Source of the DNA: Hymenobacter jeongseonensis
GTDB lineage: Bacteria > Bacteroidota > Bacteroidia > Cytophagales > Hymenobacteraceae
Reading direction: 5' to 3'
Assembly: GCF_015694725.1 (NCBI RefSeq)
Contig: NZ_JADQDQ010000003.1
Coordinates: 372,001-436,000 of the forward strand
Length of the DNA: 64,000 nt
Under the pieces are notes generated by a model, which saw nothing but the letters and a program-made list of their open reading frames with translations, had not been told where the DNA came from and ran no database searches. The position numbers were made by a program, and so were the translations under genes. Each line of letters opens with the position of its first letter. Position 1 is the first letter of the stretch. Below, piece after piece: positions 1 to 64,000 of the stretch.

Positions 1-1084
1 GCTTTTGCAGGTGGGTGATGACGTTGTTGAAGTACAATTCTTGGCTGACCTTAATCAGCTTGCCGTCGCTGCCGAGCGTACTGCCTTGGCTGGCGATACC
101 GGCAAGCACGGGCTGCGCACGGTGGGCCGTGCAAATAGCCACTTCGGCCATGTCGGTCAAAGCCTTGAGCATCGGGGTCGAGTCGCCACCGTTCAGCGGC
201 GTGACGGTCACCTTGGAATCGCTTTCCTGGATGTTGACTATGAGTTTGGAGGCGTTTTCGGAGCCGACCAGGGTGCGTTGGATGCTTTGGTGATAGGCCC
301 GTTTTTGTTCCGGCGTCATCGATGCCGTGATGGTCATGATGGCGCTGGCGAAGAAGCCGTTCAGCATGGCGTTCAGGCCGTACTTGCTGGTTTCGTACTC
401 CATCTGGACGTAATTCAAGCACGAACCATAGCTGATTTCGGGCAAGTACGGCTGACCATTGGCCCGCTTGTGATAGAAGAAGAGTTCCTTGGTATGCTTG
501 GGAGCAACCAAGTTGCCGCTGGCGTCCCGAGGGAAGGGATTGAACTTCGGGAAGTATTCCGGTTTGTACCGCTTGACGTCGGACCAATCGCCGCTGACGT
601 AATATCCTTGGACTTTGCCCATATCGTCCAGCTCTTTCTTCGGGCGGACCTTGCTAGCGTCCTGGAAGTCCAGGTGGATGATGCGCGTCCGGTCGGCGTT
701 GTACCGGACGAAAACGGCGAACGTTTCCTGGATGGCAAGGTCGTTGGCAATGTCTTCGAACAGCTCTTCAATGGTCTGGCCTTCTTCGTCCAGGTTCTCC
801 ATGAATTCCTTGACGTCGTTGCTATAGCTGATGCCACCGCCTTTAATCAGGTTTTCCCGCAAGCTGATGAATGCCGAATGCCGGGTGGACTTCTTCACCG
901 ACTTCATCAAATAATCCGGAAACAAGTTGTTGTCGCCGTATTGCGCCCAATCGTCTTTGGAGGCGCGGAGCTGGTTGTTATCCACTTCGGGCAACTTCAC
1001 TTCGGCTAAGTTGACCTGGAAGGTATCAATCGGCGCAGGCTTGGCAGCTTGGATGGGATGGTTGAATTTGTATTTTTTAGACAC
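1..1084 (-). CDS. Phage portal protein (partial, C-terminus outside window)
   Basis: Reading the minus strand from a GTG at 1084 gives 361 codons without a stop up to the window edge. The protein forms the dodecameric ring at the capsid vertex through which DNA enters and to which the tail attaches. Support: a hydrophilic N-terminus, then a WAQYGDNNLFPDYL segment, a KSTRHSAFISLRENLIKGGG segment, and a C-terminal stretch with VLAGIASQGSTLGS that resembles the late portal helix region of Bacteroidota phage portals. No ATG lies between the upstream stop and the GTG, so GTG is taken as start. It is 25 nt downstream of the preceding phage gene. The large plus-strand open frame over the same bases is a codon-bias shadow. 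Confidence 0.8.
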   Translation of the reverse strand, partial: MSKKYKFNHPIQAAKPAPIDTFQVNLAEVKLPEVDNNQLRASKDDWAQYGDNNLFPDYLMKSVKKSTRHSAFISLRENLIKGGGISYSNDVKEFMENLDEEGQTIEELFEDIANDLAIQETFAVFVRYNADRTRIIHLDFQDASKVRPKKELDDMGKVQGYYVSGDWSDVKRYKPEYFPKFNPFPRDASGNLVAPKHTKELFFYHKRANGQPYLPEISYGSCLNYVQMEYETSKYGLNAMLNGFFASAIMTITASMTPEQKRAYHQSIQRTLVGSENASKLIVNIQESDSKVTVTPLNGGDSTPMLKALTDMAEVAICTAHRAQPVLAGIASQGSTLGSDGKLIKVSQELYFNNVITHLQK

Positions 1085-1109
1085 GTTAAATGGCTGACTA
1101 ATATTTTTC

Positions 1110-2015
1110 TTAGTTCACGAAGGCGTTGGTCATCCAGCCGGAATCGGCATAGGTGAAGGTCATGGCCCCGTACTCGGTGCTGATTTTGACCGGCCCAGGG
1201 CTGCCGTCGATGGCGTGGCCGTTGCCGTTGATGGTGATGGACGCCATGTAAGCGCCACCGCTGAAATCCTTGACCGTATGCTGTTGCCCGACCAGGGCGT
1301 TGGCAGGCAGGTTGACCACGGTTCCGGAGTTGGCGAACACCATTCCGATGGTGCTCGGGATGACGTATCCGCTTGGCGGACTCGTGATGGTGTTCTGGAA
1401 GTTGTTACCCAGGAAGATGGTCGTGCCGCCACCGCTGTTGCCGTTGGCGTCGGCTCCGAGTACGACCAAGCTGGTTCCGCCGTCGATGGCGTCCACCATG
1501 TCCGTGAAGCTGGCGTCGGTCAGCGCCGATACCCAAGTTTGCGACATTTGGCGGGCGTCCACGAGCTGCGTCCCGGTGATTTTAACGGTGTATTGGTTCA
1601 CGTCCTGGTCGATGCGACGGGGCGCTTCCACGAGGCTGAGGGCTTGTTCGGCCCCCACGAGCCACCACCGGTTGTTTTTGTCCTGGACCACGCCGGTCAG
1701 CTTGGTTTTCGCCATGCTGCGGAAGAGCTGCGACTTAGCACTGGTCAGAATCGTGGCCGTGAAGCCGATGCTGACGTTGTACACCGTACCAGCGGGCGAA
1801 AACGCCGGTTCGCAGGTGAAGGACAGGTTTTCCGGCTCGTTGAAGAGGTTCCACTTGGTTCCGGTGACGAGATACACGTCATCGAGCACCATTACGTCGT
1901 CCGTGCTCGGTGCCACGTCGATGACCGCGTTGCGGTTAACCAACAGAACGCAACGAGCGCCGGTCAGGCTCAGGACCGGGCGGTTGTCCAGGCCGTTTTG
2001 GAGGAAGGAATTCAT
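1110..2015 (-). CDS. Phage structural protein with tube-like N-terminus and adhesin-like C-terminus
   Basis: A 301-aa protein. Residues about 40-165 resemble the product of the gene at 2407-2958: both carry a KxxxxVQxKNxxWxxxG core followed by a beta-rich stretch, as in tail-tube or neck proteins of Bacteroidota phages. A glycine-rich linker (around residues 193-200, GNSGGG) leads to a C-terminal domain with VNLPANALVGQQHTVKDFSGGA, then ITINGNGHAIDG, and a final aromatic strand. That pattern (valine/leucine-rich strand, IKD-like turn, ITI-G-IDG, final W) is typical of small beta-sandwich decoration domains on phage tails and capsids. It ends 25 nt before the portal start. The fold match is from memory, so the exact role (tube, decoration or neck) is uncertain. 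Confidence 0.55.
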   Translation of the reverse strand: MNSFLQNGLDNRPVLSLTGARCVLLVNRNAVIDVAPSTDDVMVLDDVYLVTGTKWNLFNEPENLSFTCEPAFSPAGTVYNVSIGFTATILTSAKSQLFRSMAKTKLTGVVQDKNNRWWLVGAEQALSLVEAPRRIDQDVNQYTVKITGTQLVDARQMSQTWVSALTDASFTDMVDAIDGGTSLVVLGADANGNSGGGTTIFLGNNFQNTITSPPSGYVIPSTIGMVFANSGTVVNLPANALVGQQHTVKDFSGGAYMASITINGNGHAIDGSPGPVKISTEYGAMTFTYADSGWMTNAFVN

Positions 2016-2021
2016 GGGTGA

Positions 2022-2309
2022 TTAAGCGGAAAGGGAAGTGGTGGCGATGATATCGATGCTAGTCGTGTACACCACGGCGTCGTTCTGGCGGATGCTGAGC
2101 ACGGCTTTGGTGCTGCCGACGCTGATGCCCGCAGGCAGGGTAAGGATATAGCAGTGCTTCAAAGTCTGGACCTGCGCCGTTGCCACGACTTCGGTATCAC
2201 CCCCAAAGGCGGACACAATCCGGACTTCGCAAGCGGCCGAGGCGTCCAGTGTGGCGGTGGACTTGTGCAGTTGAAGCAACATGTCGGTGTGGGTGTATAG
2301 CGTCATCAT
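2022..2309 (-). CDS. Small beta-rich phage protein, unknown function
   Basis: About 95 aa from ATG 2309. The frame opens at TTG 2318, but that TTG lies inside the conserved CTTATTTGA leader motif, so the ATG pair at 2309/2306 is preferred. The protein alternates hydrophobic and polar residues (CEVRIVSAFGGDTEVVATAQVQ as two adjacent strands, then a GISVGSTKAVLSIRQNDAVVYTT stretch), consistent with an all-beta, immunoglobulin-like fold. It has no signal peptide or membrane segment. It lies in the capsid-to-portal interval, so a neck, decoration or head-completion role is plausible, but I recognise no family. Confidence 0.55.
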   Translation of the reverse strand: MMTLYTHTDMLLQLHKSTATLDASAACEVRIVSAFGGDTEVVATAQVQTLKHCYILTLPAGISVGSTKAVLSIRQNDAVVYTTSIDIIATTSLSA

Positions 2310-2314
2310 CAGTT

Positions 2315-2323
2315 TCAAATAAG
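2315..2323 (-). promoter_or_regulatory. Leader motif CTTATTTGA (site 1)
   Basis: Reads tcaaataag on the plus strand and lies 5 nt upstream of the ATG at 2309, just after the terminator hairpin at 2357-2383. One of six copies in the prophage, all in gene leaders and all in this orientation. Function unknown; a phage-specific promoter or translation signal is the likeliest reading. Confidence 0.6.
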
Positions 2324-2350
2324 AGCGCGGCCCCGTGCCTGTACCGGTAT

Positions 2351-2383
2351 GAAAAAAGCCACCCGTCGAATGGACAGATGGCT
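2351..2383 (-). terminator. Intrinsic terminator after the tube-like gene
   Basis: On the minus strand an 11-bp stem (AGCCATCTGTC with GACGGGTGGCT, two G-U pairs) has a 5-nt loop and is followed by a run of six Ts. It lies 24 nt after the stop of the gene at 2407-2958. Confidence 0.75.
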
Positions 2384-2406
2384 GGTTTCAAACTGGATGA
2401 CGTCGA

Positions 2407-2958
2407 TTAGAGACGGTCGATTACGGCTTCGATTTCGATATCGGTCATGGTCACTTCGGCCGCGAAGCCCCGGTTACCACCCGTGAAGGACAACGTGATG
2501 CCGCTGTCGTCGCCACGGGCCGCGCCGCTGTTGGCGTTGCCCGGCGCAGGGACCAGGCCATCGGATTGACCAAGGACGTACCACTTGCCGTTCTTGCGCT
2601 GAACCAGGGCCACGACTTTGCGTTGCAGCAACAGGTTGTGAACGCGGTCAATTGCTTCCTTGCCGCTGGTATCCACGGTGGCGTTCAGGGTCAATTCCAT
2701 GAAGCGCTTCGTATTGGAAGGCGTGTACGCGTCGGTATAAGACGCTTGACCTTCGACAAACCCAATTTCCACAAACTTGTGGTCCGTGGTCAAGCTCATG
2801 CCGCTGATGGCGATGACGCTATTGGATTCCGTGCCTTGTACGACGGCGTGTTTGCCCACGAAATCCTTGTACGGGAGCAAACCCAAGAAATTCAGGCCAC
2901 CCATTTCGAAGGTGCTGGCGGACGTGTTACCGATGCCGCTGGTTAGAAAATTAGCCAT
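2407..2958 (-). CDS. Phage structural protein, tail-tube candidate
   Basis: A 183-aa protein from ATG 2958 (MANFLTSG). The longer open frame reads back through the hairpin at 2987-3030, so the internal ATG is chosen. The middle has a TDAYTPSNTKRFMELTLNATVDT strand pair, then RKVVALVQRKNGKWYVLGQ and GLVPAP, ending with a GDDSGITLSFTG strand. This order (long beta hairpin, then a K-NG-W-G turn) is what I know from tail-tube-like proteins near capsid genes in Bacteroidota phages. It is the first gene after the major capsid gene and resembles the N-terminal half of the 301-aa protein downstream. Tube is the best guess; a head-tail connector is the alternative. Confidence 0.55.
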   Translation of the reverse strand: MANFLTSGIGNTSASTFEMGGLNFLGLLPYKDFVGKHAVVQGTESNSVIAISGMSLTTDHKFVEIGFVEGQASYTDAYTPSNTKRFMELTLNATVDTSGKEAIDRVHNLLLQRKVVALVQRKNGKWYVLGQSDGLVPAPGNANSGAARGDDSGITLSFTGGNRGFAAEVTMTDIEIEAVIDRL

Positions 2959-2986
2959 ATTGATATGTAATTTTAAAGAGGAGAGT

Positions 2987-3030
2987 GATTCCGAAAAATG
3001 GCGGCATGTGGACCGCCATTTTTCGGAATC
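2987..3030 (-). terminator. Perfect 18-bp hairpin after the capsid gene
   Basis: gattccgaaaaatggcgg (2987-3004) is an exact inverted copy of 3013-3030, with an 8-nt loop. It starts 18 nt after the capsid stop. There is no T-run, so it may be an RNA-processing or 3'-stabilising hairpin that keeps capsid mRNA abundant rather than a full terminator. Confidence 0.7.
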
Positions 3031-3047
3031 AACTTCTTTATAAGTTA

Positions 3048-3977
3048 TTAAGCACCAGCGGTGTAAAGGACGAATTCTTCCCCGAAGGCGAAGTTGGCGC
3101 AAGCGAACATTTCGGCACGGACGCGGATTTTCTGTTCCAGCGTGGATTCGAACATGTCCTTCACGGCGAAAGCGTTCAGGTCGGACACGAGGTCGGTACC
3201 GAAGATGAGGTTGTCGATGGTCGTGCCCACGATGATGTTCTTGTTGACAATGCCAGCGGTCGGAACCACTTCGATGCCTTCAAAGTCCAGCGGCTTGCGG
3301 CCCACGGTCGATTGGTTCTCGTAATCGCCGAGCGACATGCGGTAAGCTTTGGCGGTACCGGGCGACACGTACAGCTTGAAACCTTCTTTTTCGCTGATTT
3401 CGTCCGGTGCGGATTCGTACGCTTTCGCCAGCGCGGCCTTAATGTTCGCCTTGCTCAGTGTGGCACCTTCGGTACCGGTCACCTTCACGGCGGTCGAACC
3501 ACTGGCAGCGGCCAAAGTCAGGTACCCGTCGAACTTTTGGGTATATCCGCCAGCAACGTTGTAAGCACCGCGCCACAAGTTGGCTTCCACTTGCATGTTC
3601 GCCGACTCTTCGATTTTAGACGTTACGTACGCGAAAAAGTCGTCCGGAATGTCTTTGTTCATGGCCCCGGCCTTCATCTTGTCGGCTTCCCAGGAAGAGA
3701 GCAAGATTTGCTTGTCCAGTTCGATGTTAATCATCAGGTGCTTTGGCACCAACATGCGCTGCGACAGGGTGTAACCGCCTTTGGCAACGAAGTCCGAGCT
3801 GTACGCTTGGATAAGGTCTTGACCGACTTCCAGTACCGAAATCGAGGTGGGGACCGAGACGTTAGTTTGCGGGGTTACGTAACCACCGGCAATTGATTTA
3901 GCACCGAGGGTGGCGCGGCTGATGTATGCTTTGGCGTCACGGCCAACATAGTTTACGTTAATTGATTCAAATGCCAT
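3048..3977 (-). CDS. Major capsid protein
   Basis: A 309-aa protein, the size of a HK97-fold major capsid protein. It polymerises around the scaffold to build the icosahedral head. Evidence: a N-terminal arm, a PTSISVLEVGQDLIQAY segment, a long helical spine (MNKDIPDDFFAYVTSKIEES, near residues 105-125), a G-loop-like region, an A-domain-type stretch LYVSPGTAKAYRMSLGDYEN, and a GIEVVPTAGI... I IVGTTIDNLIFGTDL motif that is very common in phage coat proteins. It directly follows the scaffold gene and is followed by a strong hairpin. ATG 3977 starts the frame; the leader carries a weak version of the conserved motif (CTTATACAA). Confidence 0.88.
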   Translation of the reverse strand: MAFESINVNYVGRDAKAYISRATLGAKSIAGGYVTPQTNVSVPTSISVLEVGQDLIQAYSSDFVAKGGYTLSQRMLVPKHLMINIELDKQILLSSWEADKMKAGAMNKDIPDDFFAYVTSKIEESANMQVEANLWRGAYNVAGGYTQKFDGYLTLAAASGSTAVKVTGTEGATLSKANIKAALAKAYESAPDEISEKEGFKLYVSPGTAKAYRMSLGDYENQSTVGRKPLDFEGIEVVPTAGIVNKNIIVGTTIDNLIFGTDLVSDLNAFAVKDMFESTLEQKIRVRAEMFACANFAFGEEFVLYTAGA

Positions 3978-4000
3978 TGTATAAGACTGTTATCTAGCTA

Positions 4001-4543
4001 TTATTTGTACATGGCGGCAGCGCGTTCGGCGACTGTCGTCGGTTTGGTGGGTGCGTCCTGGACGCTGAGCACCGTCTTTTTATCGGCTGGTTTGGCCTGG
4101 ATTTCGCTCAACTTGGTCTTCAAGTCGGCAGTGGTTTGGGATAGCTCCGTGGCGGTGGCTTTCAAGGCTTCCAGCTCGGCTTTCAAGGCTTCGATTTCCG
4201 CTTTCAGGGATTCGTTTTCAACGGCGAGGTCATCGCTGGCAACAGGTGCTTCAATAGGTGCTTCGTCTGCGGTCTCCACGGGTACTTCGTCTTCCGCCTT
4301 GGCGGGAGTCAAGCTTTCCATTTTGCCGTCTTTGATGACCAGCGTCGAACCGTCTTCCAAGGTGTATTCACCATCTGGAGTTGCGGTTTCCTGCGTGTCG
4401 TCGTTAACGCTGATAGCTTCGCCGTCCTTCGTTTTGTACTCGGACAGTTTTACTTCCACTTCGGCATCCATTGAAAGAATCGCTTTCGCCATCGCTTTGA
4501 GTTTGGTCAAGGCTGACGTGCTTTTTTCAGTGGTATCTTTCAT
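4001..4543 (-). CDS. Capsid scaffolding-like protein
   Basis: A 180-aa acidic protein directly upstream of the major capsid gene, the usual position for a scaffold that templates head assembly and is then removed. Residues about 55-80 form a small beta unit (DGEYTLEDGSTLVIKDGKM), residues about 85-105 are a Glu/Pro-rich stretch, and residues about 108-155 are a strong coiled coil with leucine/alanine heptads (ENESLKAEIEALKAELEALK). The basic C-terminus, AERAAAMYK, could be the capsid-binding tail. No enzyme motif is present. Scaffold assignment rests on position, composition and coiled coil rather than on a recognised sequence family. Confidence 0.7.
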   Translation of the reverse strand: MKDTTEKSTSALTKLKAMAKAILSMDAEVEVKLSEYKTKDGEAISVNDDTQETATPDGEYTLEDGSTLVIKDGKMESLTPAKAEDEVPVETADEAPIEAPVASDDLAVENESLKAEIEALKAELEALKATATELSQTTADLKTKLSEIQAKPADKKTVLSVQDAPTKPTTVAERAAAMYK

Positions 4544-4570
4544 TTAATGGGATGATATCTATTATCACCA

Positions 4571-4579
4571 TCAAATAAG
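4571..4579 (-). promoter_or_regulatory. Leader motif CTTATTTGA (site 2)
   Basis: Lies 27 nt upstream of the scaffold ATG and directly after the terminator at 4606-4629. It has the same orientation as the other copies, consistent with a new transcription start for the scaffold-capsid segment. Confidence 0.6.
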
Positions 4580-4605
4580 TCGGACCCAAAAAATCGTATG
4601 GACCC

Positions 4606-4629
4606 AAAAAAAACCGCCGTGAGGCGGTT
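4606..4629 (-). terminator. Intrinsic terminator upstream of scaffold
   Basis: On the minus strand, AACCGCC-TCAC-GGCGGTT is followed by a run of eight Ts. It terminates the unit ending with the membrane protein at 4654 and separates it from the scaffold-capsid segment. Confidence 0.88.
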
Positions 4630-4653
4630 GATTTGAAGCTTGACGGAAGACGA

Positions 4654-5295
4654 TTAGCGCGATGCCAGGACGCCGACGATTGCGCCCGCCAATAGGGTCC
4701 AGACAGTTCGCCACTTGCGCTTCTTGGCGGGTGGAATCACGGCATCGACGTCCTGGTTGTGAATCAAAGGATTCGTGTTTCTAGCGGTGATATGCAGAAC
4801 GTCCTTCTGGTCCCGGTAATGAGTGACAAGTAAGCGGTTCGGAATCGTCAGGGAATCGATGTACAGGGTGTCGCCACGCGCACGTATCCGGTACCGAAGG
4901 CTATCGGAGGCTAGGGACCAGTCGTGGCGACTCAGGGCCGCAGAATCGATGTTGACGTGGCGCACGACGGCGACGTGCTGGACAATGCTCGTGGCCGAGG
5001 CCAGTCGCTTGCTTTCGGCTTTAGGCAAGGATTTGAGGTCCTGGACCAGCGCTTGTTGGTTTTTGCTCAGGATGTTGAAGGCGTTATTCAGCGTCTTCAT
5101 GTCGGCTTCAATGCCGCGTTTTTCCACCACGGAGCGCCCGTACTGGTCTTGGTAATGACGGGCGGTGTCCTGCGCCGCCAGCAGCGCGGAAGTCGTTTGG
5201 GCGTGTTGGGATTGCAAGGTGCTCAGGCGGGAACATTGAACCAGCACGAGCGCCACGGCAGCCACTAAGGCGAAGAATAAGCTGCGGTTAAACAT
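4654..5295 (-). CDS. Membrane protein with coiled coil (spanin-like candidate)
   Basis: About 213 aa from ATG 5295; the frame can be opened from GTG 5316, but the ATG overlaps the upstream stop by 8 nt, a normal translational-coupling arrangement. An N-terminal hydrophobic segment (residues about 5-20, FFALVAAVALVLVQCS) is followed by a long helical region, a short beta segment (DSLRYRIRARGDTLYIDS) and a C-terminal hydrophobic segment (WTLLAGAIVGVLAS). The layout recalls small phage membrane proteins annotated as DUF6549/DUF6808 in Bacteroidota and inner-membrane spanins, which help disrupt the envelope at lysis. No lysin is adjacent, so a lysis role is only a suggestion. The Cys after the first segment could be a lipid site. 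Confidence 0.5.
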   Translation of the reverse strand: MFNRSLFFALVAAVALVLVQCSRLSTLQSQHAQTTSALLAAQDTARHYQDQYGRSVVEKRGIEADMKTLNNAFNILSKNQQALVQDLKSLPKAESKRLASATSIVQHVAVVRHVNIDSAALSRHDWSLASDSLRYRIRARGDTLYIDSLTIPNRLLVTHYRDQKDVLHITARNTNPLIHNQDVDAVIPPAKKRKWRTVWTLLAGAIVGVLASR

Positions 5296-5953
5296 GGTGG
5301 CCGTCACCGTTGTCACTGTCTCCGGTTAGGTCCAACATGAGGGCGTCCAGTGCGTCGTGAATCGGCGTCCAGGCGTCCAGCACGGCGATAATGTCGTCCG
5401 CGCCGAGTTGCTTGCTGGCTTGGACTAAGACTTCGCCGAACAAACCTTCCAGGCTGAATCCGTCGATGTTGCCGGTCATGACTTCATCGTTCCAGAACGC
5501 TGGGTCTTCCACGAAGTACGTCGCCATCACGGTCCCGGCTGGCAGGCCCGTGAAGCCGAGCGCCACGGCCTTGTCCATCTTGGCGTCGGTGATACGCCAG
5601 AATTCAATCAATCGGGCCTTTACCTTGTCGGCTTGCACGTGGTTCTTGTTGCTCAAGTGCAATTGGCCTTGTCCCATGAACTTGTTGGCAATTCGCTCGG
5701 CGGCGTCCACGGTGAATTTGACGTAATATTCGCCGTGGTGCTCGTCGTTGCGGTAAATGAGCTTGTCGGGAATGATGACCGCCGACGTCAGGTGACGTTT
5801 CATGGCGTTGGTTTGCAGCGCCACCGGGCGCGGCTCGTCTTCGGATAGGCGAACCGCCTGGACTTGCATGGCGGGATTTTTTACCAGGGATATCAAGTCG
5901 ATGCCGCTGGCATCGTCGTCGTTGATTTCTAGTTCGTAAATGGGTAATTTCAT
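5288..5953 (-). CDS. Prohead protease, XkdF-like
   Basis: A 221-aa protein whose start (MKLPIYELEINDDDASGIDL) and following VKNPAM are typical of the XkdF-type phage serine protease. The core contains LTSAVIIPDKLIYR, GEYYVKFTVDAAERIANKF and HLSNKNH, then GLPAGTVMATYFVEDPAFW and a GFSLEG stretch, matching the family in order. These enzymes process scaffold and capsid N-termini during head maturation. It lies between the tape measure and the head genes; its stop overlaps the next gene start. The conserved His and Ser residues are visible, but I cannot assign the catalytic pair with certainty. Confidence 0.78.
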   Translation of the reverse strand: MKLPIYELEINDDDASGIDLISLVKNPAMQVQAVRLSEDEPRPVALQTNAMKRHLTSAVIIPDKLIYRNDEHHGEYYVKFTVDAAERIANKFMGQGQLHLSNKNHVQADKVKARLIEFWRITDAKMDKAVALGFTGLPAGTVMATYFVEDPAFWNDEVMTGNIDGFSLEGLFGEVLVQASKQLGADDIIAVLDAWTPIHDALDALMLDLTGDSDNGDGHHV

Positions 5954-5971
5954 AGGAGGATAGTGATGGAG

Positions 5972-8785
5972 TTAACCAAGGAAATAGTCGTTGATTTCGG
6001 TGTTCTTCGTCACGTGGTCATCGTATTGGGTGACCACGAATTGACTCGGACGGCTGGCGAGGGCGATGGTGTCCTTCCGTAAAGAGATAAGTTCGGCTTG
6101 CATCGCCAGGAAGGCGTCCATGTTGGCGGTGCCTGCGGTGGTGTTGACCGGCGGTTGCCCGAAGCCACCGGCCGCGTACCCGTTACCGGTGGACCGAGCT
6201 GCTTCCAATTGATGAATTGAGGTTTGGAACTTGGGCGATTCAACCATCCACTTCGGAGCCACCCATTCGCCTTCGTGGACGACGCCCGCCACCCGATGCC
6301 CGGTGTGGTCGCGTTCGTATGACCCGATGCCGGTGAAACCTCCTGCGGCGAATCCTTTGGCTGCGGTTTTGACCGCCTGGAACGCGCCCGCCATCGCCAG
6401 CGTCGCCGCCAGGATATAGGCGATGTTATCGAAGCCGAACTTGCCGCCTTCCCCGGCCTTGGCAATGGCTTTAACCGAGGATACAGCGACTTCCGTGGCA
6501 CCCAAGGCGGCACTGACCGCTTGCAGCGCGTTCATCACTTGCTGTTGTTTGGCCTGCTTTTCTTGTTCGGCCGTTTTCTTCTTTTCCAGCTCAAGCTTTT
6601 GGGCTTCGGCTTGGCGTATCCGGCCGTCTTCCTTCTGTTTGTCCTTGGCGATGGCGGCGTTGCGCTTGCGTTCCTCTTCCAATTGGTCCAGGATAGCTTG
6701 GCGTTCGATGCCACGGGTGCCTTTGAGACTGGATTCCAGCTCGTCCACGCGGGAAGCAGAGTCATTCAACTGAGTTTTCAGGTCGTCCGAAGCACTCTTT
6801 GCGGCTTCCAACAAGTCGTCGTTTTCCTTCTGTTGGGCTTCGAGGGCGGCAGAACGGGCTTCGTTGGCGCTAGCCAGGTATTCCATGCCCAGCGCCAAGG
6901 CCCCGGTGAAGGATGCCGCCAAGGCTTGCTTGGTTTTATCCACGCTTTCCCGGTCCACGCCGAAGACTTTGCTCAGAATCGAAGTCCCCAGGTTGAATTC
7001 GCGGAGCGCAGCGGTGGCGGATTCAACGATTTTCTGGCGGGCGGCGACGCCGTTGGCGCGTACCAGGGTGCGGGCGTCTTCGTTCTTAACATCGGTGCCG
7101 AGCTGGCCCAGGGCCAAGGCTTCTTCGGCGGCTTGCTGGTCCAGCAGCGCGTCGTAATAAGCGGCGTTGCCTTCTTTGAGGCCCGCCAGCTTCACATCGG
7201 CACGGGCTTTGGCGTTACCGGCGTCCACGAGCACCTGGTTCTTGGCGAAGTCGGTATCCAGTTTGGTTTGCAGGCGGTTGCCTTCGGCCGTGACCAGTGC
7301 TTTTTGCGTCAGTAAAGCGGCTTTTTCTTTCTCCCCGGCCTTCTGGTATTTGTCGTCGATGGCTTGCAGCGCCAGCACGGTTTCCAGCGCTTTTTGACGC
7401 TTGATGATATCCAACGCGGCCCGGCTGCCGCTTTCTACGGCTTCCAGCTCGGCGGCAAGCTGAACTTTTTGGTTGTCGAACCCGATGGCCCGCGCCGCTT
7501 GTTCATCGGCCACCATTTTCTCAGTCAGGGCTTTGCGGTCGGCGGCGTTTTTCTCGCTCGTGGCCTTTTCGGCGGCAGCGTCGGCTTCCCGTTTCGCTTT
7601 GGCTTCGGCCCGGATGCCGAGCAAGGTGGCTTGCAACTCGTTTTGGACGTCCAGCGAAGCTTTTTGGGTCTCGGCGCGTTGTTTACGCAATTCAGCTTCC
7701 GCGTCTCGGTCTTCGGCGGTCAAGTTTTTCTTGAGCTTCTGTTCGGCTAGCAGGTTGGCAATTTTACGGTCTTGCAGGCCGATGGCGGCGGTGATGAATT
7801 TGTTCTCCAAGGCAGCGGCTTCCTGCGCCGCTTTCAGGCGTTCGCCGTTGCCTTTCTCGGTGTTGGCGGCATCCAGCTTCAACTTGGCAATCCGAGCTTC
7901 GGATTCGGCTTTGGCAACGCCGAGTTCGCGTTCGGCCACGGCGATTTGCCGGGTAACGTCGGCGATGCGTTCGCCTTCACTGGCGGCAGCGCTGGCTTGC
8001 TGACCGAAGGCTAACATGGCATTTCCCAGGCCACGGGCTTTGGCGGTGGCGTCGGTGATGCCGGTGGCAAACTGCGCCACGCCGTCCACGACCTTGGTGA
8101 AGTCCGCGTTGCGGATGCCGTCCAGGATGACCGTGAAGGATTTCAGGCGGTTGACCAAGTTGTTCTGGATGGCATCAACAAGGTCTTCCAGGCTCTTTTT
8201 GGGATTGGAAAACGCGTCGAATAGGAACTTGCCGAACTGCGCCACCTTCTCGCTGACGAGGCTGAAAACGGCTTGCAGCGCGGCGGTCTTCCGGTTGATG
8301 AAATCAATCCCGGCTTGGGTTTGGGTGAAATAGGTGACCAAGGCCCCGAACGCCAGCAATAGGATGCCGATGCCGGTGCTGGCGATGGCTCCTTTCAGGG
8401 TGCCGAAGCCTTTGCCCACGGTGTCGAGTCCGGATTTTACCGCGCTGAATCCGCCTTGCAGTTTTCCCAGGGCTTCGCCGGTTTCGCCAGCGGCCAAGGA
8501 GCCTAACCCAAAGGCGGCATCGAAGTCGCCGCCCATTTGCTGAGCACTTTGCCCGGCTTGGTTCGCGGCCTGCGCCGTGGCTTGGGTTTGAGCTTGAAAT
8601 GCCGCCAACGCCACGTTCGCCCGACGCGTTTCTTCCGTCAGGCGAATGAACTCGGCGCTGCCGAAGGTGGCGTTGTTCAAGTCGTTCTCCAAGGTCGATA
8701 CCGCTGTTTGCAGTTGGCCGATGGAGGTGATGTTTTGCTGGACGCCTTGAATATTTAGGCTTAGCGTACGGGTGGTGGTTGCCAT
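5972..8785 (-). CDS. Tail tape measure protein
   Basis: A 937-aa, Ala/Lys/Glu-rich protein of long helices, by far the most repetitive protein in the prophage. Such proteins set tail length and line the tube. Evidence: an N-terminal helical part with the LTEETRRANVALAAFQAQ type of sequence, hydrophobic helices near residues 130-155 (ASTGIGILLLAFGALVTYF), coiled coils from about 270 to 700, and a second hydrophobic region near residue 800 (NIAYILAATLAMAGAFQAVKTAA) followed by a glycine-rich end with a VVHEGEWVAP motif common in tape measures. The leader carries motif site 3. The gene follows the two large tail proteins, rather than preceding them as in most siphoviruses. Confidence 0.87.
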   Translation of the reverse strand: MATTTRTLSLNIQGVQQNITSIGQLQTAVSTLENDLNNATFGSAEFIRLTEETRRANVALAAFQAQTQATAQAANQAGQSAQQMGGDFDAAFGLGSLAAGETGEALGKLQGGFSAVKSGLDTVGKGFGTLKGAIASTGIGILLLAFGALVTYFTQTQAGIDFINRKTAALQAVFSLVSEKVAQFGKFLFDAFSNPKKSLEDLVDAIQNNLVNRLKSFTVILDGIRNADFTKVVDGVAQFATGITDATAKARGLGNAMLAFGQQASAAASEGERIADVTRQIAVAERELGVAKAESEARIAKLKLDAANTEKGNGERLKAAQEAAALENKFITAAIGLQDRKIANLLAEQKLKKNLTAEDRDAEAELRKQRAETQKASLDVQNELQATLLGIRAEAKAKREADAAAEKATSEKNAADRKALTEKMVADEQAARAIGFDNQKVQLAAELEAVESGSRAALDIIKRQKALETVLALQAIDDKYQKAGEKEKAALLTQKALVTAEGNRLQTKLDTDFAKNQVLVDAGNAKARADVKLAGLKEGNAAYYDALLDQQAAEEALALGQLGTDVKNEDARTLVRANGVAARQKIVESATAALREFNLGTSILSKVFGVDRESVDKTKQALAASFTGALALGMEYLASANEARSAALEAQQKENDDLLEAAKSASDDLKTQLNDSASRVDELESSLKGTRGIERQAILDQLEEERKRNAAIAKDKQKEDGRIRQAEAQKLELEKKKTAEQEKQAKQQQVMNALQAVSAALGATEVAVSSVKAIAKAGEGGKFGFDNIAYILAATLAMAGAFQAVKTAAKGFAAGGFTGIGSYERDHTGHRVAGVVHEGEWVAPKWMVESPKFQTSIHQLEAARSTGNGYAAGGFGQPPVNTTAGTANMDAFLAMQAELISLRKDTIALASRPSQFVVTQYDDHVTKNTEINDYFLG

Positions 8786-8827
8786 GAATGAGTCTTGCTT
8801 GAAAACGACGGCGGGTGACCATCGCTT

Positions 8828-8836
8828 TCAAATAAG
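8828..8836 (-). promoter_or_regulatory. Leader motif CTTATTTGA (site 3)
   Basis: 42 nt upstream of the tape measure ATG, in the 78-bp gap after the 891-aa tail gene. Same strand and orientation as the other copies. Confidence 0.6.
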
Positions 8837-8863
8837 ATTTCCAGGCAAAGCGGGCGCACGGCC

Positions 8864-11539
8864 CTATTCAATCAGGTCGCATTGCAACCGGGACTCGGCG
8901 TCCGCCACCGCCAGCGCAGTCGCTTGGTTGATGGCGTCTTGTTCGCTGATACTGGACGTATAGGTGCCGGTTCCGGCGCTGTCGTTGCCGGTGTACCCAC
9001 CACCGCAGGTGGCGACATGGGTGGCGGTCCGCGTCCAGGTCTGTTGGCTGGTGTCCACGTAACAAATGAGCAGGGATTCCGCTAATTCACGGGCTGATAT
9101 AGCAGCTTTATTAACAGCGTCTTCGATGCTGATATATGAACTTCTGGTTGCGGCCTTGGTAACTGTGCCGATGAGGCCCGTGCCACAGGTGGCGGTGTGG
9201 GTTTGGGTGCTCGTGTACCGAACCAAGTCCACGCCCGCCGCGCCGCTGTTGGCAACGAGTTTGTAAATTTTGTACTGCGCCGAGTTGCGGTTCAGGTCGA
9301 AGTTCTTGATGGATTCCAGCAAGTACAGGTCCGACGACAACCGCAGGACCTGCCGTCCGGTCAGCCGTTGGAACAAGGTTTCGTTCATGCGTCCCACGCC
9401 TTCCAGGTAATGCGACAAGTTGCCAATCAACAGGTCGTTGCTGTACAGTTGAAAGAAGAAGCCCCGTGGGTTGACATCATCGTTGATATTGGTCGCTAAT
9501 GATACGGCGTCCAGGTCGGCGGTGGCCGTGTTGACTAGGAAGAATTCGTTCGGGTTAGCGTAGATAGTTTCGTTGACTGACTTGACCAAGGCGAAAGTGC
9601 GAAGGGTGGTGTCTTCCACGACTTCGAACGCGGGTTGATGCGAATAGTCAAAGAAGCCCAGTTTGGGAGGCAGCGTCAAGAATTCGTAATAGCCGGGCGT
9701 GTATCCGCCGATGAAGTCGGGTACCGGGGCAATATACTTTCCCATTGATACCTTGAAGGCGGATTGCTCGGTCAGCCAATTGTTGCCGTGGTACAGGCAC
9801 AGGCGCGGAACCCACGAGCCACCAGCGGTCACCGCGTTGGTATCATCCAGCAAGCTGGCGTCGTCGGCGTCGGACGGCGGCAGGATGGCGGGAATCAGGT
9901 CGAATCCGACATTGGGCGTGTCCAGGGTGCCGAGGTTGAAGGGAACACGCAAAAAGCCCAGGGGCGCGAACGGCAGCTTAGTGCTTTCTTCCGGTTGGAT
10001 GCCGTTAACGTCCGACATGTAATCGGTTTGCTTTAACAACAGGTCCGCGTCATCACCGGCCCAGTTCAAATAGGTCTGCCCGATTTCCTTCGCCGACAAC
10101 GGGGTTTCGCGCAGGTCGTTGACGTCCAGGTACGGCGTCAGGTCCACGACGTCGCTGATGGTTTCTTGGAAGAAATCATCGCGGGTGACCAGGGTGACGA
10201 CTTTTTCGTTCTGGTTCAACAAATAGTACAGGTTGAAGAGTTTGAAAACGGCGTCCACGAACTCGGTCTGGGCCAGGTCGGGCAAGAACAAGGCGGGATT
10301 CAGGGCCAGCGGTGCGTTAACGTCGGTGATGTTCCACTGACCGCCGTCTGGATTGTACAGAAAGAAGGTGTTGGCCGCGCCCGCTGATTTTGGGATGCTG
10401 ACGTACCGCTGAACGACGTATTGCTGGTCGGCTTGCAGACGAACCGTGCCTTCCAGGGCTTCGCCTGCGGTGCCGCCGACCAGCAGGGTGTCCCGGTCGA
10501 GTTGAGCCAGCACGGGCGCGGTGTCAAAGGTTCCCGCCTGCGGCAAGAGCTGGTCGGGAATGTACTCGTTGCCGCCGATGCTGCGCAGCACGGCGAAGCT
10601 TGTCGAAGGCTGTACTTCCGTGGTGATTTTGGTCGTCACGACTTCGGCGCGGATGCTCATGGTGTACAGGCCACTGAACTTGGATGAGTACACGCCGTCG
10701 TCCAGGCATCCGGCCGCGTCGCCGCTGCCCGCCTGGAAGGGATAAGACATGACAAAGACGTAATCGGTGTCCCGGTCAATGATTTTGTCCACCACGCCTT
10801 CGCCGCTGTTGCCCAGAAAGCTGAGGGGACAAGTGGCGGACATTGGCAGCAAGCGCCCGTAATTCCATTTCTGGTCGCCGCCATCCGAGTAAAGCAAGAC
10901 CAGCTTCTGGAAAGTGGCGTTGGTGAAAATGTCGCCTTCGACTTGGTAACCGGCGTCGGCGAAAACGGCTTTGAGCACGGCCGCAGCGAAGTGGCTGATG
11001 CCTAAGTCTTCGTAATGCGTCACCTTGCCGGTCTTCAAGTGGCTCAGGCTTGGCAGCACGTACGGGAAGCAAATTTCCGCGTCCGGATAGGCCACGGTGT
11101 TGTTCCAGGAATCAACCACATACGCGTGGCCGGTGAAATCTATAGGCGTCAGGCTTTTGAGTTCTTTCAGCTTTTTGGTGCCGAGCAAGTCGCCGAGCTT
11201 CAAGGTCACCGAGCCTTGCCCGCGTTCGCCCACAGCACCTTCGAAACCGGAACCGCCGTTGGCTTGGTGCAGAAATTCCCCGGTGACGAGCGTCTGACCG
11301 TTTTTCACCAAGCGCACGGGATAAGTGCGCCGGAATTTGCCGAGCACCTGTTTGTCTTGCTCGTGGAAGAAAATGGCGTTGTTCTTTTCCGTATAGGGCA
11401 AGGTCAACGGCTGCGACTTGATGCCGGTTTTCTTCAACGGGTCCCGGAATTCACTCACCACCTTGTCGAGAATAAATTTCAATTCATTGCTTAGGTCGGC
11501 GCTCTGGTTCTGGTTGAAGATTAATTCGATGGTGCTCAT
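8864..11539 (-). CDS. Large tail protein with two C-terminal DUF5977-like repeats
   Basis: An 891-aa protein whose ATG abuts the stop of the preceding tail gene. The main body (residues about 1-760) is beta-rich and includes a conserved-looking SLTPIDFTGHAYVVDSWN segment; I take it as a tail-tip or baseplate hub protein by size and position. The last ~120 residues hold two tandem repeats, each with T-HTATCG or THVATCG, a GTGL/GGGY turn and a helix rich in AA/AV ending near a Cys (LLICYVD, SRLQCDL). This matches the DUF5977 repeat pattern, a small Cys-containing domain at the ends of Bacteroidota surface and phage proteins. Receptor contact by the repeats is inference. Confidence 0.7.
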   Translation of the reverse strand: MSTIELIFNQNQSADLSNELKFILDKVVSEFRDPLKKTGIKSQPLTLPYTEKNNAIFFHEQDKQVLGKFRRTYPVRLVKNGQTLVTGEFLHQANGGSGFEGAVGERGQGSVTLKLGDLLGTKKLKELKSLTPIDFTGHAYVVDSWNNTVAYPDAEICFPYVLPSLSHLKTGKVTHYEDLGISHFAAAVLKAVFADAGYQVEGDIFTNATFQKLVLLYSDGGDQKWNYGRLLPMSATCPLSFLGNSGEGVVDKIIDRDTDYVFVMSYPFQAGSGDAAGCLDDGVYSSKFSGLYTMSIRAEVVTTKITTEVQPSTSFAVLRSIGGNEYIPDQLLPQAGTFDTAPVLAQLDRDTLLVGGTAGEALEGTVRLQADQQYVVQRYVSIPKSAGAANTFFLYNPDGGQWNITDVNAPLALNPALFLPDLAQTEFVDAVFKLFNLYYLLNQNEKVVTLVTRDDFFQETISDVVDLTPYLDVNDLRETPLSAKEIGQTYLNWAGDDADLLLKQTDYMSDVNGIQPEESTKLPFAPLGFLRVPFNLGTLDTPNVGFDLIPAILPPSDADDASLLDDTNAVTAGGSWVPRLCLYHGNNWLTEQSAFKVSMGKYIAPVPDFIGGYTPGYYEFLTLPPKLGFFDYSHQPAFEVVEDTTLRTFALVKSVNETIYANPNEFFLVNTATADLDAVSLATNINDDVNPRGFFFQLYSNDLLIGNLSHYLEGVGRMNETLFQRLTGRQVLRLSSDLYLLESIKNFDLNRNSAQYKIYKLVANSGAAGVDLVRYTSTQTHTATCGTGLIGTVTKAATRSSYISIEDAVNKAAISARELAESLLICYVDTSQQTWTRTATHVATCGGGYTGNDSAGTGTYTSSISEQDAINQATALAVADAESRLQCDLIE

Positions 11540-12958
11540 TTACAGCTTGATGGTGTTTTCTTCATTAGCGGGTTTGACGTTCAATTCGATGGTGAACAAA
11601 CCCAGGCGCGTGGTCTTTTCGAACGTGGCGTCTTCTTGGCGGTAATAGGAACCGTTGATGTACAGGACGGGACTCGTCATCAGGTCCTTGAGCCATTCGT
11701 ATTCGTCGGCGGTCAGCCATCCCGAGTAATAGGTCAGGGTGGTGTCGGTGCTGACTTGATAGGTTCGTTGGCCGTACCCGTTGGCGAAGGCCAAGGACTT
11801 GAGCTTGATGGTCGTGTCGGTGTCCCGGTTGAAGTGCAGGCTGTCCCACGTGCCTTTGCGGTTCATGAAGAGCACGGTCACCGGCTGGTCCACGTCGTCT
11901 TCCACGGTGATTTCCAAGGTGTCCGACAGGCGGAAGGCGGTGCCGTCAATTGGGGTTTGGTTCACCCAAACCGAGAACCGTTTCAACTGGTCGTATTTCG
12001 GGTGGCCTTGGAAGTTTTTCGCCATTACGGTGAAGAGGTACACGCCACCGCTGGCGGTCTGGTTTCCAGCCAGGGCCACGACTTCGCTGGTCCCGTCCCG
12101 GAACACCAGCTCGGCGTTCAGGTTCAGGCTGGCGGTGTCGGCTAGCGGCGCAAACAAGCCGAGCAACGTCGGTTCGCTGCGCTTGCGCCGGGCGGCATAC
12201 GGCAAGTTGGTCAGGAAGGGAATCGTGTCGTCACCGGTATAAAAATAGCGCGTTAATGAAGCGGTTGTTGCCAGCGGGAAGGCGGCACGAAGCGCAAATT
12301 GGACGTTGGTGCTCAGCAGTTGAGTCTTGATTTCCTTGTTGGCGGCGTCGAATCGGATGATGCCGCAACGCACGAAGAAGCCTTGGTAACAAGTCTCGTC
12401 TTTCTGGAAGGCGGTGCTCAGGCCGGGAACGTACGCGCCACCGGCTTCGAAGCTGGATTGCAACACGCCGCTGATATCGAAGCTTGCGGTCCCCAGGCCA
12501 TCGCCGTTGCTGCGCAGGGTTTGCAGCAGCACGGCCCGTTCCGGACTATTGTTAACCGGGTGGACGGCCTTGCCGGGCGTGGACCAGACTTCGACGTAAA
12601 ACAGGTCGCCGATGGCATACGGCGCGGCCCGAAGCACCACCGGCATGGGATTATACACCGCGTTCAGAAAGGCCGGTGCTTGTTGGAAGGTCATCGACGG
12701 CGCAGGCGGCACGTTGACGGCAAAGGCTTTTTCAACCGTGGTCTCGGTGCCGTCGATGGCGTCGGTTTCCACGACGGTGGCGACGTGGCTGCCGTTGCTG
12801 AGCGTGGCGAACACGTTGGTCGTCTGGGAAGTGAACGTGCCGTCCGGCGTGGTCATCGTAAATGCCCGAGTCGCGCCCGATTTCGCGCCGAGCACGTTGA
12901 CCGTGGCGGAGTTCCCGTTCAGGCTGACGGTGATGGATAATGTGGTATTGATAGGCAT
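11540..12958 (-). CDS. Tail structural protein (Dit-like candidate)
   Basis: A 472-aa beta-rich protein. The first ~85 residues form an immunoglobulin-like domain (NGNSATVNVLGAKSG, then FATLSNGSHVATVVETDA). The rest carries strands such as YAIGDLFYVEVWS and LEITVEDDVDQPVTVLFMNRKGTWDSLHF, with a late GWLTADEYEWLKDLMTSPVLYI segment. Proteins of this kind sit next to a larger tail-tip protein in Bacteroidota phages, and a distal-tail role is reasonable, but I know no characterised member. Its stop codon abuts the start of the 891-aa protein, indicating coupled expression. Confidence 0.6.
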   Translation of the reverse strand: MPINTTLSITVSLNGNSATVNVLGAKSGATRAFTMTTPDGTFTSQTTNVFATLSNGSHVATVVETDAIDGTETTVEKAFAVNVPPAPSMTFQQAPAFLNAVYNPMPVVLRAAPYAIGDLFYVEVWSTPGKAVHPVNNSPERAVLLQTLRSNGDGLGTASFDISGVLQSSFEAGGAYVPGLSTAFQKDETCYQGFFVRCGIIRFDAANKEIKTQLLSTNVQFALRAAFPLATTASLTRYFYTGDDTIPFLTNLPYAARRKRSEPTLLGLFAPLADTASLNLNAELVFRDGTSEVVALAGNQTASGGVYLFTVMAKNFQGHPKYDQLKRFSVWVNQTPIDGTAFRLSDTLEITVEDDVDQPVTVLFMNRKGTWDSLHFNRDTDTTIKLKSLAFANGYGQRTYQVSTDTTLTYYSGWLTADEYEWLKDLMTSPVLYINGSYYRQEDATFEKTTRLGLFTIELNVKPANEENTIKL

Positions 12959-12970
12959 TGCTAATTCTCT

Positions 12971-13531
12971 TTATTTCTTGGCCGTAAACTCCAACACGCT
13001 GACAATCTGCGGGAAGATTATTTCGTCCACGAGGCTGGCAACCAAGGTGTCTTGGAAGCCGAGCGCTGTTTCTAGCCAGGGCCGCGCCTTGATGCCGTTG
13101 CGGAAAATGGCTTGCTGAATCGCATAGGCAGCCGCGTTGACGTCTGTGTTGGCCTTCTGGAATTTGCCGGTCTTCTTCTGGCGTCCGACGATGCGGTACC
13201 GCTTAATCCAACGGACGATGGCATCCAGGGGAACCAAGGCAATGCCGGGCGCACGGCCATTGTCCAGGTCTTCGGCGTACTGCGGCACGGATAGCTTCGC
13301 GCCATCGGTGGTGAAGCTGGATACGATATTGGCGTACAGGCCCGAATCGTCGCGGCGGATTTTGTGCTGGCGGTTTACTTCGATGAGTTCGACCACGAAT
13401 TCCTTAAAGGCGTCGGCAGCCTCTTGGAGTTGCTTATCCAAGAACGGCTTGACCTGCGCTGTCGTGAAGATTTTCCCCGTGCCCGTGCCGCGTTTAACGG
13501 AATGGACGATTTGCGCCACGGACTTCGCCAT
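12971..13531 (-). CDS. HK97 gp10-like neck/tail-completion protein
   Basis: A 186-aa protein with a helical first half and a signature in the middle, YAEDLDNGRAPGIALVPLDAI followed by VRWIKRYRI. That reproduces the familiar gp10-family pattern of Y/FxxYx-x-GR-PG, then a small residue and IxxWIK. The family closes the head-to-tail junction in siphoviruses. The C-terminal helix (AAYAIQQAIFRNGIKARPWLETAL) also fits. ATG 13531 overlaps the TAA of the previous gene by one base. Confidence is good for the family and lower for the precise interaction partner. Confidence 0.7.
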   Translation of the reverse strand: MAKSVAQIVHSVKRGTGTGKIFTTAQVKPFLDKQLQEAADAFKEFVVELIEVNRQHKIRRDDSGLYANIVSSFTTDGAKLSVPQYAEDLDNGRAPGIALVPLDAIVRWIKRYRIVGRQKKTGKFQKANTDVNAAAYAIQQAIFRNGIKARPWLETALGFQDTLVASLVDEIIFPQIVSVLEFTAKK

Positions 13532-14013
13532 TAGTCCCGGAAAATGAGGGAGAGGTCAGGCCGGTCGGTGATAAGCTTTTCCACGGTGACGCTGAACTCG
13601 GCACGGACCCGTGCCACGTCGCCATCGGTGAAGAGCAGGTATTGAGCCGGTCCGACGTTCTTGGTCCCGAACACGTGCTTTTGTTCCAAATACATTTTGA
13701 TTTCGTCCAGCACTTGCTTGCACCTGTCGAACAATTCGATGGTCTGGATTTCGGTGGCGTTGGCCGGGAGCAAGTCCAGGATGTTTAGCACGACGCCGTA
13801 CGTTTCGAATCCCTTGCTTTCGCCTTCGGTGGCGTCGGCGATGGTTTCCAGGTACGCGCAGGGATACGCCGTGTCTTCGCCCGTGAACATGGTTTGGTCG
13901 CCGCTGGCGATGCTGGCGACGGCGACGTGTTTGCCGCAAATGTTGAGGATGCGTTCGTACAGGCGGCGCAGGGGTTGGATACGTTGGGCGTAAGGAGTAT
14001 TGGTATCGTTCAT
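13531..14013 (-). CDS. Tail terminator-like neck protein
   Basis: A 160-aa protein with an N-terminal helix (YAQRIQPLRRLYERILNICG), a short beta hairpin (DTAYPCAYLETI), a hydrophobic strand-turn with VLNILDLLP, and a helix-strand ending (CKQVLDEIKMYLEQ, then AEFSVTVEKLI). The alternating beta-alpha pattern and the gene position, beside a gp10-like protein, match tail terminator or head-tail joining proteins of siphoviruses. The stop overlaps the next ATG (TAATG), and the start is 5 nt after the end of the frameshifted extension of the previous gene. It is named by pattern and context only. Confidence 0.5.
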   Translation of the reverse strand: MNDTNTPYAQRIQPLRRLYERILNICGKHVAVASIASGDQTMFTGEDTAYPCAYLETIADATEGESKGFETYGVVLNILDLLPANATEIQTIELFDRCKQVLDEIKMYLEQKHVFGTKNVGPAQYLLFTDGDVARVRAEFSVTVEKLITDRPDLSLIFRD

Positions 14014-14018
14014 AGCGA

Positions 14019-14282
14019 TTAATGCTTGTTGGATTGTTCGTATTGGCGGCGCTGATAGTCGGCGACGTGCTTCCGGTACATGAGGAAGGTCAAGACGTCA
14101 TCCAGGTCCTGACGTAACCATTCAGCATGGCGGCATACGTTCGGTTCAAGGTCGTAAAGAGCCGCCAGCCACCCGTAAACGGCGCTGGTTTCGCGTCCAT
14201 GTTCGCTTTCTGCGTGAGAAGCATGGCTTGAACACTTGAACAAAGGCCGAAAACGGTGTTTAATGCTCGCTCTTTGGTCAAA
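14019..14282 (-). CDS. -1 frame extension of the tail-assembly chaperone gene
   Basis: After the nine-T run (14280-14288 on the plus strand; T-TTT-TTT on the coding strand) the -1 frame stays open for 87 codons to a TAA at 14019. Its codon use resembles the phage genes, and the product ends WLRQDLDDVLTFLMYRKH and a basic tail. It has no ATG or GTG of its own near the run; only a TTG further inside. A ribosomal -1 slip would fuse it to the first 198 residues of the 261-aa product, giving 285 aa, as with the lambda gpG/gpGT tail chaperones. An alternative is a homopolymer length error that hides one continuous gene. Confidence 0.6.
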   Translation of the reverse strand, partial: FDQRASIKHRFRPLFKCSSHASHAESEHGRETSAVYGWLAALYDLEPNVCRHAEWLRQDLDDVLTFLMYRKHVADYQRRQYEQSNKH

Positions 14283-14875
14283 AAAAAAGCCGCCAGATTC
14301 ATCACTTGCACCGGATTGATGTGTTTGGCGAAGAATTCAGCGCGTTTTCTGATGAATTCCGGGTCCAGATTCACGCTTTCAACGAGCTGAACCGGCTGGT
14401 TTTGGGCGTTTGTGCCATTGAACCAGCGTTGTAACCAGGATGTACGCACCTTATTTTCAGGTATATCCAGTCGTTTTCTGAGCAAAAGTGCCAGATAGTA
14501 TGGGATTTGCTTCATCGGCAGGCCGGGGAACATGTTTTGCACCTGGTCGAAGGCGGTTAATTCGCCGAACGTCCGCAATTCTTGCGCGTAATAGTTGGTC
14601 CCGGCGATGGTAACAAAGGCCACGGGCTTCTTTTGGGGGGCTTCCTTGGTGAAGTCCAGGTGTTTCCACAGCGGATTCAGCAAGCCGAAGCCCGACTCTT
14701 CGATGGTGGACATCGGTATCCGCGTCAAAGCGGACAGGATTCGGGCGGCGCGTTGCAACTCGGTCATGGTTTCGTCCGCTTGGACTTCGGCCACCGTGGC
14801 GTACTGGTCGAACGAGGTTTCATCCCAGGATTGCGGCAGGTACAGGGTATCGGTATTGAGGGTAAATTCCAACAT
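14090..14875 (-). CDS. Tail-assembly-chaperone candidate (zero frame)
   Basis: 261 aa from ATG 14875; the frame also opens from TTG 14890, but that falls in the leader motif. The protein starts with a small beta stretch (MLEFTLNTDTLYLPQSWDETSFDQYATVAE), continues with helices including RAARILSALTRIPMSTIEESGF, and has a C-terminal helical part. The run TTTTTTTTT at codons around 196-199 and the open -1 frame after it suggest a chaperone of the gpG/GT type. It directly follows TerL, an unusual place: chaperones normally sit between the tube and tape measure genes. Function is inferred from layout, not homology. Confidence 0.55.
   Translation of the reverse strand: MLEFTLNTDTLYLPQSWDETSFDQYATVAEVQADETMTELQRAARILSALTRIPMSTIEESGFGLLNPLWKHLDFTKEAPQKKPVAFVTIAGTNYYAQELRTFGELTAFDQVQNMFPGLPMKQIPYYLALLLRKRLDIPENKVRTSWLQRWFNGTNAQNQPVQLVESVNLDPEFIRKRAEFFAKHINPVQVMNLAAFFLTKERALNTVFGLCSSVQAMLLTQKANMDAKPAPFTGGWRLFTTLNRTYAAMLNGYVRTWMTS
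14280..14288 (-). promoter_or_regulatory. Slippery nine-T run, candidate -1 frameshift site
   Basis: Coding-strand GC-T-TTT-TTT-TTG-ACC. It satisfies the X-XXY-YYZ slippery form in the zero frame, and the -1 frame is open on both sides. No strong downstream pseudoknot was apparent by eye. Confidence 0.6.
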
Positions 14876-14886
14876 AGTGTTCGGTA

Positions 14887-14895
14887 TCAAATAAG
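14887..14895 (-). promoter_or_regulatory. Leader motif CTTATTTGA (site 4)
   Basis: 11 nt upstream of ATG 14875, in the 29-nt gap after TerL. Its presence supports the ATG start and rejects the TTG inside the motif. Confidence 0.6.
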
Positions 14896-14904
14896 GTGTG
14901 CCGC

Positions 14905-16494
14905 CTAAATGGGGGCAAAGAAGAAGTCGCCTTCCTTGGCATTGCGCACGGCGTATATCAGCGTATCTAGGGCGTCGTCGTGGCGCTTGCCGGACTCCTT
15001 ACCGGTGAAGCTGGAACATTCATCGATGAACTCTTCCGTCCAGGGCTGACCGGCAAGGATTCGCGCCCGGCCACCTTCAACGTAACTTTCTATCCCGATG
15101 CAGCGGGCGGCTTTGCTGTCCCGGCCCGGCTGCAATTCCAGGAAGATGACGTTGGGAACCAGCTCCTTCATTTCGCTGATGAGGGACTTGCCAATCGACT
15201 TGCCTTCAATCCAGACGCGGGTGGCCGGGTACAGGCCGTGCCGATTGGCATCGAGCCACGCCGCCAAGCTGCGCTTCAAGTCCGGTAACGTCAGGCGACG
15301 CCACTGGACATCGAGGACGAATACCTGGTTGTCTAACTTGCCAACGAGCGCCCAACAGGTGGCGTCATTTAATGGATTAGTGGTTTCGGCTCCGTCCAAG
15401 AACACCTGGTATTCGACGTGCCGACCTTGGGATTTGAGCTTCCATTCGTCGGCGGTTACGGTGTTATCGGTGAACCACTTCGTTTTCAAGATGCCGCCGT
15501 CCCGGCTGCGTGGCCGCTGCAAGTGCTGTTGGCTGTACCCGTTGGTGCCGAGTCGGGCGCGTTCGAAGTTCAAGTCCGGACGACTCAGGCGACCAGGAGC
15601 GTCCCACAGCAAGCGGTTCCCGGTGCCTGGTTCGGGTGTGTACCGGTCGAACCACTCGGACGGGATGACGTCGGCGCTGGACTTGGCTTCCGAGGGCAGC
15701 TTGATGACGCGGAAGTATTCGGCCAGCTGCGCCTGGATGGCCCCACTGACGTCCTGGACGTGAAGCCGCTGGTTGAAGTTGATGTGCAGGCCGACCGCTT
15801 TGTTGTTGAAACGGCCGAAAATGTCGTGCATGAGTTTGTTCAGCACGTTATTGCGCTCGGCGTCGCTCGTGGCGGTCGGCGAATCCAGCAAGTCATCGGT
15901 GATGGTCAGGTCGGTATTCTCACCCAGAATCTTGGAGTCGATACCGAAGGCGGTCCGTTTGCCCCCCGTGGACCATTCGTATCCGCTTTCGTTGTCCACG
16001 ACCAATGTCATTTCCGGGTAATGCAGCTTGAACCAGTCGGACTTGATGACCTTCTTCGTGAAGCCGAGCATCTTGCCCGACAGGCGTGAACCGTTGGTGA
16101 CGGTTACGATTTCCGCCTTCGGCATCAGCAGGTGAAACCACAGCGGAGCCGCCACATTGTAAATGAAAGACTTGCCCGTACGCGGCCCGATGTTGGCGTC
16201 CACGTGTTTGAGCCGAGCTTTGCCGGTGGCCGCGCGTTCCAGGTCGGGTTGAATGTCGTCGCACAAGGCCTTGACGTGCCAGTTGTTTTCGAAGACTTCG
16301 CCTTTGATATTGGGGAACAGGTCTTGGTAAAACGCGAAAAAATCCTTGCGGTACAGCGCCCGGTTGACGTCCACGCGCAAGGTGTCGGGGTTAACCGAGG
16401 GGACGGGTTTCACCGGCAACGGGTGCTTCCGTGGGCGTCCGCCTTTGTTCTTGGGTACCTTGGTGATTAGTAAATCATCTTTGTTAATAGGCAT
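14905..16494 (-). CDS. terL: Terminase large subunit
   Basis: A 529-aa packaging motor: an N-terminal ATPase and a C-terminal RNase-H-fold nuclease. The Walker A loop is PRTGKS at residues about 104-109 in the NIGPRTGKSF context; Walker B is LTITDD at about 196-201. The nuclease domain shows DGAETTN (Asp 367), VWIEGKS (Glu 430) and KRHDDALD (Asp 506/507), in the right order and spacing. Residues 18-24 (GGRPRKH) look like an AT-hook-type DNA-binding tail. The gene follows the small subunit by 24 nt. The family is secure; type (cos or pac) cannot be told by eye. Confidence 0.9.
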   Translation of the reverse strand: MPINKDDLLITKVPKNKGGRPRKHPLPVKPVPSVNPDTLRVDVNRALYRKDFFAFYQDLFPNIKGEVFENNWHVKALCDDIQPDLERAATGKARLKHVDANIGPRTGKSFIYNVAAPLWFHLLMPKAEIVTVTNGSRLSGKMLGFTKKVIKSDWFKLHYPEMTLVVDNESGYEWSTGGKRTAFGIDSKILGENTDLTITDDLLDSPTATSDAERNNVLNKLMHDIFGRFNNKAVGLHINFNQRLHVQDVSGAIQAQLAEYFRVIKLPSEAKSSADVIPSEWFDRYTPEPGTGNRLLWDAPGRLSRPDLNFERARLGTNGYSQQHLQRPRSRDGGILKTKWFTDNTVTADEWKLKSQGRHVEYQVFLDGAETTNPLNDATCWALVGKLDNQVFVLDVQWRRLTLPDLKRSLAAWLDANRHGLYPATRVWIEGKSIGKSLISEMKELVPNVIFLELQPGRDSKAARCIGIESYVEGGRARILAGQPWTEEFIDECSSFTGKESGKRHDDALDTLIYAVRNAKEGDFFFAPI

Positions 16495-16518
16495 GAGGGG
16501 AGTGGTGGTACAATCGGA

Positions 16519-17064
16519 TTAGACCAGCACCGCGTCGCTTTCGCCTTCGTTCGGGTGGCCGTTGCTGAGCTTGAGCAAGCGTTGCAGGTCCCGTAACTCG
16601 TCGGCGCTCAAATGCGACAGGTCGTTGCGTACCTGGACTTCCTGTTTCACCACCAAGGCCTTCGGCGCTTCGTACCCCCGCAATTGAATCAGTTGATTTA
16701 AGACCTTCAAGGCTTGGTCCAGCTTGCCAGCGGCGTACATGTCCCGGTACAGCGTTTCCAACTTGATTAGGACTTCATCATATTCCTTGGCGTACGATTC
16801 CGTCTTGCGATTCTGAATGTCTTCGCGGGTGTAAGTGATGTACTTCTTGGCTTGCCGGGTGCTGACGCCGAATTCGGCAGCCAAGCCGTCCATCTTCATT
16901 TTGTACGTCCAGCCACGTCCCATCATGGACCGACAGGATTCGATGATTTCTTTCCGCAGTTGCTTTTGTTCGTCCTTGCTGAGCGTGTTCATCTTGTCCG
17001 TGCCTTTGCTGCCTGGATGATGCTTGACGACGAGGCCGGTGGTGTTGAGGGGGTCGGGTTCCAT
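16519..17064 (-). CDS. terS: Terminase small subunit
   Basis: A 181-aa DNA-recognition subunit of the packaging enzyme. A basic start is followed by a helix-turn-helix near residues 45-80 (GWTYKMKMDGLAAEFGVSTRQAKKYITY), then a long helical oligomerisation region (ESYAKEYDEVLIKLETLYRDMYAAGKLDQALKVLNQL) and a hydrophilic tail. It sits immediately upstream of terL, as is usual, and its leader has motif site 5 and terminates the gap after the sigma-like gene. An internal ATG at residue 25 is an alternative start. Identification rests on gene position plus the HTH and helical layout. Confidence 0.78.
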   Translation of the reverse strand: MEPDPLNTTGLVVKHHPGSKGTDKMNTLSKDEQKQLRKEIIESCRSMMGRGWTYKMKMDGLAAEFGVSTRQAKKYITYTREDIQNRKTESYAKEYDEVLIKLETLYRDMYAAGKLDQALKVLNQLIQLRGYEAPKALVVKQEVQVRNDLSHLSADELRDLQRLLKLSNGHPNEGESDAVLV

Positions 17065-17084
17065 TGATTGAGGAATGCTTTCCC

Positions 17085-17093
17085 TCAGATAAG
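17085..17093 (-). promoter_or_regulatory. Leader motif CTTATCTGA (site 5)
   Basis: 20 nt upstream of the terS ATG. Its surroundings match site 6 more closely than the others: both carry CTTATCTGAGGGAAA, preceded at slightly different spacing by AGCGGTC. Confidence 0.6.
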
Positions 17094-17117
17094 AAGACCG
17101 CTATTCCCCGGTACCGC

Positions 17118-17825
17118 TTATGAATCGCGTTCGTCGGTCAGGTACCAGTGGACCGTCTTCAAATGTTCCCGAATCTTCTTCACGGCATCGAAGCAGATGG
17201 CCCGCGAATAATCTGATTCACTCACCAAGCGCTTCATCGACCACCGGTTCAGGATGTACACCTTGTAAATGCCGACTTCGCGGAAGGTGAAGAACTCGTC
17301 CAGGATGCAGTCGTCCAAGTACGTGAACAGTTTCTCCCAGAGTTCGGAATAATAGGAGTCCCGAAGGTCCGAATCGGTTTCAATTCGGGGTGGCTCGGCG
17401 GCGAATTCAACGCCGGTATCCAAGAGGTCTTCCAGGTTGACGTGGATGTATTCGCGGCGGCGCACGGGTGGGTTAACCAGGCCTTCCACCATCCAGTCGT
17501 CTTGATGGGTATTGGTCTTGTTGGCGGTGGTCTTCTTGTAATGAAGTGTCCGATAATTGCACCAACACGCGAACAAGACGTATCCGACGACCTTGGCGGC
17601 GCTGATGAAGGCCGTCTTTCCCTTGAGGGCTTGTTCCATCATCCGGTACTGCGCGTCGCTAATTAGTTCTTCCAGCTCGTCGCTGGCGATGGTTTTGCGC
17701 AGCTTGAACTTGATGCCTTCCTTGACCTTGGCGCGGATGTATTTGCGTTCGGCCACCAGGACGGCAAAGATTTCTTCGGTGGTTAATGGTGTGGTGTTGG
17801 TTTCAGCCGGTACTTCATTGGTCAT
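17118..17825 (-). CDS. Sigma-factor-like protein, candidate late-gene activator
   Basis: A 235-aa protein. Residues about 35-100 (TIASDELEELISDAQYRMMEQ, then AKVVGYVLFACWCNYRTLHYKK) have the spacing of a sigma-70 region 2 helix bundle that would contact RNA polymerase core and -10 DNA. Residues about 190-225 (VGIYKVYILNRWSMKRLVSESDYSRAICFDAVKKIREHL) look like the region 4 helix-turn-helix. It is the first gene of the late operon, directly upstream of the terminases, and its upstream region holds the G-tract/TATAAGGG element. A sigma-like late activator is a natural candidate for recognising the CTTATYTGA motif, but this link is my inference and the sequence similarity is weak. Confidence 0.5.
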   Translation of the reverse strand: MTNEVPAETNTTPLTTEEIFAVLVAERKYIRAKVKEGIKFKLRKTIASDELEELISDAQYRMMEQALKGKTAFISAAKVVGYVLFACWCNYRTLHYKKTTANKTNTHQDDWMVEGLVNPPVRRREYIHVNLEDLLDTGVEFAAEPPRIETDSDLRDSYYSELWEKLFTYLDDCILDEFFTFREVGIYKVYILNRWSMKRLVSESDYSRAICFDAVKKIREHLKTVHWYLTDERDS

Positions 17826-17968
17826 ACCGATAAATACTCGGCATTGTCACGAAGTCAGAAATGAATAAAGGTTGATAACAGCATTTACGTCAACCTTGAT
17901 AGTATGTAAACCCGAGGTGAATATCAAGGTGGTTAACGATAGGATACAACTAGGTAAGATAAGAAGGG

Positions 17969-18013
17969 AAGGGGTGGGGTTTTCTATTACTTATAAGGGT
18001 ACAGCAAGTCGAT
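17969..18013. repeat. G-tract + CTATTACTTATAAGGGTACA element, copy 1
   Basis: Purine/G-rich tract, then tctattacttataagggt and acagcaagtcgat. Bases 17,983-18,013 match 26,403-26,433 with a single difference; copy 2 at 26,329-26,345 shares ttacttataagggtaca. All are in the same orientation. Possible binding site, origin element or promoter. Confidence 0.7.
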
Positions 18014-18138
18014 AATGTTTTGTATAGTTTTAATATACAAGATATTACAGTAAATAAATGCTGAAAACAATTGCGCCCGGCCTAGGGGAGGGCCGTTCCT
18101 TGGATAGATACTTCTAAAATACTTGCTCCCGGTAGGCA

Positions 18139-18179
18139 CGATTTGTTTTCGTCGTGGTGGTCATGAATTGTATTTTTAG
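18139..18179 (+). promoter_or_regulatory. Early promoter A with 17-bp conserved box
   Basis: CGATTTGTTTTCGTCGT (18,139-18,155) is exactly repeated, inverted, at 26,173-26,189. Downstream, TATTTTTAG at 18,171-18,179 is close to the Bacteroidota -7 element. It would drive the regulator gene at 18,318. The identical 17 bp could be an operator shared by both arms. Confidence 0.55.
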
Positions 18180-18317
18180 TCAAAGCGAAAATTGTCGCAC
18201 ATTTTCTTCTCAAGATTGACAACTTTTTCACCAAACTGAATAGAATAATTAATCGATTGAAATGATGGCGACCTGAACACGAGTATTTACTTGTGAGGCT
18301 TGCCCAGAATCAAACCC

Positions 18318-18677
18318 ATGAACACCATTCATATGAACGTTACCACCACCATAACCATCACCGACTTCATCAAGAAGTACGAGTTGCGCTTGCAGCCATT
18401 GGCAGACTTGCTTGGCATGTGCCAAGCTAGCTTCCGGAATAAGCTAAACGGCGTAGGCAAGTCGAAGCCGTTTACGGGCGAACAGTTGGATGCCTTGCAC
18501 CAATACATCCAAGCCATCGGCATTGAAATCATGAGCCTGCGCCAAGCCAAGCTGGACGAGCTTCGGAACAAGATTCACCAACAGTGTTCGGATGTCCGGT
18601 TTCATTACCTGGATACCGCCAAGAAATTTGGCATCAATGCCGATGACTTGTCAAAGCCTCAACAGGTCTTGAATTAG
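18318..18677 (+). CDS. Small HTH-type phage regulator candidate
   Basis: 119 aa from ATG 18318; an upstream TTG would add six residues. An initial Thr-rich stretch is followed by a helical domain, FIKKYELRLQPLADLLGMCQASFRNKLNGVGK, which fits a Cro/C1-like helix-turn-helix (recognition helix around QASFRNKL). The C-terminal half is a long helix with charged residues (IMSLRQAKLDELRNKIHQQ), suitable for dimerisation. It is the first rightward gene after the divergent control region and lies behind promoter A. A Cro-like switch role is therefore likely but inferred. Confidence 0.55.
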   Translation: MNTIHMNVTTTITITDFIKKYELRLQPLADLLGMCQASFRNKLNGVGKSKPFTGEQLDALHQYIQAIGIEIMSLRQAKLDELRNKIHQQCSDVRFHYLDTAKKFGINADDLSKPQQVLN

Positions 18678-18794
18678 GGCCTGAGGTTAAGGGATACACG
18701 CTGACGGTGACGTGGACATTCACCGGAATCAATAACGTCGTCACGGGTCTGAAAACGATTCGTGAGGACACAATAAAAATAATCATGACAACAT

Positions 18795-19499
18795 TTGAAA
18801 AACCGCGTTTTACGCGTGACCAACGGCAAAGACCAAACGTTACGCGACCTTATCAACAACACCGGCATCAACGATTTCCGTGATATCCCGGTATCCAAGG
18901 TTATCTATAAGCACAAGCCGGTAGACATGCAGGCCTTGATTCTGCTCTTGAATGCCACCGGTACCATGACCCTCCGGCAACGGGTGAACAAGCTGTGGTC
19001 CGCCGTGGAAACTTTGGTCGGTGACCGGCCGGAATTCGCCAGCCTGGATATCGACATCGAAGACTGCAAGCGGATGGTGAAGCAAGTCCTGGTCTTGGAC
19101 TCGTGGCTCGGATTCGACATGGAGCGGCAGGCCGTCGCCGCTGTGGGCAGCCACTTCACCGGCTATACCATGTACAGCCATACGCTTTTGGATAGCAAAT
19201 ACAGCGTGGACTTCGCGGTGATGACCAGTACCAGTGGCGTCGCCACCCCCAACGGCAAGGAATCGGTGGTGCTCGGCATCCAGGTGAAGCCGTTGAATTA
19301 CAAGTTTACGTCGCCGACATCTACGTGGGGAAGTCATAAGGCGCTGGACCATCAACGCCAAGCGGCGTTCCGGGACCGGACCGGTGCCGAGACCGTGGAC
19401 CTGTATTACAGCAAGGAGACGATGGCGTTCACCAACCTGGATGAAGTAATCGACCGCGTGAACCAAGCCATCAGCGGCACCACCGCCATCGGGAAATAA
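18795..19499 (+). CDS. Lone restriction-endonuclease-like PD-(D/E)XK protein
   Basis: 234 aa from TTG 18795; GTG 18816 is an alternative, and an ATG at 18785 opens a different, short frame, so the N-terminus may be misread. The catalytic-site pattern is visible: Glu110 in a helix, Asp139 in KYSVDFAV, and Q163-x-K165 in VVLGIQVKPLNY. This spacing fits the PD-(D/E)XK nuclease fold, and the order of segments recalls MjaI-type type II restriction enzymes (a memory-based comparison). No methyltransferase gene is nearby. A lone nuclease in a phage could degrade host or rival DNA or act in exclusion. A terminator follows. Confidence 0.5.
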   Translation: MKNRVLRVTNGKDQTLRDLINNTGINDFRDIPVSKVIYKHKPVDMQALILLLNATGTMTLRQRVNKLWSAVETLVGDRPEFASLDIDIEDCKRMVKQVLVLDSWLGFDMERQAVAAVGSHFTGYTMYSHTLLDSKYSVDFAVMTSTSGVATPNGKESVVLGIQVKPLNYKFTSPTSTWGSHKALDHQRQAAFRDRTGAETVDLYYSKETMAFTNLDEVIDRVNQAISGTTAIGK

Positions 19500-19524
19500 C
19501 CAAGGCCAGACGTTAGAAACGAAA

Positions 19525-19554
19525 AAGCCCCAACTGATAACTCGGTCGGGGCTT
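19525..19554. terminator. Bidirectional terminator between nuclease and recombinase
   Basis: AAGCCCC and GGGGCTT pair across a 16-nt interior, with A-rich and T-rich flanks. It lies between two convergent genes (stops at 19,499 and 19,577). Confidence 0.75.
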
Positions 19555-19576
19555 CGTCTTTTGGTATGGTTTGGTA

Positions 19577-20239
19577 TTAGGCCGGTATCGGGGTTTGGAC
19601 CAAGCGATGAACCGCGCCCGCCGTCCAGGGATGACCACGACGGGTGGTGTATCCCTTGGCGGTTAGGTGCTCGGCAACCCGTTGCAAGGTCCAGCCGAGC
19701 TGGCGTTTGTCGGCGATGATATCCGTCACTTGTACGGCGGCTTGGCGGGCGTTGCTTTGGCGGACCAGTAAGGAAGTGGCACGGGCGTCGGCGGTCATGT
19801 TGGCCGGGGAGCCGAGTCGTTCGCCACGGCGCTTCTTGGCAGCCAAGGCTTCCCGCGTTCGGGTGCTGATTTGCTTGGCTTCGTGTTGGGCAATCACCGC
19901 CAGCAATCCCAAGGTCAGCGGATTCGCATGAGGATTGTCAACGGCCACGAAGTTTACGCCCGCGTCCATCAGGCTCAGCAAGAAGGAAGCGTTACGGGAC
20001 AGGCGGTCCAGCTTGGCGATGATAAGAGTGCTGGACGTGGCCTTCGCTTCGGCTAGGGCTGCCATCAGCTTGGGGCGGTTGTTCTTCTTGCCCGATTCCA
20101 CTTCGATGTACTCCGAGCTGATTGTGCCCGCGTTTGCGGCGACGTGGCGCAGGACGGTGGCTTGCTGAGCTTCCAGGCCGAGACCGGATTCACCTTGGCG
20201 GACGGTACTGACTCGGTAATACGCGACGAAGTTTTGCAT
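19577..20239 (-). CDS. Serine recombinase, resolvase/invertase type
   Basis: 220 aa from ATG 20239 (MQNFVAYYRVST); the longer frame has no phage-like leader. The catalytic serine is Ser11 in YYRVSTVRQ; the IIAKLDRLSRN segment holds the conserved Arg pair. Residues about 105-120 carry FVAVDNPHANPLTLGLLAVIAQHE, as in resolvases. The C-terminus (GWTLQRVAEHLTAKGYTTRRGHPWTAGAVHRLV) is an HTH of the recombinase family. This small type usually resolves or inverts DNA segments. The prophage also has a tyrosine integrase, so this enzyme may control inversion or an accessory element. Inverted repeats upstream (20,368-20,450) could be its crossover site. Confidence 0.85.
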   Translation of the reverse strand: MQNFVAYYRVSTVRQGESGLGLEAQQATVLRHVAANAGTISSEYIEVESGKKNNRPKLMAALAEAKATSSTLIIAKLDRLSRNASFLLSLMDAGVNFVAVDNPHANPLTLGLLAVIAQHEAKQISTRTREALAAKKRRGERLGSPANMTADARATSLLVRQSNARQAAVQVTDIIADKRQLGWTLQRVAEHLTAKGYTTRRGHPWTAGAVHRLVQTPIPA

Positions 20240-20637
20240 GGGTTGGACTTTTCCAGGGGAGGTCCCACGAAGGTACGAATCATTTCTCATTTGTTAAACG
20301 GACATTTAATAAACAGTATAGACTTTTTCAGTGTCTTGGACTCCTGAGTACATGATTAATTGATTATGATATTCGCAATGATATGAGCATTTTATTGCAA
20401 ATATCTTATGGTATCAAAGTGGCACTAAATGAGGCTAATTTTTGCGAATAGTGCAGCCGCCAAATGATTCGAATGCGGCCCGCGCAGAAACCGCCGTGGT
20501 CATGATACCCAGGTCTTGAGGATAGACGAGGTTCAGAAAGTGGGATTTGAGTCAATGGGCTGAGAAAATGGCGAGAAAAAAGTCCAACCATTAACATGAT
20601 TGGACTCTGAGATTTTTTCAGCAGCTTATTAATTAAG
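20240..20637. other. Intergenic region upstream of recombinase
   Basis: About 400 bp without a gene. It holds three near-inverted copies of an 9-bp box: tattcgcaa near 20,370, ttgcaaata near 20,396 and ttgcgaata at 20,442-20,450. The first two sit in a 12-bp imperfect inverted repeat (20,368-20,379 and 20,394-20,405) with a 14-nt spacer. Candidate res-type site. The rest shows no other feature. Confidence 0.45.
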
Positions 20638-21681
20638 CTATTCCCTGGATTTTGGTAATCTGGCAGGGACGTTGGGTATTAGTGCAGGCCGTTGGGAAAT
20701 TGTGAACAGCTTGGTGAAATACGGCATTACATCTCCCCAATACCAAGTGCTGTTCCTTCTCGTCCACTCCTGTCTTCGCCGTATGGTGCTTGGGGACTCG
20801 CTAAACTGGATATCTAAGATTTCGCTTCTAGGAATTACATGGCCTTGCTCGTTCTTGCGGTTGTATAGGAATACATAATTCTTGGTTTGACCCACGTAAA
20901 CCATTACGGTATCGGATTGAAACGATGAGGTGGCCGATACCAGCGACTTTCCTTTCATTAGCATCCGAACGATTAGCGGGGGGCTTCCATGTTTTGTATC
21001 ATAAGCAAGTGCTCTGTTGTAAATTATTCCCATCCCGATTACTAACACTAGGAAAGCGATGGAGAAGGTTTGTAATTTAAATTCAAGGGTGAGGCCTTCA
21101 CCTTTGCTTTCATTGAAAACTCTCCTAAATGTGCCGTGAATCAAGTAAAAGAGAATAACCAAAACAAAGCTTAAAATTAATAAGTCGCGGATAACATAAT
21201 TGTCGATAGATGCTTCAGTATCAATATGAATACTAGCAAATAAAAGAATACTGCATATGCTTATATAAATAAGCATTTGTGTCAGGTTGGAAATATGGTT
21301 GGTACGGATGCGTAAGCTGTTTCGTATGAACGGGTCTATTAGGTTTCTACCGAAATCGCCAGCATTTCGGTAAATCCGATGTTGACGAAATCTTTCGATT
21401 CTGAGTGCGACTCTCTTTTTTGCACCGTACCCGTAAACATTGACGTGTCCGGCCGTCGCTTGAATCAATGAAGCATACACAACTATGTACAGCAGAACGA
21501 GGGCGAAAAAAGGAAACTGTAATTGAATTATTTCCGTTAAATCTATAAATACAGTTATATCAATATTAAAATAGTTATAAAAAACAAATAACCAGGTTGT
21601 ACCCATCCCTAGAAGTATCAGGGAAACGAAGGGCAGATAATTCTTGATTGATTCTAGTTGACTCTTTGGTTCAGTACTCAC
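20638..21681 (-). CDS. AT-rich polytopic membrane protein, unknown cargo
   Basis: 347 aa from GTG 21681. Membrane segments are visible near residues 15-35 (YLPFVSLILLGMGTTWLFVFY), 55-75 (FPFFALVLLYIVVYASLI), 135-152 (MLIYISICSILLFASIHI), 163-182 and 204-222. The C-terminal ~110 residues are soluble and basic. Base composition is much more AT-rich than the neighbours, with many AAT/ATA codons, a sign of recent transfer. It lies between the serine recombinase and a membrane-anchored coiled-coil protein. A phage moron such as superinfection exclusion is possible, but nothing in the sequence assigns a function. Confidence 0.5.
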   Translation of the reverse strand: MSTEPKSQLESIKNYLPFVSLILLGMGTTWLFVFYNYFNIDITVFIDLTEIIQLQFPFFALVLLYIVVYASLIQATAGHVNVYGYGAKKRVALRIERFRQHRIYRNAGDFGRNLIDPFIRNSLRIRTNHISNLTQMLIYISICSILLFASIHIDTEASIDNYVIRDLLILSFVLVILFYLIHGTFRRVFNESKGEGLTLEFKLQTFSIAFLVLVIGMGIIYNRALAYDTKHGSPPLIVRMLMKGKSLVSATSSFQSDTVMVYVGQTKNYVFLYNRKNEQGHVIPRSEILDIQFSESPSTIRRRQEWTRRNSTWYWGDVMPYFTKLFTISQRPALIPNVPARLPKSRE

Positions 21682-21749
21682 AGTTTTAAAGTTATTTGGC
21701 AGAATAAGGGAGTGTTACTTTTCGGTGACGATGGAGGGCATTCAGGTTG

Positions 21750-22472
21750 TTATCGCTTCTTACCGGATATATCTTCTCGAATATGGAAGATGAGTCCGCG
21801 TATTGTTTCCAGGCGGGAATCCATGATAGCAATCAGTTCATTCAGCAGGGCTTTCTTTTCGTTTGCCATGTCGGTTGCGATGGCCCGGAAGCCGGTGTGG
21901 GCTTCGGGGGTGTACACCATCCCTTCCAAAAGGGCTTGATACATGTTGTGGGTGGAATCAAGGATGTCATCCAACCGATGGCGTATGGTGTCGTCGCGTT
22001 CTTCCAGTCCGTCCTGGAATTGTTGTCCAGCGTTCTCGTTTTCGGCGTCGGCGAAGTACACAAAGTATTTGCCGAGCAAACCGCCTTCGCTTTGTGCCAA
22101 GCGGTTGTTCAGTTTGTTCATGTGGGCTTCGTATTGGGTTGACTTACGGGAATAGGTTTCGGGGTCCCCGCCTTGTTCAAGCTGGTGCTGGTAAAACTTT
22201 TTCCGTGCTTCCAGTTCTTGGATAAACAGGGTGTATTCTTTGATAAGGTCTTCCCCGGCCAGGGCTTTGCGGTTGCGGAATTCCTTGAGGTCGGCGTACG
22301 ACATTTCGTCTCGTCGTTGCTGAATGTCCATTTCCTTTAGCCTCAGCTCGTGGGTCTCCTTTCTCTTTTGAAGCATGATACCCATGACGACCCCGACCAC
22401 GAGGCTGCTGACGAAGGTGAGACTGTACCCGATGATGGGGACGTATTCGATGGGCAAAGTACCGACAGGCAT
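21750..22472 (-). CDS. Membrane-anchored coiled-coil protein
   Basis: 240 aa. One N-terminal membrane segment (PIIGYSLTFVSSLVVGVVMGIML, residues about 12-34) is followed by a long charged helical region (MDIQQRRDEMSYADLKEFRNRKALAGEDLIKEYTLFIQELEARKKFYQ) and further helices to the end. This is the layout of a cytoplasmic coiled coil tethered to the inner membrane. No catalytic motif is visible. With the polytopic protein downstream it could form a two-gene cargo pair, but the 68-bp gap and different base composition argue against a single transferred unit. Unknown function. Confidence 0.5.
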   Translation of the reverse strand: MPVGTLPIEYVPIIGYSLTFVSSLVVGVVMGIMLQKRKETHELRLKEMDIQQRRDEMSYADLKEFRNRKALAGEDLIKEYTLFIQELEARKKFYQHQLEQGGDPETYSRKSTQYEAHMNKLNNRLAQSEGGLLGKYFVYFADAENENAGQQFQDGLEERDDTIRHRLDDILDSTHNMYQALLEGMVYTPEAHTGFRAIATDMANEKKALLNELIAIMDSRLETIRGLIFHIREDISGKKR

Positions 22473-22511
22473 ATATGGCAGAATCAGAATGTAAAACGCA
22501 AGGTAAAAGAA

Positions 22512-22542
22512 AAGCCACCCCTGATGACTATTGGAGTGGCTT
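22512..22542 (-). terminator. Terminator after the 58-aa gene
   Basis: On the minus strand, AAGCCACTCC pairs with GGGGTGGCTT (one mismatch), 11-nt loop, followed by a T-rich run (TTCTTTT). Confidence 0.8.
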
Positions 22543-22560
22543 CTGAAACTTGGTATGTCA

Positions 22561-22737
22561 TCAAGGACGGTGGCGGGGGTATTGCAGGTAATGGGCTTCC
22601 AGGCGGGCGTCGTACTTGGTTTTGAGGTGCTGAATGAAGTCGGCGTATTCCGTCTGCGACATGTGGTCCAATTGCTTCACCACGGCCACCAAGATGTCCT
22701 TGGGGGTGATGGCGTCGGTGATGATGGTGTCACTCAT
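22561..22737 (-). CDS. 58-aa phage protein, unknown
   Basis: A short gene below the usual length cut: ATG 22737 to TGA 22561, one base after the stop of the preceding gene. The product starts MSDTIITDAITPKDILVAVV and continues with KQLDHMSQTEYADFIQHLKT, an alpha-helical, mildly acidic protein with a basic proline-ended tail. A clear terminator follows. Translation coupling with the gene before it and phage-like codon use make it credible. I know no family. Confidence 0.55.
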   Translation of the reverse strand: MSDTIITDAITPKDILVAVVKQLDHMSQTEYADFIQHLKTKYDARLEAHYLQYPRHRP

Positions 22738-22738
22738 G

Positions 22739-22927
22739 TTATCTGTTGATACCGACGAATAATTCGGTGATGGAATCCGTCAGGTTCTTTAGTCGCTGGG
22801 TGTTTTGTTGCACCTGGACGAGCACGGCCTGACGCTCGGTCAAAGCAGGGGTGAGGGTGATAGTCACGATGGTTGAGGTCGTGGCGGATGGGTGGTGGCT
22901 GTAACCGCCGGTTTGCAGGGTCTTCAT
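22739..22927 (-). CDS. 62-aa phage protein, unknown
   Basis: From ATG 22927 (MKTLQTGGY); the longer frame has an upstream ATG at 22993, but the region between reads as leader. Product: a Thr-rich strand (STIVTITLTPALTERQAVLVQVQ) and a C-terminal helix, NTQRLKNLTDSITELFVGI. Its stop is one base ahead of the ATG of the 58-aa gene, so the two are probably translated together. No family recognised. Confidence 0.45.
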   Translation of the reverse strand: MKTLQTGGYSHHPSATTSTIVTITLTPALTERQAVLVQVQQNTQRLKNLTDSITELFVGINR

Positions 22928-23018
22928 GTCGATGGTCTGTTTGTTCCCCTGTAAATAGCGGCAATGACCGTCGCTGAAAGCGGTTTGCCGCACTTTTCTT
23001 CGGGTTTTTCCAACTATT

Positions 23019-23348
23019 TCATATTACGCTGATAACGTATGTGTTATGTTTTAGCGTGGGGTCGGGAGTGCAGCTAATGCCACCGAAGTACCGCTTGTCG
23101 TCGTTGGGAACCAGGTGCTCGGCGCGAAGGGAATCGATGAACGCCTTCATGTATACGTTATCGGCGTCCATCCTTGACCAGTACCGGATGACAATGGTGA
23201 AATTTTTCATCGGCTTCATTCCAGCATCGGCGAACATCTTCCGGTACAGCGGCTTCCAGTCTTCCATCAGCTTGGCACGTTGCCAGCGGTTCTTGCTCAG
23301 CATCGTGTTCCAGGATAGCCACGCGCCCGTCCAGGTTATCGTGTACAT
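23019..23348 (-). CDS. RusA-like Holliday-junction resolvase
   Basis: 109 aa, near the family norm. The signature is in the C-terminal half: SRMDADNVYMKAFIDSLRAEHLVPNDDKRYFGG. This reproduces the RusA pattern of paired Asp (D-x-DN), K-x-x-xD, and a later N/D-DD motif that coordinates Mg ions at the junction. The first half has a basic helix and an NFTIVIRYWS strand. In phages this nuclease resolves branched DNA before packaging. The gene overlaps the preceding membrane protein gene by 13 nt. Position in the early/replication arm also fits. Confidence 0.65.
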   Translation of the reverse strand: MYTITWTGAWLSWNTMLSKNRWQRAKLMEDWKPLYRKMFADAGMKPMKNFTIVIRYWSRMDADNVYMKAFIDSLRAEHLVPNDDKRYFGGISCTPDPTLKHNTYVISVI

Positions 23349-23743
23349 GCGACGATTCCGACGTGGAGAACAAGGCCCAGGACAAACAACGTGGCCCGCA
23401 GCTTGAAACCCATTTCGATTTTGGCGGTGCTCGACTTCGATGAATACGTGAAGCCGTGGGTGGTGCCGTCGATGATGTTGCGGCCCAGGTAATAGCTTTG
23501 GTTGTGGCTGAACGAGAACATCAGCGCGAAGCCCAGGATGGCAGCCAGGGCAGGAATTAGCCCTAGTTGAGTGCTTACGGCCACGATAACCAGCACCACC
23601 ACGCGTTCGGCAATGTAAAGAAGGTGCTCGTTGTACTTGGTGGCGTCGGCAGCGGTCCGGCTGTACAGGATGGAGTCCTTGAAGCCGCTGATGCTGGCGT
23701 ACAGGTTCAGCAAGAATAATAGTACCAGGGATAAGGTTAACAT
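23336..23743 (-). CDS. Four-helix membrane protein, unknown
   Basis: 135 aa with four hydrophobic segments: residues about 1-20 (MLTLSLVLLFLLNLYASISG), 45-62 (AERVVVLVIVAVSTQLGL), 62-78 (IPALAAILGFALMFSFS) and 113-132 (LRATLFVLGLVLHVGIVAC). A hydrophilic loop holds a Ser-rich STTHGFTYSS-like stretch. It could be a holin-sized membrane protein, but the position in the early arm and absence of lysis neighbours leave this open. The leader has motif site 6. The end overlaps the RusA-like gene. Confidence 0.5.
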   Translation of the reverse strand: MLTLSLVLLFLLNLYASISGFKDSILYSRTAADATKYNEHLLYIAERVVVLVIVAVSTQLGLIPALAAILGFALMFSFSHNQSYYLGRNIIDGTTHGFTYSSKSSTAKIEMGFKLRATLFVLGLVLHVGIVACTR

Positions 23744-23762
23744 GAAGGAAGCGTGGTTTCCC

Positions 23763-23771
23763 TCAGATAAG
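23763..23771 (-). promoter_or_regulatory. Leader motif CTTATCTGA (site 6)
   Basis: 19 nt upstream of the ATG at 23743, just after the terminator at 23789-23814. It shares CTTATCTGAGGGAAA with site 5. This is the only copy found outside the structural operon. Confidence 0.6.
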
Positions 23772-23788
23772 ACCGCTTGAAAAACAAA

Positions 23789-23814
23789 AACCCCGGCCGT
23801 TTACAGCCAGGGTT
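23789..23814 (-). terminator. Terminator after the 157-aa gene
   Basis: AACCCTGGC pairs with GCCGGGGTT (one mismatch) around an 8-nt loop, followed by TTTTGTTTTT on the minus strand. A near-identical hairpin is at 26,508-26,533. Confidence 0.8.
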
Positions 23815-23842
23815 CATCGTTGCTATCAGGCGCAGGCTTTTA

Positions 23843-24316
23843 TTAATTGCCCACTTTATCGCCGGGTTTGTTGCTTCCGCCGTGGCCGGGGTTATCGGCC
23901 GTGCTGTCGGAAACCAAAACGGTCCGGAGATTTTTCAACGTGATGCGTTTTTCGGATTTTGGCTTGTCGCCGGACGTGTACAGGTCGGGGTATAGCTCTT
24001 GCAATTTCAGGTCGTCCGCGTTGCCCACAGCTTGACCGCTGCCTTTCTTGGGGGTGCCATCGGTGCGGCGACCGAAAGGGGCAAAGCTGCGCAGGGCAAC
24101 GTTGGCTTTATATTCTTCCGACTGGTTTTCATCATTACCGCCGTCACCGGCCAGCAAGGCGTAAGCAGCATCTGCCAATTCGCGGCTCTTCTTCAACATG
24201 CCTAAGGCTTTGGTGACGTCCTTGCTTTTGACGGTTTTCGTGGACGCAGGTGCCGACGCCTTGGTGGCTTCTTCGAGCAAGGCCAGCAATTTTTCCTGAA
24301 GGGTTTGTTTTGCCAT
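23843..24316 (-). CDS. Phage protein of unknown function, 157 aa
   Basis: 157 aa. An N-terminal helix (QEKLLALLEEATKASAPAS), a Lys-rich helix (SKDVTKALGMLKKSRELADAAYALLAG), an acidic linker (DGGNDENQSEEY), then a basic, Gly/Pro-rich half. The C-terminus is low in complexity (GHGGSNKPGDKVGN). No catalytic residues or HTH are obvious. It is the gene right after the replication polymerase, so a replication accessory is possible. A good terminator follows. Confidence 0.45.
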   Translation of the reverse strand: MAKQTLQEKLLALLEEATKASAPASTKTVKSKDVTKALGMLKKSRELADAAYALLAGDGGNDENQSEEYKANVALRSFAPFGRRTDGTPKKGSGQAVGNADDLKLQELYPDLYTSGDKPKSEKRITLKNLRTVLVSDSTADNPGHGGSNKPGDKVGN

Positions 24317-24367
24317 GATGATTAAAGTTGATGATGATGGGGCAATGATACGAACGGTGGGTGAACC

Positions 24368-25918
24368 TTAGGCTGCCATTGACATCATCATGATATCATC
24401 GTCGTTCTCATCTTTCAGAATGTTAGCCTTGATGTCAGCGGTTACCACCGTTAGCACTTCGGTGTTAATAGTGGGAACAATGCCGACTTCTTGCCGAAAG
24501 GCTTCCAGCATGAGTTCCCGCGTCCGGTCGGCGGCCTGAATACTGACCACGACGGAATCGTGGATGGTGTTGTACCAGATGCCTTCGGCTTCCAGCTTTT
24601 TGCCCACGGCTCCCAAGATGATATCGGCTTCCAAGTGTTGCATGGCAATCGCCAGCTTCTCGTGACCACCGAGTGCGTCTTTCGTTTTCATCTGGACGAT
24701 GATGGCGTAAACGTTGGGGAACAATTCCTTGAAGAGTTTTCCGTCCTGGGTGCGCTTGGCGTACTCGTTGGTACAGAAGAAAATGTTGGCGAAGAATTGC
24801 ACCTTGAATTCCTTGCGCTCTGTTGCGGCGATGTTCATCCGGTCCATGATGCAATCGTAAAACTTGCCGGTCATGGTCAGGTCGATGAAGTGCTGGACGT
24901 CTTCTGGCAGGATGCTAGCGTCACCGTACTGCTTCTTGAGCAGGCAGGCCAGGATAAATGGTTGCGAGTTGCGGATGTCCAGGTTGACCAGCGGATTGTA
25001 CGCGTGGTCCTTGTGATATAAGAACTTGCGCAGCTCGGTGCTGATGTTGCTCAGGTTCGTGTATAACCGGGACTTGCTGACCTTCCGCTTGTGGAAGAAG
25101 TGCAGGTTGGCAATTTTGCTAATGGCTATCTGGTCGGTACCATGCTGATTAACGATGCTGTTCTTCAAGATGCCGTACAGCGTCAGACCGGCGTTATCGT
25201 CCTGGGCCAACGCCAAGCGGGCGTCGTTTACATTTAGCAGGCCGTAAACGGAATGATTCAACCAGTACGTCGGGTGCGACCACGCCCAACGGATTTCGTT
25301 GTACGCTTCGGCCTTGACATCCGCAGGGGTTGATATCAAGGACAACTGACCACGATAGGCTTCCAGGTACTGCAAGGAGAAGGCCAGCTTGGCGTCCACG
25401 AAGCCGAGGGCTTCACGGTCGTGGATACGAATCTGGCGCAGGTTCTTCCAGGTGACGAGCTTCTGGTTGGCTTTGTTATTCGCGGCCGTCCGCAGCCGAA
25501 GCTTGCGTCCCATGACTTCATCCTTGAAGACGAGGTGGCCGATGGCGGTGCTGACGAAATTGGGGGCAATGCGATAGCCGAACGACTTCTGACCGTAAAC
25601 ACGCCAGTTGTCACATTGAATCCAGCCGAGCAGCTTCATCAGCTTCAAGCATTCGTCCGCGTAACGTTTACCGATGAATTCCCGAAGGTCCGCCAAGTTG
25701 ATGCTGGCGTAACCCTGGACGGTGGTGCGATTGAAGACGTGGCCTTCGTGGATACGGTTTAGGATGTAATGGTACTTGTCAACGTGGTTGTCCAGGTACA
25801 AGGTCTTGTTGCGTTCGATGTGGGCAAATTCCCCGTCAAAGGCGGTATCGAAATCGATGTGGTCAAAGGTGGCGCGGACGTCGATGAGCGACGGGCCGAA
25901 CAAATGGTGGTGGTACAA
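24368..25918 (-). CDS. Replication protein resembling superfamily-A polymerases (TV-Pol-like)
   Basis: 516 aa in the present frame. Residues about 310-330 give LVNLDIRNSQPFILACLL, matching a motif A core in which Asp is followed by a small helix; residues about 372-400 (EFKVQFFANIFFCTNEYAKR) are where motif B would lie; residues about 455-465 (YNTIHDSVVVS) are a convincing HD motif C. The order, spacing and AAIHDSV-type ending fit superfamily A polymerases, and the layout recalls the TV-Pol family of primase-polymerases described from mobile elements. Exact family is inference. The start is unclear: TTG 25918 is the only start codon, although coding continues to 26,002 and an ATG at 26,055 opens a frame one base off. 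Confidence 0.55.
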   Translation of the reverse strand: MYHHHLFGPSLIDVRATFDHIDFDTAFDGEFAHIERNKTLYLDNHVDKYHYILNRIHEGHVFNRTTVQGYASINLADLREFIGKRYADECLKLMKLLGWIQCDNWRVYGQKSFGYRIAPNFVSTAIGHLVFKDEVMGRKLRLRTAANNKANQKLVTWKNLRQIRIHDREALGFVDAKLAFSLQYLEAYRGQLSLISTPADVKAEAYNEIRWAWSHPTYWLNHSVYGLLNVNDARLALAQDDNAGLTLYGILKNSIVNQHGTDQIAISKIANLHFFHKRKVSKSRLYTNLSNISTELRKFLYHKDHAYNPLVNLDIRNSQPFILACLLKKQYGDASILPEDVQHFIDLTMTGKFYDCIMDRMNIAATERKEFKVQFFANIFFCTNEYAKRTQDGKLFKELFPNVYAIIVQMKTKDALGGHEKLAIAMQHLEADIILGAVGKKLEAEGIWYNTIHDSVVVSIQAADRTRELMLEAFRQEVGIVPTINTEVLTVVTADIKANILKDENDDDIMMMSMAA

Positions 25919-26150
25919 ATATTGGGTGGCAATGATTCTCTTAGGGATATCCCGCTTTCCACGGCAGGCGGTAATGAGGGACGGGGTGGAACGCCGGGCA
26001 AGTCATTACCAACCTTGCCCGGCCCCGTGGATGACGATAAGGCGATTACCACCATCCGAGATTAAATACGTCGGCTTGCGCCTGCGGTCGTCGGGGACGC
26101 CGCCGTACTTGCACTTCTTTGCGCGTTTGCGCTAAAAGTTTCTCTTTAAC

Positions 26151-26189
26151 CAAAAATACGTTCACAGCCAACACGACGAAAACAAATCG
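26151..26189 (-). promoter_or_regulatory. Early promoter B, inverted near-copy of promoter A
   Basis: On the minus strand, CGATTTGTTTTCGTCGT (26,189 to 26,173), then TATTTTTG (26,158 to 26,151), a perfect TAnnTTTG -7 element. About 60 bp align with promoter A in the opposite orientation with high identity. It would drive the polymerase gene leftward. Confidence 0.62.
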
Positions 26190-26316
26190 TTCGGCGCGGT
26201 TTCAATTCGGCGTCGGCATTTCATCGAACGCGTCTGACTCAGTTCAACGATTACATCTTCGATGTTTACATTCATAAATAGGTATACAAAGGGTATATCA
26301 ATCGGATATAGTAAGA

Positions 26317-26345
26317 AAGGGGGGGGGGTTACTTATAAGGGTACA
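26317..26345. repeat. G-tract + TTACTTATAAGGGTACA element, copy 2
   Basis: Run of ten Gs followed by ttacttataagggtaca. Same orientation as copies 1 and 3, but without the following agcaagtcgat. Confidence 0.6.
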
Positions 26346-26385
26346 TCGGGTACAATACTGAGGAGTAATAGAGGTGTAAGTGTTG

Positions 26386-26433
26386 GGGAAGGTGGGGGTG
26401 TCTCTATTACTTTTAAGGGTACAGCAAGTCGAT
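26386..26433. repeat. G-tract + CTATTACTTTTAAGGGTACA element, copy 3
   Basis: G-rich tract, then tctattacttttaagggt and acagcaagtcgat; one mismatch to copy 1 over 31 bp. Confidence 0.7.
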
Positions 26434-26507
26434 TGCATTGCTATAAAATATATGCAGTGAAGTGCTTACACGCGTTAACGGCGTGGTAAAAATTGCGCAG
26501 CAAACAA

Positions 26508-26533
26508 AACCCCGGCCATTTACAGCCAGGGTT
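26508..26533 (-). terminator. Terminator after the SSB-tailed gene
   Basis: Nearly the same hairpin as at 23,789-23,814 (AACCCTGGC/GCCGGGGTT, one mismatch), followed on the minus strand by TTGTTTG. Confidence 0.7.
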
Positions 26534-26558
26534 CGGTTACGACGACGTTGATGTGAAC

Positions 26559-27065
26559 TCAGAAGGGAGGGTCCTCGTGTTTGTTCATGTTGCCCTTCGG
26601 AAAGGGTACCGGGGAATTCTTAACCTTCGAACCCAGCCGAATCGTGTTGGGCTTAAACTGGGCCGGTAACTCGTCGTCTTTGGCTTTACCGTTCTTCTTC
26701 TCTTTGTCTTCGGGGGTCCAGTTGGTCCGGAAGGCGTTGAGGTACCGGTACCACTTCGCGGGTGGCTCGGGGATAGCTTCGTCCACCTTGGCCTTCGCGG
26801 CGCTCCGGAAATGACCGGCGATGCTGTACAGGTGAATCACCATTTCCGAATGGAACTCCCGGCCCGTGAAGAACAGCAGCAACTTCGCTTCGGCTTCGGT
26901 GAACTTAATCATGTACCCTTCGGAGTTTTGTCCGGAGACGAACCCATCGTCCCCGGCGTCGAAGTCCAGGGTGAAGAGGGGTTCGTCGTTGAAGCTGACG
27001 TGGGCTTCGAGGCGTTTGTACAGGTCCAGCAGGTCGGCAGCCGACCAATCGTTCAGTATTGTCAT
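26559..27065 (-). CDS. Phage protein with SSB-like C-terminal tip
   Basis: 168 aa. The first half is a compact beta/alpha stretch (LFTLDFDAGDDGFVSGQN, then GYMIKFTEAEAKLLLFFTG, then EMVIHLYSIAGHF). A basic linker follows and the last residues are NKHEDPPF, which closely imitates the acidic Pro-Phe tip of bacterial single-strand-binding proteins (DDIPF type) that recruits repair and replication partners. The body is not a typical SSB OB-fold by eye. It lies between the integrase and the replication gene, so it may bind ssDNA or recruit host proteins through the tip. Function is inference. Confidence 0.45.
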   Translation of the reverse strand: MTILNDWSAADLLDLYKRLEAHVSFNDEPLFTLDFDAGDDGFVSGQNSEGYMIKFTEAEAKLLLFFTGREFHSEMVIHLYSIAGHFRSAAKAKVDEAIPEPPAKWYRYLNAFRTNWTPEDKEKKNGKAKDDELPAQFKPNTIRLGSKVKNSPVPFPKGNMNKHEDPPF

Positions 27066-27104
27066 GATGGGTCGAAAGTATGGATAAATCTGGCAGGTGA
27101 GTGG

Positions 27105-28583
27105 TTACGGATTCAAGCGGTGGAACGTGTCCAGGGGTTTGATGGCACTCTTGACCACTTTGACTTTGCTGGCGTACGTCATCAGCGTGTTCAAGCTGAT
27201 GTGGCCGGTGACCCCGGCAATCTCTGGAATCAGCCAGCCGGATTGGAAAGCGAAGTTGGTCCAGGTTCGGCGGCCCGTGTGGCTGCCGATGGCTTCCCAG
27301 AACTTGATTTTCTCCCCGGTGTATTCATTCTTCACCGTTGAACGGTCGGTCCCTTTGAGTTCGAACTTGGTGACCGGTGCTTGGAAGCTGGGGATGTCGT
27401 TGCAGTATTCACGCAGCAAGTCCCGGAAGAAGGAATCCTTCATGCGCTTGAATTTGTAATCGTTGCGTTCCAGGATATCCTTAACAATCGGCGTCACTGG
27501 TACCATGACCTTGATGCTCTTCTTCCGGGTCTTCCTGGGGAACATGACAAGGTGTTCTTCCACGGTACCATCTTCCAGGGTTTCCGACTGGATGAAGTCC
27601 CGGAAGTCTCCCTGGAACAAGTCCGAGTACCGCAGGGCCGTGGCGCACATGAACATGAACATGTCGCGTACCTGGATATACGACTTCTTCGGAGCGGTGC
27701 GGCCCGGTTGTTTCTCGTGAATTAAGGCTTGCTTCTCGTGGTTCCAGAAGTCTTCCAGTTGTTTCACCGTCAGGTATACCACGTCGTTGGGCTGGGTCGG
27801 CAGCTCGCATTCGTACATCTTGTAAGATGAAGTCATCCCAGCTTCCGAAGCGTAAAAGTTACATACGGCCTTGATTTTTCCCATGTAACTGACAATGGTT
27901 GTATTCTGGGTATCCGAGGTCAGCAAGTGCGCTTCGATTTCCCGCATGATGGTCAGGGTAACGTCCTTGAGTTTCAGGGTGGGGTTGTACGCATTGATGG
28001 CCGTGCAGACCGCGTTGTAACCGCTCTTGGTGCTCCGGGCCATCGCCGACATCCGCTCGTCGGTGTACCGCTGGATGTACGTCGTCAGGTACTCTTTCTT
28101 CTCGTCTTCGAGGCTGGTAACGGTGCCGCTCAGTTCAGCATACTGTTTGGCCCAATAAGCCATTTCTGCCTGGATTTCTTCGAGTTGTTTTTTGGCCCGG
28201 TAAACGCGTCGGTTTGCGTGGCCGATGCGTTGGTTCTTGGTGTACTCTTCGTCCTTGTGCAGGAACTTGTCCCACTTGAGCTTGGTCTTGCGCTCGGCGT
28301 CCAGGCGTTCAAACTCTTGCTTTACATCGGCACTGGACAGGCCTTCGGCCCGCTTGGTCACTGTGTCGTACGCTTTCTGCAAGTCGCTGCCAATGGTGGC
28401 AATGAGTTCGTTTAGGACCAAGGCCCGGTCCCCGATGACCTTGCCTTTCTTGAGCAACTTGGGGCTGAGGGATTCCCCGGTGCTGACCACGACTTCCAAT
28501 TTCTGGTGGCGGAAAACGACCCACAAGGGGTTTTCGTCTCGGTCCTTGTTCTTGATTTTAACAAGCGCGGTAACGGTTGCCAT
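27105..28583 (-). CDS. int: Tyrosine integrase
   Basis: 492 aa, an intact tyrosine recombinase. Catalytic residues are visible: Arg318 (CATALRYSDLF), Lys around 351-355 in PRKTRKK, His435-x-x-Arg438 (GSHTGRRTW), His461 (TGHISLNTL) and Tyr470 (MTYAS). The N-terminal ~60 residues form the arm-type DNA-binding domain, and residues about 65-165 are a long charged, partly coiled-coil insertion before the core-binding domain; this is longer than in most Bacteroidota phage integrases. It is the outermost phage gene, next to the attachment zone at 28,631-28,665. It would catalyse insertion and excision. Confidence 0.9.
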   Translation of the reverse strand: MATVTALVKIKNKDRDENPLWVVFRHQKLEVVVSTGESLSPKLLKKGKVIGDRALVLNELIATIGSDLQKAYDTVTKRAEGLSSADVKQEFERLDAERKTKLKWDKFLHKDEEYTKNQRIGHANRRVYRAKKQLEEIQAEMAYWAKQYAELSGTVTSLEDEKKEYLTTYIQRYTDERMSAMARSTKSGYNAVCTAINAYNPTLKLKDVTLTIMREIEAHLLTSDTQNTTIVSYMGKIKAVCNFYASEAGMTSSYKMYECELPTQPNDVVYLTVKQLEDFWNHEKQALIHEKQPGRTAPKKSYIQVRDMFMFMCATALRYSDLFQGDFRDFIQSETLEDGTVEEHLVMFPRKTRKKSIKVMVPVTPIVKDILERNDYKFKRMKDSFFRDLLREYCNDIPSFQAPVTKFELKGTDRSTVKNEYTGEKIKFWEAIGSHTGRRTWTNFAFQSGWLIPEIAGVTGHISLNTLMTYASKVKVVKSAIKPLDTFHRLNP

Positions 28584-28630
28584 ATGAATTGGTGCTTTGG
28601 GATGAGGTCAGTGGCCCAAAGGTATAGGAC

Positions 28631-28665
28631 AGGTCCGGATTTGTTTTACAAAAAGGTCCGGATTT
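28631..28665. repeat. Direct repeat AGGTCCGGATTT x2, candidate attachment zone
   Basis: aggtccggattt occurs at 28,631-28,642 and 28,654-28,665, 23 bp start to start, about two helical turns. Position just outside int suggests integrase-binding repeats or part of the right attachment site. The partner site is outside the window. Confidence 0.45.
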
Positions 28666-28730
28666 TACTTATGAACATGCTTCTATTGCTTCAAAATGGA
28701 ACTTTTCACAATGTGGGTGTTTTGGTATGG

Positions 28731-28763
28731 AAAGAGGCATCCCTTTGGGTTGCCTCTTTTTTT
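28731..28763 (+). terminator. Rightward terminator beside the prophage end
   Basis: aaagaggca / tgcctcttt around an 11-nt loop, then a T-run. There is no rightward gene before it in the prophage, so it may belong to a chromosomal gene that lies left of the insertion. Confidence 0.7.
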
Positions 28764-28855
28764 GCCCGAACAGGAAACTTCACCGGCAGTAGGGGCTTTA
28801 AGCAGGAGGGAGGTTGTAACCTTACCTTGCACGGGCCAACCACATCCTGTCAATT

Positions 28856-29581
28856 ATGAAGCAACTCATTGAAAAACACCCCTTAGCCATCCGCTGGTTT
28901 CACTGGGTGAATTTCCCGGTGCTGAGCCTGATGATATGGAGCGGCATCTGGATTTACTGGGCCAACGACGTGTATCGGCTGGGCTGGGGCGACACCACGT
29001 TGTTCAAATTCTTTCCGAAGTCGTTCTACGAAGCCTTTCACGTCGAATACAAACTGGCCAAGGGCATGGCCTGGCACTTTGTGCTGATGTGGGTTTTCTT
29101 CCTCAACGGGCTCCTGTACGTGCTCTACACCATTTTCTCGGGCGAATGGCGCTACCTGCTGCCCAACCGCCACTCCTTCAAAGAAGCCATTCAGGTCATG
29201 CTGCACGATTTGGGCCTGCGGAAAGAACCCCTGCCAGTGCGCAAGTTCAACGGCGCGCAGCAGATAGCCTACACCAGCGTTGTGCTGATGGGCCTAGGGT
29301 CGGTGCTGAGCGGGCTGGCCATTTACAAGCCCACGCAGCTGGCCTGGCTCACCAGCCTGCTGGGCGGCTACGAGTTTGCCCGCATCATTCATTTTGCACT
29401 CACAATTGGCTACGTGCTGTTTTTTATCGTGCACATTGCCCAGGTAGTGCGGGCGGGCTGGAATAACTTTCGCGCCATGGTGGCCGGGTTTGAAATCGTG
29501 GAGGTTGACCCCGCTTCCCACCAAGTGCAGGCCGGGCCCACGGCGCTGCCTGCTGCCGATGCGTCCCTCTCGTCCAAGTAA
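28856..29581 (+). CDS. Cytochrome b561-family membrane subunit
   Basis: 241 aa with at least four hydrophobic helices and conserved His residues in the right places (AIRWFHWVNF near residue 16, AWHFVLMWVFF near 72, FARIIHFALTIGY near 177, FFIVHIAQVV near 194). These are b-heme ligands of the cytochrome b561 / Ni-Fe hydrogenase b-type superfamily. It would pass electrons between the quinone pool and the periplasmic partner encoded just downstream. ATG 28856 is chosen; the next gene starts 10 nt after the stop, so they form an operon. Confidence 0.82.
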   Translation: MKQLIEKHPLAIRWFHWVNFPVLSLMIWSGIWIYWANDVYRLGWGDTTLFKFFPKSFYEAFHVEYKLAKGMAWHFVLMWVFFLNGLLYVLYTIFSGEWRYLLPNRHSFKEAIQVMLHDLGLRKEPLPVRKFNGAQQIAYTSVVLMGLGSVLSGLAIYKPTQLAWLTSLLGGYEFARIIHFALTIGYVLFFIVHIAQVVRAGWNNFRAMVAGFEIVEVDPASHQVQAGPTALPAADASLSSK

Positions 29582-29591
29582 CCCCCCTGAA

Positions 29592-30404
29592 ATGACTGAC
29601 GAATCTTCAACCCCAACCGCTGCGGAACGCACGCCGGAGCCGTTGCAATCCGAAGCCGCGGTACTGGCGGAGGCGCGCCTTCGTTCGCGCCGGGCATTCA
29701 TTGGCCTCGGGCTGGCCGGGCTGGCCGGCATTGGCGGGTGGGGCTGGCTGGTTTCGCGGCCCCAGGATTCCGGCATTGCCAAGCCGCTCCGAAGAGTTTT
29801 GGATTTCAACGCTCGTTTATCCAGTGCTTACTACAAGGAAACGCGGCTGGCTCCTGAGTTTGCCCGTAGCCGGGCCCGCAATCCCCGCATAAATGGCAAA
29901 GTGGGCCTCAAGTCTGAGCTGGACCCTGTGGCCTGGCGCCTCCGCGTTCAGGATTTTGCGACCGGAAATACCCAGGAATTTACCTTGGAGGACATCAAGG
30001 CCTTGCCCAAAATCGAGATGACCACCGAACTCAAGTGCATTGAAGGCTGGAGTACCGTGGTGCATTGGGGCGGTGCCCGCCTCAGTGATTTTCTGGCGCG
30101 CTACCCCCTGGCGGCCCGGCCCGGAACGCCTCAAGCCCGTGCGGCTTACGTAGGCATGCGCACCCCCGACGATGCCTATTACGTGGGATTGGATATGCCC
30201 AGTGCTTTGCACCCCCAAACCCTGCTCTGCTACGAAATGAACGGCATGCCGCTGACTGCCGGGCATGGCGCCCCGCTCCGTTTGGTGACGCCGCTCAAGT
30301 ACGGCACCAAGCACCTGAAGCGGATTGGAACCATCGCCTTTTCTGACACCCGACCCAAAGACTACTGGGCCGAAATGGGGTACGATTGGGACTCCGGGCA
30401 CTAA
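29592..30404 (+). CDS. Molybdopterin oxidoreductase, sulfite-oxidase/MsrP-like, Tat-exported
   Basis: 270 aa from ATG 29592 (the longer frame starts inside the upstream gene). A Tat-type signal is near residues 30-55 (LRSRRAFIGLGLAGLAGIGGWGW). The mature part has TTELKCIEGWSTVVHWGGARLSDFL, where the Cys binds molybdenum and GW-x-x-x-x-W-G is a family hallmark, then DDAYYVGLDMPSALHPQTLL and NGMPLTAGHGAPLRLVTPLKYGTKHLKRI, with the conserved P-L-R-L-V-x-P and GxKxxKxI motifs of the family. It forms a redox unit with the b561 protein. Substrate unknown; sulfoxide or sulfite types are possible. Confidence 0.85.
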   Translation: MTDESSTPTAAERTPEPLQSEAAVLAEARLRSRRAFIGLGLAGLAGIGGWGWLVSRPQDSGIAKPLRRVLDFNARLSSAYYKETRLAPEFARSRARNPRINGKVGLKSELDPVAWRLRVQDFATGNTQEFTLEDIKALPKIEMTTELKCIEGWSTVVHWGGARLSDFLARYPLAARPGTPQARAAYVGMRTPDDAYYVGLDMPSALHPQTLLCYEMNGMPLTAGHGAPLRLVTPLKYGTKHLKRIGTIAFSDTRPKDYWAEMGYDWDSGH

Positions 30405-30417
30405 GCCCGATTGGAAA

Positions 30418-30487
30418 TGAGTAGCTTGAAAGCCGCAACGCCCCGACTGGTTAACCAGTCGGGGCGTTGCGGCTTTCAAGCTACTCA
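30418..30487. terminator. 70-bp perfect palindrome between convergent genes
   Basis: 35-bp arms match exactly around the centre GGTT|AACC (30,452/30,453), with no spacer. It lies after the oxidoreductase stop and before the convergent gene at 30,528, so it most likely works as a bidirectional terminator. Its length is striking (see findings). Confidence 0.8.
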
Positions 30488-30527
30488 GTGACGCGGACAA
30501 CGTTGAGTAGCCTGGGTAAACCAATGG

Positions 30528-30920
30528 TTAATGCACAATGCGCAGCTCGTAGCGTTCGGGGGCCTTGCCCACGGCGGGCACGTGCCACGCCCCAATCCGG
30601 CTGGGGCCGTAGCCGAGGTTTACTTTGAGCCATTCGTTGCGGGTGGGGAGCAGGGCAATGATTTCCTGTTCCAGTCGAGCCAGTTCGGCACGGCGGTTTT
30701 CCACTTCTTGGTTCAGCTCATCGGCCTCCTGGTCGTAGCTGCCGGTGGGAGGGCGCTGCTCAAACTCCGTGGCTGCCTGCGCTTGCTCCTGGCGGTGCAA
30801 GGGCGCATTTTTGGTGGCGGCAATGGCGCGCTGCAAGGCTTTCTCTGATTCTAAGTATGCGTTTGCCTTTTCTTCCAGCGGAATAAGGGCCGGGTCAAGA
30901 TAGTCGAGGTTGGATGCCAT
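30528..30920 (-). CDS. Hypothetical coiled-coil protein
   Basis: 130 aa: helical, charged, with heptads in QEADELNQEVENRRAELARLEQEIIAL (residues about 63-90) and a hydrophilic N-terminus rich in Glu and Gln. The last 40 residues (NEWLKVNLGYGPSRIGAWHVPAVGKAPERYELRIV) form a short beta end with Trp. It is a soluble protein with no signal peptide. I recognise no family; it stands alone between a palindromic terminator and the DUF2256-like gene. Confidence 0.6.
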   Translation of the reverse strand: MASNLDYLDPALIPLEEKANAYLESEKALQRAIAATKNAPLHRQEQAQAATEFEQRPPTGSYDQEADELNQEVENRRAELARLEQEIIALLPTRNEWLKVNLGYGPSRIGAWHVPAVGKAPERYELRIVH

Positions 30921-31012
30921 GGTACGGGGTGGGCTGGGAGGAGGGTAAGAAAATGGTCGCCCGGCTTCAGAACGTCTTCGGCTCCCGAAAAGATACGGCC
31001 GCTGCTATTGAG

Positions 31013-31186
31013 CTAGGCGCTTGCGCTGGTTGCAGCGGCCGGTAGGCGGTTGCGCTGGCAGCGTTCGCCGCAGTATTTCACATCGGCCCAGTTTGCCCGC
31101 CACTTTTTGCGGTACTCGAAGGGGCGGCCGCAGGTGAGGCAGATTTTGGTGGGTAACTGGCCTTTGCGAAGCTTTTCGGGGAGCAT
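31013..31186 (-). CDS. DUF2256-like zinc-binding small protein
   Basis: 57 aa from ATG 31186. It has the classic layout of this family: a K-x-LPTKICLTCGRPFEYRKKW start, then VKYCGERCQRNR. Four Cys (CLTC and YCGERC) would bind a zinc ion. These proteins are short and of unknown role, sometimes next to cryptochrome or photolyase genes. Here the neighbour is a methyltransferase. The open frame extends upstream without a plausible start, so the ATG is preferred. Confidence 0.75.
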   Translation of the reverse strand: MLPEKLRKGQLPTKICLTCGRPFEYRKKWRANWADVKYCGERCQRNRLPAAATSASA

Positions 31187-31330
31187 GGCGGGAGGGAAAG
31201 CATTAACTGAATGCCAAACGGCTGACGCTACCGCGAAGTTTTGGGTACTTTTCGGGTCCGAAACAGTTGCAAAGCGGCGAAGGCTCTCTTTCCTCACCCT
31301 TCGGACTTCATTCCAGCGAATAATTTCTTC

Positions 31331-32062
31331 ATGACCACGACCACCGCCCCCGATGTTTTGGGCCAGGCCCTGCTGGCCTACCACCACGGCGATGCCGAGG
31401 CGTCGCTCATCGTGCATTGCAACGTGGCCGATGACGAGCCCCTGCCGGCTGCGTACTTTTTTCGGACCCTGCTGCTAATGCCCGAGCTGGAACGCCTGGC
31501 CCTCGACGAGTGCCGTGGCCGCGTGCTCGACCTGGGAGCAGGCGCCGGCTGCCACAGCCTGGAATTGCAGAGCCGCGGCTTCGAAGTGAAAGCCGTGGAC
31601 GAATCGGGCGGGGCCGCGCAGGTAATGACCGAGCGCGGCGTTCGCACCGTAGCCCGCCACGATATATTCGACCCGCTGCCCGCCAACGAGCTGCCCTACG
31701 ACACCATTCTGCTGCTCATGAACGGCCTCGGCCTAACGGGCACCTTGGAGGGACTCGACCGGTTTCTCACTCACGCCCGCACCTTGTTGGCGCCGGGCGG
31801 CCAGATTCTGGCCACGTCATCGGACATCCGCTACCTCTACGAAGACGAGGATGGCGCCCTGATGCTGAACCTCAACGGCCCGTATTACGGCGAAGTAGAT
31901 TACTCCCTCAGCTACGCCGGCAAAACCGGGCCCTCCTTTCCCTGGCTGTTCGTGGATGCTGCCTTGCTCAACGACGCCGCCGAAACCGCGGGCTTCAGCG
32001 CCGAATTTCTGGGCGAAGACGACGACGAGCAGTACCTGGTCCGCCTCACACCGTTAGGCTAA
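31331..32062 (+). CDS. SAM-dependent class I methyltransferase
   Basis: 243 aa from ATG 31331 (the longer frame starts upstream in the reverse gene). The SAM-binding motif is VLDLGAGAGCHSLELQSRGF (residues about 65-84), followed by an acidic strand end VKAVDESGGA, and a later LLLMNGLGLTGTLEGLDRFLTHARTLLAPGGQILA typical of motifs post-II/III. Substrate unknown; the sequence could act on a small molecule or protein. The gene is single-standing and on the plus strand, and a thioesterase gene follows by 77 nt. Confidence 0.8.
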   Translation: MTTTTAPDVLGQALLAYHHGDAEASLIVHCNVADDEPLPAAYFFRTLLLMPELERLALDECRGRVLDLGAGAGCHSLELQSRGFEVKAVDESGGAAQVMTERGVRTVARHDIFDPLPANELPYDTILLLMNGLGLTGTLEGLDRFLTHARTLLAPGGQILATSSDIRYLYEDEDGALMLNLNGPYYGEVDYSLSYAGKTGPSFPWLFVDAALLNDAAETAGFSAEFLGEDDDEQYLVRLTPLG

Positions 32063-32139
32063 TTCAGCTGCTCGCCAGACGGCTTACCGGACAATGCCCA
32101 AGCATTTCGCTTGACCACCCCAACTCTACTCACCTCTGA

Positions 32140-32568
32140 ATGACTGACACCGTCACTTACCGCACCCGCTGGGCCGACATGGACCCCAATGGCCACATGC
32201 GCCACTCCGCTTACGCCGACTATGCCGCCGACCACCGGGTGGTGATGCTGGCCCAGTGGGGCTACGGCGTGGCCAAATTCGCCGAACTGCGCCTTGGGCC
32301 AATTCTGTTCCGCGAAGAAACCAAGTTCCTGAAAGAAATCGGAATCGGCGAAGAGATTCGTGTCGATGGCCGCTTGGCTTCGGCCAGTGCCGATGGCTCG
32401 CGGTGGTCCATCGTCCACACCATTTACAAGGCCGACGGCCGGGTTGCGGCCACTGTCACCGTCGACGGGGCCTGGCTCGACCTCGACCGCCGAAAGCTCA
32501 CCGTGCCCCCCGCTGAGCTCGCCGCCGCCTTCGACTCGATGCCCGCCTACGAGCCAGCGGCGCGCTAA
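32140..32568 (+). CDS. Acyl-CoA thioesterase, hot-dog fold (4HBT type)
   Basis: 142 aa, the size of the family. The start RTRWADMDPNGHMRHSAYADY has the family core: D-x-NGH-x-x-NxxY, here with the catalytic Asp in ADMDPNGHM, followed by a long helix and the strand-rich remainder (VDGRLASASADGSRWSIVHTIYKADGRVAATVTVDGAWLDL). It would hydrolyse an acyl-CoA or related thioester. The final Pro-rich piece is a short flexible end. Convergent with the DinB-like gene, 5 nt apart. Confidence 0.8.
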   Translation: MTDTVTYRTRWADMDPNGHMRHSAYADYAADHRVVMLAQWGYGVAKFAELRLGPILFREETKFLKEIGIGEEIRVDGRLASASADGSRWSIVHTIYKADGRVAATVTVDGAWLDLDRRKLTVPPAELAAAFDSMPAYEPAAR

Positions 32569-32573
32569 CTGCT

Positions 32574-33140
32574 TCAGGATTTTGCCAAAACGGGCGCAGA
32601 AGGCTGCAATGCTTTGGTAATGCGGCCTATCTGCTGCTGATGGTGTAGCAAGTGGTCGAGCAAAAAGTCCATCACCTGCCCGATGGTAATCTTGCCCGAG
32701 CGAGGATGCGGAAAAATAGCCCGGTTTATCTGCCGGCCCGGAAACTCGTTGAGCAAGCGCTCGAACTGGCGGCGTGAAGCCAGCCAGGTCTGGCGCAGTT
32801 CGGGCAGCGTGGGCACGTCGCCCGTATCCGTGAGGGTGGCCACGCCGCGTGGCGCCTTAAACTTGAACCCGGGCACGCGCAGCATCAAGCGCACAAACCG
32901 GGCCCGCAGCCGCGTAAATAGCCCGACTTTGGGCAACAACTCCTCGGCCTGCATTTTCTTCTGGATGTACTGGATGATGTTGCTTTCGATGAACAGCAGG
33001 TGATGCACCACTTGCGTGGCCGACCAGTGGCCCGGGGCCGGCGCCTTGGCACTATCCGCCCCCAGTGCTTCGGCCGAAGCCAGCAGGCGCTCGGTGGCGC
33101 GTTCCAATTGTTCCAGTTTGAGATGGAGGCGATGATTCAT
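32574..33140 (-). CDS. DinB-superfamily protein
   Basis: 188 aa. His residues in the pattern expected for the metal site of DinB/YfiT proteins: PGHWSATQVVHHLLFIESN (His near 43 and 51-52) and DFLLDHLLHHQQQIGRI at the C-terminal helix. This four-helix bundle often binds a divalent metal; many members transfer thiol groups or are of unknown role. The N-terminus is a plain helix (LEQLERATERLLASAEAL). No operon partner: the neighbour on one side is convergent. Confidence 0.7.
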   Translation of the reverse strand: MNHRLHLKLEQLERATERLLASAEALGADSAKAPAPGHWSATQVVHHLLFIESNIIQYIQKKMQAEELLPKVGLFTRLRARFVRLMLRVPGFKFKAPRGVATLTDTGDVPTLPELRQTWLASRRQFERLLNEFPGRQINRAIFPHPRSGKITIGQVMDFLLDHLLHHQQQIGRITKALQPSAPVLAKS

Positions 33141-33223
33141 CGTGAAAGCGAAGTCAGCAGTGGTGTAGCTTTGGGATATTTAAAGGAAGTGTACGGCCTC
33201 AGGGTCGTAAAGGGTAGCAAGGT

Positions 33224-33994
33224 ATGGGGAAACTTGATTGGTTAAGGAAACAGTGGGAGTGGGTGCTGCGCCACCCGACCATAGTTGCCGTGTTAATCGT
33301 ATTCGTGGTATACCTGCTCTTCTTGCCAACCACCGAGTACACCAAGCAGTACTACGGCGCGAAAGGCTACTGGATGTTTGGCGAAAAGTACTTTTCCACG
33401 GGGAGCTTTGCCCTTCTTTCCTATTTCAACGCCATCCGCGGCTACTTTTCCCCGCTTCTGTTGGCCCCTCTCACCCGGTTGGAGGTTAACTATGGCTGGA
33501 CCGTGATGGACCTGTGCCGGCTTTTGGGCGCCTGCAATGCGGCGGCGGTGTTTGGCTGGGCCGGCCCGGCCTTGTGGCACGCCGTGAAAGGCGGGGGCCC
33601 CGTGCCATTGGGCCGCCGGTTGCCGGTCGCCGGGCTGGGATTTGCCTTGTGGCGCGACTACTTCAACTTTTGCCTGACCAATTTTCCGGCCCTTTTGGCC
33701 ATTGGCATCACGCTGATTGGCTTGCTACGCGGCCTCTGCTTGGCCAGTGGCCTCGCGTCCGATATTGCGCTGGCCGCAGCAGTGAACATGCGTTCGGTGT
33801 ACCAGGCCGCAATTCCGGCAATCGTACTGCTGGCGGTGCTGCCGGCCGTGGGGCGGTCACGCTGGTGGGATTGGGCGCGCGCCAGCGTTCTGGCTGTTGT
33901 GGCCCTGAAACCTCGGCAAATTTTGCAGGATTTGCCGTTCCGCAACGTGACCATCGACGATTTCTTGCCAGCTCCCGCGCCCGAACCATGGTAG
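33224..33994 (+). CDS. Truncated paralogue of the next membrane protein
   Basis: 256 aa of a polytopic membrane protein with a first helix at residues about 19-38 (IVAVLIVFVVYLLFLP), a second pair around 118-150 and a last group near 180-215. It is clearly a copy of the following gene: ALWRDYFNFCLTNFPALL matches FIFWRDYFNFTLSDMPAL, and AAAVNMRSVYQAAIPAI matches AAAINIRPVYVAALPG. The copy is cut after about residue 222, where it continues with an unrelated QILQDLPFRNVTIDDF tail. It overlaps the next gene by 7 nt. Either the C-terminal half was lost or a small fusion formed; it is likely to be a relic or a modified copy. Confidence 0.65.
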   Translation: MGKLDWLRKQWEWVLRHPTIVAVLIVFVVYLLFLPTTEYTKQYYGAKGYWMFGEKYFSTGSFALLSYFNAIRGYFSPLLLAPLTRLEVNYGWTVMDLCRLLGACNAAAVFGWAGPALWHAVKGGGPVPLGRRLPVAGLGFALWRDYFNFCLTNFPALLAIGITLIGLLRGLCLASGLASDIALAAAVNMRSVYQAAIPAIVLLAVLPAVGRSRWWDWARASVLAVVALKPRQILQDLPFRNVTIDDFLPAPAPEPW

Positions 33995-35373
33995 ATACTA
34001 TGCGTGGGCGCTTTCTTTTGGTGCTGGCGCTCTACGCCGCCTACCTGCCGCTGAGCGGCTACACCGTTGGCCAGTTTCGATTCGATGCCGCCGAGTACTG
34101 GGAGTTATCGTTGAAGTTCACGCAGGGTGGCGGCTTTTCTCTGCTGCGGTTTGACGACCCTTTGCGGGGCTATCTGGGGCCATTACTAATCATGCCGGCT
34201 CGGCTGCTGTGTCGTATCACCGGGTGCTCCATGCTCACCGGGGCGCAGGTGTTGGGTGCCAGCTGGGCGGCGTTGCTCTTCGGCGTGGCCATTCCGCAGT
34301 TGTGGGCGCAGGTAGCGGGCCGCCCACTTGCCGGAGCGCGCTGGCTCATCTTGGTCGGGCTGGCGTTCATTTTCTGGCGGGACTACTTCAATTTCACGTT
34401 GAGCGACATGCCGGCGCTCACGCTGCTGCTACTGGCCCTGGTGGCTTTGGGGCGCAGGGAGTGGAAGTGGGGGCTGGTTGGCGGACTGCTTTTGGCGGCG
34501 GCAATTAACATTCGGCCCGTTTACGTGGCGGCGTTGCCGGGCTGTTTGTGGTTGTTATTGGTTTCGTGCCAGATGCCTGTGTTGCGGTGGCGTTGTTTGG
34601 CGGGCCTGGTTTTGGGCATGGCGCTGGTGTTGTTGCCCCAATGGCTTATCAACCGGCAGCATTTTCAGCAAGAAACTCCGCTGGTGCTGGCGGGCTTTCC
34701 CGGCAGCCAGCCTTTGTATCTCAAGCAACTCACATGGGGCACGCGCTTCCAACGCTACGAATCTAGCATGGTCCCAGCAATGCCCCGCTCTTTGATTTAT
34801 GCGGACCCCGCTGGCCAGCGGGAACTACTACTGGAGTCTAGCGGGCGTTTTTCCAGTTATAATCATTACCTGAAACACGCATTGCAACACCCGGTCGCAA
34901 CCGGCTGGCGGTATTGCCGTCACCTTTTCAACGGCTTGGACCTGCGTTTCCCAACGCCTTATCCTCGCCAGCTGCACCCGCCGGGGCAAGTAGTACTGCG
35001 GCTGTTGAATTACAGTCTTCTGGGATTGGGGGCCTGGCTGGCTGCCCGAGCCGTGTGGCGCCGTCGCAAAAGCGAGAAGGAGCAAGTATTAACTATTCCA
35101 AGCCGGCCTGCCGCGTTGTTGGCGCTGCTACTGCCTTGCCTGCTCGTTTTGCCCACCCTTATGGAATGCCGGTTTCTGCTGCCGTTGCACATGCTGGTTA
35201 TCACTATCATTGCCGGCACGTGGCAGCCAATAGCTTGTTGGCGGGCATTGGGCCGGCCGCTTCGGCGGGTAGCAGTGCTGGGTTTCTGGGGCGTGTGGCT
35301 ATGGGGCTGCTGGCAATTATCCGAGTCCACAGCCCGACAGTTACGCCCGCCCAGCGAAGCCCCGCAGGAATAA
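33988..35373 (+). CDS. Polytopic glycosyltransferase-like membrane protein
   Basis: 461 aa from ATG 33988. About ten hydrophobic helices can be counted, and the start YTVGQFRFDAAEYWELSLKF with an acidic pair (DAAEYW) after the first helix resembles the GT39/PMT (ArnT-like) family, where the Asp after the first membrane helix is catalytic. Soluble parts between residues 215 and 300 include NPR-like loops. Such enzymes add sugars from a lipid-linked donor to cell-surface molecules. The gene closes with a long palindromic terminator. Family assignment by layout only. Confidence 0.55.
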   Translation: MVDTMRGRFLLVLALYAAYLPLSGYTVGQFRFDAAEYWELSLKFTQGGGFSLLRFDDPLRGYLGPLLIMPARLLCRITGCSMLTGAQVLGASWAALLFGVAIPQLWAQVAGRPLAGARWLILVGLAFIFWRDYFNFTLSDMPALTLLLLALVALGRREWKWGLVGGLLLAAAINIRPVYVAALPGCLWLLLVSCQMPVLRWRCLAGLVLGMALVLLPQWLINRQHFQQETPLVLAGFPGSQPLYLKQLTWGTRFQRYESSMVPAMPRSLIYADPAGQRELLLESSGRFSSYNHYLKHALQHPVATGWRYCRHLFNGLDLRFPTPYPRQLHPPGQVVLRLLNYSLLGLGAWLAARAVWRRRKSEKEQVLTIPSRPAALLALLLPCLLVLPTLMECRFLLPLHMLVITIIAGTWQPIACWRALGRPLRRVAVLGFWGVWLWGCWQLSESTARQLRPPSEAPQE

Positions 35374-35389
35374 TTCAGAATATGCTTTC

Positions 35390-35431
35390 AAATAAAAGCC
35401 CCTGCCGTTTAAACGGCAGGGGCTTTTATTT
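35390..35431. terminator. 42-bp palindromic terminator
   Basis: Perfect 21-bp arms meeting at GTTT|AAAC (35,410/35,411), with A-rich and T-rich ends. It sits between the membrane protein gene and convergent pdhB. Confidence 0.85.
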
Positions 35432-35446
35432 CTACTAAGGGTTGAA

Positions 35447-36430
35447 TTACGCTTTGGCGTAGGTCACTTCTTTCACCGCTTTCACCACACGGGCCACGTT
35501 GGGCAGCGAGGCTTCGATGAGCGTGGGAGCGTAGGGCAGGGGCACGTCGGCGCAGGTGATGCGGATAACCGGGGCATCGAGGAAATCAAACGCGCGGCGC
35601 TGCACGATGTAGGCCAGCTCGCTGGAAATGCTGGCCAGGGGCCACGCTTCTTCGATAACCACCATGCGGTTGGTCTTTTTCACCGATTCTACCAGCGTGT
35701 CGTAATCGATGGGCCGCACCGAGCGCAGGTCAATGACTTCGGCTTCAATGCCTTCTTTGGCCAGTTCGTCGGCGGCGGTGTAGGCCAGTTTCATCATTTT
35801 GCCGAAGCTCACCAAGGTCACGTGCTTGCCTTGGCGCACCACGTTGGCCTTGCCGATTTCGAGAATGTACTCTTCCTCTGGTACTTCGCCCTTGTCACCG
35901 TACATCAGCTCCGATTCCATGAAAATCACCGGGTCGGGGTCGCGGATGGCAGCTTTCAGCAAGCCCTTGGCTTCGTACGGGTTGCTGGGCACCACCACTT
36001 TCAAACCGGGGCAGTTGGCGTACCAATTTTCGAAGTTCTGCGAGTGCTGGCTGCTGAGCATGCCGGCATTGCCGGTGGGGCCGCGGAATACGATGGGGCA
36101 GGAATACTGCCCGCCCGACATCGAATACAGCTTGGCGGCCGAGTTAATTACTTGGTCGATAGCAACCAGCGAGAAGTTGAAGGTCATGAATTCGATAACC
36201 GGAATCAGCCCATTGGCCGCTGCACCCACGCCGATGCCGGCAAAACCCAGCTCCGCAATGGGGGTGTCAATCACTCGCTCCGGCCCGAATTCGTCGAGCA
36301 TGCCTTGGCTCACTTTGTAGGCACCGTTGTACTCGGCCACCTCTTCGCCCATTAGGAAAACCCGCGGGTCGCGGCGCATTTCCTCGGACAGGGCCTCGCG
36401 CAAGGCCTCACGAAATTGAATTTGACGCAT
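35447..36430 (-). CDS. pdhB: Pyruvate dehydrogenase E1 component, beta subunit
   Basis: 327 aa, the normal length. Characteristic pieces: [18 protein letters not shown] start, [101 protein letters not shown] in order (the last is quoted in parts), and a C-terminal transketolase domain with VVIEEAWP and [13 protein letters not shown]-like end. This heterotetramer subunit decarboxylates pyruvate with TPP and passes the acetyl group to E2. Alpha subunit and E2 are not in the window. A TTG-20-TAGCTTTG promoter lies upstream (36,470-36,500). Confidence 0.93.
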
Positions 36431-36469
36431 GATATTCTAGTAGGTAAACAGCCGTTTTGAGCCGTTGGG

Positions 36470-36500
36470 CAAAGCTACGATGAGCCGGGCGGATGGGCAA
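36470..36500 (-). promoter_or_regulatory. Predicted pdhB promoter
   Basis: On the minus strand TTG (36,500-36,498), 20 nt, then TAGCTTTG (36,477-36,470): a good Bacteroidota -33/-7 pair about 40 nt upstream of ATG. Confidence 0.6.
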
Positions 36501-36503
36501 CGG

Positions 36504-38312
36504 TTAGCGCAGGGCCTCCCGAAATACCTTGCCTTGGGCATAATCCTGAAATTCCAGGTCTTCGACGGCGCGCTGGGCGTAGCTCCGGTCCAGCGCCACA
36601 GCTTGCTTCAAAAAATCGCCCACAGCGGCTTCATCCTTTTGCCGGGCCGCCACCACGGCCATCCCATAAACCGGGGCGGCAGCAGCGGGACGCAGCTTTT
36701 GGGCCAGACGGTACTGTTCTAAAGCTGATTCGTACCCTTCGCGGCCCACCAGAATCAGGCCTCGATTCAATGCGTTTTGGTAGGAAGGCCCCGCGTATTC
36801 CAAGCTGCGCAAGGCTTCGTCGGCTTGCCCAATTTCGATTTCTAACGCGGCGCGGTCCGAGAAAACCTTACGCAAGAGGGGCCGTTCGCCGCCCAGCTTA
36901 ATGGCGTAATCGTAGTTCTGCAAGGCTTCGAGGCGGTCGCCGGCCCGGTGGTAGGCCGTGGCGGCGTGGTAGAAAAACTCCGCCGTGGGGTTGCGGTGGG
37001 CAGCCAGGGTGAAGTTGACCGCCGCCCGCCGGTAGTAAGCCTTGCGGATTTTATCGGTGGGCTCTTTTTCGCCGCGCTGCAACAGCACCACGCCCAGGTT
37101 ATGAAAGGCTTCCCAACCATTGGTAGTAGCAGCTGATGTTTCATAAATGCGTTGCTTTTCAGCCAGCAGCGGGGTCAGGGTGGCCGAATAGCGCAATTCT
37201 TCGGGCGTGAGGGCATCGGCTTCAACCTGCTTGTCAACTATCTTTTTGGCAAGCAGATAAACTTCCGAATCGTAGCGTTTGGGGGCGTCGTAAGTCACCG
37301 CTACCGTGCCGAAACGCAGCACGGGATAAATATACTGCTCGATGTAATCGAACGATGACAGTCGGTGCAAAGCTTTTTCCTTCTGTTGAAAAGTGCCCTT
37401 GGCATCGTTAATGATGCTCACGATGGAGTCAATCTGGTCTGCCTTCAGGGCCGAGGTCGTGACTTTGCTCAGGAAAGTGTCCCAGCGCCGGGTATAGGCC
37501 AGGGTATCAAAGCGAATGTCCTGTACCTTGTTAAGGTAAGAAAAGGTTTTAACGCGCTGCTTGTAGTAATAGAGGAGCATGCGAACACGCTTGCTGGCCA
37601 GCAAGCGGTTGTGGGCATCAACGGAATCGGGTGAGTGGCCGGCAATGATGAGTACCTGCTTGGTTTGCTGGTTAGCGTCGATGAGGTCTTCTAGCGCGGC
37701 CACGTTGGTGCCCAAGTAGCCGCGAATAAACCATTGGCCTTCATCGAAATAAAAGGGAAGCACCCGGGTGCCGCTCATGTTGTTACTGGCGCGCTCGGGA
37801 AGCAGTGTCAGCACTGTGTCTTCGCGGGTGACGAGGCGGGCCGGGTCGGCAATGCCGCGCGTGACGCGTACTTCATTCTTGGCGCGGAGCACGCGGCCAT
37901 CTTTTTTTAGCTCGCGCACTTGGGCCTGGGCCAGCAACTCGCCGGGGTTGCGGTTGGGGGTGTTGGGCAGGCTAAATTTTTGGGTAGCCACGAGCAAGCC
38001 CTTGGTCTCGTCATCGTACACGTAGTTGCCCGTGGTAAAGGCAATGCGGCCAACGGTGTCTTCGCGCAAGCCGTGCTCGTAGCGGTAGCTCAGCAGCAAT
38101 TCATAAGCTACACCCTTGTGCAGGTGGCTGGCTGGTACCCGGGCAATTACCTCAAACGGGACTGATTCGCCCGAGGCCGTGAGTGGGGTAGGCCGGGCCA
38201 CCACGGTCCGCCCGGTTTCGGCCTGCTTGAGTACCCGGGGCAGGGTGCAAGCCGATAAAAACAAAGTGGCTGCCAGCAGCCCCTGGGCCAGTGGCCGCAA
38301 AATATTTGTCAT
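36504..38312 (-). CDS. Lipoprotein with OmpA-type and TPR domains
   Basis: 602 aa from ATG 38312 (an ATG 3 nt upstream is equivalent). A lipoprotein signal ends LFLSACT, the lipid Cys at residue about 22. The middle carries an OmpA-like peptidoglycan-binding piece (FDEGQWFIRG, then VLIIAGHSPDSVDAHNRLLASKRVRMLL, residues about 185-250). The second half (residues about 390-600) has tetratricopeptide-type helices (EAFHNLGVVLLQRGEKEP, ALQNYDYAIKLGGERPLLRKVF). It would anchor an outer-membrane assembly to peptidoglycan. The TPR part may scaffold partners. Family known by parts only. Confidence 0.7.
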   Translation of the reverse strand: MTNILRPLAQGLLAATLFLSACTLPRVLKQAETGRTVVARPTPLTASGESVPFEVIARVPASHLHKGVAYELLLSYRYEHGLREDTVGRIAFTTGNYVYDDETKGLLVATQKFSLPNTPNRNPGELLAQAQVRELKKDGRVLRAKNEVRVTRGIADPARLVTREDTVLTLLPERASNNMSGTRVLPFYFDEGQWFIRGYLGTNVAALEDLIDANQQTKQVLIIAGHSPDSVDAHNRLLASKRVRMLLYYYKQRVKTFSYLNKVQDIRFDTLAYTRRWDTFLSKVTTSALKADQIDSIVSIINDAKGTFQQKEKALHRLSSFDYIEQYIYPVLRFGTVAVTYDAPKRYDSEVYLLAKKIVDKQVEADALTPEELRYSATLTPLLAEKQRIYETSAATTNGWEAFHNLGVVLLQRGEKEPTDKIRKAYYRRAAVNFTLAAHRNPTAEFFYHAATAYHRAGDRLEALQNYDYAIKLGGERPLLRKVFSDRAALEIEIGQADEALRSLEYAGPSYQNALNRGLILVGREGYESALEQYRLAQKLRPAAAAPVYGMAVVAARQKDEAAVGDFLKQAVALDRSYAQRAVEDLEFQDYAQGKVFREALR

Positions 38313-38406
38313 CAAAAAGCGTAACGCGGGAAAACGAAAACCATCCCTACAAACGTAAAAGCCCCGAAATTAGTCGGGCTCAAGGGGGCGAAATTACGCC
38401 AATGAC

Positions 38407-38438
38407 TTTGCCTCGCCCTTAGGAAAGTCTTATCTTAG
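38407..38438 (+). promoter_or_regulatory. Predicted promoter of the PspC-like gene
   Basis: TTTG (38,407-38,410), 20 nt, TATCTTAG (38,431-38,438), one base off the TAnnTTTG consensus, 37 nt upstream of ATG 38,475. Confidence 0.5.
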
Positions 38439-38474
38439 CCCAGAGAATCTGTTTTTCGCTAGCCGCTACCGCCC

Positions 38475-38693
38475 ATGAAACGCTTCACCGACTACCTGGA
38501 AACACAGTCTTTTGGTTTGTGCTCTGCCCTTGCTCAAAAGTGGGGGTTCAGCACCCGCAGCGTCCGGCTCTCGTTCGTGTACGCCTCCTTTTTTACGTTC
38601 GGCTCGCCCGTAGTGCTCTACTTTGCCGGAGCTTTCTGGATGAACGTGCGCCGGGCCATGCGCCAGCAGCGCAGCACCGTTTGGGATTTGTAA
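38475..38693 (+). CDS. PspC-domain-like small membrane protein
   Basis: 72 aa. A soluble N-terminal helix pair (FTDYLETQSFGLCSALAQKWGF) and one hydrophobic segment (VRLSFVYASFFTFGSPVVLYFAGAFW) resemble the PspC domain, whose members help the phage-shock type envelope stress response, usually after a G-x-CxGLA-x-x-xGI pattern. Here the pattern is degraded to CSALAQKWGF, so the assignment is moderate. A basic C-terminal tail (RRAMRQQRS) follows. A hairpin terminator is downstream. Confidence 0.65.
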   Translation: MKRFTDYLETQSFGLCSALAQKWGFSTRSVRLSFVYASFFTFGSPVVLYFAGAFWMNVRRAMRQQRSTVWDL

Positions 38694-38705
38694 ATTTGCT
38701 TACGC

Positions 38706-38732
38706 AAAATGCGTTTTGATACTTCGCATTTT
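38706..38732 (+). terminator. Terminator of the PspC-like gene
   Basis: aaaatgcg (38,706-38,713) pairs with cgcatttt (38,725-38,732), then TTT; 11-nt loop. Confidence 0.7.
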
Positions 38733-39652
38733 TTACAGCGATTCGACTTGGGCTAATTCAATCGCACAATAGCAAGAAAGGCTTAGTGGTCTGATTATGT
38801 ATTAGTAATCCATAGGTAAATTGGATTTTGTAGCTCTTGTGGAAAATTATTCCCTTTTGGAGATAGTTCCAACGAATGCGAATTGGTGAAATTCCTGCGA
38901 TAATAGTGGCACATTTCCTAAGAAATCAACTATGGGCCTGTTGATGCGCCTACCAGAGCGCCTTACTTGGTGGTTTACGTGCCATTCACATCATTCACAA
39001 GCTGTATAGTCCCATAGTGCGGTGGGTTTGGTAACTGATAAAGCTGCAGAAATTAAAATTACCGCCGCTGGCAAGGTGACGGATGACTGTAGGGGGTAGG
39101 CGCTGGAGCGCTACTTCCGGCAGCAAGCCCTAGCGGCGCTTCAAGCCGGTGATTTCAAGCGTTGAAGTACTCGACTCCCAACACGTTTACTGTAGTGAAT
39201 TAAGCGGGCTGGCCAGAGGCTCCGGTGCCCACATGAAAATTTCAGAACCTCGCCCGAACCCCCGGACGGCAGCATTGCACCTGTGCCCACCGATTATATA
39301 GTCTCGCAATTTGGCATATTATTCACGAGTATTAGCATACACTTGGCATGCTCTGAATCGGAGCTTCAGGTTTTAGCTAGCAGTCCACAACGAAGCAATT
39401 ACTTCGAAGAATTTCGCTAACCGTGTGCTTACCAGAGACCAGATTTTAGTTTGTCCCGGCACCCAGTAGCTAAAGTAGCTCTAGGATAAATAATAAATAG
39501 TTGCTTAATGGTTCAATTTTCCGCAGCACTTATAATAATTTGGATATAAATTATAAGTAAATAAAATTGAAAATTTAATAAATTTCCAATGTATTATCTG
39601 CGCAGAAATGACATTAACTTTGTCCTGACTCATATTGACTTTAAGATTTTTC
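38733..39652. other. Gene-poor, AT-rich stretch upstream of the acquired glycosyltransferase
   Basis: About 920 bp with no intact gene. One frame at 39,022-39,165 reads a protein-like 48 codons, with a TAG in the middle (after DDCRG, before ALERYFRQQ), suggesting the tail of a broken gene. The rest is AT-rich with no further recognised feature. Confidence 0.5.
39022..39165 (+). pseudogene. Possible broken gene remnant
   Basis: Forty-eight codons from GTG 39,022 to TGA 39,165 with one in-frame TAG. The first part reads VGLVTDKAAEIKITAAGKVTDD and the second ALERYFRQQALAALQAGDFKR, both protein-like in composition. Too short to name; may be the end of a protein left by insertion or deletion. Confidence 0.3.
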
Positions 39653-40369
39653 ATGACTAAGAACAGAACCCTGGTTTTAAGTATCGCCCTAGGTGGTTAT
39701 GACCTTGTATTTAGAAATTGTATAAAGTCGCAGCAGGATTATTGTGATAGGTTGGGTTATGAGTATAGACTGATAACTGATTCTCACTATAAGCTAACTG
39801 CTTCTGTGTCTTCTTGGTTAAAAATTGTTTTGATAATTAAAGCATTAAAAAGCGGGTACGATACTATTTTCTTTATTGATGCAGATTGTCTAGTTAGACC
39901 TCACACCCCTGGCATAGAGCAAATTGTTGCTGACACAGAAAGTATCTATGTAGCACAAGGGTATTCTGGAAGAATTAATGCAGGAGTAATTATTGTCAAA
40001 AACACGCCACAATCATTAGCGTTTTTCCAAAACATTTTAGACAAATGTGAAATCAAAGTGCCACAAGATGATTATGCGCTTTATGAGAATGGACATATGA
40101 TTCATTATGGGAAAAATAGCCCAGAAATAAAGATTATTCCACGACTATTATGGAATAACAATTCCGAAATAGACGAAAAAAGCTACGTGCAACACTATAG
40201 TGGCGGCCCACTTCGAGCTGTTTATTTGAACAACAATAGTTTATACTTAAAAGCTCGTATAGTTTATAGTAAGATTCTGAATAAATATTTTACAAAAAAT
40301 TCAGATGTTATGAAAGGAGTTGGCCTAAAGGAGCAGCTTTTGCAATTGAGTGAGCATTACCAAATGTGA
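39653..40369 (+). CDS. Glycosyltransferase-like protein, AT-rich (acquired)
   Basis: 238 aa from ATG 39653 (TTG 39635 also in frame). The core is a nucleotide-sugar fold: SIALGGYDLVFRNCIKSQQDYCDRLGYEYRLITD and then TIFFIDADCLVRP, with an IDAD motif that would coordinate the metal of a GT-A enzyme (GT34 or related galactosyl-transferase type). Towards the end QHYSGGPLRAVYLNN holds a conserved His-x-x-x-x-P-like element. The gene is markedly AT-rich compared with neighbours, suggesting transfer. It is flanked by long inverted repeats at 40,378-40,488. Acceptor unknown; surface polysaccharide is likely. Confidence 0.65.
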   Translation: MTKNRTLVLSIALGGYDLVFRNCIKSQQDYCDRLGYEYRLITDSHYKLTASVSSWLKIVLIIKALKSGYDTIFFIDADCLVRPHTPGIEQIVADTESIYVAQGYSGRINAGVIIVKNTPQSLAFFQNILDKCEIKVPQDDYALYENGHMIHYGKNSPEIKIIPRLLWNNNSEIDEKSYVQHYSGGPLRAVYLNNNSLYLKARIVYSKILNKYFTKNSDVMKGVGLKEQLLQLSEHYQM

Positions 40370-40377
40370 CTTTTATT

Positions 40378-40436
40378 TTCAAGTCCTGGATAACTGTCGC
40401 TATTTTTATAATGTTGACCTTTATCCAGGACTTGAA
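40378..40436. terminator. Inverted repeat with 15-bp arms
   Basis: ttcaagtcctggata (40,378-40,392) and its exact inverse 40,422-40,436 around 29 nt. It follows the glycosyltransferase gene. Confidence 0.7.
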
Positions 40437-40446
40437 AAAATGCATC

Positions 40447-40488
40447 CAGTATTAAATTCTGAAGTATTTGCTTCAGAATTTAATACTG
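40447..40488 (-). terminator. Hairpin overlapping the end of the GT2 gene
   Basis: cagtattaaattctgaag (40,447-40,464) and exact inverse 40,471-40,488, 6-nt loop. The right arm includes the last codons and stop of the minus-strand gene at 40,473. Confidence 0.7.
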
Positions 40489-41540
40489 TCAATTATTAAT
40501 TCACTGAATTTGCGTTTCCCCCTCGCGAAATAAGCCCACACCAAACTGCCGTTGTACACGCCGGGGCGCTCAGATACCCGCAGGTGCGGGCGGGCCTCTT
40601 GGCGCTGCTTGCGCCAGTACCCGAGCTTGCCATAAAAGCTGAAGTGGGCCCGGAGGACGGCTTGGAAATTGCGAAATTGGCCGGCTGCCAGAAATCGCAG
40701 GCCGGCTACCCCATCCAGCAACAAGCGCTGCAGCATGGTACCGACTAATTCGCTGGGTGCTGCGTTTTTGTAGAGCAGGGCCAAACAGTTGCGAAAATTA
40801 AGGTAGGTTTTGCGGGGGCTGCTTTGCGGCAGGGTGCCACCGCCCACGTGGTGGACGGCGCTTCCGCCGTGGTACCACACCTCGTGGCCGGCATTCCACA
40901 GGCGCCAGCACAAGTCAATTTCCTCCATGTGGGCGAAAAATGCGGGTTCCAGCCCACCCAGCGCTTGCCACGCTGAACGACGAACCATGAGGCAGGCTCC
41001 GGTAGCCCAGGCCACGGGGCGCGAGTCATCGTATTGGCCCTGGTCTTTTTCCAATGTATCGAAGAGACGGCCGCGGCAAAAGGGATACGCCAGCCGGTCG
41101 AGGTAGCCGCCGCCCGCGCCTGCGTATTCAAAATAGGTAGGGTCGGCGTGGGCCAGGATTTTGGGCTGCACCGCGGCAACGCGCGGGCTGGCTTCGAGGA
41201 GGCCGCGCAGCGGCCGCAGCCACCCCAACGTTACTTCCACATCGGAGTTCAGCAGCACAAAGAAGTCGCTATCAACTTGTGCCAGGGCTTGGTTGTAGCC
41301 CTCGCAAAAGCCAAAGTTGCGGTCGAGCAGCAGCAACTCCACCAACGGAAAATCGCGTGCCATCAACTCCACCGATTCGTCGGTAGACGCATTATCGGCC
41401 ACGATGATGCGGGCGCCGTCGGCGTGGGTGATGACGCCTGGAAGAAAACGGCGCAGGAAATGCGCGCCGTTCCAGTTCAGAATAACGATGGCGACGTCGG
41501 CGCAGGCACCGACTTTTGCGGCGCTAGGCTCCAAAACCAC
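40473..41540 (-). CDS. GT2-family glycosyltransferase
   Basis: 355 aa from GTG 41540. Family 2 signatures: VAIVILNWNGAHFLRRFLPG, VADNASTDESVELM, RNFGFCEGYNQAL, LLNSDVEV (the DxD-like motif), a middle WATGACLMVRRSAWQALGGLEPAFFAHMEEIDLCWRLW (acceptor-side acid and Trp), then GGSAVHHVGGGT. These enzymes transfer sugars from nucleotide-activated donors in polysaccharide or lipopolysaccharide synthesis. C-terminal hydrophobic helix is weak, so it may be peripheral to the membrane. The start overlaps the end of the YbaB gene by 17 nt, coupling the two. Confidence 0.85.
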   Translation of the reverse strand: MVLEPSAAKVGACADVAIVILNWNGAHFLRRFLPGVITHADGARIIVADNASTDESVELMARDFPLVELLLLDRNFGFCEGYNQALAQVDSDFFVLLNSDVEVTLGWLRPLRGLLEASPRVAAVQPKILAHADPTYFEYAGAGGGYLDRLAYPFCRGRLFDTLEKDQGQYDDSRPVAWATGACLMVRRSAWQALGGLEPAFFAHMEEIDLCWRLWNAGHEVWYHGGSAVHHVGGGTLPQSSPRKTYLNFRNCLALLYKNAAPSELVGTMLQRLLLDGVAGLRFLAAGQFRNFQAVLRAHFSFYGKLGYWRKQRQEARPHLRVSERPGVYNGSLVWAYFARGKRKFSELIIDSIKF

Positions 41541-41862
41541 TCAGGTCGAGGCCCGGAACGTTGGGCATCAGGCCACTGGTTTTGCGCTGCAGCTCCTGGC
41601 GAGCCAGCTCGGCGGCATCGTCCAAGGCTTTGTTCACGGCGGCTACCACCAGGTCGGCCAGCATGTCGCGGTCCTGGGGTGTGAGCAGGCTCTCGTCAAT
41701 TTCAAGCTTCAGAATTTTGCGGTGGCCACTGGCTGTGGCGCGCACGAGGCCGCCGCCCGCTTCGCCAGTGGCGGTGAGGTGTTGAATTTCCTGCTGGGCC
41801 TGCTGCATTTTGTCTTGCAGCTCCTTCACTTTGCCCATCATGCCGGTTAGGTCGAATGCCAT
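41524..41862 (-). CDS. YbaB/EbfC-family nucleoid-associated protein
   Basis: 112 aa, normal length for the family. Hallmarks: MGKVKELQDKMQQAQQEIQHLTATGEAGGGLVRATASGHRKILKLEIDESLL (quoted in pieces), a Gly-rich turn and the LEIDESLLTPQDRDMLADLVVAAVNKAL helix. It binds DNA as a tweezer-like dimer and may influence expression or recombination. Often encoded beside dnaX or recR; neither is here, so the context differs. A glycosyltransferase follows and overlaps. Confidence 0.85.
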   Translation of the reverse strand: MAFDLTGMMGKVKELQDKMQQAQQEIQHLTATGEAGGGLVRATASGHRKILKLEIDESLLTPQDRDMLADLVVAAVNKALDDAAELARQELQRKTSGLMPNVPGLDLSGFGA

Positions 41863-42073
41863 AATTTAATAGTTGTCGCTTGTTGGTGTTGGTTGTCCGT
41901 TCGCTTTAAACACGATAACGGCCGGAAAGTGCTGCCGGGAATACAAAGAATACCCACGTATAGCTGGCCAAGGCACTTCTTCGCTCTATACGAAAGGCGC
42001 CGACATTACGCTTTAGCTGCGTAGCATTTCTTCGATGGCTTTTCATTCCCCACGCCCGGCTTTGTGTTCAGCA

Positions 42074-44077
42074 TTACTTCAAAATGGTTACCGACCCTGT
42101 GGCGCTAAAAGCCGCGCCGTCCTCTCCAATTTGCTGGAATCGCCACGCGTAAGTTCCCAGCACCGGAGCGCGCCCTTTAATGGTGCCGTCCCAAGCTTCG
42201 TCGCGTTGGGTGCTGCGAAATATTTCCTGCCCGTTGCGGTCAATAACTACAAAGGTGAACCGCTGCAAATAACGCCCCTTCACTTCCAGGACGTCGTTGA
42301 GGCGGTCGCCGTTGGGAGTGAAAGCAGTAGCAATGTTGAGATACACCTGGCGGGTAACTGTGGCCACGTTCGAGTAGCTTAACGTGCCAGGGGGTAGGCC
42401 CGCGCCGCCAATCTGGAGGCGGTAGCGAAGAATTTGCCGGTCCGTAGGCGGAGTCAGGTCGGTGTAGCTGCTGCCGCTGACTTGCACCGCGCTGAGTACC
42501 GTGCCATCGGACGCCAGCCGTTGCAGTGTAAAGGTGGCGGCCGCGCCGGGCGTGGGACCGGTAAAAGGCGTCCAGGTGAGGGAAGCGGTAGCACCCGTGG
42601 GGTCGGCGGGGGCAGCAGTAAGCAGGGCCGGGCAACTCGGGGAGCTTTCCGGCGAAGTGTTGCCGCACACATCTACTAGGCGCACGGTGTAGCACGGGGC
42701 CTGGGTAATAAGCGCGGCCAAGGCCACAGAATCGCGCTGAATGCCGGTACTGCTGGCGGTGCGAAACGCAGCAGGCGGGCCGCCCGCGGTGCTGCGCTGG
42801 TAGCGCAGTGTGCTGCCCGTGGCCAGGGGATTACCATTAGCCAAAAAAGGCGTCAGTTCCACTACATTGCGCAGGTTAAAGCTAGCCACCAGCCGGGGTT
42901 GGGCCGGCGGCAGGGCCGACTGCGTGGTGATGGACACCGGGTTGGATACGGACACGCCCCCGCCCGGCTGGGTGGCCGTAACGCGGTACGTGTAGGTGGT
43001 GCCGCACTCCACGTTGGGGTCTTCCAGGCCGCCCGCAATGGGCGTGAAAACCGCAAGCGGCTGGCCATTGCGGGTGACGCTATACCGGTTGCCCCGGCCT
43101 GCGTCATTCAGCAGCAGTTGGTTGCGGTTTTGGGTGGAGCTACCCGTCAGGCTGAGGGTGCAAACAAGGGGCGAAAAGGACGAATCGAGACGACACGGGT
43201 CGGTGCGGCGCAGGCGGTAGCAGCCCGCCACTGCGTTGGCAAGGCTGAAACTGGTGCTATTGGGCGGAATGTTGGCGATGGCGCGGTAGCTCCCGGCTAC
43301 GCTCGCGTCGGCGCGCTGCAGAGTGTAGGTGTAGCCCGCCGGCAGTTGTGCCACATCCAACGTGGCGGCGCTGCCCGGGAGCGGAGCCTGCAGCGTAAGG
43401 CGCGTGAGGGCCGGCGTTTGTGGGGGCAGGAGGGGGGCAATGGGCTGGGTGGCGGCCCCATCGCACACGCCGGTGGCGGCATAGCGGCCCGTCACCGTGA
43501 CGGTGGTAGCTCCGGCCGGCACGGCCACTACGGTGGCCTGGTTCCGCAGAATGACGCGCTCCGGAGCGTTTCCCACGCGCACGGTGTAGCTGTCGTAAGC
43601 GGCATCGGTCACCGTTATCAGAGCCGAATTGCTGGGGCAGGGCGCCACCGTGAAGGCGGGCGGGGTTGGGTCGTATACCCGGAAAGTGCGGATGTAGTAG
43701 GTAGAGGCTTGGCCGCTGCCGCCCGCCACCGCGTTCGCCAGTTCCGAAACCGTGACCAATCCCACTTGCGCTTTGGTGGGGGTGTATTCGTAGTTATAAG
43801 GATTGGGCGGGCTGCACGACGGTAGAAACGTGGTGCCGGAGCCGGGCAGTACCCCGTAAAATAACAGCGAAGTGGGGATGTTGCGCCCGGCGCATTGCTG
43901 AAAACGTACCCGCCGCCCCACGCAAAAGGCATCTACGGGCTGGCCCGTGGCCACGTCAATGGCGAGGAAGCTGCACGCCGGCTGGTTGGCCGAAGCGCAC
44001 GAGGCTTGCGCCTGCACCGCAGAAGCCGCCCCCAGCCAGATGGCAACAAGCAAAAAACAGCACCGAACCAGCTTCAT
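42074..44077 (-). CDS. Secreted surface protein with gliding-type C-terminal domain (T9SS)
   Basis: 667 aa from ATG 44077 (an upstream TTG would add two residues). A signal peptide (FLLVAIWLGAASAVQAQ) is followed by fibronectin- or Ig-like repeats rich in Ala, Thr, Pro with paired Cys, and the final ~75 residues carry FTPNGDRLND, VIDRNGQEIFRSTQRDEAWDGT and a closing YAWRF strand. That ending is the gliding motility-associated/type B sorting domain that exports through the type IX system. It may be an adhesin or gliding-related protein. Substrate or partner unknown. Confidence 0.8.
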   Translation of the reverse strand: MKLVRCCFLLVAIWLGAASAVQAQASCASANQPACSFLAIDVATGQPVDAFCVGRRVRFQQCAGRNIPTSLLFYGVLPGSGTTFLPSCSPPNPYNYEYTPTKAQVGLVTVSELANAVAGGSGQASTYYIRTFRVYDPTPPAFTVAPCPSNSALITVTDAAYDSYTVRVGNAPERVILRNQATVVAVPAGATTVTVTGRYAATGVCDGAATQPIAPLLPPQTPALTRLTLQAPLPGSAATLDVAQLPAGYTYTLQRADASVAGSYRAIANIPPNSTSFSLANAVAGCYRLRRTDPCRLDSSFSPLVCTLSLTGSSTQNRNQLLLNDAGRGNRYSVTRNGQPLAVFTPIAGGLEDPNVECGTTYTYRVTATQPGGGVSVSNPVSITTQSALPPAQPRLVASFNLRNVVELTPFLANGNPLATGSTLRYQRSTAGGPPAAFRTASSTGIQRDSVALAALITQAPCYTVRLVDVCGNTSPESSPSCPALLTAAPADPTGATASLTWTPFTGPTPGAAATFTLQRLASDGTVLSAVQVSGSSYTDLTPPTDRQILRYRLQIGGAGLPPGTLSYSNVATVTRQVYLNIATAFTPNGDRLNDVLEVKGRYLQRFTFVVIDRNGQEIFRSTQRDEAWDGTIKGRAPVLGTYAWRFQQIGEDGAAFSATGSVTILK

Positions 44078-44164
44078 AAGCAACTCACGTAACGCAGGAA
44101 AAGGCAGTCTAGCGCCGGTCCTACAAAAAACACAGGTACCGATACGGATTGATGATTCTAAAGA

Positions 44165-44259
44165 ACGTCATGCAGAGTACCGCGAAGCATCTTGCGTGCT
44201 CTAACTGACTACTAACTACCGCCCCTAGCGAAACGCTTCGCGGTGCTCTGTACAACGAC
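44165..44259. repeat. REP-like inverted element, copy 1
   Basis: cgtcatgcagagtaccgcg and cgcggtgctctgtacaacg arms flank about 50 nt; 17 of 20 bases match in the core arms (44,173-44,192 versus inverse 44,230-44,250). Related to the element at 53,629-53,710 (shared gtcatgc / cgcgaagcatctt). Confidence 0.55.
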
Positions 44260-44303
44260 CAAAACAAGCTTTCCCACCCCGAGTCACTCGGCCTTGAGTC
44301 AAC

Positions 44304-45797
44304 TTATTGCCAGTCAAACTTACGGACGAAGGCCGCAGCCCGGTGCAGGTCGGGGTAAAGCACCCGGTCCTGGCCCACAAACTTCACTTCTTGCTGGAAC
44401 GCCGCAACTAACTGCTCCAATGCCGCAGACGTACGGCCCGGCCGCCGGAAGGACAACGCTTGCACGGCCGTCATCAACTCAATACCGAGAATCTGCTCCG
44501 CGTTTTCAATCACGCGGCGGGCTTTAGTGGCGGCGTTGGCGCCCATGCTCACGTGGTCTTCCTGGCCGTTGCTGCTCACAATACTATCGACCGAAGCAGG
44601 CGTGCACAGCTGCTTATTCTGGCTCACGATGCCAGCGGCGGTGTACTGCGGAATCATGAGGCCAGAGTTGAGGCCGGGCTCGGCTACCAGGTACGTTGGC
44701 AGGCTGCGCTGGCCGGAAATCAGCTGGTAGGTGCGGCGCTCCGAGATGCTGCCCAGCTCGGCCACGGCCACGGCCAGGTGGTCGAGCGCCAGGGCCAGGG
44801 GCTGGCCGTGGAAGTTGCCGCCGCTCAGAATCTGGTCGTCGTCAGGGAAGATGTTGGGGTTGTCGGTTACGGAGTTGCACTCGGTTTCTACTACCTGCGC
44901 CACGTAGGCCAGGGCGTCGCGGCTGGCGCCGTGCACCTGCGGCTGGCAGCGGAACGAGTAGGGGTCCTGCACGGCCATGCGGGGCTGGGTTTGTAATTCG
45001 GAGCCAGCCAGCAGGTCGCGCAGCCGCTGGGCAACTAGCACCTGTCCGGCATGGGGACGAATGCGGTGCAGGTTTTCGCTGAACGGAGCCACGCAGCCCC
45101 CAAACGCCTCGGTGGAAAGGGCCCCAATCACGTCGGCGGCAGCCACCAGGCGTTGGGCCCGCAACACGCCGTCCACGGCATAGGCCAGCATAAACTGGGT
45201 GCCGTTAAGCAGCGCCAGCCCTTCTTTGGCTTGCAGCTCCAGCGGCGCCCAACTGAACAGACTCATGGCATCGGCCGCGCTTAGCCGGTAGCCTTGGTAG
45301 TTGACTTCGCCCAGGCCCAGCAGTGGCAGACATAGGTGTGCCAGCGGGGCCAAATCGCCGCTGGCACCCAGAGAGCCTTGCTCATACACCACGGGCAGCA
45401 TTTCCCTGTTGTACATATCTAGCAGGCGCTGGGCCGTGGCTACCTGCACGCCGCTGTGCCCGTAGCTCAGGCTTTGGGCCTTGAGCAACAACATGAGGCG
45501 CACGAGGTTGCCGGGCACTTCGGCGCCCGTGCCGCAGGCGTGCGACATCATCAGGTTGACTTGCAATTGGGCGCGGGCTTCGGGGGCGATGCTCACATTA
45601 TAGAGCGACCCAAAGCCGGTGTTGATGCCATAAATGGGGGAATTGTCCTGGGCCAGGCGCTGGTGCAGGTACGCGTGGCAGGTGGCGATGCGCGTTTTGG
45701 CGTCGTCGCTCAGCGACACGGGCCGGCCATCGGCCAGCACGGCGGCCAACGCAGCCAGGGTGAGGGGCTGGGTGGGCGAAATAATGTGGGTGGGCAT
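44304..45797 (-). CDS. hutH: Histidine ammonia-lyase
   Basis: 497 aa. The MIO cofactor forms from Ala145-Ser146-Gly147 in GSLGASGDLAPLAH, the central signature of the family. Other hallmarks: YGINTGFGSLYNV, QVNLMMSHACGTG, LLNGTQFMLAYAVDG, QDPYSFRCQPQVHGASRDAL and NPNIFPDDDQILSGGNFHGQPLALALD, all in order. It deaminates histidine to urocanate as the first step of histidine degradation. The other hut genes are not in the window. A TATTTTTG -7 element lies 24 nt upstream of the ATG (45,822-45,829). Confidence 0.94.
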   Translation of the reverse strand: MPTHIISPTQPLTLAALAAVLADGRPVSLSDDAKTRIATCHAYLHQRLAQDNSPIYGINTGFGSLYNVSIAPEARAQLQVNLMMSHACGTGAEVPGNLVRLMLLLKAQSLSYGHSGVQVATAQRLLDMYNREMLPVVYEQGSLGASGDLAPLAHLCLPLLGLGEVNYQGYRLSAADAMSLFSWAPLELQAKEGLALLNGTQFMLAYAVDGVLRAQRLVAAADVIGALSTEAFGGCVAPFSENLHRIRPHAGQVLVAQRLRDLLAGSELQTQPRMAVQDPYSFRCQPQVHGASRDALAYVAQVVETECNSVTDNPNIFPDDDQILSGGNFHGQPLALALDHLAVAVAELGSISERRTYQLISGQRSLPTYLVAEPGLNSGLMIPQYTAAGIVSQNKQLCTPASVDSIVSSNGQEDHVSMGANAATKARRVIENAEQILGIELMTAVQALSFRRPGRTSAALEQLVAAFQQEVKFVGQDRVLYPDLHRAAAFVRKFDWQ

Positions 45798-45821
45798 TGA
45801 GGGGGTGAGTGGGGGTGGCTA

Positions 45822-45829
45822 CAAAAATA
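45822..45829 (-). promoter_or_regulatory. hutH -7 element
   Basis: TATTTTTG on the minus strand, matching TAnnTTTG, 24 nt upstream of ATG 45,797. No good -33 is visible. Confidence 0.5.
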
Positions 45830-45884
45830 GAGGTATTTGCCGCCGCCGCCACTGGTACCCTAAGCAGCCTGAGTTTCCCGTTGC

Positions 45885-47723
45885 TTATTTGGTGATGGAC
45901 ACTAGTTTTTCTCGCAAGCTCTTGTCTTCCGGGTTCAACCGCAAAGCCGTTTGGTAGGAGTTGATGGCCTGGGATTTGTCGCCGCGGCTCAGGTGCAAGT
46001 CGCCCCACCGCGCGTGCACCACGGCTGACTCAGGAAACCGTTCCAAAGCCAGGCTCAGCAAGCCTTCGGCCGCGGCGAGGTTTGGAGGGCGACGGTTTAG
46101 CAGTTCGTAGGCCATGTAAGTGAGCTGGTATTCGTTGAGCTGGAACTGGCGGTAGCCAGCCACGGCCTCCGGAATGCGGCCCAGACGCAGGAGCTCGTCG
46201 GGCACAAGTTGGTCGGGCCGTAGGCGGGGCATTGGTTTTTCGGCCCCCAGCATCCGAAAACCCGTGACCGCGCCGGCCGCGTTGCGCTCGAACCGGCCGC
46301 GCATGGGAAAGTCGGAAAAAGCCACCGTGTCGCCGCCCATCGGATAAGTCAGAATCGGATTGCCGGCGTTAATGCGTTCGACCAAATGCGTAGCCTCTCT
46401 TTGAAACGTCACCACCTCGTCGGGGCCGCGTTGGTAGCGCCCCACAAAGGCATCGAGCGTGGACACGGGCACCGACACGGGCTGCAGGGTTTCCGGCAGA
46501 AAACCGGGCCACTGATATACCTGCGCCACCGCGCGGCGCAGCTCCTTGCCCAATTCACCGGCGCCCCCGTCGCTGTTCATCATGATAACCACGCCGTTGC
46601 CGCCCGTCACGCTGGCCAGGGCGTAGGCCAGAAAGCCCGCATTCACGCCGGTGTGCTCAAAATACCGGCTGCTTTCGTCGGTTCGGTCGGTGCGTTGCAA
46701 CAGGAACGGACCCAGTCCCATTTCCTCGCGGTAGGTCCCGTCCGATACGGCTGCTTGCGGTGCAAGCATGGCGCGGGCCGTGGCTTGGGTGAAGACCTTG
46801 CCTCGCCCCCGATAAGCCTGCTGCACCTCGATGAGGTACCGTGCCAAGTCCGTGGGCGTGGCGTACAAACCCGCCGGTGCCTGCTGAGGGTACAGGTAGG
46901 GCATGCCCTGAAACCAACTGTTTTCGGAATAGGCCCACGCCGCTTGCCCTTGCAGGGGCGCGGGCAGAGGCTGGGCATAGGTGGCCGTGCGCATTTTTAA
47001 CGGCTTGAACTTTGCAGCTTTTGTGAGGGAGGCAAAGTCCCGCCGGGTTGCATCCATCAGGGCAAGCTGGGCCACCAGATAGCCCCCTCCCGAATATTGG
47101 AAACCCGTGCCGGGCTCGCGGTTTACAATTACGGGACGGCTCTCGGCCTGGGGCTGGCCGCTCAGAATGTCGACCACCGACGGCAACGGTCCCTTGCCCG
47201 GCACAAAGCCCCAGTACGACGACTGGCTGGTGCCGCCCTGGTGGCTGAGCAGCAGCCGGAGGCTCACGGGCCGCTTGCGGGTGAAGTCGTTCTCGGCCAG
47301 TTTCCAGGAGGTTAAATACGTATTATTGGGCTGGTCCAGGTCCAGTTTGCCCTGTTGCACGAGAAGCAGGGCGGCCCCCGCGGCCACCAGCTTCGAAATC
47401 GAACCGGCCGAGAACAACGTGGTGGGCGTAACGGGCTTCCGCCCCGTGGTGTCGGCCCAGCCGTAGGCCTTCACCCAGTCGATTTGGTAGTTGCGAATTA
47501 CGGCAATGCTCAGGCCCGGCACCCGATGGAATTTCATGCGCTCCTGCAGGTTCCAGCCGGGTAGGCCGGCCACCGGCACGAACGGCATCAGGCTATTTTC
47601 AACTTGTCGGATGCGCGCGGCTACCGTCGGAGGGACGGGCGCGGCAGGCCCAACTTGTGCCCGAGTCAGCCCGGGGTACAAGCCACTGAACAGTAGCAGA
47701 AAGAGAAAGCGGTTGCAGGACAT
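45885..47723 (-). CDS. Serine hydrolase (beta-lactamase-like) with TPR C-terminus
   Basis: 612 aa. A signal peptide is followed by a beta-lactamase-fold domain: SAGSISKLVAAGAALLLV holds the SxxK nucleophile motif (Ser-Ile-Ser-Lys), FQYSGGGYLVAQL the YxN-like tyrosine position, and a later HTGVNAGF the third motif (H-x-G). Residues about 430-500 are a lipocalin-like or linker domain, and the C-terminus (residues about 510-610) has TPR helices (VVHARWGDLHLSRGDKSQAINSYQTALRLNPED). It may be a periplasmic peptidase or esterase. A broken AraC-type regulator is directly upstream. Confidence 0.75.
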   Translation of the reverse strand: MSCNRFLFLLLFSGLYPGLTRAQVGPAAPVPPTVAARIRQVENSLMPFVPVAGLPGWNLQERMKFHRVPGLSIAVIRNYQIDWVKAYGWADTTGRKPVTPTTLFSAGSISKLVAAGAALLLVQQGKLDLDQPNNTYLTSWKLAENDFTRKRPVSLRLLLSHQGGTSQSSYWGFVPGKGPLPSVVDILSGQPQAESRPVIVNREPGTGFQYSGGGYLVAQLALMDATRRDFASLTKAAKFKPLKMRTATYAQPLPAPLQGQAAWAYSENSWFQGMPYLYPQQAPAGLYATPTDLARYLIEVQQAYRGRGKVFTQATARAMLAPQAAVSDGTYREEMGLGPFLLQRTDRTDESSRYFEHTGVNAGFLAYALASVTGGNGVVIMMNSDGGAGELGKELRRAVAQVYQWPGFLPETLQPVSVPVSTLDAFVGRYQRGPDEVVTFQREATHLVERINAGNPILTYPMGGDTVAFSDFPMRGRFERNAAGAVTGFRMLGAEKPMPRLRPDQLVPDELLRLGRIPEAVAGYRQFQLNEYQLTYMAYELLNRRPPNLAAAEGLLSLALERFPESAVVHARWGDLHLSRGDKSQAINSYQTALRLNPEDKSLREKLVSITK

Positions 47724-47750
47724 AAGCAGGGCGAATTAGCTGCCGCAAAC

Positions 47751-48897
47751 CTAGCTGGCGTGGGGTGCCGAGTCGTCCCAACGGGTAAGGTGGTACTTAT
47801 TTTGGTACTCTTTGGGCGTCAGGCCGGTTTTTTCTTTGAAAACCCGGTTGAAAGTCGTCATCGAATTGAAGCCCGCTTCCAAAGCCAGCGCCAGCACCGT
47901 GAGACGGCGAGCATCGGCAGTGAGCAAGCGCTGCTTGACTTCGGCCAGACGGTAACCATTCACCACGTCGTGGAAGGATTGCTGCAATCCGGCGTTAATG
48001 GTTTGCGACACCACGTTGGGCGACAAGCCAACGTGGTGGGCCAGGCGGTCGAGCGTGAGGTCAGGGTCGCGGTACAACTGTTACTGCTCTAGGGCTTGCA
48101 CTACCCGCGCCAGGTAGCCAGGGTCGACGACGGGGGCCGGATGGCTGCCCGGGCGAGGTACGGCTTCGCTTGCAGAAGCAGCCGCTCCCTGTGGCTGCCA
48201 TTGCCGGTGCTTGTGCTGGGAAGCGGCTGGCCCGGCGACTAAGCCATCCGCCCAGCGCCAGGGCATACGCGAACACCGGCACCGCCACCGTGGTCAGGTA
48301 AAATTTGGGGGCACCCGGCGGCAGGTACGCCGCATTTACCAGCGGGTCGAGGGCCGCGGCAGCGTAAAAAATGCCCAGGCCGAGCAGTGCAGCCCATTGC
48401 CAGCGCGGGCGCTCCTCGTGCCGGCCCACCAGGCGCAGCGCCACAAACAAGTAGCACATCACCGACAGAATGGCGCCGTAATGCTCCACGTAACGCGTCA
48501 CGGGCTTGTGAACGTTTAGCCAAAACTAGGTCTTTGTGTCGAAGGATTGCAGCGAGATAATCCCATAAAATAGTGCCTGCACCCCTACGGGCACGAAGTG
48601 TGGCCACGCCAAGCGGGGCGACTGCCCGTATTCCACCCGCACGTAGCCCAGCAGCAGCGGCCCGAATCCCCACGAAAAAAATAATGGCGTAAAATACAGC
48701 CAGCGGTGCCGGTAGTACACGCCTGAGCGGCTCAAGAAGTAGTCGGCCACCTGCAACGTCAGTCCCAGCAGCAGCAGGCCAAGCCAACGGTTGCCCGCCC
48801 GCCGGGACCGCGCCACGAGCAGGTACACGCCCGTCGTCAGCCCCTGCACAATGCAGAACAGCCGAAAAACCACCGCCAGGTCAACGTGTACAAACAT
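47751..48897 (-). pseudogene. Broken AraC-type regulator with membrane sensor domain
   Basis: Several pieces make one protein of about 380 aa: a multi-helix membrane N-terminus from ATG 48897, then an AraC helix-turn-helix at the end (LTLDRLAHHVGLSPNVVSQTINAGL and ALEAGFNSMTTFNRVFKEKTGLTPKEY). Three lesions: an in-frame TAG at 48,526-48,528 (after FDTKT, with the frame resuming FWLNVHKP), a frameshift near 48,170-48,230 (frame 48,061 to frame 48,081) and an in-frame TAA at 48,081-48,083 (after VVQALEQ, resuming QLYRDPDL). Membrane-AraC sensors of this kind often control adjacent hydrolase genes, so the serine hydrolase may have lost its regulator. Confidence 0.8.
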
Positions 48898-48957
48898 GGG
48901 AAACCGACAATTGCGCGGGCAATATATATGCCGCTACACACTCCCTTGCTAAAGCCG

Positions 48958-49003
48958 AAACGCCCCGGCGTTGTTGGGCAAGGCCAACCGCGCCGGGGCG
49001 TTT
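48958..49003 (-). terminator. Terminator after hisS
   Basis: aaacgccccggcg (48,958-48,970) pairs with cgccggggcgttt (48,991-49,003); 20-nt loop. The minus-strand gene hisS ends at 49,018. Confidence 0.8.
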
Positions 49004-49017
49004 TGCATCGAAATAGC

Positions 49018-50439
49018 TTACTCCGCCGTCAGTGACTGCACTACTTCGGCCAGCGGCAGCACCTTTTCCTCGCCGGATTTCATGATTTTGATTTTTGCTA
49101 CGCCCGCCGCCAACTCCTCGGGGCCGAGGATGATGACCAGCGGAATGCCCTTGGCGTCGGCGTATTTAAACTGCTTTTGCAGCTTGCTCACATCGGGGTA
49201 CAACTCGCTGGGGATGCCGGCAGCCCGCAGCTGCGCCAGCAGCGGCAGCGCCGCCCGGCCGCTAGCCACATCAAAATGCGTGATGAGGCAACGGGTCGGC
49301 GTCTCGGCCGTGTCGGTAAACAAATCCAGTGCCTCGAGGCAGTCGTAGAGCCGGTCGACGCCAAACGAGAAGCCCACGCCCGACACACCCGGCAGGCCAA
49401 AGCTGCCGGTGAGGTTGTCGTAGCGGCCGCCGCCGCTCACGCTGCCCATCAGGACGTTGTTGATTTTGACTTCAAAAATGCAGCCCGTGTAGTAGGAGAG
49501 GCCCCGCGCCAGGGTAGGGTCAAATTCTAGCCGGTCGAACTGCTTGAAGCCGGAGGCCTGGAGCAAGTCGCGCACGGTGGCCAGTTCGGTGAGGCCGCGG
49601 TAGTTGGCTGGGCCCTCAGTGGTTTCCTCGGTGCCGGGGCGGGCGCCATCCGGTTCCACGCCGGCCGTAACGAAGCCCGCCAGCAGGCGCTCCAACTTCT
49701 CTTCGTCGCTGCCCGCCACGGTTAGCAACTCAAAAAGTGTGTCAATCGTCGGCTCCGAAAACCCGCGTTCCTGTAGCTCTTTTGTCACGCCGTCGCGGCC
49801 AATTTTATCCAGCTTGTCAATGGCTACAAACAAGTCCGACTCGCGGCCTTCGCCACCTAGTGCCTGGTAAATGTTGCGCAATACTCCGCGGTGGTTGATT
49901 TTAATGGTAAAGTCGTGCAGCCCCAAGCCGTTCAGTACTTGGGCCGTCATCAGCACAATTTCGGCTTCGCAGAGCAGCGAGTCGGTGCCCACCACGTCGG
50001 CGTCGCACTGATAAAACTCGCGGTAGCGGCCGCGTTGGGGGCGGTCGGCGCGCCACACGGGCTGCATCTGGTAGCGCTTGAAGGGGAAGGTGAGTGTGCC
50101 GCGGTTCATGGCCACGTAGCGGGCAAAGGGCACGGTGAGGTCGTAGCGCAGGCCTTTCTCGGCTACTTTCGGCAGCAGGGCTTTGCTGCCGATTTCGACG
50201 TCGGCCACCGTTACGTCTTTGGCAAAATCGCCGGAGTTGAGGACTTTAAAGAGAAGCTGGTCGCCTTCGTCGCCGTACTTGCCGGTGAGCACCGAGAGGT
50301 TTTCGAGCGTGGGCGTTTCAAGGGGGGCAAAGCCAAACGACTCGAACGTGCGGCGGATGACGTTGAAAATGTGCTGGCGGCGCGCCACCTGGGCCGGCCC
50401 GAAGTCGCGGGTGCCTTTGGGAATACTGGGTTTTTGCAT
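49018..50439 (-). CDS. hisS: Histidyl-tRNA synthetase
   Basis: 473 aa from ATG 50439 (MQKPSIPKGTRDFGP); the longer frame lacks a sensible leader. Class II features: PKGTRDFGP motif start, GRYREFYQCDADVVG (motif 2), LARGLSYYTGCIFEV near residues 280-295 and GGGRYDNLTGSFG, then GVGFSFGVDRL (motif 3). The C-terminal anticodon-binding domain has VASGRAALPLLAQLRAAGIPSELY and GIPLVIILGPEEL. It charges tRNA-His. Single gene with its own terminator. Confidence 0.94.
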   Translation of the reverse strand: MQKPSIPKGTRDFGPAQVARRQHIFNVIRRTFESFGFAPLETPTLENLSVLTGKYGDEGDQLLFKVLNSGDFAKDVTVADVEIGSKALLPKVAEKGLRYDLTVPFARYVAMNRGTLTFPFKRYQMQPVWRADRPQRGRYREFYQCDADVVGTDSLLCEAEIVLMTAQVLNGLGLHDFTIKINHRGVLRNIYQALGGEGRESDLFVAIDKLDKIGRDGVTKELQERGFSEPTIDTLFELLTVAGSDEEKLERLLAGFVTAGVEPDGARPGTEETTEGPANYRGLTELATVRDLLQASGFKQFDRLEFDPTLARGLSYYTGCIFEVKINNVLMGSVSGGGRYDNLTGSFGLPGVSGVGFSFGVDRLYDCLEALDLFTDTAETPTRCLITHFDVASGRAALPLLAQLRAAGIPSELYPDVSKLQKQFKYADAKGIPLVIILGPEELAAGVAKIKIMKSGEEKVLPLAEVVQSLTAE

Positions 50440-50533
50440 GACGGGGCAAAGGTAGGCAGTCATCAGAACGAAAACGCCGCGCTTTGCGGAGATGAGAAGC
50501 ATGCTGCTTGTAACAGGACGCCACTTTCCAAGG

Positions 50534-50572
50534 AACAGCCCCGCCGCCGGACGAACCGACGACGGGGCTGTT
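50534..50572 (-). terminator. Terminator after the TonB-plug receptor
   Basis: aacagccccgccg (50,534-50,546) pairs with cgacggggctgtt (50,560-50,572), one mismatch, on the minus strand after the gene end at 50,624. Confidence 0.8.
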
Positions 50573-50623
50573 TGCAGAAAAGAAGGAGAGAAAAGCGGGG
50601 TGGCAATCGAAAACTTAACTAAC

Positions 50624-53173
50624 TCAGCCGCCGAACCCGCCACCGCCCTGAGGCGCGGCCTCGATGCGGCCTGGCTTGGCCTTGCTGGCGCCGATGTACC
50701 AGGTGAAGCCCAGCCAGCCCACGCGGGTTTCGTCTTTGGCGTAGCGGTAGCTGCGCAGGGCGTCGGTCTCGATTTCGCTGCGGTACTTCAGCGTGTTGAA
50801 CACATCGGAAACGCGGAGCGTGAGGGCAGCGCGGTCCGAGAACAGGCGCTGGCGCAGGGCCAGGTCCACCGACCCTTGGGCCAACTGCCGGCCCTGGGCC
50901 GTGAGCGAGGCCGAGCGCATGTTTCCGCTCAGCTGCATTTCCAAAGTAGGGCGGATGGTGAAGTTGTTGTTCAGCCGCACGGAGCCCACCAGAGCTTGGC
51001 GGTTGTTGCCGAAAGCGTTAGCGGCAATCTGGGCGCGGTAGATGCTCGTGCTGGCATTCAGGCGCCACCACTTGGCGATGGGCTGGTTGAGGCTGAACTC
51101 GGCGCCGATGTTGGTGATGGTGCCGTTGTTGTCGAACGTTTCGGCGGTGACAAGGCCGGCATTGGCACCGGCGAGGCGGGTAGCTGTGGTGTCGATGAAG
51201 CGCAGGCGCTGGATGGAGTTGGTGGTGATGCGGGTGAAGGCCGTGCTGGTGATGGTGGCGGAACCCAGGCTCATCTGGTGGCCCAGCTCAATGTTGTGGC
51301 TGAATTCGGCTTGCAAGCGGGGGTTGCCGAGGCGGTAGCTGCGCGGGTCTTGGTAGATGGCCAGCGGCAGCTGCTGCATGAAGTTGGGACGGTTGAGGCG
51401 GCGGGCGTAGCTCAGCTGCAGGCGGTTCTGGCCGGGCTCCTTGCCAAACTCCCGGCTGAGGTTAGCCGAGGGGAAGAAGTTCAGGTAATCTTGGTCGAGG
51501 CTGCCGCGCTGGGCGATGCCCACGCCGCCTTCCACCGTGCCGCTGATGCGGGTGTACTCCGAGCGCAGGCCGAGCTGCGTGCTCCATTTCTTGCCCAGCG
51601 GCCGCTGAACGGTTACGTAAGCCGCGGGCACCACCTGCTCGAACGTGTAGGTGAGCGAGCGAGCGGGGTCGTCCTGGAAGCTATTAGGGGCGGTTTCGCT
51701 GTTGGCGTAGCCGAATTTGTTGAAGCCTTGATTGGCTTGGCGTTCGAACTTCGCGCCCATTTCGAGGCGGCCTTTGCCTTCGGCGAAGGGGTGGGTGTAG
51801 TCAATCTTGCCAAACTGAATGTTGGCCAGCACGTCGAGCTGCTGCCGGGTGCCGGGCTGTGGCACCTGCGCCGAGCCTGGCTCCGCAAACTGCCGCTGCA
51901 CCACCGGCACCGTGGCATCGATGCGCACGCCGCCCAGGTTGGCCGTCAGCTCGCGGCCTTTGTGGTCCGACCACGTACGGCGATAGTCGCTGCCGTACTC
52001 AAGGATTTTCACGTTCACGTCCAGGTCCTGCCGGCCCCGGACACGCTGCACCGGGCCATTGTTGGTTTGCTGGGTCAGGTTCTGGCCTTCGCCCTCCAGG
52101 TTTTCCTCCGTGCCGGGCGACACGCTGAAGCTCAGGTTTTGATTTTTGGGCAGGTCCAGCTGTACACCTACTTCCACCGAGTGGTTGCGGTGAGTCTCGC
52201 GGCCCACGCCGGTTTGGGTGGTGCGCACGGTTTGGGGTTTCTCCGCGGTGCCCAGCAAGGCGGTTTGTTCCGAGTTGCCGCGGCTGCCGTAGGTTACGTC
52301 GCGGCCATTGTAGCTCGCCGACCACGTGGCTTTGCCCACCTTGCGGGTCAGGTTCAGGTTGCCGCTGTATTTGTCTTTGGTGCCCAGGTTGAACGCCGCC
52401 GTACCGTTGGTGCCGTTCTTGGTTTCCTTCTTGGTAATGAGGTTGATAACCCCGCCGCCACCCGAGGCGTCGTACTTGGCCGAAGGGTTGGTGATGACTT
52501 CCACCTGGGCAATGCGCGAGGCCGGAATCTGGTCGAGGCGTGGGCCGCCCGCGCCGCCGCCGTTGCCGGTGCCAGCGGGTTTGCCGTCAATTAGAATGGT
52601 GAGGTTGGACGAGCCGCGCATGGTGACCGTGCCGTTCACGTCTACGTTCACCGAAGGCACGTTTTGCAGCACGTTGGCTGCCGTGCCGCCCACGCTGCCG
52701 AGGTCTTTTTCCACGTTAATCACGCGCTTGCCCAGTTCCTCCACCACGGTGGCTTTCTGGCCTGTCACCACCACTTCGCTGAGCTTGGTGGCCGAGGCGG
52801 CCGTCATTTTCAGGCCCATGAAGCTGAGGCTGGGAGCGGCTTCCGTCAGGGTGAAGCGGCGGCGTAGGGCCTTGTAGTTCAGGTCCTGTACCCGCATGAG
52901 GTAGGTGCCCAGCGGGAGCGAAGCGGTTTTGAACGTGCCCTGCTCGGTGGTTTGGGCCACGGCTACAAACGTGGAGTCAGCGGCTCGGAGGAAGATGACA
53001 TCGGAAAAAGGGACGGCGTGGCCGTTGCTTTCTTCCACCAGGCTGCCGCTTACGCTGCCTGGTCCGGCGGTTTGGGCCATGGCGCCCAAGGGTAGAAGGA
53101 AGGAAGCAAATGCCAACCCACGCAGGGCGCGGCCAAAGCGAGAAAGGGTAATGCGAGTGACGAGAATTTTCAT
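50624..53173 (-). CDS. TonB-dependent receptor-like outer-membrane protein
   Basis: 849 aa. A signal peptide (residues about 1-33) is followed by a carboxypeptidase-regulatory-like domain (residues about 40-110, SVSGSLVEESNGHAVPFSDV), a plug domain (EVVVTGQKATVVEELGKRVINVEKDL, then VLQNVPSVNVDVNGTVTMRGSSNLTILIDG, then VITNPSAKYDASGGGGVINLITK) and an outer-membrane barrel to the end with aromatic final strand (FTWYIGAS). The C-terminus QGGGGFGG is unusual. It resembles the OMP_b-brl_3 group more than SusC. Substrate unknown. A good TTG-19-TACTTTTG promoter is 178 nt upstream. Confidence 0.85.
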   Translation of the reverse strand: MKILVTRITLSRFGRALRGLAFASFLLPLGAMAQTAGPGSVSGSLVEESNGHAVPFSDVIFLRAADSTFVAVAQTTEQGTFKTASLPLGTYLMRVQDLNYKALRRRFTLTEAAPSLSFMGLKMTAASATKLSEVVVTGQKATVVEELGKRVINVEKDLGSVGGTAANVLQNVPSVNVDVNGTVTMRGSSNLTILIDGKPAGTGNGGGAGGPRLDQIPASRIAQVEVITNPSAKYDASGGGGVINLITKKETKNGTNGTAAFNLGTKDKYSGNLNLTRKVGKATWSASYNGRDVTYGSRGNSEQTALLGTAEKPQTVRTTQTGVGRETHRNHSVEVGVQLDLPKNQNLSFSVSPGTEENLEGEGQNLTQQTNNGPVQRVRGRQDLDVNVKILEYGSDYRRTWSDHKGRELTANLGGVRIDATVPVVQRQFAEPGSAQVPQPGTRQQLDVLANIQFGKIDYTHPFAEGKGRLEMGAKFERQANQGFNKFGYANSETAPNSFQDDPARSLTYTFEQVVPAAYVTVQRPLGKKWSTQLGLRSEYTRISGTVEGGVGIAQRGSLDQDYLNFFPSANLSREFGKEPGQNRLQLSYARRLNRPNFMQQLPLAIYQDPRSYRLGNPRLQAEFSHNIELGHQMSLGSATITSTAFTRITTNSIQRLRFIDTTATRLAGANAGLVTAETFDNNGTITNIGAEFSLNQPIAKWWRLNASTSIYRAQIAANAFGNNRQALVGSVRLNNNFTIRPTLEMQLSGNMRSASLTAQGRQLAQGSVDLALRQRLFSDRAALTLRVSDVFNTLKYRSEIETDALRSYRYAKDETRVGWLGFTWYIGASKAKPGRIEAAPQGGGGFGG

Positions 53174-53350
53174 GGTGCAGAGGTGAGATGTGAGGGGGCG
53201 AGCGAGCTAATCAGGTCGTCCGGCGGCCGCGGTTCCGCTAGAGAGGTGAGTTGCTCGGCCGCCCGTTCTCCGGTGAGTGAGGGGGAAGCAGCAGGGGTAG
53301 CGGGCCATCTTTGGTACACGCTAAGCACAGCTACTAGGCTTTGAACAGAA

Positions 53351-53380
53351 CAAAAGTAAAGCAGGTACTTTGTAACGCAA
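53351..53380 (-). promoter_or_regulatory. Receptor promoter
   Basis: TTG (53,380-53,378), 19 nt, TACTTTTG (53,358-53,351) on the minus strand: a good -33/-7 pair. Confidence 0.6.
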
Positions 53381-53577
53381 GGTACTGTTTCAAAATATTT
53401 TCAATAAGCTACGCTTTGCGATTTGTTAATAACTGATTATTAGCTTGTAACGCGAATAAAAAAATATTCAACGTTCCTGTGGCTCTGGCTTTTAAGCCTT
53501 GTGCGCTCGGTATTTCAGATGCGGCGCACGGTTTTCAGGTTGCCTGATTAGTTGATTTATTTACTAAAAGCCAAAAA
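53381..53577. other. AT-rich intergenic DNA
   Basis: No gene. Rich in A and T (TTTTCAATAAGC etc.); apart from the receptor promoter and the terminator at 53,578, I see nothing. Confidence 0.4.
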
Positions 53578-53602
53578 AAGCCCTGGCTGGAGACCAGGGC
53601 TT
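53578..53602 (-). terminator. Terminator after the MORN gene
   Basis: aagccctgg (53,578-53,586) pairs with ccagggctt (53,594-53,602), 7-nt loop, followed on the minus strand by a seven-T run. Confidence 0.8.
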
Positions 53603-53628
53603 AGAGGAAAATTGCTAAAAAATGAATT

Positions 53629-53710
53629 GTCATGCTGCTCCTCGCGAAGCATCTTTAACATTCTCACGACTCGTTCCGCGGGGAGAGGATGCTTCCTTCG
53701 TCAGCATGAC
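53629..53710. repeat. REP-like inverted element, copy 2
   Basis: gtcatgctg (53,629-53,637) and inverse cagcatgac (53,702-53,710) frame an 82-bp unit with inner arms gcgaagcatctt and gaggatgcttc. Related to the element at 44,165. Confidence 0.6.
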
Positions 53711-53770
53711 AGAAGAAGGTGGCCGTTCCGAAGATGAAAGATTCTACTCCTGCTACCAGCAGTTGCTTGA

Positions 53771-55228
53771 CTACTTGCGCTTGGGTGCAGGTTTGGGGGC
53801 GAGCTTGGGCTTGGCGGCCGCTTTTTTCACTGGGTCCACCAATTCACCGTTCCGGTAGGTCACGGAGCGGGCTTCGGTTTTGCCGTCCTCTTTGAAGTAG
53901 GTCCACACGCCGCTTTGCTTGCCGTTGCGGTACTGGCCGCTCACGGCCACGGTGCCGTCCTCCCGCAGTTCCCGGAAGGGGCCCAGCAGCACGCTGCGTA
54001 CGTAGGTGGTTTCCTTGTGCAGCTTGCCCGAGGGATAGAATTCCTGCGCCACGCCAGCCATGTACCCGTTCAGGAAAGGCTGGCGACTCTGCACGTCGCC
54101 GTTCTCAAAATACGTAATCCGGTCGCCCAGCAAGCGGCCGGTGGGGCCGTAGGTTTCGGCCTTGCGCGGGGTTTTGCCATCGGGGTAAAACTCCTTCCAG
54201 GTACCGGCGGGCTTGTTATTCTTGTACTGCACTTCGGCCTGGGCCAGCCTGCCCGCCGCGTTGTGGAAGCGCGTGATTTTGCGGTCGCGCCCGTTGTTGC
54301 TGTAGTCAATTTCCTCACGCAGGTTGCCGTTCTCGAAGTATTCCAGGGCGTTGCCGGTGGGCACGCCGGCGCGGTATGTCATCTTGGTTTTCACCTGCCC
54401 ACTCTCGTAGTAGCTGGTCGAAGCGCCGTCGAGGTTGTTGGTGCCGGTGGGCGGGGCCACGCGCTTGGTGAGGTCGTCGCCGAGTGGGTTTTTCACCGGG
54501 CGCTGCACCAGCGGGGCAGGGGCGTAGGTGCTTTCGGTCTGGAGTTTGCCGCTCTGGTAGTAGCTGCGGTAGCGCCCGCGGCCGTTTTTGTCGGCCAATA
54601 CTTCATTTTCAATCTGGCCGTTGGGGTAATACGTTTTGTACGGCCCCGACAAGAGCCCGCGCGTGAAGACGCCCTCGCTCTGCACCGCGCCGTTGGGGTA
54701 AAAGAACTTCACCGCCCCATTGGGCTGCCCGTCCACGTAGCTGATTTCGGCTTGGGTCTTGCCGTCGGGGTACAGCGCTTTGAGCGCGCCATTGGGTTGG
54801 CCTTTCGTGAGCGTGGTGCGCAGCTTCACTTCCCCACTGGGGTGATAAAACGTTAGCTCACCGTTGGGCTCGTCGTTTTCAAACAGACCTTCCTGCGCCA
54901 CTTTGCCGTTGTCATAGTACGTTTTGAACGGGCCCTGGCGAATGCCGTCGCGGTAAGTCGTTTCCAGTCGGCGGTTGCCGGTGGGGTGGAATTCCACATA
55001 CGCAGAGTCGCGCTTGCCCTGCGTGAAACTGGTTTGCTGCTCCAGCTTGCCGTTGCGGTAAAAGCGCTTGTAGGTGCCTTGGGGCACGGTATCGGCCGCC
55101 ACCAGCGCGGTGTATACTTCCCGCTTGTTTACTTTGGTTGAGTCATAAAACGTCGTGAAACGACGCACTTTCTGGCTGTGCGAAGGCAACGCCAGCAGCA
55201 ACAGAAAAAAAGGCACTAGGTATTTCAT
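53771..55228 (-). CDS. Exported MORN-repeat protein
   Basis: 485 aa. A signal peptide (FFLLLLALPSHS) is followed by about 14 MORN-like repeats, recognisable as G-x-x-x-x-YYPNGK / FYPDGK units such as GPYKTYYPNGQIENE and GTWKEFYPDGKTPRK, with a variable PAPLVQRPV linker. It ends in a Lys/Pro-rich tail. These repeat proteins are widespread in Bacteroidota, with roles in cell-surface organisation or, in smaller versions, as antitoxin-like proteins; none can be assigned here. The gene has its own terminator. Confidence 0.8.
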   Translation of the reverse strand: MKYLVPFFLLLLALPSHSQKVRRFTTFYDSTKVNKREVYTALVAADTVPQGTYKRFYRNGKLEQQTSFTQGKRDSAYVEFHPTGNRRLETTYRDGIRQGPFKTYYDNGKVAQEGLFENDEPNGELTFYHPSGEVKLRTTLTKGQPNGALKALYPDGKTQAEISYVDGQPNGAVKFFYPNGAVQSEGVFTRGLLSGPYKTYYPNGQIENEVLADKNGRGRYRSYYQSGKLQTESTYAPAPLVQRPVKNPLGDDLTKRVAPPTGTNNLDGASTSYYESGQVKTKMTYRAGVPTGNALEYFENGNLREEIDYSNNGRDRKITRFHNAAGRLAQAEVQYKNNKPAGTWKEFYPDGKTPRKAETYGPTGRLLGDRITYFENGDVQSRQPFLNGYMAGVAQEFYPSGKLHKETTYVRSVLLGPFRELREDGTVAVSGQYRNGKQSGVWTYFKEDGKTEARSVTYRNGELVDPVKKAAAKPKLAPKPAPKRK

Positions 55229-55295
55229 AGGCGAAAGAACGCAGAAAATGATTTTTCCGTGCGAAGGGTGGGGCAGCTAAAATTCGAGCCAAAAA

Positions 55296-55322
55296 AAGCC
55301 CCGCCGATATTCGACAGGGCTT
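55296..55322 (-). terminator. Terminator after the thiolase gene
   Basis: aagccccgccga and tcgacagggctt pair with one or two mismatches, flanked by A- and T-runs. It sits between the MORN and thiolase genes. Confidence 0.65.
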
Positions 55323-55346
55323 TTTTTGTTGCTAACCAGCGGAAAA

Positions 55347-56531
55347 CTAGAACCGCTCCACCACAATGGCGCTGGCGCCGCCGCCGCCGTTGCAAATGCC
55401 GGTGACACCAATTTTGCCGCCTTCATTTTTCAACACGTTCATCAGGGTGGTCACGATGCGCGCCCCGGAAGCGCCCAGCGGGTGGCCGAGGCTGACGGCG
55501 CCGCCGTAGGCATTCACCTTGGTGCCTTCCAGGTTCAGCAGCTTGTTATTAGCCAAGCTAACCACCGAGAAAGCTTCGTTGATTTCGTAAAAATCCACAT
55601 CAGCGGCCGTCTTGCCGGCGTGCTTCAGGGCCTTCGGAATGGCCAGCGCGGGCGAAGTGGTGAACCACTCCGGCGCCTGCTCGGCATCGGCGAAGCCCAG
55701 AATGCGGCCGATGGGGGTGAGGCCCAGCGCGTCAGCTTTCTCGCGGCTCATCAGCAGCACGGCGGCGGCGCCGTCGTTCAAGGTTGAGGCGTTGGCAGCC
55801 GTCACGGTGCCACCTTCTTTGATGAAGGCGGGCTTCAGGCCGGGCACTTTGGTGAAATCCACTTTGAGGTACTCCTCGTCGTCCTCAATCACCGTGGTTT
55901 TGCCGCGGCTTTCGATGGTCACCGGCACAATTTCGTCTTTCTTTTTGCCGGCCTTGGCGGCCGCGGCGCTGCGGGTGTAGCTCTCGATGGCAAAAGCGTC
56001 CTGCTGCTCGCGGGTGATGCCCATTTCCTTGGCAGTGTTCTCGGCGGCATTGCCCATGGCGTAGTCGTGGTAGGGGTCCCAGAGGCCGTCGCGCACGAGG
56101 CCGTCAATCATCTGGCCGTGGCCATACTTAGCGCCAAAACGGGCTTTGTCGAGGTAGTACGGCACGTTGCTCATGCTTTCCATGCCGCCGGCCAAAATCA
56201 CATCGGCCTGCCCCAGCATGATGGCCTGGGAAGCAAACATGATGGCCTTCGAGCCCGAAGCACACACTTTGTTCACCGTGGTGCACTCCACGGTATCGGG
56301 CAAGCCGGCTTTTTTGGCAGCCTGGCGGGCCGGGGCTTGGCCCAGGTTGGCCGAAATCACGTTGCCCATAATCACCTGCTCAACTTCCGAGGCGGCCACG
56401 CCGGCTTTCTCCAGCGCACCTTTCAAGGCTATGGCGCCCAACTCGATAGCCGACAGCGACGCGAGTGCTCCGCCAAATGAGCCAATCGGCGTGCGAACGG
56501 CAGATATAATGACAACTTCCTTGGTTTGCAT
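55347..56531 (-). CDS. Acetyl-CoA acetyltransferase (thiolase)
   Basis: 394 aa from ATG 56531. Catalytic Cys is Cys90 in NKVCASGSKAI; the conserved His is in AVSLGHPLGASGAR, and the second Cys in VTGICNGGGGAS. Other hallmarks: SAVRTPIGSFGG, GGMESMSNVPYY and NEAFSVV. It joins two acetyl-CoA molecules or cleaves acetoacetyl-CoA, in fatty-acid or ketone metabolism. The longer frame adds 12 residues from an upstream ATG but starts the same; ATG 56531 is closer to the family. A TACTTTTG -7 lies at 56,576-56,583. Confidence 0.92.
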   Translation of the reverse strand: MQTKEVVIISAVRTPIGSFGGALASLSAIELGAIALKGALEKAGVAASEVEQVIMGNVISANLGQAPARQAAKKAGLPDTVECTTVNKVCASGSKAIMFASQAIMLGQADVILAGGMESMSNVPYYLDKARFGAKYGHGQMIDGLVRDGLWDPYHDYAMGNAAENTAKEMGITREQQDAFAIESYTRSAAAAKAGKKKDEIVPVTIESRGKTTVIEDDEEYLKVDFTKVPGLKPAFIKEGGTVTAANASTLNDGAAAVLLMSREKADALGLTPIGRILGFADAEQAPEWFTTSPALAIPKALKHAGKTAADVDFYEINEAFSVVSLANNKLLNLEGTKVNAYGGAVSLGHPLGASGARIVTTLMNVLKNEGGKIGVTGICNGGGGASAIVVERF

Positions 56532-56575
56532 ACGGGGTATGTTAAAAGTGTTGGGTGGGAGGTTCAATCAGGCCG

Positions 56576-56583
56576 CAAAAGTA
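56576..56583 (-). promoter_or_regulatory. Thiolase -7 element
   Basis: TACTTTTG on the minus strand, 44 nt upstream of ATG. Confidence 0.5.
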
Positions 56584-56673
56584 CGGATTTACAACCCCCG
56601 AAACAGTAGCGAGCCTAACGGACGTTCGCAACCTTTAGTTGGCGGCCTAATGTCTTCAGTGCGAAAAGCCAAA

Positions 56674-57678
56674 TCACCAGGTAGGCTTGTTGGGGTTCGG
56701 TTTCTGCGCGGCGGGTCGCGTGAGCTGCTGCAGGTACTGTTGCTCTTGCGCGCGCAGCGTCTCCAGCAGCTGGCGTGCTTGGGCTGGGCTTAGGTTCATG
56801 GCCTTCAGCCGCTCGCGCTGGGTTTGTAGCTGTGCATCACCTGCCGTGGCCGCATCCGTACCGAGGCGGTTGCTTGCGCCGCTGTTGCTATTCCCGGCAG
56901 TGCTGCTGCGGTCCAGCCCGCGTTGGGTGCCCGGCGTGCTGCCGCTGGCTACGGGTTGCGCCGAGCCGGGGCCAGGCACGCGCCCACCGGGAGTGCGGTT
57001 GCCGATTCCACCATTAGGCTGTTGATTGTCAGGTTGGCCGGTTGGGTCAGCCTGACGCTTAGGTGCCGCTTTGGAATTAGGTGGCGTGGGCGTCGGAATG
57101 TTTATTTCCCCTTTGCGGTTGGTGCCGGCTTTTTCAGCAGGTTGATTTTGCTCGGCTCCATTTTTCTCGGGCGAAGGCTTGGGGCTATCGGCTTTTGATT
57201 CAGGCTGGGGCGCCGAAATTTTGGGAGTGTTGGGTTTTTTGGCCAGATACTCGCTGAGCACTTCGTAATCGTACCGGGCGCCTCCATTCTTGGGGTCAAG
57301 AAGCAGCGCTTGCCGTAATAAGGTCAAGGCCTGGGCTATTTCACCTTTTTGAGCCGCCTGCACGGCTAGTTGTTGGCGGGCCACGCTACTTAGCCCTGCC
57401 GGGCTCCCCGTTATCAACCGCGCATAGGTAGATTGGGCCAGGGAGAGCTGCCCAGCCCGGGTTTGCGCATGTGCTAGGTTGAGCACCAAGCGTGGGTCGG
57501 GCGTGCGGCGGGCTTTGGCTGCCAATGCAGCGCTAAATGCAGCGGCCGCGCGGGCAGCATTCCCCCGCCCGTAGGCCGCAGTGCCATCGGCCACAGCCGT
57601 ATTCCGGTCGTGCACCCAAGTTAAAAGCTTCCACGTGGGCATGCCAAGGCCAAGTACCAGCAATACAAGGTATTTCAT
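56674..57678 (-). CDS. batC: BatC-like TPR protein
   Basis: 334 aa. An N-terminal hydrophobic segment (LVLLVLGLGMPTWKLLTW) is followed by TPR helices (AARAAAAFSAALAAKARRTPDPRLVLNLAHAQTRAGQLSLAQSTYARL, residues about 42-90, then ALTLLRQALLLDPKNGGARYDYEVLSEYL). A long low-complexity Gln/Pro/Gly/Ser region follows, and a helical end (LQTQRERLKAMNLSPAQARQLLETLRAQEQ). It overlaps the VWA gene by four bases (ATGA) and matches the position and layout of BatC. The low-complexity part is likely a flexible periplasmic linker. Confidence 0.75.
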   Translation of the reverse strand: MKYLVLLVLGLGMPTWKLLTWVHDRNTAVADGTAAYGRGNAARAAAAFSAALAAKARRTPDPRLVLNLAHAQTRAGQLSLAQSTYARLITGSPAGLSSVARQQLAVQAAQKGEIAQALTLLRQALLLDPKNGGARYDYEVLSEYLAKKPNTPKISAPQPESKADSPKPSPEKNGAEQNQPAEKAGTNRKGEINIPTPTPPNSKAAPKRQADPTGQPDNQQPNGGIGNRTPGGRVPGPGSAQPVASGSTPGTQRGLDRSSTAGNSNSGASNRLGTDAATAGDAQLQTQRERLKAMNLSPAQARQLLETLRAQEQQYLQQLTRPAAQKPNPNKPTW

Positions 57679-58667
57679 GGGCGAATGACGGTGACGGTCA
57701 GCGTAATATCAAGCGCCAGTAGAAGCAGGGCAGCTGCCAATGGGTAGCGGTAGCGGTTGTCGGCCACGGCCACAGTGCGCACCTGTTCGGCCGTGCCTTG
57801 CATGGTGCGCAACGACCGCAACAGCGGTCCAAAGCCGTTTTGCTGGTTATTTAACTCCACATACTGCCCGCCTGTTTGCGCGGCCAACTGCAGCAATGGC
57901 GCTTCTTGCAAACGGCTTTTTACCAATTGCCCACGGGCATCTTTCACGAAGCCACCGCTTGCATTCGGGATTTTGGCCCCTTCTGTTGTTCCCACACCCA
58001 CGGTGTACACCCGGGCCCCACTACGGGCCAATTCCCGCAGCGGTTGCTCCAGATTTTCGCCAAAATCCTCACCGTCACTCACCACCACCAGCGCGGTAGC
58101 CCGCGGCAGCGGTGCTGATGTAGATTGAGGGAGAGCAACCGGCGCAGGTGTCAATCGGCTCAAGACTAACTCCAAGGGCGCCCGCAAAGTAGTGGGCCCA
58201 CTTGGCAAAAGGCTGCTTCGCAGGGTGCTGATGAAAACCTTTACGGCTTCTTGGTCATACGTAAGCGGGCACTGCACCACCGCTTCCGCGCCAAAAACCA
58301 CCAGCCCGAGTCGGTCGGCCGGGAACTGGGCCACCAGTTCCTGCAGCTCGGCCTGCGCGCGTAGCAGCCGGGTAGGCGCCACATCGGGGGCATCCATAGA
58401 GCGCGACACATCCACCAATAGCCACACGTCTTTGCCCGCCGTGCGCACCGGCTGCTGGCTCACCCCCAAGGCCGGGCCCAGGGCCGCTGCCAAAAGCGTT
58501 GCTCCGGTTAGCACCCTCAACACCGCTTTCCAGCCCCGGTGCCGGGGCCGGCTGCCCAGCGCCCGGCCCAGCTGGCTGCTTCGGCGCCAGTGCCCCACCA
58601 ATAAAAGCAGGGCCAGGGCCAGCGTTAGTCCGACGGCGAAAAAATTAGGGTAAGCCCAGGTTATCAA
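57675..58667 (-). CDS. batB: BatB-like VWA membrane protein
   Basis: 330 aa. Hydrophobic segments near residues 10-27, 50-66 and at the C-terminus (LAAALLLLALDITLTVTVI) flank a von Willebrand A domain: VWLLVDVSRSMDAPD (the MIDAS DxSxS), RLGLVVFGAEAVVQCPLTYD, and VVVSDGEDFGENLEQ. The order and length match BatA/BatB of the Bat locus (Bacteroides aerotolerance), implicated in stress and envelope function. BatA and the AAA partner are not in the window. The stop overlaps batC start by 4 nt. Confidence 0.8.
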   Translation of the reverse strand: MITWAYPNFFAVGLTLALALLLLVGHWRRSSQLGRALGSRPRHRGWKAVLRVLTGATLLAAALGPALGVSQQPVRTAGKDVWLLVDVSRSMDAPDVAPTRLLRAQAELQELVAQFPADRLGLVVFGAEAVVQCPLTYDQEAVKVFISTLRSSLLPSGPTTLRAPLELVLSRLTPAPVALPQSTSAPLPRATALVVVSDGEDFGENLEQPLRELARSGARVYTVGVGTTEGAKIPNASGGFVKDARGQLVKSRLQEAPLLQLAAQTGGQYVELNNQQNGFGPLLRSLRTMQGTAEQVRTVAVADNRYRYPLAAALLLLALDITLTVTVIRP

Positions 58668-58784
58668 TTGCAGAACAAGAAGAAAGCGAAATGCAAAGAA
58701 CCCACCGGGGCGCCGGTTGCTCAGCTTATTTCGTTCTCAAAGATAAATTTTTTGCTCAAAGTGTGGCTTTCTGAGTTCTGCCCG

Positions 58785-58792
58785 TATATTTG
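58785..58792 (+). promoter_or_regulatory. tRNA operon -7 element
   Basis: TATATTTG, matching TAnnTTTG, 31 nt upstream of the first tRNA. -33 element not obvious (TTTG at 58,751 is 30 nt away). Confidence 0.6.
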
Positions 58793-58823
58793 CACCCGCT
58801 TCGGACGGAAGCGAAACCAACCT

Positions 58824-58911
58824 GGAGAGGTGGGTGAGTGGCTGAAACCAGTAGTTTGCTAAACTGCCGTAGCTCTAAAGGTTACCGGGGGTTCGAATCC
58901 CCCCCTCTCCA
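58824..58911 (+). tRNA. tRNA-Ser (GCT)
   Basis: 88 nt with long variable arm, as expected for Ser. Acceptor ggagagg pairs with cctctcc; anticodon loop TTTGCTAAA gives anticodon GCT; T-loop gttcgaatcc. Discriminator A. Confidence 0.93.
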
Positions 58912-58991
58912 CTATAATGTTGGGTTGCGAAAGCTTCCCGTTGGGGCTCCACCCAATAGGTAGTTGCCAAGACCCAGCATTATTTTTTTCT

Positions 58992-59065
58992 CGGGGTGTA
59001 GCGTAGCCCGGTATCGCGCCTGGTTTGGGACCAGGAGGTCGTAGGTTCGAATCCTGCCACCCCGA
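58992..59065 (+). tRNA. tRNA-Pro (TGG)
   Basis: 74 nt. Acceptor cggggtg/caccccg; anticodon loop TTTGGGA gives TGG; T-arm gtaggttcgaatcctgc. Discriminator A. Confidence 0.93.
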
Positions 59066-59085
59066 CATTTGATTGCCCCGTTTTC

Positions 59086-59159
59086 GACCCCGTAGCTCAG
59101 CTGGATAGAGCAACTACCTTCTAAGTAGTCGGTCTTTGGTTCGAATCCAAACGGGGCCA
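59086..59159 (+). tRNA. tRNA-Arg (TCT)
   Basis: 74 nt. Anticodon loop CTTCTAA gives TCT. Acceptor 5' gaccccg and 3' cggggcc pair except position 2 (A) against 71 (C), an A-C mismatch. D-arm and T-arm are normal. See finding. Confidence 0.88.
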
Positions 59160-59162
59160 CTT

Positions 59163-59195
59163 AAAAAGCCGTTTCCTCACAGGAAACGGCTTTTT
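59163..59195 (+). terminator. tRNA operon terminator
   Basis: aaaaagccgtttcct and aggaaacggcttttt, 15 bp with a 3-nt loop, followed by more Ts. Confidence 0.88.
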
Positions 59196-59454
59196 ATTTT
59201 TTTGCCGCAATTGGTTTTCTACCGTCATCATTATGAGAATCGTCCTGCAAAATGCATTACTAGGCACTGAACAACGCAACCGCCATTCAAAGTGCAACGC
59301 CCTTTCTTGGTTGATGGAAATGTTCGGTAGTGAACCAGATTTCTTACCTTGAAGTCGGATATACTCCGTAATTGGAGCGTGGCTGGTAATTGTTCGCGCT
59401 TTTCCCGCCGGCTTCCCTTCTTCCTTATTTATTCGCTAAAACCCACTTTTGGTC

Positions 59455-60918
59455 ATGAAAAAAGCACTACTTTTCCTGGGGCTACTCGGTTTTGCTGGCG
59501 GTAGCTATGCTCAGACAAATCCTAATCCTGGCCCCTGGGTTGAGGTTAATGTCAATAACTTCGAATCTTTTTCGCCGGGATATTTGATTAGGGACCTCAA
59601 AACGGTTTCGTCTAACATCGCGTGGGCGGTGGCCGAAGGCGCAGATGAAGATGGGCGTCCGAATGCGTTTTTTGTGACCAAAAACGCCGCCGGAGACGAG
59701 TTTCGATTTGGGGCCGTCAGCGCGGCCAATGGGTCGGCAGGCTTTGAAACGGCCAATATTTCGGCAGTTGGCAATTCGGCTTTGGTGGCTGTAGCGGCCA
59801 CGTATCCCCCGGGCGAAGCGGGCGGCGAAATTCTGCGCACCACCAACGGCGGCGTAAGCTGGACCAAAGTAACCACGGCCACACAGTTCGCGAGCGCCCA
59901 AGGAGGGTTCTGCAATTTCGTGCACATGTTCGATGCCAACGATGGCGTGGCTTTAGGCGACCCCACTGCTAACACCGGCTACTTCGAAATTCTGCGCACC
60001 ACCGACGGCGGCGTTACCTGGAAGCGAAACTCCCAAGCCAACAGCCCCGTGCCGCTGCCCGACGAGTTCGGGCTGGTGCGCTCGTTTTTTGCGCGGGGCA
60101 ATACCATTTGGGCGGGCACGGCCACTCCTGAAGATGTGAATAGCCCGGCACGGGTTCTCAAATCCACCGACCGCGGCCAGACGTGGTCGGTGAGCACCCC
60201 AACCACGCTGCTGGGCAGCATCAACCGTTTGGCGTTCAAAGACGACCTGAACGGCATTGCCTACAACCTGTCGGCCGACAATGGGGAACTCACTTCGGTC
60301 AACGTTATTCGCACCGCCGACGGTGGGGCCACTTGGTCGCCCATTACACCCATCAACACCGCCACGGGTAGCTTCTTCTGGTATGACATTGACGCCGTAG
60401 ATGGCCGCTACTACAGCGTGGGTACCCGGTTTCCGGAATCGGCCACGTCGGTGGCGGAAGATTTCGGCTCTTCTTACAGCACAGATGGTATCAATTGGGT
60501 GAACCTCAGCACGGGCCAGCCTTTCCTGGCCTTGGATGTGATTGCGGGTTCTGGTGCAAGTAGCGTGGTTGGGTACGCTGGTGCTGCCACTACGGAAGAT
60601 GGAAGTGGGGGCATCTACAAAGCTTCCAATGTGCTGAGCGCTACGCGCAATGCTGCCTTGCAGGGTGCCCTGAGCGCCTACCCGAACCCGAGTCATTCGG
60701 GGGTGTTTCAGGTAAGTTTGGGCTCCGTGCTGAAAGGCAATGCCCAACTATCCGTTGTTGACGCGTTGGGCCGTCAGGTGCGGGTGCAGGCGTTGAATGC
60801 AACGGCTATCGGTTCCCGGCAGGTAAACTTGGATTTAAGCGGCCAGAAAGCCGGTTTGTACACCTTGCAGATTAGAACCGACGCCGGCATTGCAACCAAA
60901 AAGCTGGTGATTGAATAG
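59455..60918 (+). CDS. Secreted BNR/YCF48-like protein with T9SS sorting domain
   Basis: 487 aa from ATG 59455 (TTG 59449 adds two residues). A signal peptide (LLFLGLLGFAGGSYAQ) is followed by BNR-like repeats with T-x-D-G-G-x-x-W motifs (TTNGGVSWTKV, TTDGGVTWKRN, STDRGQTWSVS, TADGGATWSPI), a beta-propeller typical of sialidase-like or photosystem-II-assembly-like proteins. The last ~75 residues begin LSAYPNPSHSGVFQV and contain DLSGQKAGLYTLQIRT, ending KKLVIE: a T9SS type A sorting domain. It is exported to the cell surface; substrate unknown. Confidence 0.85.
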   Translation: MKKALLFLGLLGFAGGSYAQTNPNPGPWVEVNVNNFESFSPGYLIRDLKTVSSNIAWAVAEGADEDGRPNAFFVTKNAAGDEFRFGAVSAANGSAGFETANISAVGNSALVAVAATYPPGEAGGEILRTTNGGVSWTKVTTATQFASAQGGFCNFVHMFDANDGVALGDPTANTGYFEILRTTDGGVTWKRNSQANSPVPLPDEFGLVRSFFARGNTIWAGTATPEDVNSPARVLKSTDRGQTWSVSTPTTLLGSINRLAFKDDLNGIAYNLSADNGELTSVNVIRTADGGATWSPITPINTATGSFFWYDIDAVDGRYYSVGTRFPESATSVAEDFGSSYSTDGINWVNLSTGQPFLALDVIAGSGASSVVGYAGAATTEDGSGGIYKASNVLSATRNAALQGALSAYPNPSHSGVFQVSLGSVLKGNAQLSVVDALGRQVRVQALNATAIGSRQVNLDLSGQKAGLYTLQIRTDAGIATKKLVIE

Positions 60919-60940
60919 ATACGAACCACTTCTTAAGTTA

Positions 60941-60976
60941 AAAAAAGGCCGTTCTTATCTGAGAACGGTCTTTTTT
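60941..60976 (+). terminator. Terminator of the BNR-protein gene
   Basis: aaaaaaggccgttct (60,941-60,955) pairs with agaacggtctttttt (60,962-60,976) with one G-U pair. Confidence 0.85.
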
Positions 60977-61092
60977 TGTAGGTGGATTTTTTGTCTCAAA
61001 TTCAAGTCTTTTATCAAACGAATCGGAATCGGCAGAATGAAAAATTCCAAGGATAAAAACCGCAAAAATTCCCGAAAATGGGATTAAATAAG

Positions 61093-61100
61093 TACTTTTG
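61093..61100 (+). promoter_or_regulatory. gyrB -7 element
   Basis: TACTTTTG, matching TAnnTTTG, 59 nt upstream of ATG. No good -33 seen. Confidence 0.55.
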
Positions 61101-61144
61101 ATTGTTCAGTACCTAGCAACCCGAAGGGCTGTTTTACGACCTGA

Positions 61145-63154
<2,010 letters not shown>

Positions 63155-63169
63155 GCGTCAAGCTTGTAG

Positions 63170-63195
63170 AAAGGCCCGCTGCAAAGCGGGCCTTT
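63170..63195 (+). terminator. gyrB terminator
   Basis: aaaggcccgct (63,170-63,180) pairs with agcgggccttt (63,185-63,195), 4-nt loop, T-rich tail. Confidence 0.85.
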
Positions 63196-63224
63196 TCTTT
63201 TTCACCTGATTCCACCATTCACAC

Positions 63225-63605
63225 ATGCGACAACTAATTTCTTCTGGCGCGCCTTGGGAACCCATCGTGGGGTATTCGCGGGCTGTGCGCGTGGGCAATG
63301 TGGTGGAAGTGGCCGGCACCACCGCGCAGGATGGCGACGCGGTAACGGGAGCTGACGTATACACCCAAACCCGGCGCATTCTTGAAAAAATTGGTCTGGC
63401 ACTAACTGAGGCCGGAGCATCGTTTGAAGATGTGGTGCGCACGCGCATGTATGTCACCGATATCACGCAATGGGAAGCCGTAGGGCGGGCCCACGGCGAG
63501 GTGTTTGGTGATATCCGGCCGGCAACGACGATGGTTGAAGTTAAGGCCCTGATTGACCCGCGGTTGCTGGTTGAAATTGAGGCCACCGCCATTATTTCCA
63601 AGTAA
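63225..63605 (+). CDS. RidA-family enamine deaminase-like protein
   Basis: 126 aa, the normal length. Core: [20 protein letters not shown] (strand-turn), [71 protein letters not shown]. The Arg in the RTRMYVTDI segment is the substrate-binding residue of the family. It deaminates reactive enamines/imines. Note the [15 protein letters not shown] ending is the YjgF pattern variant with hydrophobic end. Confidence 0.85.
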
Positions 63606-63659
63606 AATAGCCTGAACAGGGCCGTTTCCCCGTATTTTGCCCTGTCTTTCTCCTCCACT

Positions 63660-64000
63660 ATGAAGCTCTTCAAGTCTGCCGACCTCATTCGCAAAAGCAA
63701 GTACATCAGCCGCGACCTGAGCTGGCTGCGCTTTAACTACCGGGTGCTCGACCAAGTGCAGGACCCCAGTCGCAGCATCTTCGATAAGCTCAAGTTTCTG
63801 GCCATCACCAGTTCCAACCTGGACGAGTTTTTCATGATTCGGGTTGGGTCGTTGTATAACTACCTCGACTACGGGAAGGAGCGGATTGACTACTCGGGTC
63901 TGCGGGAGCTGCCGTTTCGGCGGAAGCTGCTGGATTTTGCGCACCGGTTCGTGAACGACCAAAGCCTGACGTATCTGAACGAACTGAAGCCCAATTTTGA
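63660..64000 (+). CDS. ppk: Polyphosphate kinase (partial, 3' end outside window)
   Basis: The first 113 residues of PPK1 from ATG 63660: [18 protein letters not shown], then [23 protein letters not shown] and [11 protein letters not shown], matching the N-domain of the family in order. PPK1 makes polyphosphate from ATP at the membrane. The catalytic His residues are beyond the window edge. Confidence 0.88.

Follow-up and report, generated by a model that had tools for sequence, protein, structure and literature searches.

Prophage Genes and a Repeated Leader Word

The window (the whole 64-kb stretch of Hymenobacter jeongseonensis DNA analysed here) carries a prophage of about 38 kb that extends beyond its left end; genes and sites are collected in Table 1. 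Within this prophage the word CTTATYTGA occurs nine times in sense and never in antisense orientation, each copy lying in a gene leader and on the coding strand. The six copies named in the original prediction were all found on the minus strand, with the 5–42 nt spacing to a start codon that it had given, and the sites at 2315, 4571 and 23763 do lie right behind terminator-like hairpins. The other three copies are located left of the window at −1830, −7801 and −8083, also on the minus strand (L009 18170–18178, 12199–12207, and 11917–11925), and have ATG codons downstream; a near copy, CTTATCTAA, at L009 19221–19229 is likewise placed upstream of an ATG. Two sites share the longer block CTTATCTGAGGGAAA, as had been pointed out, and a third CTTATCTGAGGGAAA copy lies outside the window. 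The weaker form proposed before the capsid gene (CTTATACAA, 3977–3985) did not hold up; it ends on the first base (A) of the start codon, and a start 5 nt on would be intragenic.

Table 1. Features of the prophage region (window positions).
Feature	Position	Strand	Remarks
CTTATTTGA	2315..2323	-	-10-like block; predicted RNA start 2310 (G of gATG); gene ATG at 2309 (95 aa)
Terminator-like hairpin	2383-2357		just upstream of site 2315..2323
Major capsid protein-like, late block	3048..3977	-	phrog_11320; SU10_MCP 22.8 bits, below the 24.1 cut-off
CTTATTTGA	4571..4579	-	putative late promoter; predicted RNA start 4566; gene 4001-4543 (180 aa, coiled-coil)
Terminator-like hairpin	4629-4612		upstream of site 4571..4579
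CTTATTTGA	8828..8836	-	predicted RNA start 8823; gene 5972-8785 (937 aa), which weakly matches a tape-measure protein
CTTATTTGA	14887..14895	-	putative late promoter; predicted RNA start 14882; gene ATG at 14875 (261 aa)
Terminase large subunit	14905..16494	-	phrog_38, 3.1e-61
P0002, terminase small-subunit-like	16519..17064	-	first gene behind the sigma gene; named from its position before TerL
CTTATCTGA	17085..17093	-	next gene P0002; predicted RNA start 17080
P0001	17118..17825	-	235 aa; candidate diverged two-domain sigma, region 2 ~13-107, region 4 ~154-232; proposed motif reader
Intergenic, proposed switch region	17826..18299	.	flanked by the sigma gene (-) and, divergently, by a weakly CII-like gene (+); without CTTATYTGA
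CTTATCTGA	23763..23771	-	next gene 23336-23743 (small hydrophobic protein); predicted RNA start 23758
Integrase, early/lysogeny end	27105..28583	-	host-type TAnnTTTG box starts 41 nt upstream of start, at 28624

The claim that this placement is not due to chance is borne out by a scan of the full prophage, in which 0.12 sense copies are expected and at most 2 occurred among 300 Markov sequences. Counted on both strands, the window holds seven copies against 0.45 expected, a number reached by none of 100 shuffles; the seventh, at 60954 (+), lies outside the prophage genes. The host genome (5.19 Mb, 28 contigs) contains 53 copies, nine of them on a single strand in C22:363917–395771 and the remaining 44 scattered across many contigs. 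The form CTTATYTGANNNNRA fits 9/9 prophage copies versus 7/44 of the others. An Rfam search of window positions 1–30000 gave no matches. TTG starts lying within the motif at 2315 and 14887 were dropped for the downstream ATG, matching the orthologues.

Cognate Words in Related Prophages

The original prediction had suggested a scan of related prophages, and five of them carry a word of their own in the same orientation. These words were chosen after inspection, with phages holding a P0001 homologue searched hardest, and they comprise CTTATTTAC in G200 (8 sense and 0 antisense copies in 56 kb), CTTATCTRC in G082 (6 and 0 in 52 kb), CTTATAWCTACCA or CTTATAWCTA in G052 (5 and 0 in 52 kb), and ACATATATAA in both G140 (6 and 1 in 48 kb) and G175 (5 and 0 in 33.6 kb). 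The prophages of H. jeongseonensis, G082, and G052 belong to hosts of one genus (g1), yet their words differ.

Comparison of orthologous genes disclosed that the words stand largely at the same places. In G200, the closest relative, 8/8 sites precede orthologues of motif-bearing genes (P = 4.5e-7), and 8 of the 27 genes common to the two prophages have the site; in G082 this holds for 5/5 assigned sites out of 6 (P = 0.005), and the overlap is weak in G052, G140, and G175 (P 0.05–0.09, with 4/5, 3/6 and 3/5 sites assigned), these P values being uncorrected for the restriction of sites to genes that have a gap upstream. Both the 937-aa and the 261-aa gene have orthologues with the cognate word upstream in G200, G082, G140, and G175. 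The same applies to the terminase small-subunit-like gene in G200 and G052, as well as in G175, where the leader was read directly, and the G200 orthologue of the small hydrophobic protein gene has CTTATTTAC upstream.

In a motif-free search for leader words, the words above ranked first in the H. jeongseonensis, G200, G082, G140, and G175 prophages, and no word was returned for G052. The G082 score (11.5, 3 leaders) barely differs from that of the best word in G016 (11.2, 3 leaders), and the two are separated by strand bias only (5 sense and 0 antisense copies versus 3 and 3). G016, which has structural homologues and lacks a P0001 homologue, showed no sense-only repeated leader word; it holds a few CATACATA-type words, and CCCAATAC was seen in 3 leaders and also 3 times on the opposite strand. 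No clear word of this kind emerged from G132 and G241, two phages with a P0001 homologue. G132 has the top leader-word score among all phages, for the palindrome-like TAATTAAA/TTAATTAAA (12 and 10 of 27 leaders), which is present on both strands, and the search returned nothing in G241. Of the relatives without a P0001 homologue (G016, G044, G002, G154, G034, and G068), this test covered G016; scoring with one mismatch was too noisy in AT-rich phages.

The variation among phages of one genus bears on whether the element is read by one of the host's own sigmas (primary or ECF), perhaps with a phage activator and with P0001 serving another role. The host has 26 Sigma70_r2 matches and the element is −10-like, yet such variation is unexpected for a shared host sigma. 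In Flavobacterium the primary-sigma box TAnnTTTG lies at −12 to −5 (PMC9723704), a distance from the start similar to that of the motif, and none of the motif words fits TAnnTTTG. Sense copies of this box in the H. jeongseonensis prophage are found only at 28624, 26158, and −8512, with none in the late region. We therefore regard reading by a host sigma as unlikely.

A Start-Site Signature Downstream of the Word

We aligned 40 sites from the six phages on their TAT core, which also fixed the register for G140 and G175. Among the 10 H. jeongseonensis sites is the near copy CTTATCTAA, and CTTATATCTACCA is counted with those of G052; we excluded the antisense copy of G140, and G140 site 15318 sits within a long ORF. 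A purine is found 5 nt past the block in 40/40 sites, and the base before it is a pyrimidine in 29/40. The purine is also present in 20/20 sites whose start codon lies beyond +8 or was not found, and thus it is not a by-product of GATG. This sequence pattern resembles the one found where transcription starts downstream of a −10 element, and it agrees with the predicted start about 5–10 nt past the motif. A terminator-like hairpin is present in the 75 nt upstream of 11/40 sites, compared with 21/2400 random positions.

The ACATATATAA group (G140 and G175, 11 sites) has in addition an A at −33, −32, and −31 in 9, 11, and 10 sites, respectively, and a T at −30 in 8, giving a two-part AAAT/CATATATAA form. 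No −35 element was seen in the CTTAT clade, though P0001 has a region-4 domain. The 40 sites in the six phages thus have one conserved −10-like block and a start-like base shortly downstream, as expected of a sigma-dependent phage late promoter of the phiEco32/T4 kind. The predicted RNA begins 0–3 nt before the start codon at 17/40 sites; an automated tally found 18 sites with the start codon at +1 to +4, and site 20164 in H. jeongseonensis, a short overlapping frame, was then removed.

Among the three options of the original prediction, a phage-specific promoter with a −10-like element is the one that these patterns favour. The other two, a translation signal and an RNA-processing site, fit worse in view of the different words within one host genus and of the hairpins just upstream, and the motif would lie outside the mRNA if RNA starts at the predicted purine. 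A translation signal standing in for Shine-Dalgarno would agree with the location before start codons and with the lack of Shine-Dalgarno in Bacteroidota mRNAs (PMC6847099). It becomes highly improbable given the variable distance to the start codon, a purine fixed at +5 irrespective of that distance, the difference in word between phages sharing a host genus, and the presence of the motif at only 8 of the 27 genes in common with G200. Cleavage within a longer late transcript could account for one-strand placement and might also give a fixed purine end; it is extremely improbable, as the upstream hairpins would leave little read-through RNA to cut and the element has a −10-like TAT core, with the −33 element in the G140/G175 group.

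The two-part form, typical of a sigma promoter, also argues against a promoter of a phage single-subunit RNA polymerase. The candidate for that role, P0005 (24368–25918), has PolA/T7-polymerase-like palm motifs recognized by eye only and no Pfam match, and CTTATCTGAGGGAAA resembles the T7 promoter core. HMM relatives of P0005 occur in 4/6 motif-bearing phages (strong in H. jeongseonensis and G200, 1.4e-16 in G140, and antisense at 4.7e-13 in G082). A strong homologue is, however, present in G016, which has no such word, and none was found in the stretches of G052 and G175, which both have it, G175 being a partial contig and the G052 prophage perhaps incompletely covered. Overall, we consider P0005 a very unlikely reader of the motif, and a sigma-type promoter is preferred.

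P0001, a Candidate Phage Sigma Factor

The original prediction mentioned a sigma-like protein, and comparison of profiles with controls supports P0001 as a diverged sigma, the structure prediction being less firm. An hhalign comparison of the P0001 family with host sigmas (10 of 12 fetched proteins, two longer ones excluded) gave 91.7 % (E 8e-7), with both region 2 and region 4 in colinear alignment (columns 31–217), while four reversed-sequence and TerS controls gave 0.1–2.1 %. The family profile also finds a Pfam-positive sigma in G407 (E 2.8e-6, over region 2). P0001 itself has no Pfam family and no PHROG match, falling below the curated Sigma70_r2 and r4 cut-offs, and its relatives show sub-threshold Pfam matches only (Sigma70_ECF, E 0.17 in 1/6). 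As no match exceeds the Pfam cut-off, we lowered the claim to a diverged sigma.

AF2 models of P0001 are of modest confidence (mean pLDDT 55.5 and 64.4), with a long, low-confidence linker at about residues 99–158. The best Foldseek E was 0.026; the first 23 rows of one listing are sigmas, and non-sigma chains appear from rank 24. In a second listing the best Z was 8.2, with Z of at least 8 in 5/329 chains, and no non-sigma was recognized by title or chain letter among the 50 matches listed. Searched singly, region 2 gave Z 7.8 (rmsd 2.9 over 84 residues) and region 4 gave 7.7 (rmsd 2.4 over 63); the single-region listing also has non-sigma rows at Z 6.6–7.1 (viral capsid protein, KorA, and ArdK). 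Z values as large as these may reflect a common helical arrangement. A PDB sequence search returned no matches for P0001, P0005, or profile A3. The profile comparison thus supports P0001 as a diverged two-domain sigma factor, with structure adding modest confidence, and P0001 is the likely reader of CTTATYTGA.

Homologues of P0001 are present in all six motif-bearing phages, plus G132 and G241. Matches of this type were obtained in 8/204 genomes of the family, in 4/390 of the order sample (one, in G407, is an ordinary host-type sigma), and in 1/395 of both the class and the phylum sample, each time H. jeongseonensis itself. IMG/VR scans with sigma queries found only phages equal to G200, G132, and G140, and a tblastn search with P0001 through 50,697 phage records gave no credible relative (6 records, best E 4). 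Across the six phages the motif class tracks the sigma clade, with 42–44 % identity among H. jeongseonensis, G200, and G082, 42 % between G140 and G175, and 14–28 % otherwise. The word could, however, follow phage phylogeny instead of the sigma gene, as the co-occurrence rests on few phages.

A Model for Late Gene Expression

CTTATYTGA is very probably the late promoter of the prophage, read by phage-encoded P0001; we infer binding, transcription and timing, the last from gene content (terminase, capsid-like, and tail-like genes). The 9-mer would be an extended −10 element, its block at about −13 to −5, and RNA would start at the purine 5 nt downstream. Host core RNA polymerase carrying P0001, a small sigma with regions 2 and 4, would read it. 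Upon induction, early genes would be expressed via a host sigma and P0001 made from the divergent switch region; P0001 would then activate all CTTATYTGA units together, namely the terminase, the next gene, the tape-measure-like gene, the genes around the capsid gene, and the far end with the DUF5675 gene. Some of these promoters would sit right behind a terminator, and the 17 mRNAs mentioned above would be nearly leaderless.

The best reading is a phage sigma with a dedicated late promoter, which may act like phiEco32 gp36 or T4 gp55. Gp55 recognizes the late promoter TATAAATA and works with gp33 and the sliding clamp. The proposed likeness lies in a phage sigma that reads one −10-like block to turn on late genes; P0001 differs in also having a region-4-like domain, and the gp55 complex 7d7c is row 46 in its Foldseek list (E 1.5). 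In phiEco32, middle and late units under gp36 carry a single repeated short block, tAATGTATAtA, 6–8 nt upstream of the start, and phage 7-11 uses a related yet different word (PMC4281155, PMC4331800). The proposed system is like these in a small phage-encoded sigma and a single short, repeated −10-like block. PhiEco32 and 7-11 are enterobacterial, whereas the phages here are temperate phages of Bacteroidota; the proposed sigma is encoded ahead of the terminase genes, the words are different, many starts are predicted to be nearly leaderless, and one clade has a −33 element. P0001 also has the region 2 and region 4 order of host ECF-type sigmas, with the profile match over both, but it lacks a Pfam match, has a long low-confidence linker, and is phage-borne.

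On balance, we think it probable that these proteins form a new sigma family that escapes Pfam and is carried by temperate phages of Bacteroidota of the Hymenobacter type. Each lineage would have its own word (CTTATYTGA, CTTATTTAC, CTTATCTRC, CTTATAWCTACCA, or ACATATATAA, the last with a −33 box), mostly at the same late genes, and more than a third of the late mRNAs would be nearly leaderless. Near-leaderless late mRNAs would stand out against the 5.5 % leaderless mRNAs in a flavobacterial start-site map (PMC9723704). The literature searched, mostly without subscription journals, contained no report of a promoter like this in phages of Hymenobacter or Bacteroidota. For temperate Bacteroidota phages, the system is a candidate switch that turns on late genes. 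The six phages offer a matched set of sigmas and words at largely orthologous genes, useful for studying −10 reading by region 2 and shifts in specificity. If the model is true, their sigma/promoter pairs would be a series that nature has left midway through divergence, with the −33 element gained or lost along the way, and the pairs could serve as separate expression tools in Bacteroidota.

The P0001 gene adjoins the terminase genes in H. jeongseonensis; in G052 the sigma gene is inverted and lies about 8 kb from TerS. About 130 nt upstream of the H. jeongseonensis sigma gene is CTTATCTTA, whose +5 base is a G, with T as the next base.

Gene Setting of the Prophage

Judged from its gene content, the element is a temperate tailed phage. 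After a divergent region, its minus-strand series runs from P0001, a 235-aa candidate sigma factor, through a gene resembling the terminase small subunit (TerS) and the terminase large subunit into genes that are for the most part unknown; one of these has a weak tape-measure match and another codes for a capsid-like protein. A DUF5675 protein is encoded close to the far end. About 470 bp separate the P0001 gene from the divergent gene with a weak CII-like match; this stretch, which holds one imperfect inverted repeat, is perhaps a lysis/lysogeny control region. Relatives of a serine recombinase encoded inside the prophage are found near the candidate sigma gene in the related prophages G200 (Solirubrum puertoriconensis MC1A) and G241, and more distant in G140 and G132.

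Features of the prophage and its relatives (window positions unless stated; negative positions lie left of the window)
Feature	Position	Strand	Remark
P0001	17118-17825	-	candidate sigma factor
Putative control region	17826-18299
Inverted repeat	17872-17887 / 18055-18070		imperfect
Gene with weak CII-like match	18300-18677	+	in divergent region
Serine recombinase	19577-20290	-	Resolvase, DNA-invertase-like
P0005	24368-25918	-	516 aa
Integrase	27105-28583	-
TAnnTTTG, sense copy	28624		41 nt before integrase
TAnnTTTG, sense copy	26158
TAnnTTTG, sense copy	-8512
Leader of 937-aa gene orthologue, G082	27888		in joined stretch
Leader of 937-aa gene orthologue, G140	24268		in joined stretch
Leader of 937-aa gene orthologue, G175	28531		in joined stretch
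Leader of 937-aa gene orthologue, G200	31301		in joined stretch

A Conserved Leader Word

The six copies of CTTATYTGA originally reported on the minus strand were recovered position for position. The window corresponds to C22:372001-436000; the prophage extends beyond its left border, and C22:352001-372000 (L009) was added to the analysis. The whole genome contains 53 copies on both strands, nine of which form one block (C22:363917-395771) on a single strand throughout. Scanning the wider prophage, as the original prediction had proposed, confirmed one-strand placement ahead of ATG codons: over a 38 kb stretch there were nine sense copies against 0.12 expected (300 Markov sequences, maximum 2 sense copies) and no antisense copy, and the originally reported spacing of 5-42 nt to a frame-opening ATG held for all nine.

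A terminase search of the family was positive in 26 of 204 genomes, own included, and we compared the flanks of 12 of the other 25, oriented on the terminase. Related prophages share the word in kind only. CTTATYTGA itself was clustered in none of the 12 (absent from ten; 1 sense/1 antisense in G140, 2/1 in G002), but five carried a distinct, sense-biased word of their own at the same kind of place: CTTATTTAC in G200 (8 sense/0 antisense), CTTATCTRC in G082 (6/0), CTTATAWCTA in G052 (5/0), and ACATATATAA in both G140 (6/1) and G175 (5/0). A motif-free search of leaders ranked these words first in the own phage, G200, G082, G140, and G175, and returned no word in G052. In G016 it gave only CCCAATAC, in three leaders, with three sense and three antisense copies; the scores of G082 (11.5) and G016 (11.2) hardly differ, the G082 word being sense-only (5/0). 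Among 27 leaders of G132, TAATTAAA occurred in 12 and TTAATTAAA in 10, both words on both strands.

The words also precede the same genes. The own phage and G200 have 27 sense genes in common, and the site stands at an identical eight in each (P=4.5e-7); assigned sites coincided with own site-bearing genes in 5/5 cases for G082 (6 sites in total; P=0.005), 3/4 for G052 (5; P=0.05), 2/3 for G140 (6; P=0.09), and 2/3 for G175 (5; P=0.07), although these P values treat all shared genes alike, and only genes with an upstream gap can bear a site. Hand reading of the sequence found that the 98-aa and 180-aa genes also match in several relatives; these were kept out of the counts.

Start-Like Signature and Unit Borders

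Forty sites from six phages (ten from the own phage) were aligned on TAT. Five nucleotides past the block, a purine was found in 40/40, preceded by a pyrimidine in 29; at any other offset from 1 to 15, purines reached at most 34/40. The purine persisted in all 20 sites whose start codon lies beyond +8 or was not found, and in the own phage it is followed by A in 10/10. Such a purine/pyrimidine pattern is the usual look of bacterial transcription starts behind a -10 element. Within the host genome, CTTATYTGANNNNRA fits all nine prophage copies of CTTATYTGA versus 7/44 elsewhere. No conserved base occurs at -35 to -30 in the CTTAT clade (own, G200, and G082; 24 sites). Of the 11 sites in the ACATATATAA clade, 9, 11, and 10 carry A at -33, -32, and -31, respectively, and 8 carry T at the next position. 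Start codons fall at +1 to +4 in 17/40 sites (18 by automatic count, one removed by hand), so the predicted mRNA would be nearly leaderless there.

Some sites mark unit borders. A terminator-like hairpin was present in the 75 nt preceding 11/40 sites (own 4/10, G200 3/8, and one in each of the other four phages), compared with 21/2400 random positions. Since an overall terminator scan of window positions 1-18500 revealed no enrichment over shuffles (28 found, 27.4 expected), this argument rests on the position of the hairpins, not their number. Host-type TAnnTTTG boxes have only three sense copies in the own prophage. By eye, the leaders of the 937-aa gene orthologues have a hairpin beginning at or adjoining the predicted RNA start in four of five phages read, as in G082 (GAGCGAC...GTCGCTC, then a T run); it is not obvious in the own phage. 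Such a hairpin might protect the 5' end or act as an attenuator.

P0001 as a Likely Sigma Factor

P0001 had no match in Pfam or PHROG. HMM searches identified homologues in the own phage, G200, G082, G052, G175, G140, G132, and G241, plus one cut short at a contig end in Hymenobacter terricola (G125/L069, 1979-2659; 37 %), where chromosomal-looking genes come next and which looks like a phage remnant. The gene directly precedes those for the terminase; G052 is the exception, with an inverted copy ~8 kb away. Profile comparison of the P0001 family with host sigma proteins (ten of twelve fetched, two longer, primary-type ones omitted) reached 91.7 % (E 8e-7) and covered both regions; two reversed-sequence and two TerS controls gave 0.1-2.1 %. 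The family profile also matched a G407 protein whose Sigma70_r2 exceeds the Pfam cut-off. AF2 models comprised two helical domains and a low-confidence linker (mean pLDDT 55.5 with 3 sequences, 64.4 with 5). The best 23 PDB structure matches in one comparison were sigma factors, as were all identifiable ones in another, assigning residues 13-107 to region 2 and residues 154-232 to region 4; no Foldseek match of the models reached E <0.001, and non-sigma proteins appeared among the lower ones. Each result is weak by itself, and it is their combination that makes P0001 likely a diverged sigma factor.

Protein and word occur jointly. Sigma identities among the six motif-bearing phages are 42-44 % for own/G200/G082, 42 % for G140/G175, and 14-28 % otherwise, and the leader words group the same way. 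G016 was the relative without a P0001 homologue included in the leader test (five further ones were left out); it has structural genes in common, yet the interval from the neighbour gene to TerS holds no ORF of this kind, and no sense-only repeated leader word was found. G132 and G241 possess the homologue, and the motif search found no resolved word in either; the G132 prophage (L042, L063, and L064) is the one rich in TAATTAAA and TTAATTAAA. A rival reading, judged very unlikely, assigns the sites to a phage polymerase, with P0005 as candidate. Its stretches LDIRNSQPF and TIHDSVVV look, by eye, like the palm motifs seen in polymerases of the PolA/T7 type; Pfam, PHROG, and PDB gave no match, and strong homologues occur in G200, G132, G241, and also G016. 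The G016 control and this rival are not entirely clear-cut, which lowers confidence in the main reading very slightly.

Proposed Mechanism and Known Systems

With P0001 as the reader of the word, the protein would most likely bind the host core polymerase, its region 2 would open the DNA at the TAT core of the block, and RNA would begin 5 nt behind it. The late units would be timed in this way, and P0001 itself would be controlled by the divergent region. P0001 is proposed to work like T4 gp55, as that protein is generally understood, with no kinship in sequence claimed. The same proposed way of working, again with no claim of sequence kinship, applies to phiEco32 gp36 and phage 7-11 (PMC4281155, PMC4331800). 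By analogy, a phage sigma factor with dedicated promoters is of a known kind; what appears new here are the protein sequence, the words, and the phage group. Sigma factors are also described in jumbo phages, one group of which includes Bacteroidetes phages (PMC7824862).
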